A stretch of DNA of 64,000 nt from Oasisia sp. SBJ-2009 (Eukaryota > Annelida > Polychaeta > Sabellida > Siboglinidae), in assembly GCA_964017155.1 (NCBI GenBank), contig OZ024856.1:622501-686500 (forward strand), in the 5' to 3' direction. The notes below the pieces were generated by a model, which made no database searches, was not told the origin of the DNA, and worked only from the letters and a program-made list of their open reading frames with translations. Of the stretch, positions 1 through 64,000 are shown one piece after another. How positions within the stretch are numbered: the stretch's first letter is position 1; every line of letters starts with the position of its first letter. A program made the translations under genes and the position numbers.

Positions 1-493
1 ATTTTGTTAATTCAATCAATTATATTCATCTTTCGCATATTTATGTTTTATATACAGCGCGTCTTAGCAGACTTTTGAGGTCGAAAAGACAGCGTGGTCG
101 GCATATAAAACTGTTTATCGCTCATTTCATATGCACAGCGCAGTAACATGCACCGCTGCGCTTGCGACTGGCACAAATCGCGCTATCTTTTCGACCTCAA
201 AAGTTTGCCAAGACGCGCTGTTTATAAAATATAAATACGCGCAAGATGATTATAATTGAATTAATTAATTTAATCAAGTATCAAATGTTGGCAAAAATAC
301 TGATATAATAGCAACTTTGAGGTGGGTCCGACTTGTACATTAGTGCCAAATAGTGAAATACTGAAAACAAAATGAGAGTATACGTGCTTTTATGAGAGAG
401 TGCGCGTGAAGGTACGCGCCCGCAAGTGTAGGCATTTATGTACAAGTCGGGCCCACCTAAATTTTGGTATTATAACTGTATCTTTGCCAACAT
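1..493. repeat. Partial first monomer (alpha/b1)
   Basis: The window opens 10 bp inside a monomer whose start would lie at position -9. It is an alpha/b1 copy: GCGCAG, ATGCACC, GCTATC, AAATATAAATACGCG, GAATTAATTAAT, then ACATTAGTGCC, AAAATGAGAG and CACCTAAAT. It carries a private ACTTTGAGG instead of ACATTGAGG and a private TCTTTCGCAT in the left arm. Confidence 0.9.
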
Positions 494-997
494 TTGATAC
501 TTGATTTTGTTAATTCAATCAATTATATTCATCTTGCGCATTTTTATGTTTTATATACAGCGCGTCTTAGCAGACTTTTGAGGTCGAAAAGACAGCGTGG
601 TCGGCATAAACAAACTGTTTATCGCTCATTTCATATGCACAGCGTAGTAACATGCACCGCTGCGCTTGCGACTGGCACAAATCGCGCGGTCTTTTCGACC
701 TCAAAAGTTTGCCAAGACGCGCTGTTTATAAAACATAAATACCCGCAAGATGATTATAATTGAAGGAATTAATTTAATCAAGTATCAAATGTTGGCAAAA
801 ATACTGATATAATAGCAACATTGAGGTGGGTCCGACTTGTACATAAGTGTCAAATAGTGAAATAATGAAAACAAATTGAGAGCATACGTGCTTTTATGAG
901 AGAGTGCGCGTGAAGGTACGCGCCCGCAAGTGTAGGCATTGATGTACAAGTCGGGCCCACCTCAATTTTGCTATTATAACTGTATCTTTGCCAACAT

Positions 998-1500
998 TTG
1001 ATACTTGATTTTGTTAATTCAATCAATTATAATCATCTTGCGCATATTTATGTTTTATATACAGTGCGTCTTAGCAGACTTTTGAGGTCGAAAAGACACC
1101 GTGGTCGGCATATAAAACTGTTTATCGCTCATTTCATATGCACAGCGCAGTAACATGCATCGCTGCGCTTGCGACTGACACAAATCGCGCTATCTTTTCG
1201 ACCTCAAAAGTTTGCCAAGACGCGATGTTTATAAAACATAAATACGCGCAAGATGATTATAATTGAATGAATTAATTTAATCAAGTATCAAATGTTGGCA
1301 AAAATACTGATATAATAGCAACATTGAGGTGGGTCCGACTTGTACATAAGTGCCAAATAGTGAAATACTGAAAACAAATTGAGAGTATACGTGCTTTTAT
1401 GAGAGAGTGCGCATGAAGGTACGCGCCCGCAAGTGTAGGCATTTATGTACAAGTCGTGCACACCTCAATTTTGGTATTATAACTGTATCTTTGCCAACAT
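998..1500. repeat. Variant exemplar: gamma/b3 monomer (503 bp)
   Basis: Gamma module A: TATAATCAT, TATACAGTGCG, AGACACCGTGG, ATGCATCGC, ACTGACAC, GCGATG and AAACATAAATACGCG. The b3 module B: ACATAAGTGCC, GAGTATAC, GCATTTATG and GTCGTGCACACC, with GTGCAC replacing the GGGCCC palindrome of the other types (1456-1461 here). Gamma copies nearly always sit just after a beta or epsilon copy. Confidence 0.9.
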
Positions 1501-2003
1501 TTGATACTTGATTTTGTTAATTCAATCAATTATATTCATCTTGCGCATATTTATGTTTTATATACAGCGCGTCTTAGCAGACTTTTGAGGTCGAAAAGAC
1601 AGCGTGGTCGGCATATAAAACTGTTTATCGCTCATGTCATATGCACAGCGCAGTAACATGCACCGCTGCGCTTGCGACTGGCACAAATCGCGCTATCTTT
1701 TCGACCTCAAAAGTTTGCCAAGACGCGCTGTTTATAAAATATAAATACGCGCAAGATGATTATAATTGAATTAATTAATTTAATCAAGTATCAAATGTTG
1801 GCAAAAATACTGATATAATAGCAACATTGAGGTGGGTCCGACTTGTACATTAGTGCCAAATAGTGAAATACTGAAAACAAAATGAGAGTATACGTGCTTT
1901 TATGAGAGAGTGCGCGTGAAGGTACGCGCCCGCAAGTGTAGGCATTTATGTACAAGTCGGGCCCACCTAAATTTTGGTATTATAACTGTATCTTTGCCAA
2001 CAT
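1501..2003. repeat. Variant exemplar: alpha/b1 monomer (503 bp)
   Basis: Alpha module A: TATATTCAT, CGCATATTTATG, TATACAGCGCG, AGACAGCG, CATATAAAACTG, GCGCAG, ATGCACC, GCTATC, GCGCTG, AAATATAAATACGCG and GAATTAATTAAT. The b1 module B: ACATTAGTGCC, AAAATGAGAG, GTATAC, GCATTTATG, GGGCCC and CACCTAAATTTTGG. This copy has a private CATGTCAT. Many alpha copies elsewhere carry a different module B beginning TCAAAAATTGG, so A and B types are only loosely linked. Confidence 0.9.
1647..1672. other. Short perfect hairpin at the centre of spacer A
   Basis: AGCGCAG (1647-1653) is the perfect complement of CTGCGCT (1666-1672) across a 12-nt loop. The hairpin sits next to the dyad axis of module A, so it caps the long hairpin made by the 101-bp arms. 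Alpha, gamma and delta copies keep the 7-bp stem. Beta copies read AGCGTAG, which turns one pair into a G-T wobble in RNA. Epsilon copies read CTCCGCT on the right side, which breaks one pair. Confidence 0.7.
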
Positions 2004-2299
2004 TTGATACTTGATTTTGTTAATTCAATCAATTATATTCATCTTGCGCATTTTTATGTTTTATATACAGCGCGTCTTAGCAGACTTTTGAGGTCGAAAA
2101 GACAGCGTGGTCGGCATAAACAAACTGTTTATCGCTCATTTCATATGCACAGCGTAGTAACATGCACCGCTGCGCTTGCGACTGGCACAAATCGCGCTGT
2201 CTTTTCGACCTCAAAAGTTTGCCAAGACGCGCTGTTTATAAAACATAAATACCCGCAAGATGATTATAATTGAATGAATTAATTTAATCAAGTATCAAA
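2003..2299. repeat. Module A: 101-bp inverted repeat around a 95-bp spacer
   Basis: The left arm (2003-2103) and the reverse complement of the right arm (2199-2299) align without gaps with 11 mismatches in 101 bp, about 89% identity. Both outer ends read TTTGATACTTGATT and both inner ends read CTTTTGAGGTCGAAAAGAC in outward-to-inward sense. Pairing probably continues 4 bp inward (AGCG). The dyad axis lies near 2151. As single strand or RNA this would fold into a long imperfect hairpin. The same structure is present in every monomer, with type-specific substitutions. Confidence 0.95.
2085..2101 (+). other. 17-bp conserved core motif CTTTTGAGGTCGAAAAG (inverted partner at 2201-2217)
   Basis: This motif ends the inner side of both arms of module A and is itself a partial dyad (CTTTT/AAAAG around a 7-bp centre). 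It is among the least variable stretches of the monomer. The exceptions I noticed are GAGGCCG in the copy at 19623, GAGGACG in the copy at 57885, GAAAATAC at 24155, and CAACAG for CAAAAG in the right-arm copies at 18113, 44294 and 48321. A protein-binding role is possible but not shown. Confidence 0.6.
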
Positions 2300-2354
2300 T
2301 GTTGGCAAAAATACTGATATAATAGCAACATTGAGGTGGGTCCGACTTGTACAT
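2199..2354 (+). repeat. 156-bp half-unit block, forward copy
   Basis: The A right arm and B left arm are contiguous and form one 156-bp block. The reverse complement of 2452-2607 (B right arm plus next A left arm) matches it along its length. Using the within-monomer counts, the two orientations differ at about 16 of 156 positions. This block, not the 504-bp monomer, is the smallest repeated element, and it alternates in orientation along the array with spacers A (95 bp) and B (97 bp) in between (156+97+156+95=504). Confidence 0.9.
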
Positions 2355-2506
2355 AAGTGTCAAATAGTGAAATACTGAAAACAAATTGAGAGCATACGTG
2401 CTTTTATGAGAGAGTGCGCGTGAAGGTACGCGCCCGCAAGTGTAGGCATTGATGTACAAGTCGGGCCCACCTCAATTTTGCTATTATAACTGTATCTTTG
2501 CCAACA
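2300..2506. repeat. Module B: 55-bp inverted repeat around a 97-bp spacer
   Basis: The left arm (2300-2354) and the reverse complement of the right arm (2452-2506) align without gaps with 5 mismatches in 55 bp, about 91% identity. The arms begin TGTTGGCAAA and include ATTGAGGTGGG and CCGACTTGTACAT. The dyad axis is near 2403, 252 bp from the axis of module A, almost exactly half a monomer. The spacer shows no clear similarity to spacer A in either orientation by eye. Confidence 0.95.
2416..2433. other. Short perfect hairpin in spacer B
   Basis: GCGCGT (2416-2421) pairs with ACGCGC (2428-2433) across the 6-nt loop GAAGGT. It lies within 20 bp of the dyad axis of module B and is nearly invariant. 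The exceptions I saw are GCGCAT in the copies at 998 and 2508, and GGGCGT in the related copies at 51845, 53859 and 58893. A GC-rich stem in AT-rich surroundings at each axis is common to both modules. Confidence 0.7.
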
Positions 2507-2607
2507 TTTGATACTTGATTTTGTTAATTCAATCAATTATAATCATCTTGCGCATATTTATGTTTTATACACAGCGCGTCTTAGCAGACTTTTGAGGTCG
2601 AAAAGAC
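2452..2607 (-). repeat. 156-bp half-unit block, inverted copy
   Basis: This is the inverted partner of 2199-2354, crossing the boundary between two conventional monomers. It shows that the monomer start is arbitrary: the sequence reads continuously from the B right arm into the next A left arm, mirroring the A-right to B-left transition. The shared junction reads AATCAAGTATCAAATGTTGG on one strand in the forward block and on the other strand here. Confidence 0.9.
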
Positions 2608-3010
2608 AGCGTGGTCGGCATATAAAACTGTTTATCGCTCATTTCATATGCACAGCGCAGTAACATGCATCGCTGCGCTTCCGACTGGCACAAATCGCGC
2701 TATCTTTTCGACCTCAAAAGTTTGCCAAGACGCGATGTTTATAAAACATAAATACGCGCAAGATGATTATAATTGAATGAATTAATTTAATCAAGTATCA
2801 AAAGTTGGCAAAAATACTGATATAATAGCAACATTGAGGTGGGTCCGACTTGTACATAAGTGCCAAATAGTGAAATACTGAAAACAAATTGAGAGTATAC
2901 GTGCTTTTATGAGAGAGTGCGCATGAAGGTACGCGCCCACAAGTGTAGGCATTTATGTACAAGTCGTGCACACCTCAATTTTGGTATTATAACTGTATCT
3001 TTGCCAACAT
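2508..3010. repeat. Variant exemplar: delta/b3 monomer (503 bp)
   Basis: Delta module A: TATAATCAT, TATACACAGCGCG, AGACAGCG, ATGCATCGC, CTTCCGACTGG and GCGATG. It is followed by a b3 module whose left arm starts TCAAAAGTTGG and whose spacer reads CGCCCACAAG instead of CGCCCGCAAG. These two module B marks travel with delta and delta2 copies in most of the array. Confidence 0.9.
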
Positions 3011-3514
3011 TTGATACTTGATTTTGTTAATTCAATCAATTATATTCATCTTGCGCATATTTATGTTGTATATACAGCGCGTCTTAGCAGACTTTTGAGG
3101 TCGAAAAGACACCGCGGTCGGTATAAACAAACTGTTTATCGTTTATTTCATATGCTCAGCGCAGTAACATGCACCGCTCCGCTTGCGACTGTCACAAATC
3201 GCGCTGTCTTTTCGACCTCAAAAGTTTGCCAAGACGCGCTGTTTATAAAACATAAATACCCGCAAGATGATTATAATTGAATGAATTAATTTAATCAAGT
3301 ATCAAATGTTGGCAAAAATACTGATATAATAGCAACATTGAGGTGGGTCCGACTTGTACATAAGTGTCAAATAGTGAAATACTGAAAACAAATTGAGAGC
3401 ATACGTGCTTTTATGAGAGAGTGCGCGTGAAGGTACGCGCCCGCAAGTGTAGGCATTGATGTACAAGTCGGGCCCACCTCAATTTTGCTATTATAACTGT
3501 ATCTTTGCCAACAT
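3011..3514. repeat. Variant exemplar: epsilon/b2 monomer (504 bp)
   Basis: Epsilon module A: AGACACCGCGG, GGTATAAACAAAC, ATCGTTTATTTC, ATGCTCAGCG and CGCTCCGCTTG, with a beta-like right arm (GCTGTC, AAATACCCGC) and module b2. Epsilon occurs only at 3011, 4521, 9051, 12072, 14589 and 17106, so it is confined to the first 18 kb and marks the pentamer/hexamer HOR family there. This copy has private TGTTGTATA and ACTGTCAC. Confidence 0.9.
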
Positions 3515-4520
3515 TTGATACTTGATTTTGTTAATTCAATCAATTATAATCATCTTGCGCATATTTATGTTTTATATACAGTGCGTCTTAGCAGACTTTT
3601 GAGGTCGAAAAGACACCGTGGTCGGCATATAAAACTGTTTATCGCTCATTTCATATGCACAGCGCAGTAACATGCATCGCTGCGCTTGCGACTGACACAA
3701 ATCGCGCTATCTTTTCGACCTCAAAAGTTTGCCAAGACGCGATGTTTATAAAACATAAATACGCGCAAGATGATTATAATTGAATGAATTAATTTAATCA
3801 AGTATCAAATGTTGGCAAAAATACTGATATAATAGCAACATTGAGGTGGGTCCGACTTGTACATAAGTGCCAAATAGTGAAATACTGAAAACAAATTGAG
3901 AGTATACGTGCTTTTATGAGAGAGTGCGCGTGAAGGTACGCGCCCGCAAATGTAGGCATTTATGTACAAGTCGTGCACACCTCAATTTTGGTATTATAAC
4001 TGTATCTTTGCCAACATTTGATACTTGATTTTGTTAATTCAATCAATTATATTCATCTTGCGCATATTTATGTTTTATATACAGCGCGTCTTAGCAGACT
4101 TTTGAGGTCGAAAAGACAGCGTGGTCGGCATATACAACTGTTTATCGCTCATTTCATATGCACAGCGCAGTAACATGCACCGCTGCGCTTGCGACTGGCA
4201 CAAATCGCGCTATCTTTTCGACCTCAAAAGTTTGCCAAGACGCGCTGTTTATAAAATATAAATACGCGCAAGATGATTATAATTGAATTAATTAATTTAA
4301 TCAAGTATCAAAAATTGGCAAAAATACTGATATAATAGCAACATTGAGGTGGGTCCGACTTGTACATAAGTGCCAAATAGTGAAATACTGAAAACAAATT
4401 GAGAGTATACGTGCTTTTATGAGAGAGTGCGCGTGAAGGTACGCGCCCGCAAGTGTAGGCATTTATGTACAAGTCGTGCACACCTCAATTTTGGTATTAT
4501 AACTGTATCTTTGCCAACAT

Positions 4521-7500
4521 TTGATACTTGATTTTGTTAATTCAATCAATTATATTCATCTTGCGCATATTTATGTTTTATATACAGCGCGTCTTAGCAG
4601 ACTTTTGAGGTCGAAAAGACACCGCGGTCGGTATAAACAAACTGTTTATCGTTTATTTCATATGCTCAGCGCAGTAACACGCACCGCTCCGCTTGCGACT
4701 GGCACAAATAGCGCTGTCTTTTCGACCTCAAAAGTTTGCCAAGACGCGCTGTTTATAAAACATAAATACCCGCAAGATGATTATAATTGAATGAATTAAT
4801 TTAATCAAGTATCAAATGTTGGCAAAAATACTGATATAATAGCAACATTGAGGTGGGTCCGACTTGTACATAAGTGTCAAATAGTGAAATACTGAAAACA
4901 AATTGAGAGCATACGTGCTTTTATGAGAGAGTGCGCGTGAAGGTACGCGCCCGCAAGTGTAGGCATTGATGTACAAGTCGGGCCCACCTCAATTTTGCTA
5001 TTATAACTGTATCTTTGCCAACATTTGATACTTGATTTTGTTAATTCAATCAATTATAATCATCTTGCGCATATTTATGTTTTATATACAGTGCGTCTTA
5101 GCAGACTTTTGAGGTCGAAAAGACACCGTGGTCGGCATATAAAACTGTTTATCGCTCATTTCATATGCACAGCGCAGTAACATGCATCGCTGCGCTTGCG
5201 ACTGACACAAATCGCGCTATCTTTTCGACCTCAAAAGTTTGCCAAGACGCGATGTTTATAAAACATAAATACGCGCAAGATGATTATAATTGAATGAATT
5301 AATTTAATCAAGTATCAAATGTTGGCAAAAATACTGATATAATAGCAACATTGAGGTGGGTCCGACTTGTACATAAGTGCCAAATAGTGAAATACTGAAA
5401 ACAAATTGAGAGTATACGTGCTTTTATGAGAGAGTGCGCGTGAAGGTACGCGCCCGCAAGTGTAGGCATTTATGTACAAGTCGTGCACACCTCAATTTTG
5501 GTATTATAACTGTATCTTTGCCAACATTTGATACTTGATTTTGTTAATTCAATCAATTATATTCATCTTGCGCATATTTATGTTTTATATACAGCGCGTC
5601 TTAGCAGACTTTTGAGGTCGAAAAGACAGCGTGGTCGGCATATAAAACTGTTTATCGCTCATTTCATATGCACAGCGCAGTAACATGCACCGCTGCGCTT
5701 GCGACTGGCACAAATCGCGCTATCTTTTCGACCTCAAAAGTTTGCCAAGACGCGCTGTTTATAAAATATAAATACGCGCAAGATGATTATAATTGAATTA
5801 ATTAATTTAATCAAGTATCAAAAATTGGCAAAAATACTGATATAATAGCAACATTGAGGTGGGTCCGACTTGTACATAAGTGCCAAATAGTGAAATACTG
5901 AAAACAAATTGAGAGTATACGTGCTTTTATGAGAGAGTGCGCGTGAAGGTACGCGCCCGCAAGTGTAGGCATTTATGTACAAGTCGTGCACACCTCAATT
6001 TTGGTATTATAACTGTATCTTTGCCAACATTTGATACTTGATTTTGTTAATTCAATCAATTATATTCATCTTGCGCATATTTATGTTTTATATACAGCGC
6101 GTCTTAGCAGACTTTTGAGGTCGAAAAGACACCGTGGTCGGCATATAAAACTGTTTATCGCTCATTTCATATGCACAGCGCAGTAACATGCATCGCTGCG
6201 CTTGCGACTGACACAAATCGCGCTATCTTTTCGACCTCAAAAGTTTGCCAAGACGCGATGTTTATAAAACATAAATACGCGCAAGATGATTATAATTGAA
6301 TGAATTAATTTAATCAAGTATCAAATGTTGGCAAAAATACTGATATAATAGCAACATTGAGGTGGGTCCGACTTGTACATAAGTGCCAAATAGTGAAATA
6401 CTGAAAACAAATTGAGAGTATACGTGCTTTTATGAGAGAGTGCGCGTGAAGGTACGCGCCCGCAAGTGTAGGCATTTATGTACAAGTCGTGCACACCTCA
6501 ATTTTGGTATTATAACTGTATCTTTGCCAACATTTGATACTTGATTTTGTTAATTCAATCAATTATATTCATCTTGCGCATATTTATGTTTTATATACAG
6601 CGCGTCTTAGCAGACTTTTGAGGTCGAAAAGACAGCGTGGTCGGCATATAAAACTGTTTATCGCTCATTTCATATGCACAGCGCAGTAACATGCACCGCT
6701 GCGCTTGCGACTGGCACAAATCGCGCTATCTTTTCGACCTCAAAAGTTTGCCAAGACGCGCTGTTTATAAAATATAAATACGCGCAAGATGATTATAATT
6801 GAATTAATTAATTTAATCAAGTATCAAAAATTGGCAAAAATACTGATATAATAGCAACATTGAGGTGGGTCCGACTTGTACATAAGTGCCAAATAGTGAA
6901 ATACTGAAAACAAATTGAGAGTATACGTGCTTTTATGAGAGAGTGCGCGTGAAGGTACGCGCCCGCAAGTGTAGGCATTTATGTACAAGTCGTGCACACC
7001 TCAATTTTGGTATTATAACTGTATCTTTGCCAACATTTGATACTTGATTTTGTTAATTCAATCAATTATATTCATCTTGCGCATATTTATGTTTTATATA
7101 CAGCGCGTCTTAGCAGACTTTTGAGGTCGAAAAGACAGCGTGGTCGGCATATAAAACTGTTTATCGCTCATTTCATATGCACAGCGCAGTAACATGCACC
7201 GCTGCGCTTGCGACTGGCACAAATCGCGCTATCTTTTCGACCTCAAAAGTTTGCCAAGACGCGCTGTTTATAAAATATAAATACGCGCAAGATGATTATA
7301 ATTGAATTAATTAATTTAATCAGGTATCAAAAATTGGCAAAAATACTGATATAATAGCAACATTGAGGTGGGTCCGACTTGTACATAAGTGCCAAATAGT
7401 GAAATACTGAAAACAAATTGAGAGTATACGTGCTTTTATGAGAGAGTGCGCGTGAAGGTACGCGCCCGCAAGTGTAGGCATTTATGTACAAGTCGGGCCC

Positions 7501-7539
7501 ACCTCAATTTTGGTATTATAACTGTATCTTTGCCAACAT
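4521..7539. repeat. HOR block 3: epsilon-gamma-alpha trimer, then shortened repeats
   Basis: Starts are 4521, 5025, 5528, 6031, 6534 and 7037. The first three repeat 3011-4520 at a 1510-bp offset. Then come a gamma/alpha hybrid (6031), an alpha (6534) and another alpha (7037), as if the trimer had been duplicated again with progressive loss. The copy at 6031 begins like alpha (TATATTCAT, CAGCGCG) and switches to gamma by AGACACCGTGG. The copy at 7037 carries private CAGGTATC and ends with GGGCCC although its left B arm is of the GTGCAC class. Confidence 0.8.
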
Positions 7540-10500
7540 TTGATACTTGATTTTGTTAATTCAATCAATTATATTCATCTTGCGCATTTTTATGTTTTAT
7601 ATACAGGGCGTCTTAGCAGACTTTTGAGGTCGAAAAGACAGCGTGGTCGGCATAAACAAACTGTTTATCGCTCATTTCATATGCACAGCGTAGTAACATG
7701 CACCGCTGCGCTTGCGACTGGCACAAATCGCGCTATCTTTTCGACCTCAAAAGTTTGCCAAGACTCGCTGTTTATAAAATATAAATACGCGCAAGATGAT
7801 TATAATTGAATTAATTAATTTAATCAAGTATCAAATGTTGGCAAAAATACTGATATAATAGCAACATTGAGGTGGGTCCGACTTGTACATTAGTGCCAAA
7901 TAGTGAAATACTGAAAACAAAATGAGAGTATACGTGCTTTTATGAGAGAGTGCGCGTGAAGGTACGCGCCCGCAAGTGTAGGCATTTATGTACAAGTCGG
8001 GCCCACCTCAATTTTGGTATTATAACTGTATCTTTGCCAACATTTGATACTTGATTTTGTTAATTCAATCAATTATATTCATCTTGCGCATTTTTATGTT
8101 TTATATACAGCGCGTCTTAGCAGACTTTTGAGGTCGAAAAGACAGCGTGGTCGGCATAAACAAACTGTTTATCGCTCATTTCATATGCACAGCGTAGTAA
8201 CATGCACCGCTGCGCTTGCGACTGGCACAAATCGCGCTGTCTTTTCGACCTCAAAAGTTTGCCAAGACGCGCTGTTTATAAAACATAAATACCCGCAAGA
8301 TGATTATAATTGAATGAATTAATTTAATCAAGTATCAAATGTTGGCAAAAATACTGATATAATAGCAACATTGAGGTGGGTCCGACTTGTACATAAGTGT
8401 CAAATAGTGAAATACTGAAAACAAATTGAGAGCATACGTGCTTTTATGAGAGAGTGCGCGTGAAGGTACGCGCCCGCAAGTGTAGGCATTGATGTACAAG
8501 TCGGGCCCACCTCAATGTTGCTATTATAACTGTATCTTTGCCAACATTTGATACTTGATTTTGTTAATTCAATCAATTATAATCATCTTGCGCATATTTA
8601 TGTTTTATACACAGCGCGTCTTAGCAGACTTTTGAGGTCGAAAAGACAGCGTGGTCGGCATATAAAACTGTTTATCGCTCATTTCATATGCACAGCGCAG
8701 TAACATGCATCGCTGCGCTTCCGACTGGCACAAATCGCGCTATCTTTTCGACCTCAAAAGTTTGCCAAGACGCGATGTTTATAAAACATAAATACGCGCA
8801 AGATGATTATAATTGAATGAATTAATTTAATCAAGTATCAAAAGTTGGCAAAAATACTGATATAATAGCAACATTGAGGTGGGTCCGACTTGTACATAAG
8901 TGCCAAATAGTGAAATACTGAAAACAAATTGAGAGTATACGTGCTTTTATGAGAGAGTGCGCGTGAAGGTACGCGCCCACAAGTGTAGGCATTTATGTAC
9001 AAGTCGTGCACACCTCAATTTTGGTATTATAACTGTATCTTTGCCAACATTTGATACTTGATTTTGTTAATTCAATCAATTATATTCATCTTGCGCATAT
9101 TTATGTTTTATATACAGCGCGTCTTAGCAGACTTTTGAGGTCGAAAAGACACCGCGGTCGGTATAAACAAACTGTTTATCGTTTATTTCATATGCTCAGC
9201 GCAGTAACATGCACCGCTCCGCTTGCGACTGGCACAAATCGCGCTGTCTTTTCGACCTCAAAAGTTTGCCAAGACGCGCTGTTTATAAAACATAAATACC
9301 CGCAAGATGATTATAATTGAATGAATTAATTTAATCAAGTATCAAATGTTGGCAAAAATACTGATATAATAGCAACATTGAGGTGGGTCCGACTTGTACA
9401 TAAGTGTCAAATAGTGAAATACTGAAAACAAATTGAGAGCATACGTGCTTTTATGAGAGAGTGCGCGTGAAGGTACGCGCCCGCAAGTGTAGGCATTGAT
9501 GTACAAGTCGGGCCCACCTCAATTTTGCTATTATAACTGTATCTTTGCCAACATTTGATACTTGATTTTGTTAATTCAATCAATTATAATCATCTTGCGC
9601 ATATTTATGTTTTATATACAGTGCGTCTTAGCAGACTTTTGAGGTCGAAAAGACAACGTGGTCGGCATATAAAACTGTTTATCGCTCATTTCATATGCAC
9701 AGCGCAGTAACATGCATCGCTGCGCTTGCGACTGACACAAATCGCGCTATCTTTTCGACCTCAAAAGTTTGCCAAGACGCGATGTTTATAAAACATAAAT
9801 ACGCGCAAGATGATTATAATTGAATGAATTAATTTAATCAAGTATCAAATGTTGGCAAAAATACTGATATAATAGCAACATTGAGGTGGGTCCGACTTGT
9901 ACATAAGTGCCAAATAGTGAAATACTGAAAACAAATTGAGAGTATGCGTGCTTTTATGAGAGAGTGCGCGTGAAGGTACGCGCCCGCAAGTGTAGGCATT
10001 TATGTACAAGTCGTGCACACCTCAATTTTGGTATTATAACTGTATCTTTGCCAACATTTGATACTTGATTTTGTTAATTCAATCAATTATATTCATCTTG
10101 CGCATATTTATGTTTTATATACAGCGCGTCTTAGCAGACTTTTGAGGTCGAAAAGACAGCGTGGTCGGCATATAAAACTGTTTATCGCTCATTTCATATG
10201 CACAGCGCAGTAACATGCATCGCTGCGCTTGCGACTGGCACAAATCGCGCTATCTTTTCGACCTCAAAAGTTTGCGAAGACGCGCTGTTTATAAAATATA
10301 AATACGCGCAAGATGATTATAATTGAATTAATTAATTTAATCAAGTATCAAATGTTGGCAAAAATACTGATATAATAGCAACATTGAGGTGGGTCCGACT
10401 TGTACATTAGTGCCAAATAGTGAAATACTGAAAACAAAATGAGAGTATACGTGCTTTTATGAGAGAGTGCGCGTGAAGGTACGCGCCCGCAAGTGTAGGC

Positions 10501-13500
10501 ATTTATGTACAAGTCGGGCCCACCTAAATTTTGGTATTATAACTGTATCTTTGCCAACATTTGATACTTGATTTTGTTAATTCAATCAATTATATTCATC
10601 TTGCGCATTTTTATGTTTTATATACAGGGCGTCTTAGCAGACTTTTGAGGTCGAAAAGACAGCGTGGTCGGCATAAACAAACTGTTTATCGCTCATTTCA
10701 TATGCACAGCGTAGTAACATGCACCGCTGCGCTTGCGACTGGCACAAATCGCGCTATCTTTTCGACCTCAAAAGTTTGCCAAGACTCGCTGTTTATAAAA
10801 TATAAATACGCGCAAGATGATTATAATTGAATTAATTAATTTAATCAAGTATCAAATGTTGGCAAAAATACTGATATAATAGCAACATTGAGGTGGGTCC
10901 GACTTGTACATTAGTGCCAAATAGTGAAATACTGAAAACAAAATGAGAGTATACGTGCTTTTATGAGAGAGTGCGCGTGAAGGTACGCGCCCGCAAGTGT
11001 AGGCATTTATGTACAAGTCGGGCCCACCTCAATTTTGGTATTATAACTGTATCTTTGCCAACATTTGATACTTGATTTTGTTAATTCAATCAATTATATT
11101 CATCTTGCGCATTTTTATGTTTTATATACAGCGCGTCTTAGCAGACTTTTGAGGTCGAAAAGACAGCGTGGTCGGCATAAACAAACTGTTTATCGCTCAT
11201 TTCATATGCACAGCGTAGTAACATGCACCGCTGCGCTTGCGACTGGCACAAATCGCGCTGTCTTTTCGACCTCAAAAGTTTGCCAAGACGCGCTGTTTAT
11301 AAAACATAAATACCCGCAAGATGATTATAATTGAATGAATTAATTTAATCAAGTATCAAATGTTGGCAAAAATACTGATATAATAGCAACATTGAGGTGG
11401 GTCCGACTTGTACATAAGTGTCAAATAGTGAAATACTGAAAACAAATTGAGAGCATACGTGCTTTTATGAGAGAGTGCGCGTGAAGGTACGCGCCCGCAA
11501 GTGTAGGCATTGATGTACAAGTCGGGCCCACCTCAATGTTGCTATTATAACTGTATCTTTGCCAACATTTGATACTTGATTTTGTTAATTCAATCAATTA
11601 TAATCATCTTGCGCATATTTATGTTTTATACACAGCGCGTCTTAGCAGACTTTTGAGGTCGAAAAGACAGCGTGGTCGGCATATAAAACTGTTTATCGCT
11701 CATTTCATATGCACAGCGCAGTAACATGCATCGCTGCGCTTCCGACTGGCACAAATCGCGCTATCTTTTCGACCTCAAAAGTTTGCCAAGACGCGATGTT
11801 TATAAAACATAAATACGCGCAAGATGATTATAATTGAATGAATTAATTTAATCAAGTATCAAAAGTTGGCAAAAATACTGATATAATAGCAACATTGAGG
11901 TGGGTCCGACTTGTACATAAGTGCCAAATAGTGAAATACTGAAAACAAATTGAGAGTATACGTGCTTTTATGAGAGAGTGCGCGTGAAGGTACGCGCCCA
12001 CAAGTGTAGGCATTTATGTACAAGTCGTGCACACCTCAATTTTGGTATTATAACTGTATCTTTGCCAACATTTGATACTTGATTTTGTTAATTCAATCAA
12101 TTATATTCATCTTGCGCATATTTATGTTTTATATACAGCGCGTCTTAGCAGACTTTTGAGGTCGAAAAGACACCGCGGTCGGTATAAACAAACTGTTTAT
12201 CGTTTATTTCATATGCTCAGCGCAGTAACATGCACCGCTCCGCTTGCGACTGGCACAAATCGCGCTGTCTTTTCGACCTCAAAAGTTTGCCAAGACGCGC
12301 TGTTTATAAAACATAAATACCCGCAAGATGATTATAATTGAATGAATTAATTTAATCAAGTATCAAATGTTGGCAAAAATACTGATATAATAGCAACATT
12401 GAGGTGGGTCCGACTTGTACATAAGTGTCAAATAGTGAAATACTGAAAACAAATTGAGAGCATACGTGCTTTTATGAGAGAGTGCGCGTGAAGGTACGCG
12501 CCCGCAAGTGTAGGCATTGATGTACAAGTCGGGCCCACCTCAATTTTGCTATTATAACTGTATCTTTGCCAACATTTGATACTTGATTTTGTTAATTCAA
12601 TCAATTATAATCATCTTGCGCATATTTATGTTTTATATACAGTGCGTCTTAGCAGACTTTTGAGGTCGAAAAGACACCGTGGTCGGCATATAAAACTGTT
12701 TATCGCTCATTTCATATGCACAGCGCAGTAACATGCATCGCTGCGCTTGCGACTGACACAAATCGCGCTATCTTTTCGACCTCAAAAGTTTGCCAAGACG
12801 CGATGTTTATAAAACATAAATACGCGCAAGATGATTATAATTGAATGAATTAATTTAATCAAGTATCAAATGTTGGCAAAAATACTGATATAATAGCAAC
12901 ATTGAGGTGGGTCCGACTTGTACATAAGTGCCAAATAGTGAAATACTGAAAACAAATTGAGAGTATGCGTGCTTTTATGAGAGAGTGCGCGTGAAGGTAC
13001 GCGCCCGCAAGTGTAGGCATTTATGTACAAGTCGTGCACACCTCAATTTTGGTATTATAACTGTATCTTTGCCAACATTTGATACTTGATTTTGTTAATT
13101 CAATCAATTATATTCATCTTGCGCATATTTATGTTTTATATACAGCGCGTCTTAGCAGACTTTTGAGGTCGAAAAGACAGCGTGGTCGGCATATAAAACT
13201 GTTTATCGCTCATTTCATATGCACAGCGCAGTAACATGCATCGCTGCGCTTGCGACTGGCACAAATCGCGCTATCTTTTCGACCTCAAAAGTTTGCGAAG
13301 ACGCGCTGTTTATAAAATATAAATACGCGCAAGATGATTATAATTGAATTAATTAATTTAATCAAGTATCAAATGTTGGCAAAAATACTGATATAATAGC
13401 AACATTGAGGTGGGTCCGACTTGTACATTAGTGCCAAATAGTGAAATACTGAAAACAAAATGAGAGTATACGTGCTTTTATGAGAGAGTGCGCGTGAAGG

Positions 13501-13581
13501 TACGCGCCCGCAAGTGTAGGCATTTATGTACAAGTCGGGCCCACCTAAATTTTGGTATTATAACTGTATCTTTGCCAACAT
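7540..13581. repeat. HOR block 4: hexamer, two copies of 3021 bp
   Basis: Copy 1 starts are 7540, 8044, 8548, 9051, 9555 and 10058. Copy 2 starts are 10561, 11065, 11569, 12072, 12576 and 13079. The order is beta', beta, delta, epsilon, gamma, alpha. Beta' joins a beta left half to an alpha right half (GCTATC, AGACTCGCTG, AAATATAAATACGCG) and is unique to these two positions. Shared private marks include CAATGTTGC after beta, GTATGCGTG in gamma and TTTGCGAAG in alpha. The only difference I noticed is AGACAACG at 9555 versus AGACACCG at 12576, so the duplication is recent. Confidence 0.9.
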
Positions 13582-16500
13582 TTGATACTTGATTTTGTTA
13601 ATTCAATCAATTATATTCATCTTGCGCATTTTTATGTTTTATATACAGGGCGTCTTAGCAGACTTTTGAGGTCGAAAAGACAGCGTGGTCGGCATAAACA
13701 AACTGTTTATCGCTCATTTCATATGCACAGCGTAGTAACATGCACCGCTGCGCTTGCGACTGGCACAAATCGCGCTATCTTTTCGACCTCAAAAGTTTGC
13801 CAAGACGCGATGTTTATAAAACATAAATACCCGCAAGATGATTATAATTGAATGAATTAATTTAATCAAGTATCAAATGTTGGCAAAAATACTGATATAA
13901 TAGCAACATTGAGGTGGGTCCGACTTGTACATAAGTGTCAAATAGTGAAATACTGAAAACAAATTGAGAGCATACGTGCTTTTATGAGAGAGTGCGCGTG
14001 AAGGTACGCGCCCGCAAGTGTAGGCATTGATGTACAAGTCGGGCCCACCTCAATGTTGCTATTATAACTGTATCTTTGCCAACATTTGATACTTGATTTT
14101 GTTAATTCAATCAATTATAATCATCTTGCGCATATTTATGTTTTATACACAGCGCGTCTTAGCAGACTTTTGAGGTCGAAAAGACAGCGTGGTCGGCATA
14201 TAAAACTGTTTATCGCTCATTTCATATGCACAGCGCAGTAACATGCATCGCTGCGCTTCCGACTGGCACAAATCGCGCTATCTTTTCGACCTCAAAAGTT
14301 TGCCAAGACGCGATGTTTATAAAACATAAATACGCGCAAGATGATTATAATTGAATGAATTAATTTAATCAAGTATCAAAAGTTGGCAAAAATACTGATA
14401 TAATAGCAACATTGAGGTGGGTCCGACTTGTACATAAGTGCCAAATAGTGAAATACTGAAAACAAATTGAGAGTATACGTGCTTTTATGAGAGAGTGCGC
14501 GTGAAGGTACGCGCCCACAAGTGTAGGCATTTATGTACAAGTCGTGCACACCTCAATTTTGGTATTATAACTGTATCTTTGCCAACATTTGATACTTGAT
14601 TTTGTTAATTCAATCAATTATATTCATCTTGCGCATATTTATGTTTTATATACAGCGCGTCTTAGCAGACTTTTGAGGTCGAAAAGACACCGCGGTCGGT
14701 ATAAACAAACTGTTTATCGTTTATTTCATATGCTCAGCGCAGTAACATGCACCGCTCCGCTTGCGACTGGCACAAATCGCGCTGTCTTTTCGACCTCAAA
14801 AGTTTGCCAAGACGCGCTGTTTATAAAACATAAATACCCGCAAGATGATTATAATTGAATGAATTAATTTAATCAAGTATCAAATGTTGGCAAAAATACT
14901 GATATAATAGCAACATTGAGGTGGGTCCGACTTGTACATAAGTGTCAAATAGTGAAATACTGAAAACAAATTGAGAGCATACGTGCTTTTATGAGAGAGT
15001 GCGCGTGAAGGTACGCGCCCGCAAGTGTAGGCATTGATGTACAAGTCGGGCCCACCTCAATTTTGCTATTATAACTGTATCTTTGCCAACATTTGATACT
15101 TGATTTTGTTAATTCAATCAATTATAATCATCTTGCGCATATTTATGTTTTATATACAGTGCGTCTTAGCAGACTTTTGAGGTCGAAAAGACACCGTGGT
15201 CGGCATATAAAACTGTTTATCGCTCATTTCATATGCACAGCGCAGTAACATGCATCGCTGCGCTTGCGACTGACACAAATCGCGCTATCTTTTCGACCTC
15301 AAAAGTTTGCCAAGACGCGATGTTTATAAAACATAAATACGCGCAAGATGATTATAATTGAATGAATTAATTTAATCAAGTATCAAATGTTGGCAAAAAT
15401 ACTGATATAATAGCAACATTGAGGTGGGTCCGACTTGTACATAAGTGCCAAATAGTGAAATACTGAAAACAAATTGAGAGTATGCGTGCTTTTATGAGAG
15501 AGTGCGCGTGAAGGTACGCGCCCGCAAGTGTAGGCATTTATGTACAAGTCGTGCACACCTCAATTTTGGTATTATAACTGTATCTTTGCCAACATTTGAT
15601 ACTTGATTTTGTTAATTCAATCAATTATATTCATCTTGCGCATATTTATGTTTTATATACAGCGCGTCTTAGCAGACTTTTGAGGTCGAAAAGACAGCGT
15701 GGTCGGCATATAAAACTGTTTATCGCTCATTTCATATGCACAGCGCAGTAACATGCATCGCTGCGCTTGCGACTGGCACAAATCGCGCTATCTTTTCGAC
15801 CTCAAAAGTTTGCGAAGACGCGCTGTTTATAAAATATAAATACGCGCAAGATGATTATAATTGAATTAATTAATTTAATCAAGTATCAAATGTTGGCAAA
15901 AATACTGATATAATAGCAACATTGAGGTGGGTCCGACTTGTACATTAGTGCCAAATAGTGAAATACTGAAAACAAAATGAGAGTATACGTGCTTTTATGA
16001 GAGAGTGCGCGTGAAGGTACGCGCCCGCAAGTGTAGGCATTTATGTACAAGTCGGGCCCACCTAAATTTTGGTATTATAACTGTATCTTTGCCAACATTT
16101 GATACTTGATTTTGTTAATTCAATCAATTATATTCATCTTGCGCATTTTTATGTTTTATATACAGGGCGTCTTAGCAGACTTTTGAGGTCGAAAAGACAG
16201 CGTGGTCGGCATAAACAAACTGTTTATCGCTCATTTCATATGCACAGCGTAGTAACAGGCACCGCTGCGCTTGCGACTGGCACAAATCGCGCTATCTTTT
16301 CGACCTCAAAAGTTTGCCAAGACGCGATGTTTATAAAACATAAATACCCGCAAGATGATTATAATTGAATGAATTAATTTAATCAAGTATCAAATGTTGG
16401 CAAAAATACTGATATAATAGCAACATTGAGGTGGGTCCGACTTGTACATAAGTGTCAAATAGTGAAATACTGAAAACAAATTGAGAGCATACGTGCTTTT

Positions 16501-18615
16501 ATGAGAGAGTGCGCGTGAAGGTACGCGCCCGCAAGTGTAGGCATTGATGTACAAGTCGGGCCCACCTCAATTTTGCTATTATAACTGTATCTTTGCCAAC
16601 ATTTGATACTTGATTTTGTTAATTCAATCAATTATAATCATCTTGCGCATATTTATGTTTTATACACAGCGCGTCTTAGCAGACTTTTGAGGTCGAAAAG
16701 ACAGCGTGGTCGGCATATAAAACTGTTTATCGCTCATTTCATATGCACAGCGCAGTAACATGCATCGCTGCGCTTCCGACTGGCACAAATCGCGCTATCT
16801 TTTCGACCTCAAAAGTTTGCCAAGACGCGATGTTTATAAAACATAAATACGCGCAAGATGATTATAATTGAATGAATTAATTTAATCAAGTATCAAAAGT
16901 TGGCAAAAATACTGATATAATAGCAACATTGAGGTGGGTCCGACTTGTACATAAGTGCCAAATAGTGAAATACTGAAAACAAATTGAGAGTATACGTGCT
17001 TTTATGAGAGAGTGCGCGTGAAGGTACGCGCCCACAAGTGTAGGCATTTATGTACAAGTCGTGCACACCTCAATTTTGGTATTATAACTGTATCTTTGCC
17101 AACATTTGATACTTGATTTTGTTAATTCAATCAATTATATTCATCTTGCGCATATTTATGTTTTATATACAGCGCGTCTTAGCAGACTTTTGAGGTCGAA
17201 AAGACACCGCGGTCGGTATAAACAAACTGTTTATCGTTTATTTCATATGCTCAGCGCAGTAACATGCACCGCTCCGCTTGCGACTGGCACAAATCGCGCT
17301 GTCTTTTCGACCTCAAAAGTTTGCCAAGACGCGCTGTTTATAAAACATAAATACCCGCAAGATGATTATAATTGAATGAATTAATTTAATCAAGTATCAA
17401 ATGTTGGCAAAAATACTGATATAATAGCAACATTGAGGTGGGTCCGACTTGTACATAAGTGTCAAATAGTGAAATACTGAAAACAAATTGAGAGCATACG
17501 TGCTTTTATGAGAGAGTGCGCGTGAAGGTACGCGCCCGCAAGTGTAGGCATTGATGTACAAGTCGGGCCCACCTCAATTTTGCTATTATAACTGTATCTT
17601 TGCCAACATTTGATACTTGATTTTGTTAATTCAATCAATTATAATCATCTTGCGCATATTTATGTTTTATATACAGTGCGTCTTAGCAGACTTTTGAGGT
17701 CGAAAAGACACCGTGGTCGGCATATAAAACTGTTTATCGCTCATTTCATATGCACAGCGCAGTAACATGCATCGCTGCGCTTGCGACTGACACAAATCGC
17801 GCTATCTTTTCGACCTCAAAAGTTTGCCAAGACGCGATGTTTATAAAACATAAATACGCGCAAGATGATTATAATTGAATGAATTAATTTAATCAAGTAT
17901 CAAATGTTGGCAAAAATACTGATATAATAGCAACATTGAGGTGGGTCCGACTTGTACATAAGTGCCAAATAGTGAAATACTGAAAACAAATTGAGAGTAT
18001 GCGTGCTTTTATGAGAGAGTGCGCGTGAAGGTACGCGCCCGCAAGTGTAGGCATTTATGTACAAGTCGTGCACACCTCAATTTTGGTATTATAACTGTAT
18101 CTTTGCCAACATTTGATACTTGATTTTGTTAATTCAATCAATTATATTCATCTTGCGCATATTTATGTTTTATATACAGCGCGTCTTAGCAGACTTTTGA
18201 GGTCGAAAAGACAGCGTGGTCGGCATATAAAACTGTTTATCGCTCATTTCATATGTACAGCGCAGTAACATGCATCGCTGCGCTTGCGACTGGCACAAAT
18301 CGCGCTATCTTTTCGACCTCAACAGTTTGCCAAGACGCGCTGTTTATAAAATATAAATACGCGCAAGATGATTATAATTGAATTAATTAATTTAATCAAG
18401 TATCAAATGTTGGCAAAAATACTGATATAATAGCAACATTGAGGTGGGTCCGACTTGTACATTAGTGCCAAATAGTGAAATACTGAAAACAAAATGAGAG
18501 TATACGTGCTTTTATGAGAGAGTGCGCGTGAAGGTACGCGCCCGCAAGTGTAGGCATTTATGTACAAGTCGTGCACACCTCAATTTTGGTATTATAACTG
18601 TATCTTTGCCAACAT
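13582..18615. repeat. HOR block 5: pentamer, two copies of 2517 bp
   Basis: Copy 1 starts are 13582, 14086, 14589, 15093 and 15596. Copy 2 starts are 16099, 16603, 17106, 17610 and 18113. The order is beta'', delta, epsilon, gamma, alpha. Beta'' combines GCTATC and GCGATG with AAATACCCGC. This looks like a fusion of beta' and beta of the hexamer that removed one monomer length, turning the hexamer into a pentamer. The last alpha (18113) breaks the pattern with TATGTACAG and CTCAACAG, and lacks TTTGCGAAG. Confidence 0.88.
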
Positions 18616-21600
18616 TTGATACTTGATTTTGTTAATTCAATCAATTATATTCATCTTGCGCATATTTATGTTTTATATACAGCGCGTCTTAGCAGACTTT
18701 TGAGGTCGAAAAGACAGCGTGGTCGGCATATAAAACTGTTTATCGCTCATTTCATATGCACAGCGCAGTAACATGCACCGCTGCGCTTGCGACTGGCACA
18801 AATCGCGCTATCTTTTCGACCTCAAAAGTTTGCCAAGACGCGCTGTTTATAAAATATAAATACGCGCAAGATGATTATAATTGAATTAATTAATTTAATC
18901 AAGTATCAAATGTTGGCAAAAATACTGATATAATAGCAACATTGAGGTGGGTCCGACTTGTACATTAGTGCCAAATAGTGAAATACTGAAAACAAAATGA
19001 GAGTATACGTGCTTTTATGAGAGAGTGCGCGTGAAGGTACGCGCCCGAAAGTGTAGGCATTTATGTACAAGTCGGGCCCACCTAAATTTTGGTATTATAA
19101 CTGTATCTTTGCCAACATTTGATACTTGATTTTGTTAATTCAATCAATTATATTCATCTTGCGCATTTTTATGTTTTATATACAGGGCGTCTTAGCAGAC
19201 TTTTGAGGTCGAAAAGACAGCGTGGTCGGCATAAACAAACTGTTTATCGCTCATTTCATATGCACAGCGTAGTAACATGCACCGCTGCGCTTGCGACTGG
19301 CACAAATCGCGCTGTCTTTTCGACCTCAAAAGTTTGCCAAGACGCGCTGTTTATAAAACATAAATACCCGCAAGATGATTATAATTGAATGAATTAATTT
19401 AATCAAGTATCAAATGTTGGCAAAAATACTGATATAATAGCAACATTGAGGTGGGACCGACTTGTACATAAGTGCCAAATAGTGAAATAGTGAAAACAAA
19501 TTGAGAGTATACGTGCTTTTATGAGAGAGTGCGCGTGAAGGTACGCGCCCGCAAGTGTAGGCATTGATGTACAAGTCGGGCCCACCTCAATGTTGGTATT
19601 ATAACTGTATCTATGCCAACATTTGATACTTGATTTTGTTAATTCAATCAATTATAATCATCTTACGCATATTAATGTTTTATACACAGCGCGTCTTAGC
19701 AGACTTTTGAGGCCGAAAAGACAGCGTGGTCGGCATATAAAACTGTTTATCGCTCATTTCATATGCACAGCGCAGTAACATGCATCGCTGCGCTTCCGAC
19801 TGGCACAAATCGCGCTATCTTTTCGACCTCAAAAGTTTGCCAAGACGCGATGTTTTTTAAAACATAAATACGCGCAAGATGATTATAATTGAATGAATTA
19901 ATTTAATCAAGTATCAAAAGTTGGCAAAAATACTGATATAATAGCAACATTGAGGTGGGTCCGACGTGTACATTAGTGCCAAATAGTGAAATACTGAAAA
20001 CAAAATGAGAGTATACGTGCTTTTATGAGAGAGTGCGCGTGAAGGTACGCGCCCGCAAGTGTAGGCATTTATGTACAAGTCGGGCCCACCTAAATTTTGG
20101 TATTATAACTGTATCTTTGCCAACATTTGATACTTGATTTTGTTAATTCAATCAATTATATTCATCTTGCGCATATTTATGTTTTATATACAGCGCGTCT
20201 TAGCAGACTTTTGAGGTCGAAAAGACAGCGTGGTCGGCATATAAAACTGTTTATCGCTCATTTCATATGCACAGCGCAGTAACATGCACCGCTGCGCTTG
20301 CGACTGGCACAAATCGCGCTATCTTTTCGACCTCAAAAGTTTGCCAAGACGCGCTGTTTATAAAATATAAATACGCGCAAGATGATTATAATTGAATTAA
20401 TTAATTTAATCAAGTATCAAAAATTGGCAAAAATACTGATATAATAGCAACATTGAGGTGGGTCCGACTTGTACATAAGTGCCAAATAGTGAAATACTGA
20501 AAACAAATTGAGAGTATACGTGCTTTTATGAGAGAGTGCGCGTGAAGGTACGCGCCCGCAAGTGTAGGCATTTATGTACAAGTCGTGCACACCTCAATTT
20601 TGGTATTATAACTGTATCTTTGCCAACATTTGATACTTGATTTTGTTAATTCAATCAATTATATTCATCTTGCGCATTTTTATGTTTTATATACAGGGCG
20701 TCTTAGCAGACTTTTGAGGTCGAAAAGACAGCGTGGTCGGCATAAACAAACTGTTTATCGCTCATTTCATATGCACAGCGTAGTAACATGCACCGCTGCG
20801 CTTGCGACTGGCACAAATCGCGCTGTCTTTTCGACCTCAAAAGTTTGCCAAGACGCGCTGTTTATAAAACATAAATACCCGCAAGATGATTATAATTGAA
20901 TGAATTAATTTAATCAAGTATCAAATGTTGGCAAAAATACTGATATAATAGCAACATTGAGGTGGGACCGACTTGTACATAAGTGCCAAATAGTGAAATA
21001 GTGAAAACAAATTGAGAGTATACGTGCTTTTATGAGAGAGTGCGCGTGAAGGTACGCGCCCGCAAGTGTAGGCATTGATGTACAAGTCGGGCCCACCTCA
21101 ATTTTGGTATTATAACTGTATCTATGCCAACATTTGATACTTGATTTTGTTAATTCAATCAATTATAATCATCTTACGCATATTAATGTTTTATACACAG
21201 CGCGTCTTAGCAGACTTTTGAGGTCGAAAAGACAGCGTGGTCGGCATATAAAACTGTTTATCGCTCATTTCATATGCACAGCGCAGTAACATGGCATCGC
21301 TGCGCTTCCGACTGGCACAAATCGCGCTATCTTTTCGACCTCAAAAGTTTGCCAAGACGCGATGTTTATAAAACATAAATACGCGCAAGATGATTATAAT
21401 TGAATGAATTAATTTAATCAAGTATCAAAAGTTGGCAAAAATACTGATATAATAGCAACATTGAGGTGGGTCCGACTTGTACATAAGTGCCAAATAGTGA
21501 AATACTGAAAACAAATTGAGAGTATACGTGCTTTTATGAGAGAGTGCGCGTGAAGGTACGCGCCCACAAGTGTAGGCATTTATGTACAAGTCGTGCACAC

Positions 21601-21637
21601 CTCAATTTTGGTATTATAACTGTATCTTTGCCAACAT
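18616..21637. repeat. HOR block 6: alpha-beta-delta2 trimer, two copies of 1511 bp
   Basis: Starts are 18616, 19119 and 19623, then 20127, 20630 and 21134. This is the first appearance of delta2 and of the b4 module (after the beta copies at 19119 and 20630). The two trimers agree in order but differ in details: the delta2 at 19623 has the T-run variant and GAGGCCG, while the one at 21134 has the extra-G variant. The alpha copies also carry different B modules. Confidence 0.85.
21134..21637. repeat. Variant exemplar: delta2/b3 monomer with extra G (504 bp)
   Basis: Delta2 differs from delta by CTTACGCATATTAATG in the left arm. Two length variants exist. One has ATGGCATCGC (an extra base in the loop of the spacer A hairpin), seen here and in copies at 24659, 25163, 26674, 28689 and 30704. 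The other has GATGTTTTTTAAAAC, seen at 19623, 28185, 30200 and 32215. Delta2 appears only after 19 kb and replaces delta there. It usually follows a beta/b4 copy, whose b4 module is marked by GGTGGGACC, GAAATAGTG and TATCTATGCC. Confidence 0.88.
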
Positions 21638-23651
21638 TTGATACTTGATTTTGTTAATTCAATCAATTATATTCATCTTGCGCATATTTATGTTTTATAT
21701 ACAGCGCGTCTTAGCAGACTTTTGAGGTCGAAAAGACAGCGTGGTCGGCATATAAAACTGTTTATCGCTCATTTCATATGCACAGCGCAGTAACATGCAC
21801 CGCTGCGCTTGCGACTGGCACAAATCGCGCTATCTTTTCGACCTCAAAAGTTTGCCAAGACGCGCTGTTTATAAAATATAAATACGCGCAAGATGATTAT
21901 AATTGAATTAATTAATTTAATCAAGTATCAAATGTTGGCAAAAATGCTGATATAATAGCAACATTGAGGTGGGTCCGACTTGTACATTAGTGCCAAATAG
22001 TGAAATACTGAAAACAAAATGAGAGTATACGTGCTTTTATGAGAGAGTGCGCGTGAAGGTACGCGCCCGCAAGTGTAGGCATTTATGTACAAGTCGGGCC
22101 CACCTAAATTTTGGTATTATAACTGTATCTTTGCCAACATTTGATACTTGATTTTGTTAATTCAATCAATTATATTCATCTTGCGCATTTTTATGTTTTA
22201 TATACAGGGCGTCTTAGCAGACTTTTGAGGTCGAAAAGACAGCGTGGTCGGCATAAACAAACTGTTTATCGCTCATTTCATATGCACAGCGTAGTAACAT
22301 GCACCGCTGCGCTTGCGACTGGCACAAATCGCGCTGTCTTTTCGACCTCAAAAGTTTGCCAAGACGCGCTGTTTATAAAACATAAATACCCGCAAGATGA
22401 TTATAATTGAATGAATTAATTTAATCAAGTATCAAATGTTGGCAAAAATACTGATATAATAGCAACATTGAGGTGGGTCCGACTTGTACATTAGTGCCAA
22501 ATAGTGAAATACTGAAAACAAAATGAGAGTATACGTGCTTTTATGAGAGAGTGCGCGTGAAGGTACGCGCCCGCAAGTGTAGGCATTTATGTACAAGTCG
22601 GGCCCACCTAAATTTTGGTATTATAACTGTATCTTTGCCAACATTTGATACTTGATTTTGTTAATTCAATCAATTATATTCATCTTGCGCATATTTATGT
22701 TTTATATACAGCGCGTCTTAGCAGACTTTTGAGGTCGAAAAGACAGCGTGGTCGGCATATAAAACTGTTTATCGCTCATTTCATATGCACAGCGCAGTAA
22801 CATGCACCGCTGCGCTTGCGACTGGCACAAATCGCGCTATCTTTTCGACCTCAAAAGTTTGCCAAGACGCGCTGTTTATAAAATATAAATACGCGCAAGA
22901 TGATTATAATTGAATTAATTAATTTAATCAAGTATCAAATGTTGGCAAAAATGCTGATATAATAGCAACATTGAGGTGGGTCCGACTTGTACATTAGTGC
23001 CAAATAGTGAAATACTGAAAACAAAATGAGAGTATACGTGCTTTTATGAGAGAGTGCGCGTGAAGGTACGCGCCCGCAAGTGTAGGCATTTATGTACAAG
23101 TCGGGCCCACCTAAATTTTGGTATTATAACTGTATCTTTGCCAACATTTGATACTTGATTTTGTTAATTCAATCAATTATATTCATCTTGCGCATTTTTA
23201 TGTTTTATATACAGGGCGTCTTAGCAGACTTTTGAGGTCGAAAAGACAGCGTGGTCGGCATAAACAAACTGTTTATCGCTCATTTCATATGCACAGCGTA
23301 GTAACATGCACCGCTGCGCTTGCGACTGGCACAAATCGCGCTGTCTTTTCGACCTCAAAAGTTTGCCAAGACGCGCTGTTTATAAAACATAAATACCCGC
23401 AAGATGATTATAATTGAATGAATTAATTTAATCAAGTATCAAATGTTGGCAAAAATACTGATATAATAGCAACATTGAGGTGGGTCCGACTTGTACATTA
23501 GTGCCAAATAGTGAAATACTGAAAACAAAATGAGAGTATACGTGCTTTTATGAGAGAGTGCGCGTGAAGGTACGCGCCCGCAAGTGTAGGCATTTATGTA
23601 CAAGTCGGGCCCACCTAAATTTTGGTATTATAACTGTATCTTTGCCAACAT
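21638..23651. repeat. HOR block 7: alpha-beta dimer, two copies of 1007 bp
   Basis: Starts are 21638 and 22141, then 22645 and 23148. Both alpha copies share the private AAAATGCTGATA in the B left arm, and both betas carry b1 modules, a combination seen almost nowhere else. The private mark also appears in the copy at 24659, which places that copy in the same exchange history. Confidence 0.88.
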
Positions 23652-26600
23652 TTGATACTTGATTTTGTTAATTCAATCAATTATATTCATCTTGCGCATA
23701 TTTATGTTTTATATACAGCGCGTCTTAGCAGACTTTTGAGGTCGAAAAGACAGCGTGGTCGGCATATAAAACTGTTTATCGCTCATTTCATATGCACAGC
23801 GCAGTAACATGCACCGCTGCGCTTGCGACTGGCACAAATCGCGCTATCTTTTCGACCTCAAAAGTTTGCCAAGACGCGCTGTTTATAAAATATAAATACG
23901 CGCAAGATGATTATAATTGAATTAATTAATTTAATCAAGTATCAAAAATTGGCAAAAATACTGATATAATAGCAACATTGAGGTGGGTCCGACTTGTACA
24001 TAAGTGCCAAATAGTGAAATACTGAAAACAAATTGAGAGTATACGTGCTTTTATGAGAGAGTGCGCGTGAAGGTACGCGCCCGCAAGTGTAGGCATTTAT
24101 GTACAAGTCGTGCACACCTCAATTTTGGTATTATAACTGTATCTTTGCCAACATTTGATACTTGATTTTGTTAATTCAATCAATTATATTCATCTTGCGC
24201 ATTTTTATGTTTTATATACAGGGCGTCTTAGCAGACTTTTGAGGTCGAAAATACAGCGTGGTCGGCATAAACAAACTGTTTATCGCTCATTTCATATGCA
24301 CAGCGTAGTAACATGCACCGCTGCGCTTGCGACTGGCACAAATCGCGCTGTCTTTTCGACCTCAAAAGTTTGCCAAGACGCGCTGTTTATAAAACATAAA
24401 TACCCGCAAGATGATTATAATTGAATGAATTAATTTAATCAAGTATCAAATGTTGGCAAAAATACTGATATAATAGCAACATTGAGGTGGGACCGACTTG
24501 TACATAAGTGCCAAATAGTGAAATAGTGAAAACAAATTGAGAGTATACGTGCTTTTCTGAGAGAGTGCGCGTGAAGGTACGCGCCCGCAAGTGTAGGCAT
24601 TGATGTACAAGTCGGGCCCACCTCAATTTTGGTATTATAACTGTATCTATGCCAACATTTGATACTTGATTTTGTTAATTCAATCAATTATAATCATCTT
24701 ACGCATATTAATGTTTTATACACAGCGCGTCTTAGCAGACTTTTGAGGTCGAAAAGACAGCGTGGTCGGCATATAAAACTGTTTATCGCTTATTTCATAT
24801 GCACAGCGCAGTAACATGGCATCGCTGCGCTTCCGACTGGCACAAATCGCGCTATCTTTTCGACCTCAAAAGTTTGCCAAGACGCGATATTTATAAAACA
24901 TAAATACGCGCAAGATGATTATAATTGAATTAATTAATTTAATCAAGTATCAAATGTTGGCAAAAATGCTGATATAATAGCAACATTGAGGTGGGTCCGA
25001 CTTGTACATTAGTGCCAAATAGTGAAATACTGAAAACAAAATGAGAGTATACGTGCTTTTATGAGAGAGTGCGCGTGAAGGTACGCGCCCGCAAGTGTAG
25101 GCATTTATGTACAAGTCGGGCCCACCTAAATTTTGGTATTATAACTGTATCTTTGCCAACATTTGATACTTGATTTTGTTAATCCAATCAATTATATTCA
25201 TCTTGCGCATTTTTATGTTTTATATACAGGGCGTCTTAGCAGACTTTTGAGGTCGAAAAGACAGCGTGGTCGGCATATAAAACTGTTTATCGCTCATTTC
25301 ATATGCACAGCGCAGTAACATGGCATCGCTGCGCTTCCGACTGGCACAAATCGCGCTATCTTTTCGACCTCAAAAGTTTGCCAAGACGCGATGTTTATAA
25401 AACATAAATACGCGCAAGATGATTATAATTGAATGAATTAATTTAATCAAGTATCAAAAGTTGGCAAAAATACTGATATAATAGCAACATTGAGGTGGGT
25501 CCGACTTGTACATAAGTGCCAAATAGTGAAATACTGAAAACAAATTGAGAGTATACGTGCTTTTATGAGAGAGTGCGCGTGAAGGTACGCGCCCGCAAGT
25601 GTAGGCATTTATGTACAAGTCGTGCACACCTCAATTTTGGTATTATAACTGTATCTTTGCCAACATTTGATACTTGATTTTGTTAATTCAATCAATTATA
25701 TTCATCTTGCGCATATTTATGTTTTATATACAGCGCGTCTTAGCAGACTTTTGAGGTCGAAAAGACAGCGTGGTCGGCATATAAAACTGTTTATCGCTCA
25801 TTTCATATGCACAGCGCAGTAACATGCACCGCTGCGCTTGCGACTGGCACAAATCGCGCTATCTTTTCGACCTCAAAAGTTTGCCAAGACGCGCTGTTTA
25901 TAAAATATAAATACGCGCAAGATGATTATAATTGAATTAATTAATTTAATCAAGTATCAAAAATTGGCAAAAATACTGATATAATAGCAACATTGAGGTG
26001 GGTCCGACTTGTACATAAGTGCCAAATAGTGAAATACTGAAAACAAATTGAGAGTATACGTGCTTTTATGAGAGAGTGCGCGTGAAGGTACGCGCCCGCA
26101 AGTGTAGGCATTTATGTACAAGTCGTGCACACCTCAATTTTGGTATTATAACTGTATCTTTGCCAACATTTGATACTTGATTTTGTTAATTCAATCAATT
26201 ATATTCATCTTGCGCATTTTTATGTTTTATATACAGGGCGTCTTAGCAGACTTTTGAGGTCGAAAAGACAGCGTGGTCGGCATAAACAAACTGTTTATCG
26301 CTCATTTCATATGCACAGCGTAGTAACATGCACCGCTGCGCTTGCGACTGGCACAAATCGCGCTGTCTTTTCGACCTCAAAAGTTTGCCAAGACGCGCTG
26401 TTTATAAAACATAAATACCCGCAAGATGATTATAATTGAATGAATTAATTTAATCAAGTATCAAATGTTGGCAAAAATACTGATATAATAGCAACATTGA
26501 GGTGGGACCGACTTGTACATAAGTGCCAAATAGTGAAATAGTGAAAACAAATTGAGAGTATACGTGCTTTTATGAGAGAGTGCGCGTGAAGGTACGCGCC

Positions 26601-27177
26601 CGCAAGTGTAGGCATTGATGTACAAGTCGGGCCCACCTCAATTTTGGTATTATAACTGTATCTATGCCAACATTTGATACTTGATTTTGTTAATTCAATC
26701 AATTATAATCATCTTACGCATATTAATGTTTTATACACAGCGCGTCTTAGCAGACTTTTGAGGTCGAAAAGACAGCGTGGTCGGCATATAAAACTGTTTA
26801 TCGCTCATTTCATATGCACAGCGCAGTAACATGGCATCGCTGCGCTTCCGACTGGCACAAATCGCGCTATCTTTTCGACCTCAAAAGTTTGCCAAGACGC
26901 GATGTTTATAAAACATAAATACGCGCAAGATGATTATAATTGAATGAATTAATTTAATCAAGTATCAAAAGTTGGCAAAAATACTGATATAATAGCAACA
27001 TTGAGGTGGGTCCGACTTGTACATAAGTGCCAAATAGTGAAATACTGAAAACAAATTGAGAGTATACGTGCTTTTATGAGAGAGTGCGCGTGAAGGTACG
27101 CGCCCGCAAGTGTAGGCATTGATGTACAAGTCGGGCCCACCTCAATTTTGGTATTATAACTGTATCTATGCCAACAT
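23652..27177. repeat. HOR block 8: irregular alpha-beta-delta2 zone
   Basis: Starts are 23652, 24155, 24659, 25163, 25667, 26170 and 26674. Alpha-beta-delta2 occurs twice, separated by a hybrid monomer at 25163. The beta at 24155 has GAAAATACAG and CTTTTCTGAG as private changes; the latter opens an extra short reading frame of no evident meaning. The delta2 at 24659 carries GCTTATTT and CGATATTT and switches to an alpha-like right end with b1. Confidence 0.82.
25163..25666. repeat. Mosaic monomer: beta left arm, delta2 right half
   Basis: The left arm is beta (CGCATTTTTATG, CAGGGCG, private AATCCAATC). From CATATAAAAC onward it is delta2 (ATGGCATCGC, CTTCCGAC, GCGATG) with a b3 module. The switch lies in the first part of spacer A. 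Confidence 0.8.
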
Positions 27178-30100
27178 TTGATACTTGATTTTGTTAATTC
27201 AATCAATTATAATCATCTTACGCATATTAATGTTTTATACACAGCGCGTCTTAGCAGACTTTTGAGGTCGAAAAGACAGCGTGGTCGGCATATAAAACTG
27301 TTTATCGCTCATTTCATATGCACAGCGCAGTAACATGCACCGCTGCGCTTACGACTGGCACAAATCGCGCTATCTTTTCGACCTCAAAAGTTTGCCAAGA
27401 CGCGCTGTTTATAAAATATAAATACGCGCAAGATGATTATAATTGAATTAATTAATTTAATCAAGTATCAAATGTTGGCAAAAATACTGATATAATAGCA
27501 ACATTGAGGTGGGTCCGACTTGTACATTAGTGCCAAATAGTGAAATACTGAAAACAAAATGAGAGTATACGTGCTTTTATGAGAGAGTGCGCGTGAAGGT
27601 ACGCGCCCGCAAGTGTAGGCATTTATGTACAAGTCGGGCCCACCTAAATTTTGGTATTATAACTGTATCTTTGCCAACATTTGATACTTGATTTTGTTAA
27701 TTCAATCAATTATATTCATCTTGCGCATTTTTATGTTTTATATACAGGGCGTCTTAGCAGACTTTTGAGGTCGAAAAGACAGCGTGGTCGGCATAAACAA
27801 ACTGTTTATCGCTCATTTCATATGCACAGCGTAGTAACATGCACCGCTGCGCTTGCGACTGGCACAAATCGCGCTGTCTTTTCGACCTCAAAAGTTTGCC
27901 AAGACGCGCTGTTTATAAAACATAAATACCCGCAAGATGATTATAATTGAATGAATTAATTTAATCAAGTATCAAATGTTGGCAAAAATACTGATATAAT
28001 AGCAACATTGAGGTGGGACCGACTTGTACATAAGTGCCAAATAGTGAAATAGTGAAAACAAATTGAGAGTATACGTGCTTTTATGAGAGAGTGCGCGTGA
28101 AGGTACGCGCCCGCAAGTGTAGGCATTGATGTACAAGTCGGGCCCACCTCAATTTTGGTATTATAACTGTATCTATGCCAACATTTGATACTTGATTTTG
28201 TTAATTCAATCAATTATAATCATCTTACGCATATTAATGTTTTATACACAGCGCGTCTTAGCAGACTTTTGAGGTCGAAAAGACAGCGTGGTCGGCATAT
28301 AAAACTGTTTATCGCTCATTTCATATGCACAGCGCAGTAACATGCATCGCTGCGCTTCCGACTGGCACAAATCGCGCTATCTTTTCGACCTCAAAAGTTT
28401 GCCAAGACGCGATGTTTTTTAAAACATAAATACGCGCAAGATGATTATAATTGAATGAATTAATTTAATCAAGTATCAAATGTTGGCAAAAATACTGATA
28501 TAATAGCAACATTGAGGTGGGACCGACTTGTACATAAGTGCCAAATAGTGAAATAGTGAAAACAAATTGAGAGTATACGTGCTTTTATGAGAGAGTGCGC
28601 GTGAAGGTACGCGCCCGCAAGTGTAGGCATTGATGTACAAGTCGGGCCCACCTCAATTTTGGTATTATAACTGTATCTATGCCAACATTTGATACTTGAT
28701 TTTGTTAATTCAATCAATTATAATCATCTTACGCATATTAATGTTTTATACACAGCGCGTCTTAGCAGACTTTTGAGGTCGAAAAGACAGCGTGGTCGGC
28801 TTATAAAACTGTTTATCGCTCATTTCATATGCACAGCGCAGTAACATGGCATCGCTGCGCTTCCGACTGGCACAAATCGCGCTATCTTTTCGACCTCAAA
28901 AGTTTGCCAAGACGCGATGTTTATAAAACATAAATACGCGCAAGATGATTATAATTGAATGAATTAATTTAATCAAGTATCAAAAGTTGGCAAAAATACT
29001 GATATAATAGCAACATTGAGGTGGGTCCGACTTGTACATAAGTGCCAAATAGTGAAATACTGAAAACAAATTGAGAGTATACGTGTTTTTATGAGAGAGT
29101 GCGCGTGAAGGTACGCGCCCGCAAGTGTAGGCATTGATGTACAAGTCGGGCCCACCTCAATTTTGGTATTATAACTGTATCTATGCCAACATTTGATACT
29201 TGATTTTGTTAATTCAATCAATTATAATCATCTTACGCATATTAATGTTTTATACACAGCGCGTCTTAGCAGACTTTTGAGGTCGAAAAGACAGCGTGGT
29301 CGGCATATAAAACTGTTTATCGCTCATTTCATATGCACAGCGCAGTAACATGCACCGCTGCGCTTACGACTGGCACAAATCGCGCTATCTTTTCGACCTC
29401 AAAAGTTTGCCAAGACGCGCTGTTTATAAAATATAAATACGCGCAAGATGATTATAATTGAATTAATTAATTTAATCAAGTATCAAATGTTGGCAAAAAT
29501 ACTGATATAATAGCAACATTGAGGTGGGTCCGACTTGTACATTAGTGCCAAATAGTGAAATACTGAAAACAAAATGAGAGTATACGTGCTTTTATGAGAG
29601 AGTGCGCGTGAAGGTACGCGCCCGCAAGTGTAGGCATTTATGTACAAGTCGGGCCCACCTAAATTTTGGTATTATAACTGTATCTTTGCCAACATTTGAT
29701 ACTTGATTTTGTTAATTCAATCAATTATATTCATCTTGCGCATTTTTATGTTTTATATACAGGGCGTCTTAGCAGACTTTTGAGGTCGAAAAGACAGCGT
29801 GGTCGGCATAAACAAACTGTTTATCGCTCATTTCATATGCACAGCGTAGTAACATGCACCGCTGCGCTTGCGACTGGCACAAATCGCGCTGTCTTTTCGA
29901 CCTCAAAAGTTTGCCAAGACGCGCTGTTTATAAAACATAAATACCCGCAAGATGATTATAATTGAATGAATTAATTTAATCAAGTATCAAATGTTGGCAA
30001 AAATACTGATATAATAGCAACATTGAGGTGGGACCGACTTGTACATAAGTGCCAAATAGTGAAATAGTGAAAACAAATTGAGAGTATACGTGCTTTTATG

Positions 30101-32718
30101 AGAGAGTGCGCGTGAAGGTACGCGCCCGCAAGTGTAGGCATTGATGTACAAGTCGGGCCCACCTCAATTTTGGTATTATAACTGTATCTATGCCAACATT
30201 TGATACTTGATTTTGTTAATTCAATCAATTATAATCATCTTACGCATATTAATGTTTTATACACAGCGCGTCTTAGCAGACTTTTGAGGTCGAAAAGACA
30301 GCGTGGTCGGCATATAAAACTGTTTATCGCTCATTTCATATGCACAGCGCAGTAACATGCATCGCTGCGCTTCCGACTGGCACAAATCGCGCTATCTTTT
30401 CGACCTCAAAAGTTTGCCAAGACGCGATGTTTTTTAAAACATAAATACGCGCAAGATGATTATAATTGAATGAATTAATTTAATCAAGTATCAAATGTTG
30501 GCAAAAATACTGATATAATAGCAACATTGAGGTGGGACCGACTTGTACATAAGTGCCAAATAGTGAAATAGTGAAAACAAATTGAGAGTATACGTGCTTT
30601 TATGAGAGAGTGCGCGTGAAGGTACGCGCCCGCAAGTGTAGGCATTGATGTACAAGTCGGGCCCACCTCAATTTTGGTATTATAACTGTATCTATGCCAA
30701 CATTTGATACTTGATTTTGTTAATTCAATCAATTATAATCATCTTACGCATATTAATGTTTTATACACAGCGCGTCTTAGCAGACTTTTGAGGTCGAAAA
30801 GACAGCGTGGTCGGCATATAAAACTGTTTATCGCTCATTTCATATGCACAGCGCAGTAACATGGCATCGCTGCGCTTCCGACTGGCACAAATCGCGCTAT
30901 CTTTTCGACCTCAAAAGTTTGCCAAGACGCGATGTTTATAAAACATAAATACGCGCAAGATGATTATAATTGAATGAATTAATTTAATCAAGTATCAAAA
31001 GTTGGCAAAAATACTGATATAATAGCAACATTGAGGTGGGTCCGACTTGTACATAAGTGCCAAATAGTGAAATACTGAAAACAAATTGAGAGTATACGTG
31101 CTTTTATGAGAGAGTGCGCGTGAAGGTACGCGCCCGCAAGTGTAGGCATTGATGTACAAGTCGGGCCCACCTCAATTTTGGTATTATAACTGTATCTATG
31201 CCAACATTTGATACTTGATTTTGTTAATTCAATCAATTATAATCATCTTACGCATATTAATGTTTTATACACAGCGCGTCTTAGCAGACTTTTGAGGTCG
31301 AAAAGACAGCGTGGTCGGCATATAAAACTGTTTATCGCTCATTTCATATGCACAGCGCAGTAACATGCACCGCTGCGCTTACGACTGGCACAAATCGCGC
31401 TATCTTTTCGACCTCAAAAGTTTGCCAAGACGCGCTGTTTATAAAATATAAATACGCGCAAGATGATTATAATTGAATTAATTAATTTAATCAAGTATCA
31501 AATGTTGGCAAAAATACTGATATAATAGCAACATTGAGGTGGGTCCGACTTGTACATTAGTGCCAAATAGTGAAATACTGAAAACAAAATGAGAGTATAC
31601 GTGCTTTTATGAGAGAGTGCGCGTGAAGGTACGCGCCCGCAAGTGTAGGCATTTATGTACAAGTCGGGCCCACCTAAATTTTGGTATTATAACTGTATCT
31701 TTGCCAACATTTGATACTTGATTTTGTTAATTCAATCAATTATATTCATCTTGCGCATTTTTATGTTTTATATACAGGGCGTCTTAGCAGACTTTTGAGG
31801 TCGAAAAGACAGCGTGGTCGGCATAAACAAACTGTTTATCGCTCATTTCATATGCACAGCGTAGTAACATGCACCGCTGCGCTTGCGACTGGCACAAATC
31901 GCGCTGTCTTTTCGACCTCAAAAGTTTGCCAAGACGCGCTGTTTATAAAACATAAATACCCGCAAGATGATTATAATTGAATGAATTAATTTAATCAAGT
32001 ATCAAATGTTGGCAAAAATACTGATATAATAGCAACATTGAGGTGGGACCGACTTGTACATAAGTGCCAAATAGTGAAATAGTGAAAACAAATTGAGAGT
32101 ATACGTGCTTTTATGAGAGAGTGCGCGTGAAGGTACGCGCCCGCAAGTGTAGGCATTGATGTACAAGTCGGGCCCACCTCAATTTTGGTATTATAACTGT
32201 ATCTATGCCAACATTTGATACTTGATTTTGTTAATTCAATCAATTATAATCATCTTACGCATATTAATGTTTTATACACAGCGCGTCTTAGCAGACTTTT
32301 GAGGTCGAAAAGACAGCGTGGTCGGCATATAAAACTGTTTATCGCTCATTTCATATGCACAGCGCAGTAACATGCATCGCTGCGCTTCCGACTGGCACAA
32401 ATCGCGCTATCTTTTCGACCTCAAAAGTTTGCCAAGACGCGATGTTTTTTAAAACATAAATACGCGCAAGATGATTATAATTGAATGAATTAATTTAATC
32501 AAGTATCAAAAGTTGGCAAAAATACTGATATAATAGCAACATTGAGGTGGGTCCGACTTGTACATAAGTGCCAAATAGTGAAATACTGAAAACAAATTGA
32601 GAGTATACGTGCTTTTATGAGAGAGTGCGCGTGAAGGTACGCGCCCACAAGTGTAGGCATTTATGTACAAGTCGTGCACACCTCAATTTTGGTATTATAA
32701 CTGTATCTTTGCCAACAT
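27178..32718. repeat. HOR block 9: tetramer of 2015 bp, about 2.7 copies
   Basis: Starts are 27178, 27681, 28185 and 28689; 29193, 29696, 30200 and 30704; then 31208, 31711 and 32215. The order is delta2/alpha mosaic, beta/b4, delta2 with T-run, delta2 with extra G. Private marks make the copies unmistakable: CTTACGACTGG occurs only at the first position of each unit, and GATGTTTTTTAAAAC at the third. The third unit breaks off inside the monomer at 32215, whose module B changes to b3. Private changes include GGCTTATA and GTGTTTTT, both in the copy at 28689. Confidence 0.9.
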
Positions 32719-34730
32719 TTGATACTTGATTTTGTTAATTCAATCAATTATATTCATCTTGCGCATATTTATGTTTTATATACAGCGCGTCTTAGCAGAC
32801 TTTTGAGGTCGAAAAGACAGCGTGGTCGGCATATAAAACTGTTTATCGCTCATTTCATATGCACAGCGCAGTAACATGCACCGCTGCGCTTGCGACTGGC
32901 ACAAATCGCGCTATCTTTTCGACCTCAAAAGTTTGCCAAGACGCGCTGTTTATAAAATATAAATACGCGCAAGATGATTATAATTGAATTAATTAATTTA
33001 ATCAAGTATCAAATGTTGGCAAAAATACTGATATAATAGCAACATTGAGGTGGGTCCGACTTGTACATTAGTGCCAAATAGTGAAATACTGAAAACAAAA
33101 TGAGAGTATACGTGCTTTTATGAGAGAGTGCGCGTGAAGGTACGCGCCCGCAAGTGTAGGCATTTATGTACAAGTCGGGCCCACCTAAATTTTTGTATTA
33201 TAACTGTATCTTTGCCAACATTTGATACTTGATTTTGTTAATTCAATCAATTATATTCATCTTGCGCATTTTTATGTTTTATATACAGTGCGTCTTAGCA
33301 GACTTTTGAGGTCGAAAAGACACCGTGGTCGGCATATAAAACTGTTTATCGCTCATTTCATATGCACAGCGCAGTAACATGCATCGCTGCGCTTGCGACT
33401 GACACAAATCGCGCTATCTTTTCGACCTCAAAAGTTTGCCAAGACGCGATGTTTATAAAACATAAATACGCGCAAGATGATTATAATTGAATGAATTAAT
33501 TTAATCAAGTATCAAATGTTGGCAAAAATACTGATATAATAGCAACATTGAGGTGGGTCCGACTTGTACATAAGTGCCAAATAGTGAAATACTGAAAACA
33601 AATTGAGAGTATACGTGCTTTTATGAGAGAGTGCGCGTGAAGGTACGCGCCCGCAAGTGTAGGCATTTATGTACAAGTCGTGCACACCTCAATTTTGGTA
33701 TTATAACTGTATCTTTGCCAACATTTGATACTTGATTGTGTTAATTCAATCAATTATATTCATATTGCGCATATTTATGTTTTATATACAGCGCGTCTTA
33801 GCAGACTTTTGAGGTCGAAAAGACAGCGTGGTCGGCATATAAAACTGTTTATCGCTCATTCCATATGCACAGCGTAGTAACATGCACCGCTGCGCTTGCG
33901 ACTAGCACAAATCGCGCTGTCTTTTCGACCTCAAAAGTTTGCCAAGACGCGCTGTTTATAAAACATAAATACCCGCAAGATGATTATAATTGAATGAATT
34001 AATTTAATCAAGTATCAAATGTTGGCAAAAATACTGATATAATAGCAACATTGAGGTGGGTCCGACTTGTACATAAGTGTCAAATAGTGAAATACTGAAA
34101 ACAAATTGAGAGCATACGTGCTTTTATGAGAGAGTGCGCGTGAAGGTACGCGCCCGCAAGTGTAGGCATTGATGTACAAGTCGGGCCCACCTCAATTTTG
34201 CTATTATAACTGTATCTTTGCCAACATTTGATACTTGATTTTGTTAATTCAATCAATTATAATCATCTTGCGCATATTTATGTTTTATATACAGTGCGTC
34301 TTAGCAGACTTTTGAGGTCGAAAAGACACCGTGGTCGGCATATAAAACTGTTTATCGCTCATTTCATATGCACAGCGCAGTAACATGCACCGCTGCGCTT
34401 GCGACTGGCACAAATCGCGCTATCTTTTCGACCTCAAAAGTTTGCCAAGACGCGCTGTTTATAAAATATAAATACGCGCAAGATGATTATAATTGAATTA
34501 ATTAATTTAATCAAGTATCAAAAATTGGCAAAAATACTGATATAATAGCAACATTGAGGTGGGTCCGACTTGTACATAAGTGCCAAATAGTGAAATACTG
34601 AAAACAAATTGAGAGTATACGTGCTTTTATGAGAGAGTGCGCGTGAAGGTACGCGCCCGCAAGTGTAGGCATTTATGTACAAGTCGTGCACACCTCAATT
34701 TTGGTATTATAACTGTATCTTTGCCAACAT
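32719..34730. repeat. HOR block 10: mosaic junction of three hybrid monomers
   Basis: Starts are 32719, 33222, 33725 and 34228. After an ordinary alpha/b1, the copy at 33222 has a beta-like start (CGCATTTTTATG) and then gamma (CAGTGCG, CACCG). The copy at 33725 has an alpha-like left half with private GATTGTGTT, CATATTGCG and CATTCCAT, then a beta right half (GCGTAG, CTAGCAC, GCTGTC). The copy at 34228 has a gamma left half and an alpha right half. Three hybrids in a row mark the border between the tetramer domain and the hexamer domain. Confidence 0.82.
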
Positions 34731-37700
34731 TTGATACTTGATTTTGTTAATTCAATCAATTATATTCATCTTGCGCATTTTTATGTTTTATATACAGGGC
34801 GTCTTAGCAGACTTTTGAGGTCGAAAAGACAGCGTGGTCGGCATAAACAAACTGTTTATCGCTCATTTCATATGCACAGCGTAGTAACATGCACCGCTGC
34901 GCTTGCGACTAGCACAAATCGCGCTGTCTTTTCGACCTCAAAAGTTTGCCAAGACGCGCTGTTTATAAAACATAAATACCCGCAAGATGATTATAATTGA
35001 ATGAATTAATTTAATCAAGTATCAAATGTTGGCAAAAATACTGATATAATAGCAACATTGAGGTGGGACCGACTTGTACATAAGTGCCAAATAGTGAAAT
35101 AGTGAAAACAAATTGAGAGTATACGTGCTTTTATGAGAGAGTGCGCGTGAAGGTACGCGCCCGCAAGTGTAGGCATTGATGTACAAGTCGGGCCCACCTC
35201 AATTTTGGTATTATAACTGTATCTATGCCAACATTTGATACTTGATTTTGTTAATTCAATCAATTATAATCATCTTACGCATATTAATGTTTTATACACA
35301 GCGCGTCTTAGCAGACTTTTGAGGTCGAAAAGACAGCGTGGTCGGCATATAAAACTGTTTATCGCTCATTTCATATGCACAGCGCAGTAACATGCATCGC
35401 TGCGCTTCCGACTGGCACAAATCGCGCTATCTTTTCGACCTCAAAAGTTTGCCAAGACGCGATGTTTATAAAACATAAATACGCGCAAGATGATTATAAT
35501 TGAATGAATTAATTTAATCAAGTATCAAAAGTTGGCAAAAATACTGATATAATAGCAACATTGAGGTGGGTCCGACTTGTACATAAGTGTCAAATAGTGA
35601 AATACTGAAAACAAATTGAGAGCATACGTGCTTTTATGAGAGAGTGCGCGTGAAGGTACGCGCCCGCAAGTGTAGGCATTGATGTACAAGTCGGGCCCAC
35701 CTCAATTTTGCTATTATAACTGTATCTTTGCCAACATTTGATACTTGATTTTGTTAATTCAATCAATTATAATCATCTTGCGCATATTTATGTTTTATAT
35801 ACAGTGCGTCTTAGCAGACTTTTGAGGTCGAAAAGACACCGTGGTCGGCATATAAAACTGTTTATCGCTCATTTCATATGCACAGCGCAGTAACATGCAT
35901 CGCTGCGCTTGCGACTGACACAAATCGCGCTATCTTTTCGACCTCAAAAGTTTGCCAAGACGCGATGTTTATAAAACATAAATACGCGCAAGATGATTAT
36001 AATTGAATGAATTAATTTAATCAAGTATCAAATGTTGGCAAAAATACTGATATAATAGCAACATTGAGGTGGGTCCGACTTGTACATAAGTGCCAAATAG
36101 TGAAATACTGAAAACAAATTGAGAGTATACGTGCTTTTATGAGAGAGTGCGCGTGAAGGTACGCGCCCGCAAGTGTAGGCATTTATGTACAAGTCGTGCA
36201 CACCTCAATTTTGGTATTATAACTGTATCTTTGCCAACATTTGATACTTGATTGTGTTAATTCAATCAATTATATTCATATTGCGCATATTTATGTTTTA
36301 TATACAGCGCGTCTTAGCAGACTTTTGAGGTCGAAAAGACAGCGTGGTCGGCATATAAAACTGTTTATCGCTCATTCCATATGCACAGCGCAGTAACATG
36401 CACCGCTGCGCTTGCGACTGGCACAAATCGCGCTATCTTTTCGACCTCAAAAGTTTGCCAAGACGCGCTGTTTATAAAATATAAATACGCGCAAGATGAT
36501 TATAATTGAATTAATTAATTTAATCAAGTATCAAAAATTGGCAAAAATACTGATATAATAGCAACATTGAGGTGGGTCCGACTTGTACATAAGTGTCAAA
36601 TAGTGAAATACTGAAAACAAATTGAGAGCATACGTGCTTTTATGAGAGAGTGCGCGTGAAGGTACGCGCCCGCAAGTGTAGGCATTGATGTACAAGTCGG
36701 GCCCACCTCAATTTTGCTATTATAACTGTATCTTTGCCAACATTTGATACTTGATTTTGTTAATTCAATCAATTATAATCATCTTGCGCATATTTATGTT
36801 TTATATACAGTGCGTCTTAGCAGACTTTTGAGGTCGAAAAGACACCGTGGTCGGCATATAAAACTGTTTATCGCTCATTTCATATGCACAGCGCAGTAAC
36901 ATGCATCGCTGCGCTTGCGACTGACACAAATCGCGCTATCTTTTCGACCTCAAAAGTTTGCCAAGACGCGATGTTTATAAAACATAAATACGCGCAAGAT
37001 GATTATAATTTAATGAATTAATTTAATCAAGTATCAAATGTTGGCAAAAATACTGATATAATAGCAACATTGAGGTGGGTCCGACTTGTACATAAGTGCC
37101 AAATAGTGAAATTCTGAAAACAAATTGAGAGTATACGTGCTTTTATGAGAGAGTGCGCGTGAAGGTACGCGCCCGCAAGTGTAGGCATTTATGTACAAGT
37201 CGTGCACACCTCAATTTTGGTATTATAACTGTATCTTTGCCAACATTTGATACTTGATTTTGTTAATTCAATCAATTATATTCATCTTGCGCATATTTAT
37301 GTTTTATATACAGCGCGTCTTAGCAGACTTTTGAGGTCGAAAAGACAGCGTGGTCGGCATATAAAACTGTTTATCGCTCATTTCATATGCACAGCGCAGT
37401 AACATGCACCGCTGCGCTTGCGACTGGCACAAATCGCGCTATCTTTTCGACCTCAAAAGTTTGCCAAGACGCGCTGTTTATAAAATATAAATACGCGCAA
37501 GATGATTATAATTGAATTAATTAATTTAATCAAGTATCAAAAATTGGCAAAAATACTGATATAATAGCAACATTGAGGTGGGTCCGACTTGTACATAAGT
37601 GCCAAATAGTGAAATACTGAAAACAAATTGAGAGTATACGTGCTTTTATGAGAGAGTGCGCGTGAAGGTACGCGCCCGCAAGTGTAGGCATTTATGTACA

Positions 37701-37749
37701 AGTCGTGCACACCTCAATTTTGGTATTATAACTGTATCTTTGCCAACAT
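34731..37749. repeat. HOR block 11: divergent hexamer (3019 bp)
   Basis: Starts are 34731, 35235, 35738, 36241, 36744 and 37247. Positions 1, 5 and 6 match the hexamer that follows (beta with CTAGCAC and b4; gamma with AATTTAATG and GAAATTCTG; alpha with TCAAAAATTGG). Positions 3 and 4 are a gamma and a GATTGTGTT alpha instead of alpha and beta. The two hexamers therefore share ends but differ in the middle. Confidence 0.8.
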
Positions 37750-40700
37750 TTGATACTTGATTTTGTTAATTCAATCAATTATATTCATCTTGCGCATTTT
37801 TATGTTTTATATACAGGGCGTCTTAGCAGACTTTTGAGGTCGAAAAGACAGCGTGGTCGGCATAAACAAACTGTTTATCGCTCATTTCATATGCACAGCG
37901 TAGTAACATGCACCGCTGCGCTTGCGACTAGCACAAATCGCGCTGTCTTTTCGACCTCAAAAGTTTGCCAAGACGCGCTGTTTATAAAACATAAATACCC
38001 GCAAGATGATTATAATTGAATGAATTAATTTAATCAAGTATCAAATGTTGGCAAAAATACTGATATAATAGCAACATTGAGGTGGGACCGACTTGTACAT
38101 AAGTGCCAAATAGTGAAATAGTGAAAACAAATTGAGAGTATACGTGCTTTTATGAGAGAGTGCGCGTGAAGGTACGCGCCCGCAAGTGTAGGCATTGATG
38201 TACAAGTCGGGCCCACCTCAATTTTGGTATTATAACTGTATCTATGCCAACATTTGATACTTGATTTTGTTAATTCAATCAATTATAATCATCTTACGCA
38301 TATTAATGTTTTATACACAGCGCGTCTTAGCGGACTTTTGAGGTCGAAAAGACAGCGTGGTCGGCATATAAAACTGTTTATCGCTCATTTCATATGCACA
38401 GCGCAGTAACATGCATCGCTGCGCTTCCGACTGGCACAAATCGCGCTATCTTTTCGACCTCAAAAGTTTGCCAAGACGCGATGTTTATAAAACATAAATA
38501 CGCGCAAGATGATTATAATTGAATGAATTAATTTAATCAAGTATCAAAAGTTGGCAAAAATACTGATATAATAGCAACATTGAGGTGGGTCCGACTTGTA
38601 CATAAGTGCCAAATAGTGAAATACTGAAAACAAATTGAGAGTATACGTGCTTTTATGAGAGAGTGCGCGTGAAGGTACGCGCCCACAAGTGTAGGCATTT
38701 ATGTACAAGTCGTGCACACCTCAATTTTGGTATTATAACTGTATCTTTGCCAACATTTGATACTTGATTTTGTTAATTCAATCAATTATATTCATCTTGC
38801 GCATATTTATGTTTTATATACAGCGCGTCTTAGCAGACTTTTGAGGTCGAAAAGACAGCGTGGTCGGCATATAAAACTGTTTATCGCTCATTTCATATGC
38901 ACAGCGCAGTAACATGCACCGCTGCGCTTGCGACTGGCACAAATCGCGCTATCTTTTCGACCTCAAAAGTTTGCCAAGACGCGCTGTTTATAAAATATAA
39001 ATACGCGCAAGATGATTATAATTGAATTAATTAATTTAATCAAGTATCAAATGTTGGCAAAAATACTGATATAATAGCAACATTGAGGTGGGTCCGACTT
39101 GTACATTAGTGCCAAATAGTGAAATACTGAAAACAAAATGAGAGTATACGTGCTTTTATGAGAGAGTGCGCGTGAAGGTACGCGCCCGCAAGTGTAGGCA
39201 TTTATGTACAAGTCGGGCCCACCTCAATTTTGGTATTATAACTGTATCTTTGCCAACATTTGATACTTGATTTTGTTAATTCAATCAATTATATTCATCT
39301 TGCGCATTTTTATGTTTTATATACAGCGCGTCTTAGCAGACTTTTGAGGTCGAAAAGACAGCGTGGTCGGCATAAACAAACTGTTTATCGCTCATTTCAT
39401 ATGCACAGCGTAGTAACATGCACCGCTGCGCTTGCGACTGGCACAAATCGCGCTGTCTTTTCGACCTCAAAAGTTTGCCAAGACGCGCTGTTTATAAAAC
39501 ATAAATACCCGCAAGATGATTATAATTGAATGAATTAATTTAATCAAGTATCAAATGTTGGCAAAAATACTGATATAATAGCAACATTGAGGTGGGTCCG
39601 ACTTGTACATAAGTGTCAAATAGTGAAATACTGAAAACAAATTGAGAGCATACGTGCTTTTATGAGAGAGTGCGCGTGAAGGTACGCGCCCGCAAGTGTA
39701 GGCATTGATGTACAAGTCGGGCCCACCTCAATTTTGCTATTATAACTGTATCTTTGCCAACATTTGATACTTGATTTTGTTAATTCAATCAATTATAATC
39801 ATCTTGCGCATATTTATGTTTTATATACAGTGCGTCTTAGCAGACTTTTGAGGTCGAAAAGACACCGTGGTCGGCATATAAAACTGTTTATCGCTCATTT
39901 CATATGCACAGCGCAGTAACATGCATCGCTGCGCTTGCGACTGACACAAATCGCGCTATCTTTTCGACCTCAAAAGTTTGCCAAGACGCGATGTTTATAA
40001 AACATAAATACGCGCAAGATGATTATAATTTAATGAATTAATTTAATCAAGTATCAAATGTTGGCAAAAATACTGATATAATAGCAACATTGAGGTGGGT
40101 CCGACTTGTACATAAGTGCCAAATAGTGAAATTCTGAAAACAAATTGAGAGTATACGTGCTTTTATGAGAGAGTGCGCGTGAAGGTACGCGCCCGCAAGT
40201 GTAGGCATTTATGTACAAGTCGTGCACACCTCAATTTTGGTATTATAACTGTATCTTTGCCAACATTTGATACTTGATTTTGTTAATTCAATCAATTATA
40301 TTCATCTTGCGCATATTTATGTTTTATATACAGCGCGTCTTAGCAGACTTTTGAGGTCGAAAAGACAGCGTGGTCGGCATATAAAACTGTTTATCGCTCA
40401 TTTCATATGCACAGCGCAGTAACATGCACCGCTGCGCTTGCGACTGGCACAAATCGCGCTATCTTTTCGACCTCAAAAGTTTGCCAAGACGCGCTGTTTA
40501 TAAAATATAAATACGCGCAAGATGATTATAATTGAATTAATTAATTTAATCAAGTATCAAAAATTGGCAAAAATACTGATATAATAGCAACATTGAGGTG
40601 GGTCCGACTTGTACATAAGTGCCAAATAGTGAAATACTGAAAACAAATTGAGAGTATACGTGCTTTTATGAGAGAGTGCGCGTGAAGGTACGCGCCCGCA

Positions 40701-43286
40701 AGTGTAGGCATTTATGTACAAGTCGTGCACACCTCAATTTTGGTATTATAACTGTATCTTTGCCAACATTTGATACTTGATTTTGTTAATTCAATCAATT
40801 ATATTCATCTTGCGCATTTTTATGTTTTATATACAGGGCGTCTTAGCAGACTTTTGAGGTCGAAAAGACAGCGTGGTCGGCATAAACAAACTGTTTATCG
40901 CTCATTTCATATGCACAGCGTAGTAACATGCACCGCTGCGCTTGCGACTAGCACAAATCGCGCTGTCTTTTCGACCTCAAAAGTTTGCCAAGACGCGCTG
41001 TTTATAAAACATAAATACCCGCAAGATGATTATAATTGAATGAATTAATTTAATCAAGTATCAAATGTTGGCAAAAATACTGATATAATAGCAACATTGA
41101 GGTGGGACCGACTTGTACATAAGTGCCAAATAGTGAAATAGTGAAAACAAATTGAGAGTATACGTGCTTTTATGAGAGAGTGCGCGTGAAGGTACGCGCC
41201 CGCAAGTGTAGGCATTGATGTACAAGTCGGGCCCACCTCAATTTTGGTATTATAACTGTATCTATGCCAACATTTGATACTTGATTTTGTTAATTCAATC
41301 AATTATAATCATCTTACGCATATTAATGTTTTATACACAGCGCGTCTTAGCGGACTTTTGAGGTCGAAAAGACAGCGTGGTCGGCATATAAAACTGTTTA
41401 TCGCTCATTTCATATGCACAGCGCAGTAACATGCATCGCTGCGCTTCCGACTGGCACAAATCGCGCTATCTTTTCGACCTCAAAAGTTTGCCAAGACGCG
41501 ATGTTTATAAAACATAAATACGCGCAAGATGATTATAATTGAATGAATTAATTTAATCAAGTATCAAAAGTTGGCAAAAATACTGATATAATAGCAACAT
41601 TGAGGTGGGTCCGACTTGTACATAAGTGCCAAATAGTGAAATACTGAAAACAAATTGAGAGTATACGTGCTTTTATGAGAGAGTGCGCGTGAAGGTACGC
41701 GCCCACAAGTGTAGGCATTTATGTACAAGTCGTGCACACCTCAATTTTGGTATTATAACTGTATCTTTGCCAACATTTGATACTTGATTTTGTTAATTCA
41801 ATCAATTATATTCATCTTGCGCATATTTATGTTTTATATACAGCGCGTCTTAGCAGACTTTTGAGGTCGAAAAGACAGCGTGGTCGGCATATAAAACTGT
41901 TTATCGCTCATTTCATATGCACAGCGCAGTAACATGCACCGCTGCGCTTGCGACTGGCACAAATCGCGCTATCTTTTCGACCTCAAAAGTTTGCCAAGAC
42001 GCGCTGTTTATAAAATATAAATACGCGCAAGATGATTATAATTGAATTAATTAATTTAATCAAGTATCAAATGTTGGCAAAAATACTGATATAATAGCAA
42101 CATTGAGGTGGGTCCGACTTGTACATTAGTGCCAAATAGTGAAATACTGAAAACAAAATGAGAGTATACGTGCTTTTATGAGAGAGTGCGCGTGAAGGTA
42201 CGCGCCCGCAAGTGTAGGCATTTATGTACAAGTCGGGCCCACCTCAATTTTGGTATTATAACTGTATCTTTGCCAACATTTGATACTTGATTTTGTTAAT
42301 TCAATCAATTATATTCATCTTGCGCATTTTTATGTTTTATATACAGCGCGTCTTAGCAGACTTTTGAGGTCGAAAAGACAGCGTGGTCGGCATAAACAAA
42401 CTGTTTATCGCTCATTTCATATGCACAGCGTAGTAACATGCACCGCTGCGCTTGCGACTGGCACAAATCGCGCTGTCTTTTCGACCTCAAAAGTTTGCCA
42501 AGACGCGCTGTTTATAAAACATAAATACCCGCAAGATGATTATAATTGAATGAATTAATTTAATCAAGTATCAAATGTTGGCAAAAATACTGATATAATA
42601 GCAACATTGAGGTGGGTCCGACTTGTACATAAGTGTCAAATAGTGAAATACTGAAAACAAATTGAGAGCATACGTGCTTTTATGAGAGAGTGCGCGTGAA
42701 GGTACGCGCCCGCAAGTGTAGGCATTGATGTACAAGTCGGGCCCACCTCAATTTTGCTATTATAACTGTATCTTTGCCAACATTTGATACTTGATTTTGT
42801 TAATTCAATCAATTATAATCATCTTGCGCATATTTATGTTTTATATACAGTGCGTCTTAGCAGACTTTTGAGGTCGAAAAGACACCGTGGTCGGCATATA
42901 AAACTGTTTATCGCTCATTTCATATGCACAGCGCAGTAACATGCATCGCTGCGCTTGCGACTGACACAAATCGCGCTATCTTTTCGACCTCAAAAGTTTG
43001 CCAAGACGCGATGTTTATAAAACATAAATACGCGCAAGATGATTATAATTTAATGAATTAATTTAATCAAGTATCAAATGTTGGCAAAAATACTGATATA
43101 ATAGCAACATTGAGGTGGGTCCGACTTGTACATAAGTGCCAAATAGTGAAATACTGAAAACAAATTGAGAGTAGACGTGCTTTTATGAGAGAGTGCGCGT
43201 GAAGGTACGCGCCCGCAAGTGTAGGCATTTATGTACAAGTCGTGCACACCTCAATTTTGGTATTATAACTGTATCTTTGCCAACAT
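37750..43286. repeat. HOR block 12: hexamer 3020 bp, second copy shortened to a pentamer
   Basis: Copy 1 starts are 37750, 38254, 38757, 39260, 39764 and 40267. Copy 2 starts are 40770, 41274, 41777, 42280 and 42784. The order is beta(CTAGCAC)/b4, delta2(GCGGAC)/b3, alpha/b1, beta/b2, gamma(AATTTAATG)/b3, alpha/b3. The GCGGAC mark is shared only by 38254 and 41274. Copy 2 lacks the sixth alpha and runs straight into the next CTAGCAC beta at 43287, a one-monomer deletion. Its gamma has GTAGACGTG and GAAATACTG in place of GAAATTCTG. Confidence 0.88.
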
Positions 43287-44796
43287 TTGATACTTGATTT
43301 TGTTAATTCAATCAATTATATTCATCTTGCGCATTTTTATGTTTTATATACAGGGCGTCTTAGCAGACTTTTGAGGTCGAAAAGACAGCGTGGTCGGCAT
43401 AAACAAACTGTTTATCGCTCATTTCATATGCACAGCGTAGTAACATGCACCGCTGCGCTTGCGACTAGCACAAATCGCGCTGTCTTTTCGACCTCAAAAG
43501 TTTGCCAAGACGCGCTGTTTATAAAACATAAATACCCGCAAGATGATTATAATTGAATGAATTAATTTAATCAAGTATCAAATGTTGGCAAAAATACTGA
43601 TATAATAGCAACATTGAGGTGGGACCGACTTGTACATAAGTGCCAAATAGTGAAATAGTGAAAACAAATTGAGAGTATACGTGCTTTTATGAGAGAGTGC
43701 GCGTGAAGGTACGCGCCCGCAAGTGTAGGCATTGATGTACAAGTCGGGCCCACCTCAATTTTGGTATTATAACTGTATCTATGCCAACATTTGATACTTG
43801 ATTTTGTTAATTCAATCAATTATAATCATCTTACGCATATTAATGTTTTATACACAGCGCGTCTTAGCAGACTTTTGAGGTCGAAAAGACAGCGTGGTCG
43901 GCATATAAAACTGTTTATCGCTCATTTCATATGCACAGCGCAGTAACATGCATCGCTGCGCTTCCGACTGGCACAAATCGCGCTATCTTTTCGACCTCAA
44001 AAGTTTGCCAAGACGCGATGTTTATAAAACATAAATACGCGCAAGATGATTATAATTGAATGCATTAATTTAATCAAGTATCAAAAGTTGGCAAAAATAC
44101 TGATATAATAGCAACATTGAGGTGGGTCCGACTTGTACATAAGTGTCAAATAGTGAAATACTGAAAACAAATTGAGAGTATACGTGCTTTTATGAGAGAG
44201 TGCGCGTGAAGGTACGCGCCCGCAAGTGTAGGCATTGATGTACAAGTCGGGCCCACCTCAATTTTGGTATTATAACTGTATCTATGCCAACATTTGATAC
44301 TTGATTTTGTTAATTCAATCAATTATATTCATCTTGCGCATATTTATGTTTTATATACAGCGCGTCTTAGCAGACTTTTGAGGTCGAAAAGACAGCGTGG
44401 TCGGCATATAAAACTGTTTATCGCTCATTTCATATGCACAGCGCAGTAACATGCACCGCTGCGCTTGCGACTGGCACAAATCGCGCTATCTTTTCGACCT
44501 CAACAGTTTGCCAAGACGCGCTGTTTATAAAATATAAATACGCGCAAGATGATTATAATTGAATTAATTAATTTAATCAAGTATCAAATGTTGGCAAAAA
44601 TACTGATATAATAGCAACATTGAGGTGGGTCCGACTTGTACATTAGTGCCAAATAGTGAAATACTGAAAACAAAATGAGAGTATACGTGCTTTTATGAGA
44701 GAGTGCGCGTGAAGGTACGCGCCCGCAAGTGTAGGCATTTATGTACAAGTCGGGCCCACCTAAATTTTGGTATTATAACTGTATCTTTGCCAACAT

Positions 44797-45299
44797 TTGA
44801 TACTTGATTTTGTTAATTCAATCAATTATATTCATCTTGCGCATTTTTATGTTTTATATACAGGGCGTCTTAGCAGATTTTGAGGTCGAAAAGACAGCGT
44901 GGTCGGCATAAACAAACTGTTTATCGCTCATTTCATATGCACAGCGTAGTAACATGCACCGCTGCGCTTGCGACTGGCACAAATCGCGCTGTCTTTTCGA
45001 CCTCAAAAGTTTGCCAAGACGCGCTGTTTATAAAACATAAATACCCGCAAGATGATTATAATTGAATGAATTAATTTAATCAAGTATCAAATGTTGGCAA
45101 AAATACTGATATAATAGCAACATTGAGGTGGGTCCGACTTGTACATAAGTGTCAAATAGTGAAATACTGAAAACAAATTGAGAGCATACGTGCTTTTATG
45201 AGAGAGTGCGCGTGAAGGTACGCGCCCGCAAGTGTAGGCATTGATGTACAAGTCGGGCCCACCTCAATTTTGCTATTATAACTGTATCTTTGCCAACAT
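44797..45299. repeat. Beta monomer with 1-bp deletion (503 bp)
   Basis: This beta/b2 copy reads CAGATTTTGAGG where all others have CAGACTTTTGAGG, a net loss of one base that reduces it to 503 bp. It is the only deletion of this kind I found among 126 copies. It shifts the frame of the spurious open frame on the plus strand, leaving a 61-codon remnant at 44880-45065. Confidence 0.88.
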
Positions 45300-47312
45300 T
45301 TGATACTTGATTTTGTTAATTCAATCAATTATAATCATCTTGCGCATATTTATGTTTTATATACAGTGCGTCTTAGCAGACTTTTGAGGTCGAAAAGACA
45401 CCGTGGTCGGCATATAAAACTGTTTGTCGCTCATTTCATATGCACAGCGCAGTAACATGCATCGCTGCGCTTGCGACTGACACAAATCGCGCTATCTTTT
45501 CGACCTCAAAAGTTTGCCAAGACGCGATGTTTATAAAACATAAATACGCGCAAGATGATTATAATTGAATGAATTAATTTAATCAAGTATCAAATGTTGG
45601 CAAAAATACTGATATAATAGCAACATTGAGGTGGGTCCGACTTGTACATAAGTGCCAAATAGTGAAATACTGAAAACAAATTGAGAGTATACGTGCTTTT
45701 ATGAGAGAGTGCGCGTGAAGGTACGCGCCCGCAAGTGTAGGCATTTATGTACAAGTCGTGCACACCTCAATTTTGGTATTATAACTGTATCTTTGCCAAC
45801 ATTTGATACTTGATTTTGTTAATTCAATCAATTATATTCATCTTGCGCATATTTATGTTTTATATACAGCGCGTCTTAGCAGACTTTTGAGGTCGAAAAG
45901 ACAGCGTGGTCGGCATATAAAACTGTTTATCGCTCATTTCATATGCACAGCGCAGTAACATGCACCGCTGCGCTTGCGACTGGCACAAATCGCGCTATCT
46001 TTTCGACCTCAAAAGTTTGCCAAGACGCGCTGTTTATAAAATATAAATACGCGCAAGATGATTATAATTGAATTAATTAATTTAATCAAGTATCAAAAAT
46101 TGGCAAAAATACTGATATAATAGCAACATTGAGGTGGGTCCGACTTGTACATAAGTGCCAAATAGTGAAATACTGAAAACAAATTGAGAGTATACGTGCT
46201 TTTATGAGAGAGTGCGCGTGAAGGTACGCGCCCGCAAGTGTAGGCATTTATGTACAAGTCGTGCACACCTCAATTTTGGTATTATAACTGTATCTTTGCC
46301 AACATTTGATACTTGATTTTGTTAATTCAATCAATTATATTCATCTTGCGCATTTTTATGTTTTATATACAGGGCGTCTTAGCAGACTTTTGAGGTCGAA
46401 AAGACAGCGTGGTCGGCATAAACAAACTGTTTATCGCTCATTTCATATGCACAGCGTAGTAACATGCACCGCTGCGCTTGCGACTGGCACAAATCGCGCT
46501 GTCTTTTCGACCTCAAAAGTTTGCCAAGACGCGCTGTTTATAAAACATAAATACCCGCAAGATGATTATAATTGAATGAATTAATTTAATCAAGTATCAA
46601 ATGTTGGCAAAAATACTGATATAATAGCAACATTGAGGTGGGACCGACTTGTACATAAGTGCCAAATAGTGAAATAGTGAAAACAAATTGAGAGTATACG
46701 TGCTTTTATGAGAGAGTGCGCGTGAAGGTACGCGCCCGCAAGTGTAGGCATTGATGTACAAGTCGGGCCCACCTCAATTTTGGTATTATAACTGTATCTA
46801 TGCCAACATTTGATACTTGATTTTGTTAATTCAATCAATTATAATCATCTTACGCATATTAATGTTTTATACACAGCGCGTCTTAGCAGACTTTTGAGGT
46901 CGAAAAGACAGCGTGGTCGGCATATAAAACTGTTTATCGCTCATTTCATATGCACAGCGCAGTAACATGCATCGCTGCGCTTCCGACTGGCACAAATCGC
47001 GCTATCTTTTCGACCTCAAAAGTTTGCCAAGACGCGATGTTTATAAAACATAAATACGCGCAAGATGATTATAATTGAATGAATTAATTTAATCAAGTAT
47101 CAAAAGTTGGCAAAAATACTGATATAATAGCAACATTGAGGTGGGTCCGACTTGTACATAAGTGCCAAATAGTGAAATACTAAAAACAAATTGAGAGTAT
47201 ACGTGCTTTTATGAGAGAGTGCGCGTGAAGGTACGCGCCCACAAGTGTAGGCATTTATGTACAAGTCGTGCACACCTCAATTTTGGTATTATAACTGTAT
47301 CTTTGCCAACAT

Positions 47313-47816
47313 TTGATACTTGATTTTGTTAACTCAATCAATTATATTCATCTTGCGCATATTTATGTTTTATATACAGCGCGTCTTAGCAGACTTTTGA
47401 GGTCGAAAAGACAGCGTGGTCGGCATAAACAAACTGTTTATCGCTCATTTCATATGCACAGCGTAGTAACATGCACCGCTGCGCTTGCGACTGGCACAAA
47501 TCGCGCTATCTTTTCGACCTCAAAAGTTTGCCAAGACGCGCTGTTTATAAAATATAAATACGCGCAAGATGATTATAATTGAATTAATTAATTTAATCAA
47601 GTATCAAAAATTGGCAAAAATACTGATATAATAGCAACATTGAGGTGGGTCCGACTTGTACATAAGTGCCAAATAGTGAAATACTGAAAACAAATTGAGA
47701 GTATACGTGCTTTTATGAGAGAGTGCGCGTGAAGGTACGCGCCCGCAAGTGTAGGCATTTATGTACAAGTCGGGCCCACCTAAATTTTGGTATTATAACT
47801 GTATCTTTGCCAACAT
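47313..47816. repeat. Mosaic monomer with GTTAACTCAATC mark
   Basis: The left arm is alpha-like with the private GTTAACTCAATC (shared with 50837 and 52851). The spacer is beta (CATAAACAAAC, GCGTAG) and the right arm is alpha (GCTATC, AAATATAAATACGCG). Module B starts TCAAAAATTGG and ends in CACCTAAAT. At least two switches between parental types are needed. Confidence 0.78.
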
Positions 47817-48320
47817 TTGATACTTGATTTTGTTAATTCAATCAATTATATTCATCTTGCGCATTTTTATGTTTTATATACAGCGCGTCTTAGCAGACTT
47901 TTGAGGTCGAAAAGACAGCGTGGTCGGCATAAACAAACTGTTTATCGCTCATTTCATATGCACAGCGTAGTAACATGCACCGCTGCGCTTGCGACTGGCA
48001 CAAATCGCGCTGTCTTTTCGACCTCAAAAGTTTGCCAAGACGCGCTGTTTATAAAACATAAATACCCGCAAGATGATTATAATTGAATGAATTAATTTAA
48101 TCAAGTATCAAATGTTGGCAAAAATACTGATATAATAGCAACATTGAGGTGGGTCCGACTTGTACATAAGTGTCAAATAGTGAAATACTGAAAACAAATT
48201 GAGAGCATACGTGCTTTTATGAGAGAGTGCGCGTGAAGGTACGCGCCCGCAAGTGTAGGCATTGATGTACAAGTCGGGCCCACCTCAATTTTGCTATTAT
48301 AACTGTATCTTTGCCAAAAT

Positions 48321-48823
48321 TTGATACTTGATTTTGTTAATTCAATCAATTATAATCATCTTGCGCATATTTATGTTTTATATACAGTGCGTCTTAGCAG
48401 ACTTTTGAGGTCGAAAAGACACCGTGGTCGGCATATAAAACTGTTTATCGCTCATTTCATATGCACAGCGCAGTAACATGCACCGCTGCGCTTGCGACTG
48501 GCACAAATCGCGCTATCTTTTCGACCTCAACAGTTTGCCAAGACGCGCTGTTAATAAAATATAAATACGCGCAAGATGATTATAATTGAATTAATTAATT
48601 TAATCAAGTATCAAAAATTGGCAAAAATACTGATATAATAGCAACATTGAGGTGGGTCCGACTTGTACATAAGTGCCAAATAGTGAAATACTGAAAACAA
48701 ATTGAGAGTATACGTGCTTTTATGAGAGAGTGCGCGTGAAGGTACGCGCCCGCAAGTGTAGGCATTTATGTACAAGTCGGGCCCACCTAAATTTTGGTAT
48801 TATAACTGTATCTTTGCCAACAT
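48321..48823. repeat. Mosaic monomer: gamma left half, alpha right half
   Basis: Left arm and early spacer are gamma (TATAATCAT, CAGTGCG, CACCG). From ATGCACC the copy is alpha, with private CTCAACAG and GTTAATAAA. The switch maps between GCGCAG and ATGCACC or just after, inside the spacer A hairpin. The copy at 34228 shows the same gamma-to-alpha join. Confidence 0.78.
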
Positions 48824-50836
48824 TTGATACTTGATTTTGTTAATTCAATCAATTATATTCATCTTGCGCATTTTTATGTTTTATATACAGCGCGTCTTAG
48901 CAGACTTTTGAGGTCGAAAAGACAGCGTGGTCGGCATAAACAAACTGTTTATCGCTCATTTCATATGCACAGCGTAGTAACATGCACCGCTGCGCTTGCG
49001 ACTGGCACAAATCGCGCTGTCTTTTCGACCTCAAAAGTTTGCCAAGACGCGCTGTTTATAAAACATAAATACCCGCAAGATGATTATAATTGAATGAATT
49101 AATTTAATCAAGTATCAAATGTTGGCAAAAATACTGATATAATAGCAACATTGAGGTGGGTCCGACTTGTACATAAGTGTCAAATAGTGAAATACTGAAA
49201 ACAAATTGAGAGCATACGTGCTTTTATGAGAGAGTGCGCGTGAAGGTACGCGCCCGCAAGTGTAGGCATTGATGTACAAGTCGGGCCCACCTCAATTTTG
49301 CTATTATAACTGTATCTTTGCCAACATTTGATACTTGATTTTGTTAATTCAATCAATTATAATCATCTTGCGCATATTTATGTTTTATATACAGTGCGTC
49401 TTAGCAGACTTTTGAGGTCGAAAAGACACCGTGGTCGGCATATAAAACTGTTTATCGCTCATTTCATATGCACAGCGCAGTAACATGCATCGCTGCGCTT
49501 GCGACTGACACAAATCGCGCTATCTTTTCGACCTCAAAAGTTTGCCAAGACGCGATGTTTATAAAACATAAATACGCGCAAGATGATTATAATTTAATGA
49601 ATTAATTTAATCAAGTATCAAATGTTGGCAAAAATACTGATATAATAGCAACATTGAGGTGGGTCCGACTTGTACATAAGTGCCAAATAGTGAAATTCTG
49701 AAAACAAATTGAGAGTATACGTGCTTTTATGAGAGAGTGCGCGTGAAGGTACGCGCCCGCAAGTGTAGGCATTTATGTACAAGTCGTGCACACCTCAATT
49801 TTGGTATTATAACTGTATCTTTGCCAACATTTGATACTTGATTTTGTTAATTCAATCAATTATATTCATCTTGCGCATATTTATGTTTTATATACAGCGC
49901 GTCTTAGCAGACTTTTGAGGTCGAAAAGACAGCGTGGTCGGCATATAAAACTGTTTATCGCTCATTTCTTATGCACAGCGCAGTAACATGCACCGCTGCG
50001 CTTGCGACTGGCACAAATCGCGCTATCTTTTCGACCTCAAAAGTTTGCCAAGACGCGCTGTTTATAAAATATAAATACCCGCAAGATGATTATAATTGAA
50101 TGAATTAATTTAATCAAGTATCAAATGTTGGCAAAAATACTGATATAATAGCAACATTGAGGTGGGACCGACTTGTACATAAGTGCCAAATAGTGAAATA
50201 GTGAAAACAAATTGAGAGTATACGTGCTTTTATGAGAGAGTGCGCGTGAAGGTACGCGCCCGCAAGTGTAGGCATTGATGTACAAGTCGGGCCCACCTCA
50301 ATTTTGGTATTATAACTGTATCTATGCCAACATTTGATACTTGATTTTGTTAATTCAATCAATTATAATCATCTTACGCATATTAATGTTTTATACACAG
50401 CGCGTCTTAGCAGACTTTTGAGGTCGAAAAGACAGCGTGGTCGGCATATAAAACTGTGTATCGCTCATTTCATATGCACAGCGCAGTAACATGCATCGCT
50501 GCGCTTCCGACTGGCACAAATCGCGCTATCTTTTCGACCTCAAAAGTTTGCCAAGACGCGATGTTTATAAAACATAAATACGCGCAAGATGATTATAATT
50601 GAATGAATTAATTTAATCAAGTATCAAAAGTTGGCAAAAATACTGATATAATAGCAACATTGAGGTGGGTCCGACTTGTACATAAGTGCCAAATAGTGAA
50701 ATACTAAAAACAAATTGAGAGTATACGTGCTTTTATGAGAGAGTGCGCGTGAAGGTACGCGCCCACAAGTGTAGGCATTTATGTACAAGTCGTGCACACC
50801 TCAATTTTGGTATTATAACTGTATCTTTGCCAACAT
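48824..50836. repeat. HOR block 14: beta-gamma-alpha trimer plus delta2
   Basis: Starts are 48824, 49328, 49831 and 50334. The trimer carries AATTTAATG and GAAATTCTG in gamma and TTTCTTATGC in alpha, matching trimers at 56375 and 61409. The alpha at 49831 switches to a beta-like right end (AAATACCCGC) and a b4 module. The delta2 at 50334 has private CTGTGTATCG and the ACTAAAAAC mark. Confidence 0.82.
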
Positions 50837-53800
50837 TTGATACTTGATTTTGTTAACTCAATCAATTATATTCATCTTGCGCATATTTATGTTTTATATA
50901 CAGCGCGTCTTAGCAGACTTTTGAGGTCGAAAAGACAGCGTGGTCGGCATAAACAAACTGTTTATCGCTCATTTCATATGCACAGCGTAGTAACATGCAC
51001 CGCTGCGCTTGCGACTGGCACAAATCGCGCTGTCTTTTCGACCTCAAAAGTTTGCCAAGACGCGCTGTTTATAAAACATAAATACCCGCAAGATGATTAT
51101 AATTGAATGAATTAATTTAATCAAGTATCAAATGTTGGCAAAAATACTGATATAATAGCAACATTGAGGTGGGTCCGACTTGTACATAAGTGTCAAATAG
51201 TGAAATACTGAAAACAAATTGAGAGTATACGTGCTTTTATGAGAGAGTGCGCGTGAAGGTACGCGCCCGCAAGTGTAGGCATTGATGTACAAGTCGGGCC
51301 CACCTAAATTTTGGTATTATAACTGTATCTTTGCCAACATTTGATACTTGATTTTGTTAATTCAATCAATTATATTCATCTTGCGCATTTTTATGTTTTA
51401 TATACAGCGCGTCTTAGCAGACTTTTGAGGTCGAAAAGACAGCGTGGTCGGCATAAACAAACTGTTTATCGCTCATTTCATATGCACAGCGTAGTAACAT
51501 GCACCGCTGCGCTTGCGACTGGCACAAATCGCGCTGTCTTTTCGACCTCAAAAGTTTGCCAAGACGCGCTGTTTATAAAACATAAATACCCGCAAGATGA
51601 TTATAATTGAATGAATTAATTTAATCAAGTACCAAATGTTGGCAAAAATACTGATATAATACCAACATTGAGGTGGGTCCGACTTTTACATAAGTGTCAA
51701 ATAGTGAAATACTGAAAACAAATTGAGAGCATACGTGCTTTTATGAGAGAGTGCGCGTGAAGGTACGCGCCCGCAAGTGTAGGCATTGATGTACAAGTCG
51801 GGCCCACCTCAATTTTGCTATTATAACTGTATCTTTGCCAACATTTGATACTTGATTTTGTTAATTCAATCAATTATAATCATCTTGCGCATATTTATGT
51901 TTTATATACAGTGCGTCTTAGCAGACTTTTGAGGTCGAAAAGACACCGTGGTCGGCATATAAAACTGTTTATCGCTCATTTCATATGCACAGCGCAGTAA
52001 CATGCATCGCTGCGCTTGCGACTGACACAAATCGCGCTATCTTTTCGACCTCAAAAGTTTGCCAAGACGCGATGTTTCTAAAACATAAATACGCGCAAGA
52101 AGATTATAATTGAATGAATTAATTTAATCAAGTATCAAATGTTGGCAAAAATACTGATATAATAGCAACATTGAGGTGGGTCCGACTTGTACATAAGTGC
52201 CAAATAGTGAAATACTGAAAACAAATTGAGAGTATACGTGCTTTTATGAGAGAGTGGGCGTGAAGGTACGCGCCCGCAAGTGTAGGCATTCATGTACAAG
52301 TCGTGCACACCTCAATTTTGGTATTATAACTGTATCTTTGCCAACATTTGATACTTGATTGTGTTAATTCAATCAATTATATTCATATTGCGCATATTTA
52401 TGTTTTATATACAGCGCGTCTTAGCAGACTTTTGAGGTCGAAAAGACAGCGTGGTCGGCATATAAAACTGTTTATCGCTCATTTCATATGCACAGCGTAG
52501 TAACATGCACCGCTGCGCTTGCGACTGGCACAAATCGCGCTGTCTTTTCGACCTCAAAAGTTTGCCAAGACGCGCTGTTTATAAAACATAAATACCCGCA
52601 AGATGATTATAATTGAATGAATTAATTTAATCAAGTATCAAAAGTTGGCAAAAATACTGATATAATAGCAACATTGAGGTGGGTCCGACTTGTACATAAG
52701 TGCCAAATATTGAAATACTAAAAACAAATTGAGAGTATACGTGCTTTTATGAGAGAGTGCGCGTGAAGGTACGCGCCCACAAGTGTAGGCATTTATGTAC
52801 AAGTCGTGCACACCTCAATTTTGGTATTATAACTGTATCTTTGCCAACATTTGATACTTGATTTTGTTAACTCAATCAATTATATTCATCTTGCGCATAT
52901 TTATGTTTTATATACAGCGCGTCTTAGCAGACTTTTGAGGTCGAAAAGACAGCGTGGTCGGCATAAACAAACTGTTTATCGCTCATTTCATATGCACAGC
53001 GTAGTAACATGCACCGCTGCGCTTGCGACTGGCACAAATCGCGCTGTCTTTTCGACCTCAAAAGTTTGCCAAGACGCGCTGTTTATAAAACATAAATACC
53101 CGCAAGATGATTATAATTGAATGAATTAATTTAATCAAGTATCAAATGTTGGCAAAAATACTGATATAATAGCAACATTGAGGTGGGTCCGACTTGTACA
53201 TAAGTGTCAAATAGTGAAATACTGAAAACAAATTGAGAGTATACGTGCTTTTATGAGAGAGTGCGCGTGAAGGTACGCGCCCGCAAGTGTAGGCATTGAT
53301 GTACAAGTCGGGCCCACCTAAATTTTGGTATTATAACTGTATCTTTGCCAACATTTGATACTTGATTTTGTTAATTCAATCAATTATATTCATCTTGCGC
53401 ATTTTTATGTTTTATATACAGCGCGTCTTAGCAGACTTTTGAGGTCGAAAAGACAGCGTGGTCGGCATAAACAAACTGTTTATCGCTCATTTCATATGCA
53501 CAGCGTAGTAACATGCACCGCTGCGCTTGCGACTGGCACAAATCGCGCTGTCTTTTCGACCTCAAAAGTTTGCCAAGACGCGCTGTTTATAAAACATAAA
53601 TACCCGCAAGATGATTATAATTGAATGAATTAATTTAATCAAGTACCAAATGTTGGCAAAAATACTGATATAATAGCAACATTGAGGTGGGTCCGACTTT
53701 TACATAAGTGTCAAATAGTGAAATACTGAAAACAAATTGAGAGCATACGTGCTTTTATGAGAGAGTGCGCGTGAAGGTACGCGCCCGCAAGTGTAGGCAT

Positions 53801-54864
53801 TGATGTACAAGTCGGGCCCACCTCAATTTTGCTATTATAACTGTATCTTTGCCAACATTTGATACTTGATTTTGTTAATTCAATCAATTATAATCATCTT
53901 GCGCATATTTATGTTTTATATACAGTGCGTCTTAGCAGACTTTTGAGGTCGAAAAGACACCGTGGTCGGCATATAAAACTGTTTATCGCTCATTTCATAT
54001 GCACAGCGCAGTAACATGCATCGCTGCGCTTGCGACTGACACAAATCGCGCTATCTTTTCGACCTCAAAAGTTTGCCAAGACGCGATGTTTCTAAAACAT
54101 AAATACGCGCAAGAAGATTATAATTGAATGAATTAATTTAATCAAGTATCAAATGTTGGCAAAAATACTGATATAATAGCAACATTGAGGTGGGTCCGAC
54201 TTGTACATAAGTGCCAAATAGTGAAATACTGAAAACAAATTGAGAGTATACGTGCTTTTATGAGAGAGTGGGCGTGAAGGTACGCGCCCGCAAGTGTAGG
54301 CATTCATGTACAAGTCGTGCACACCTCAATTTTGGTATTATAACTGTATCTTTGCCAACATTTGATACTTGATTGTGTTAATTCAATCAATTATATTCAT
54401 ATTGCGCATATTTATGTTTTATATACAGCGCGTCTTAGCAGACTTTTGAGGTCGAAAAGACAGCGTGGTCGGCATATAAAACTGTTTATCGCTCATTCCA
54501 TATGCACAGCGCAGTAACATGCACCGCTGCGCTTGCGACTGGCACAAATCGCGCTATCTTTTCGACCTCAAAAGTTTGCCAAGACGCGCTGTTTATAAAA
54601 TATAAATACGCGCAAGATGATTATAATTGAATTAATTAATTTAATCAAGTATCAAAAATTGGCAAAAATACTGATATAATAGCAACATTGAGGTGGGTCC
54701 GACTTGTACATAAGTGCCAAATAGTGAAATACTGAAAACAAATTGAGAGTATACGTGCTTTTATGAGAGAGTGCGCGTGAAGGTACGCGCCCGCAAGTGT
54801 AGGCATTTATGTACAAGTCGGGCCCACCTAAATTTTGGTATTATAACTGTATCTTTGCCAACAT
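50837..54864. repeat. HOR block 15: tetramer of 2014 bp, two copies
   Basis: Starts are 50837, 51341, 51845 and 52348, then 52851, 53355, 53859 and 54362. Position 1 has GTTAACTCAATC. Position 2 is beta with GTACCAAATG and ACTTTTACAT. Position 3 is gamma with TTTCTAAAAC, AGAAGATT, GTGGGCG and CATTCATG. Position 4 begins GATTGTGTT and CATATTGCG. The fourth monomers differ: 52348 has a beta-like right half, GTTGGC preceded by AAAA, and ACTAAAAAC, while 54362 is alpha. The copy at 52348 is therefore the recombinant junction of the tandem duplication. Confidence 0.88.
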
Positions 54865-57800
54865 TTGATACTTGATTTTGTTAATTCAATCAATTATATT
54901 CATCTTGCGCATTTTTATGTTTTATATACAGCGCGTCTTAGCAGACTTTTGAGGTCGAAAAGACAGCGTGGTCGGCATAAACAAACTGTTTATCGCTCAT
55001 TTCATATGCACAGCGTAGTAACATGCACCGCTGCGCTTGCGACTGGCACAAATCGCGCTGTCTTTTCGACCTCAAAAGTTTGCCAAGACGCGCTGTTTAT
55101 AAAACATAAATACCCGCAAGATGATTATAATTGAATGAATTAATTTAATCAAGTATCAAATGTTGGCAAAAATACTGATATAATAGCAACATTGAGGTGG
55201 GTCCGACTTGTACATAAGTGTCAAATAGTGAAATACTGAAAACAAATTGAGAGCATACGTGCTTTTATGAGAGAGTGCGCGTGAAGGTACGCGCCCGCAA
55301 GTGTAGGCATTGATGTACAAGTCGGGCCCACCTCAATTTTGCTATTATAACTGTATCTTTGCCAACATTTGATACTTGATTTTGTTAATTCAATCAATTA
55401 TAATCATCTTGCGCATATTTATGTTTTATATACAGTGCGTCTTAGCAGACTTTTGAGGTCGAAAAGACACCGTGGTCGGCATATAAAACTGTTTATCGCT
55501 CATTTCATATGCACAGCGCAGTAACATGCATCGCTGCGCTTGCGACTGACACAAATCGCGCTATCTTTTCGACCTCAAAAGTTTGCCAAGACGCGATGTT
55601 TATAAAACATAAATACGCGCAAGATGATTATCATTTAATGAATTAATTTAATCAAGTATCAAATGTTGGCAAAAATACTGATATAATAGCAACATTGAGG
55701 TGGGTCCGACTTGTACATAAGTGCCAAATAGTGAAATTCTGAAAACAAATTGAGAGTATACGTGCTTTTATGAGAGAGTGCGCGTGAAGGTACGCGCCCG
55801 CAAGTGTAGGCATTTATGCACAAGTCGTGCACACCTCAATTTTGGTATTATAACTGTATCTTTGCCAACATTTGATACTTGATTTTGTTAATTCAATCAA
55901 TTATATTCATCTTGCGCATATTTATGTTTTATATACAGCGCGTCTTAGCAGACTTTTGAGGTCGAAAAGACAGCGTGGTCGGCATATAAAACTGTTTATC
56001 GCTCATTCCATATGCACAGCGCAGTAACATGCACCGCTGCGCTTGCGACTGGCACAAATCGCGCTATCTTTTCGACCTCAAAAGTTTGCCAAGACGCGCT
56101 GTTAATAAAATATAAATACGCGCAAGATGATTATAATTGAATTAATTAATTTAATCAAGTATCAAAAATTGGCAAAAATACTGATATAATAGCAACATTG
56201 AGGTGGGTCCGACTTGTACATAAGTGCCAAATAGTGAAATACTGAAAACAAATTGAGAGTATACGTGCTTTTATGAGAGAGTGCGCGTGAAGGTACGCGC
56301 CCGCAAGTGTAGGCATTTATGTACAAGTCGGGCCCACCTAAATTTTGGTATTATAACTGTATCTTTGCCAACATTTGATACTTGATTTTGTTAATTCAAT
56401 CAATTATATTCATCTTGCGCATTTTTATGTTTTATATACAGCGCGTCTTAGCAGACTTTTGAGGTCGAAAAGACAGCGTGGTCGGCATAAACAAACTGTT
56501 TATCGCTCATTTCATATGCACAGCGTAGTAACATGCACCGCTGCGCTTGCGACTGGCACAAATCGCGCTGTCTTTTCGACCTCAAAAGTTTGCCAAGACG
56601 CGCTGTTTATAAAACATAAATACCCGCAAGATGATTATAATTGAATGAATTAATTTAATCAAGTATCAAATGTTGGCAAAAATACTGATATAATAGCAAC
56701 ATTGAGGTGGATCCGACTTGTACATAAGTGTCAAATAGTGAAATACTGAAAACAAATTGAGAGCATACGTGCTTTTATGAGAGAGTGCGCGTGAAGGTAC
56801 GCGCCCGCAAGTGTAGGCATTGATGTACAAGTCGGGCCCACCTCAATTTTGCTATTATAACTGTATCTTTGCCAACATTTGATACTTGATTTTGTTAATT
56901 CAATCAATTATAATCATCTTGCGCATATTTATGTTTTATATACAGTGCGTCTTAGCAGACTTTTGAGGTCGAAAAGACACCGTGGTCGGCATATAAAACT
57001 GTTTATCGCTCATTTCATATGCACAGCGCAGTAACATGCATCGCTGCGCTTGCGACTGACACAAATCGCGCTATCTTTTCGACCTCAAAAGTTTGCCAAG
57101 ACGCGATGTTTATAAAACATAAATACGCGCAAGATGATTATAATTTAATGAATTAATTTAATCAAGTATCAAATGTTGGCAAAAATACTGATATAATAGC
57201 AACATTGAGGTGGGTCCGACTTGTACATAAGTGCCAAATAGTGAAATTCTGAAAACAAATTGAGAGTATACGTGCTTTTATGAGAGAGTGCGCGTGAAGG
57301 TACGCGCCCGCAAGTGTAGGCATTTATGTACAAGTCGTGCACACCTCAATTTTGGTATTATAACTGTATCTTTGCCAACATTTGATACTTGATTTTGTTA
57401 ATTCAATCAATTATATTCATCTTGCGCATATTTATGTTTTATATACAGCGCGTCTTAGCAGACTTTTGAGGTCGAAAAGACAGCGTGGTCGGCATATAAA
57501 ACTGTTTATCGCTCATTTCTTATGCACAGCGCAGTAACATGCACCGCTGCGCTTGCGACTGGCACAAATCGCGCTATCTTTTCGACCTCAAAAGTTTGCC
57601 AAGACGCGCTGTTTATAAAATATAAATACGCGCAAGATGATTATAATTGAATTAATTAATTTAATCAAGTATCAAAAATTGGCAAAAATACTGATATAAT
57701 AGCAACATTGAGGTGGGTCCGACTTGTACATAAGTGCCAAATAGTGAAATACTGAAAACAAATTGAGAGTATACGTGCTTTTATGAGAGAGTGCGCGTGA

Positions 57801-57884
57801 AGGTACGCGCCCGCAAGTGTAGGCATTTATGTACAAGTCGTGCACACCTCAATTTTGGTATTATAACTGTATCTTTGCCAACAT
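54865..57884. repeat. HOR block 16: beta-gamma-alpha trimer, two copies of 1510 bp
   Basis: Starts are 54865, 55369 and 55872, then 56375, 56879 and 57382. Both gammas carry the TTTAATG change before the B module and GAAATTCTG. The two alphas differ: 55872 has CATTCCAT, GTTAATAAA and CACCTAAAT, and 57382 has TTTCTTATGC and GTGCAC. The first gamma has TTATCATTT and ATGCACAAG as private changes. Confidence 0.88.
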
Positions 57885-60800
57885 TTGATACTTGATTTTG
57901 TTAATTCAATCAATTATATTCATCTTGCGCATTTTTATGTTTTATATACAGGGCGTCTTAGCAGACTTTTGAGGACGAAAAGACAGCGTGGTCGGCATAA
58001 ACAAACTGTTTATCGCTCATTTCATATGCACAGCGTAGTAACATGCACCGCTGCGCTTGCGACTGGCACAAATCGCGCTGTCTTTTCGACCTCAAAAGTT
58101 TGCCAAGACGCGCTGTTTATAAAACATAAATACCCGCAAGATGATTATAATTGAATGAATTAATTTAATCAAGTATCAAATGTTGGCAAAAATACTGATA
58201 TAATAGCAACATTGAGGTGGGTCCGACTTGTACATAAGTGTCAAATAGTGAAATACTGAAAACAAATTGAGAGTATACGTGCTTTTATGAGAGAGTGCGC
58301 GTGAAGGTACGCGCCCGCAAGTGTAGGCATTGATGTACAAGTCGGGCCCACCTAAATTTTGGTATTATAACTGTATCTTTGCCAACATTTGATACTTGAT
58401 TTTGTTAATTCAATCAATTATATTCATCTTGCGCATTTTTATGTTTTATATACAGCGCGTCTTAACAGACTTTTGAGGTCGAAAAGACAGCGTGGTCGGC
58501 ATAAACAAACTGTTTATCGCTCATTTCATATGCACAGCGTAGTAACATGCACCGCTGCGCTTGCGACTGGCACAAATCGCGCTGTCTTTTCGACCTCAAA
58601 AGTTTGCCAAGACGCGCTGTTTATAAAACATAAATACCCGCAAGATGATTATAATTGAATGAATTAATTTAATCAAGTACCAAATGTTGGCAAAAATACT
58701 GATATAATAGCAACATTGAGGTGGGTCCGACTTTTACATAAGTGTCAAATAGTGAAATACTGAAAACAAATTGAGAGCATACGTGCTTTTATGAGAGAGT
58801 GCGCGTGAAGGTACGCGCCCGCAAGTGTAGGCATTGATGTACAAGTCGGGCCCACCTCAATTTTGCTATTATAACTGTATCTTTGCCAACATTTGATACT
58901 TGATTTTGTTAATTCAATCAATTATAATCATCTTGCGCATATTTATGTTTTATATACAGTGCGTCTTAGCAGACTTTTGAGGTCGAAAAGACACCGTGGT
59001 CGGCATATAAAACTGTTTATCGCTCATTTCATATGCACAGCGCAGTAACATGCATCGCTGCGCTTGCGACTGACACAAATCGCGCTATCTTTTCGACCTC
59101 AAAAGTTTGCCAAGACGCGATGTTTCTAAAACATAAATACGCGCAAGAAGATTATAATTGAATGAATTAATTTAATCAAGTATCAAATGTTGGCAAAAAT
59201 ACTGATATAATAGCAACATTGAGGTGGGTCCGACTTGTACATAAGTGCCAAATAGTGAAATACTGAAAACAAATTGAGAGTATACGTGCTTTTATGAGAG
59301 AGTGGGCGTGAAGGTACGCGCCCGCAAGTGTAGGCATTCATGTACAAGTCGTGCACACCTCAATTTTGGTATTATAACTGTATCTTTGCCAACATTTGAT
59401 ACTTGATTGTGTTAATTCAATCAATTATATTCATATTGCGCATATTTATGTTTTATATACAGCGCGTCTTAGCAGACTTTTGAGGTCGAAAAGACAGCGT
59501 GGTCGGCATATAAAACTGTTTATCGCTCATTCCATATGCACAGCGCAGTAACATGCACCGCTGCGCTTGCGACTGGCACAAATCGCGCTATCTTTTCGAC
59601 CTCAAAAGTTTGCCAAGACGCGCTGTTTATAAAATATAAATACGCGCAAGATGATTATCATTGAATTAATTAATTTAATCAAGTATCAGAAATTGGCAAA
59701 AATACTGATATAATAGCAACATTGAGGTGGGTCCGACTTGTACATAAGTGCCAAATAGTGAAATACTGAAAACAAATTGAGAGTATACGTGCTTTTATGA
59801 GAGAGTGCGCGTGAAGGTACGCGCCCGCAAGTGTAGGCATTTATGTACAAGTCGGGCCCACCTAAATTTTGGTATTATAACTGTATCTTTGCCAACATTT
59901 GATACTTGATTTTGTTAATTCAATCAATTATATTCATCTTGCGCATTTTTATGTTTTATATACAGCGCGTCTTAGCAGACTTTTGAGGTCGAAAAGACAG
60001 CGTGGTCGGCATAAACAAACTGTTTATCGCTCATTTCATATGCACAGCGTAGTAACATGCACCGCTGCGCTTGCGACTGGCACAAATCGCGCTGTCTTTT
60101 CGACCTCAAAAGTTTGCCAAGACCCGCTGTTTATAAAACATAAATACCCGCAAGATGATTATAATTGAATGAATTAATTTAATCAAGTATCAAATGTTGG
60201 CAAAAATACTGATATAATAGCAACATTGAGGTGGGTCCGACTTGTACATAAGTGTCAAATAGTGAAATACTGAAAACAAATTGAGAGCATACGTGCTTTT
60301 ATGAGAGAGTGCGCGTGAAGGTACGCGCCCGCAAGTGTAGGCATTGATGTACAAGTCGGGCCCACCTCAATTTTGCTATTATAACTGTATCTTTGCCAAC
60401 ATTTGATACTTGATTTTGTTAATTCAATCAATTATAATCATCTTGCGCATATTTATGTTTTATATACAGTGCGTCTTAGCAGACTTTTGAGGTCGAAAAG
60501 ACACCGTGGTCGGCATATAAAACTGTTTATCGCTCATTTCATATGCACAGCGCAGTAACATGCATCGCTGCGCTTGCGACTGACACAAATCGCGCTATCT
60601 TTTCGACCTCAAAAGTTTGCCAAGACGCGATGTTTATAAAACATAAATACGCGCAAGATGATTATCATTTAATGAATTAATTTAATCAAGTATCAAATGT
60701 TGGCAAAAATACTGATATAATAGCAACATTGAGGTGGGTCCGACTTGTACATAAGTGCCAAATAGTGAAATTCTGAAAACAAATTGAGAGTATACGTGCT

Positions 60801-62918
60801 TTTATGAGAGAGTGCGCGTGAAGGTACGCGCCCGCAAGTGTAGGCATTTATGTACAAGTCGTGCACACCTCAATTTTGGTATTATAACTGTATCTTTGCC
60901 AACATTTGATACTTGATTTTGTTAATTCAATCAATTATATTCATCTTGCGCATATTTATGTTTTATATACAGCGCGTCTTAGCAGACTTTTGAGGTCGAA
61001 AAGACAGCGTGGTCGGCATATAAAACTGTTTATCGCTCATTCCATATGCACAGCGCAGTAACATGCACCGCTGCGCTTGCGACTGGCACAAATCGCGCTA
61101 TCTTTTCGACCTCAAAAGTTTGCCAAGACGCGCTGTTTATAAAATATAAATACGCGCAAGATGATTATAATTGAATTAATTAATTTAATCAAGTATCAAA
61201 AATTGGCAAAAATACTGATATAATAGCAACATTGAGGTGGGTCCGACTTGTACATAAGTGCCAAATAGTGAAATACTGAAAACAAATTGAGAGTATACGT
61301 GCTTTTATGAGAGAGTGCGCGTGAAGGTACGCGCCCGCAAGTGTAGGCATTTATGTACAAGTCGGGCCCACCTAAATTTTGGTATTATAACTGTATCTTT
61401 GCCAACATTTGATACTTGATTTTGTTAATTCAATCAATTATATTCATCTTGCGCATTTTTATGTTTTATATACAGCGCGTCTTAGCAGACTTTTGAGGTC
61501 GAAAAGACAGCGTGGTCGGCATAAACAAACTGTTTATCGCTCATTTCATATGCACAGCGTAGTAACATGCACCGCTGCGCTTGCGACTGGCACAAATCGC
61601 GCTGTCTTTTCGACCTCAAAAGTTTGCCAAGACGCGCTGTTTATAAAACATAAATACCCGCAAGATGATTATAATTGAATGAATTAATTTAATCAAGTAT
61701 CAAATGTTGGCAAAAATACTGATATAATAGCAACATTGAGGTGGGTCCGACTTGTACATAAGTGTCAAATAGTGAAATACTGAAAACAAATTGAGAGCAT
61801 ACGTGCTTTTATGAGAGAGTGCGCGTGAAGGTACGCGCCCGCAAGTGTAGGCATTGATGTACAAGTCGGGCCCACCTCAATTTTGCTATTATAACTGTAT
61901 CTTTGCCAACATTTGATACTTGATTTTGTTAATTCAATCAATTATAATCATCTTGCGCATATTTATGTTTTATATACAGTGCGTCTTAGCAGACTTTTGA
62001 GGTCGAAAAGACACCGTGGTCGGCATATAAAACTGTTTATCGCTCATTTCATATGCACAGCGCAGTAACATGCATCGCTGCGCTTGCGACTGACACAAAT
62101 CGCGCTATCTTTTCGACCTCAAAAGTTTGCCAAGACGCGATGTTTATAAAACATAAATACGCGCAAGATGATTATAATTTAACGAATTAATTTAATCAAG
62201 TATCAAATGTTGGCAAAAATACTGATATAATAGCAACATTGAGGTGGGTCCGACTTGTACATAAGTGCCAAATAGTGAAATTCTGAAAACAAATTGAGAG
62301 TATACGTGCTTTTATGAGAGAGTGCGCGTGAAGGTACGCGCCCGCAAGTGTAGGCATTTATGTACAAGTCGTGCACACCTCAATTTTGGTATTATAACTG
62401 TATCTTTGCCAACATTTGATAGTTGATTTTGTTAATTCAATCAATTATATTCATCTTGCGCATATTTATGTTTTATATACAGCGCGTCTTAGCAGACTTT
62501 TGAGGTCGAAAAGACAGCGTGGTCGGCATATAAAACTGTTTATCGCTCATTTCTTATGCACAGCGCAGTAACATGCACCGCTGCGCTTGCGACTGGCACA
62601 AATCGCGCTATCTTTTCGACCTCAAAAGTTTGCCAAGACGCGCTGTTTATAAAATATAAATACGCGCAAGATGATTATAATTGAATTAATTAATTTAATC
62701 AAGTATCAAAAATTGGCAAAAATACTGATATAATAGCAACATTGAGGTGGGTCCGACTTGTACATAAGTGCCAAATAGTGAAATACTGAAAACAAATTGA
62801 GAGTATACGTGCTTTTATGAGAGAGTGCGCGTGAAGGTACGCGCCCGCAAGTGTAGGCATTTATGTACAAGTCGTGCACACCTCAATTTTGGTATTATAA
62901 CTGTATCTTTGCCAACAT
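57885..62918. repeat. HOR block 17: second decamer unit
   Basis: Starts are 57885, then 58389, 58893 and 59396, then 59899, 60403 and 60906, then 61409, 61913 and 62416. It contains one GTACC-type trimer and two 1510-bp beta-gamma-alpha trimers, in the same order as 53355-57884. The leading beta at 57885 has private GAGGACG inside the otherwise conserved core motif. The beta at 58389 has CTTAACAGAC. Confidence 0.87.
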
Positions 62919-64000
62919 TTGATACTTGATTTTGTTAATTCAATCAATTATATTCATCTTGCGCATTTTTATGTTTTATATACAGGGCGTCTTAGCAGAC
63001 TTTTGAGGTCGAAAAGACAGCGTGGTCGGCATAAACAAACTGTTTATCGCTCATTTCATATGCACAGCGTAGTAACATGCACCGCTGCGCTTGCGACTAG
63101 CACAAATCGCGCTGTCTTTTCGACCTCAAAAGTTTGCCAAGACGCGCTGTTTATAAAACATAAATACCCGCAAGATGATTATAATTGAATGAATTAATTT
63201 AATCAAGTATCAAATGTTGGCAAAAAAACTGATATAATAGCAACATTGAGGTGGGACCGACTTGTACATAAGTGCCAAATAGTGAAATAGTGAAAACAAA
63301 TTGAGAGTATACGTGCTTTTATGAGAGAGTGCGCGTGAAGGTACGCGCCCGCAAGTGTAGGCATTTATGTACAAGTCGTGCACACCTCAATTTTGGTATT
63401 ATAACTGTATCTTTGCCAACATTTGATACTTGATTTTGTTAATTCAATCAATTATATTCATCTTGCGCATATTTATGTTTTATATACAGCGCGTCTTAGC
63501 AGACTTTTGAGGTCGAAAAGACAGCGTGGTCGGCATATAAAACTGTTTATCGCTCATTTCATATGCACAGCGCAGTAACATGCACCGCTGCGCTTGCGAC
63601 TGGCACAAATCGCGCTATCTTTTCGACCTCAAAAGTTTGCCAAGACGCGCTGTTTATAAAATATAAATACGCGCAAGATGATTATAATTGAATTAATTAA
63701 TTTAATCAAGTATCAAAAATTGGCAAAAATACTGATATAATAGCAACATTGAGGTGGGTCCGACTTGTACATAAGTGCCAAATAGTGAAATACTGAAAAC
63801 AAATTGAGAGTATACGTGCTTTTATGAGAGAGTGCGCGTGAAGGTACGCGCCCGCAAGTGTAGACATTTATGTACAAGTCGTGCACACCTCAATTTTGGT
63901 ATTATAACTGTATCTTTGCCAACATTTGATACTTGATTTTGTTAATTCAATCAATTATATTCATCTTGCGCATTTTTATGTTTTATATACAGCGCGTCTT
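62919..64000. repeat. HOR block 18: end of window, beta-alpha-beta
   Basis: Starts are 62919, 63423 and 63926 (75 bp of a beta copy). The beta at 62919 has CTAGCAC, linking it to the hexamer betas at 34731-43287. Its module B begins as b4 (GGTGGGACC, GAAATAGTG) and ends as b3 (GTGCAC, TATCTTTGCC), another mosaic. The array clearly continues past the window. Confidence 0.88.

What the first reader, a model, noticed from the sequence alone, without database searches (positions are those of the whole stretch)
1..64000. A 64-kb mirror lattice: 156-bp blocks alternate in orientation with a dyad axis about every 252 bp
Ordinary tandem satellites are direct repeats. Here the A right arm plus B left arm (2199-2354) recurs inverted as the B right arm plus next A left arm (2452-2607) at about 90% identity without gaps, and this holds along the whole array. 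The two dyad axes of a monomer lie about 252 bp apart, almost exactly half the unit, and the two spacers are nearly equal in size (95 and 97 bp) but unrelated by eye. Complex monomers built of inversely oriented subunits are known in some beetle satellites (for example Tribolium brevicornis), so the principle has precedent. I do not recognise this sequence.
Basis: seen in the sequence. Interest (0 to 1): 0.85.

Follow-up and report, generated by a model that had tools for sequence, protein, structure and literature searches.

The report
Satellite DNA with inverted half-repeats
The stretch is one long array of a 503-base satellite repeat whose unit carries the same 167-base block twice, facing opposite ways; this is a rare but known way of building a satellite, and here the two facing blocks appear to have evolved separately instead of correcting each other.

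Summary
The 64-kb window is a head-to-tail array of a 503/504-bp satellite (126 full monomers). Each monomer holds a 167-bp block (X) and an inverted copy (Y), separated by unrelated spacers of 83 bp (B) and 86/87 bp (A). Arm identity is 89.8% in consensus and 83.8-90.4% at the 250 axes tested. Dyad spacing of half the unit is no extra regularity: a tandem unit with one equal-length inverted pair must have a second axis at P/2. The 'mirror lattice' reduces to one fact, an inverted pair inside the monomer. That kind is known: Tribolium brevicornis, T. madens TmSat2, Trichogramma brassicae (PMC13081366). New here: X and Y share no common polymorphism in 167 paired columns, and 13 of 17 consensus differences show no other-arm base in any copy, whereas 346 of 861 site pairs show four gametes among monomers. 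I detect no clear arm-to-arm conversion, and no significant extra conservation of the arms. The palindrome looks inherited from the founding monomer and carried along by amplification. Species and sequence family remain unidentified; no eukaryotic genomes were searchable.

The parts
1..64000 (+). Array of a 503/504-bp satellite, 126 full monomers plus partial ends, one orientation
   Evidence: blastn of one monomer (plus strand only) gives 128 hits; the 127 full-start hits are 503 (72) or 504 (54) bp apart, which leaves no room for other sequence or inverted monomers between them
2011..2513 (+). One monomer, used as reference
2195..2361 (+). Block X (167 bp), an example; 127 copies in the window
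2362..2444 (.). Spacer B (83 bp) with a dyad axis at about 2403, an example; 83 bp in 126 of 126
2445..2611 (-). Block Y (167 bp), the inverted partner of X, an example; 126 copies; consensus differs from X at 17 of 167 positions
2612..2697 (.). Spacer A (86 bp here) with a dyad axis at about 2655, an example; scored 86 bp in 72 and 87 bp in 54 of 126
   Evidence: in the gap-aware alignment the one-base length variants are 51 insertions in spacer A, 4 in X and 1 deletion in Y

Best explanation
This is a complex-monomer satellite DNA. An ancestral segment that already held two inverted copies of a 167-bp block around a spacer was amplified in tandem as one 503-bp unit; the boundary between units then became the second dyad. 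Direct exchange between monomers keeps the array about 97% alike and has made recent multi-monomer duplications. The two inverted arms are copied along but do not visibly correct each other, so they have drifted about 10% apart in consensus. I infer that 83-87-bp spacers and scattered mismatches (longest identical run between the consensus arms 24 bp) keep the 252 potential hairpins mostly unextruded, which lets the array persist. Shown here: anatomy, similarity and mixing among monomers, no clear arm exchange. Inferred: the origin, low extrusion, and a heterochromatic location.
For: Pure array without ORF of 90 aa or more, tRNA or Rfam family. Monomers differ on average at 15.1 of 506 alignment columns. 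X against Y, counting alleles seen in 3 or more copies: 123 of 167 paired columns the same, 9 fixed differences, 4 different with polymorphism and no shared allele, 31 with polymorphism private to one allele set, 0 shared polymorphisms. Of 17 consensus differences, 13 show the other arm's base in none of 126 X and 125 Y copies; runs of other-arm bases reach 1 diagnostic site in 42 X copies, 1 in 42 Y copies and 2 in 3 Y copies. Neighbouring X-Y pairs are no more alike than random X-Y pairs (1525 and 1280 of 2000 permutations as high or higher for the two axes). Among monomers, 346 of 861 pairs of common sites show all four gametes, and exact repeats reach 3595 bp at a six-monomer distance.
Against: The near-equal spacer sizes are not explained. 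At 4 of 17 diagnostic sites the other arm's base does occur (42 X copies at site 4; 45 Y at 69; 27 Y and 1 X at 130; 4 Y at 134), and 3 Y copies carry it at two neighbouring sites (130 and 134); I read these as retained or recurrent states, but short conversion tracts are not excluded. An ungapped count gave 1 shared polymorphism, which I attribute to four X copies shifted by a one-base insertion; the gap-aware count gave 0. Four-gamete pairs can also come from recurrent mutation. For the low-extrusion step there is no evidence here, and PMC3215922 (passages) reports inverted Alu pairs unstable in yeast with spacers up to about 100 bp, which would include 83-87 bp.
Confidence: 0.68

Rival explanations
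1. The palindrome is functional and kept by selection: hairpins or cruciforms at the two axes mark (peri)centromeric chromatin, or transcripts from either strand fold into long double-stranded RNA that feeds small-RNA heterochromatin.
For: One stretch per axis was folded and both fold far beyond shuffles (z -32.0 and -27.8). The chromatin idea is proposed for Tribolium by PMC13081366 (passages and part of section 7). All 250 axes tested keep at least 83.8% identity. By one cut-off, arms have somewhat fewer polymorphic sites than spacers (24 of 334 against 18 of 169).
Against: That difference is not significant (Fisher p = 0.23), and with another cut-off it reverses (25 of 334 against 11 of 169). 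The least diverse segment is spacer B, not an arm. At the 31 columns with private polymorphism the unshared allele does not match any common allele of the other arm, so it breaks the pair, and no column shows matching polymorphism in both arms. Only 8 of 17 arm differences are transitions, so there is no strong lean to G-U pairs.
Confidence: 0.15
2. The monomer descends from a foldback or MITE-like transposon with long terminal inverted repeats whose copies became tandem and share their ends.
For: One inverted pair around a spacer is also the layout of a foldback element; the foldback element Tetris provided building blocks of a satellite in Drosophila virilis (PMC4079207, abstract).
Against: Dispersed copies, target-site duplications and a transposase could not be sought, as only array sequence is in hand. 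By its abstract, Tetris seeded a satellite from tandem repeats inside its ends, not from the whole inverted pair. A TTAA near the middle of the block beside the only run of three consecutive X/Y differences (sites 88-90) is no more than a hint.
Confidence: 0.15
3. Assembly or sequencing artefact (foldback reads).
For: Foldback reads can create inverted copies (recalled).
Against: The arms differ by fixed differences (9 sites), spacer B is 83 bp in 126 of 126, and the pattern runs through 78 distinct monomer sequences of 126.
Confidence: 0.02

Closest known systems
Tribolium brevicornis major satellite (Mravinac et al. 2005; paper not held; sizes taken from passages of PMC13081366)
   Same: Complex monomer made of two long inversely oriented segments, tandemly repeated
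   Different: About 470-bp inverted segments in 1061 bp, against 167 bp in 503 here; sequences could not be compared
Tribolium madens TmSat2 (PMC13081366, passages and first part of section 7)
   Same: Long imperfect inverted repeats within the monomer; predicted monomer fold energy -133.78 kcal/mol in that paper, about -159 for the stretches folded here (programs and lengths differ)
   Different: 704 bp, built of seven related subunits of 59-113 bp, with arms of about 300 bp; its arrays also switch orientation at the kilobase scale, which is not seen in this window
Trichogramma brassicae satellite (cited in PMC13081366, passage)
   Same: Inverted repeats inside a satellite monomer of a few hundred bp
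   Different: 80-bp inverted repeats in 385 bp; sequences could not be compared
Human Y and X palindromes (PMC3723533, PMC8981503; start of abstracts in the search listing)
   Same: Inverted arms around a spacer
   Different: Single large palindromes whose arms are kept above 99% alike by gene conversion; here no clear conversion between arms is seen

Membership tests
Satellite DNA | Long head-to-tail array of non-coding, highly similar monomers | tested here: met
   126 full monomers of 503/504 bp; no ORF of 90 aa or more
Satellite DNA | Heterochromatic location and high genomic copy number | not testable with these tools
   No genome is held for the window
Complex-monomer satellite with inversely oriented subunits (T. 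brevicornis kind) | Two long inversely oriented related segments within each monomer | tested here: met
   167-bp arms, 83.8-90.4% identity at 250 of 250 axes tested
T. brevicornis satellite family itself | Sequence homology | not testable with these tools
   Neither its sequence nor the paper is held
Macro-dyad arrays of T. madens | Monomer orientation switches between kilobase subarrays | tested here: inconclusive
   No switch within this window: 127 plus-strand monomer starts at 503/504-bp steps and strict X/Y alternation; the array beyond the window was not seen
Palindrome kept by arm-to-arm gene conversion | Arms share polymorphisms or carry conversion tracts | tested here: not met
   0 shared polymorphisms in 167 columns (alleles in 3 or more copies); longest other-arm run 2 diagnostic sites, in 3 of 125 Y copies
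Foldback/MITE-derived satellite | Dispersed copies with target-site duplications | not testable with these tools
   No genome is held

The most novel reading that the evidence does not exclude
The two-axis monomer is a selected chromatin device: every X can pair with the Y on its left or on its right, giving a switchable hairpin register over tens of kilobases, kept just divergent and spaced enough to avoid breakage, and marking a centromere or seeding double-stranded RNA.
Probability: 0.08. Interest if true: 0.7.

Novelty: new member of a known kind. Interest (0 to 1): 0.35.

Why it matters
PMC13081366 calls long dyads within satellite monomers 'not so common' and proposes that satellite dyads shape (peri)centromeric chromatin (passages). 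This array allows a direct test of upkeep: with 126 copies of each arm side by side, the arms show no clear exchange although monomers look well mixed. That argues that such palindromes can be passive relics of the founding unit and need not be maintained.

Tried and rejected
Tandem Repeats Finder returned no rows; its longest period is 500 and the unit is 503. Deeper symmetry: ten comparisons of spacers and block halves gave nothing convincing; the lowest were spacer B against inverted X (11 of 300 shuffles as high), spacer A against its own reverse complement (18 of 300) and spacer B against X (27 of 300), weak after ten tests. Self-complementarity of the block is within dinucleotide shuffles. 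A direct similarity at lag 245/258 of the monomer exceeds all 200 shuffles (0.366 against a maximum of 0.350), but is concentrated in the short AT-rich quasi-palindrome in the middle of the block (pair I4); I do not build on it. A 10-bp rhythm of AT dinucleotides lies above the 95th percentile of 500 mononucleotide shuffles (2.66 against 2.25): weak. That 167 bp is about the length of DNA on a chromatosome is recalled, and I draw nothing from it.

Searches for relatives: no match in plasmids or phages, none in genome contigs for two exact patterns, none in viral contigs for two exact patterns. A 16-base pattern hit 17 viral contigs; in the blastn rows printed, which cover all 17, matches to the monomer are 16-21 bases long (best E = 2.6e-4, 21 bases, L006, a locus already selected for its 16-base match), so I take them as chance. 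None of these collections holds eukaryotes.

Paper searches: the one for a 503-bp satellite with inverted repeats found no paper. The library lacks most subscription journals, so this does not show that the satellite is undescribed. In the toad-satellite paper PMC9385698 and the review PMC8122249 I saw passages only; both list the T. brevicornis paper among their references.

In the ungapped scan, four X copies (31-33 mismatches) and one Y copy (19) look divergent because of one-base indels; fixed and private sites are therefore counted on the gap-aware alignment. The permutation test still includes those copies.

Full report
What is there. The window is one satellite array. One monomer (2011-2513) used as a plus-strand blastn query returns 128 hits; the 127 hits that begin at the monomer's first base are 503 bp (72 times) or 504 bp (54 times) apart, giving 126 full monomers. 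There is no ORF of 90 aa or more, no tRNA and no Rfam family at gathering score. Tandem Repeats Finder reports nothing; its longest period is 500.

The mirror structure. Each monomer reads X - spacer B - inverted X (called Y) - spacer A. Extended to its limits the block is 167 bp; the X and Y consensus sequences differ at 17 of 167 positions (89.8% identity) without a gap. In the window 127 X and 126 Y blocks alternate without exception; spacer B is 83 bp in 126 of 126, spacer A is scored 86 bp in 72 and 87 bp in 54; the 251 intervals between the 252 axes are 251.5 bp (143) or 252.0 bp (108). The one-base length variants are, in the alignment, 51 insertions in spacer A, 4 in X and 1 deletion in Y, so a few of the 54 are really longer X blocks. 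Copy by copy, gap-aware arm identity averages 87.1%, ranging from 84.4 to 90.4% over 125 B axes and from 83.8 to 89.8% over 125 A axes. Random inverted pairs average 26.4%, with none of 3000 above 80%.

What follows from geometry. If a tandem unit of length P holds one inverted pair of equal arm length, a second axis must fall between Y and the next X, and the two axes must be P/2 apart: 86/2 + 167 + 83/2 = 251.5 = 503/2. The two dyads, their spacing and the lattice are therefore one fact and not three. Only the near-equal spacer lengths are an independent coincidence, and I have no explanation for it. The spacers are not related to each other on either strand (282 and 126 of 300 shuffles score as high).

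How it evolves. Monomers differ on average at 15.1 of 506 alignment columns; neighbours differ by 17.5 on average and third neighbours by 12.7, a sign of local higher-order patterns; 78 of 126 monomer sequences are distinct. Seven exact repeats of 1500 bp or more were found at distances of 480 to 39999 bp, the longest 3595 bp, six monomers apart. Of 861 pairs among 42 common polymorphic sites, 346 show all four combinations. So exchange in direct orientation looks active, though recurrent mutation can add to that count.

Between the arms the picture is opposite. Counting alleles seen in 3 or more copies, of 167 paired columns 123 are the same in both arms, 9 are fixed differences, 4 differ with polymorphism and no shared allele, 31 have polymorphism with only one allele in common, and none has a shared polymorphism. 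An ungapped count had given one, which I attribute to four X copies shifted by an insertion. At 13 of the 17 consensus differences not one of 126 X or 125 Y copies carries the other arm's base. At the other four it occurs: site 4 in 42 X copies, site 69 in 45 Y copies, site 130 in 27 Y copies and 1 X copy, site 134 in 4 Y copies. The longest run of other-arm bases is one diagnostic site in X and two (130 and 134) in 3 Y copies. Those three copies could be a short conversion tract or a retained state. Neighbouring X-Y pairs are no more alike than pairs drawn at random (1525 and 1280 of 2000 permutations as high or higher). I conclude that there is no clear arm-to-arm conversion here, in contrast to human sex-chromosome palindromes, which conversion keeps above 99% alike (PMC3723533, PMC8981503; start of abstracts in a listing).

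Is the symmetry under selection? Both registers fold well as single strands: -159 kcal/mol for 2194-2610 and -159.1 for 2445-2864, against -42.4 and -43.7 for shuffles. That is the consequence of the inverted pair and says nothing of use. Polymorphic sites number 24 of 334 in arms against 18 of 169 in spacers (Fisher p = 0.23), or 25 of 334 against 11 of 169 with another cut-off; mean site diversity is 0.028 (X), 0.032 (Y), 0.034 (spacer A) and 0.017 (spacer B). I find no significant sign that pairing itself is constrained, though selection on a loose structure is not excluded.

Mechanism. The best reading is a founding unit that already held the inverted pair, then tandem amplification and homogenisation in direct orientation. 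A mismatch about every ten bases and spacers over 80 bp at both axes may lower hairpin formation. PMC7999016 (passages) supports the direction of this effect: longer and more similar arms with shorter spacers are riskier, and inverted Alu repeats with a 52-bp spacer stalled replication often in E. [quoted passage not shown] PMC3215922 (passages), however, puts inverted Alu instability in yeast at spacers up to about 100 bp, which would include this one. The step is inference.

Place among known things. PMC13081366 (abstract, passages and the first part of section 7) calls long dyads within satellite repeats 'not so common' and names T. brevicornis (1061 bp, about 470-bp inverted segments), T. 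madens TmSat2 (704 bp, about 300 bp) and Trichogramma brassicae (385 bp, 80 bp). This array belongs to that kind by anatomy. Kinship of sequence could not be tested, nor the species: no genome is held for the window, and the collections searched are of prokaryotes, plasmids, phages and viral contigs, where nothing meaningful matched.

Noticed in passing
36538-40132 and its copy 3020 bp downstream (the two overlap): Longest exact repeat found, 3595 bp at a six-monomer distance; six others of 1683-2447 bp, a sign of recent multi-monomer duplication.
   Followed up: partly
1-64000: Adjacent monomers are less alike (17.5 differences) than third neighbours (12.7); lags 3, 6, 11, 17 and 23 are lowest among lags 1-40: irregular local higher-order repeats.
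   Followed up: partly
2266-2295 and the matching place in other blocks: Short AT-rich quasi-palindrome around TTAA near the middle of the 167-bp block, next to the only run of three consecutive X/Y consensus differences (sites 88-90).
   Followed up: no
2362-2444 (spacer B): Spacer B has the lowest diversity of the four segments (0.017 against 0.028-0.034) and is 83 bp in 126 of 126; it might hold a protein site.
   Followed up: no
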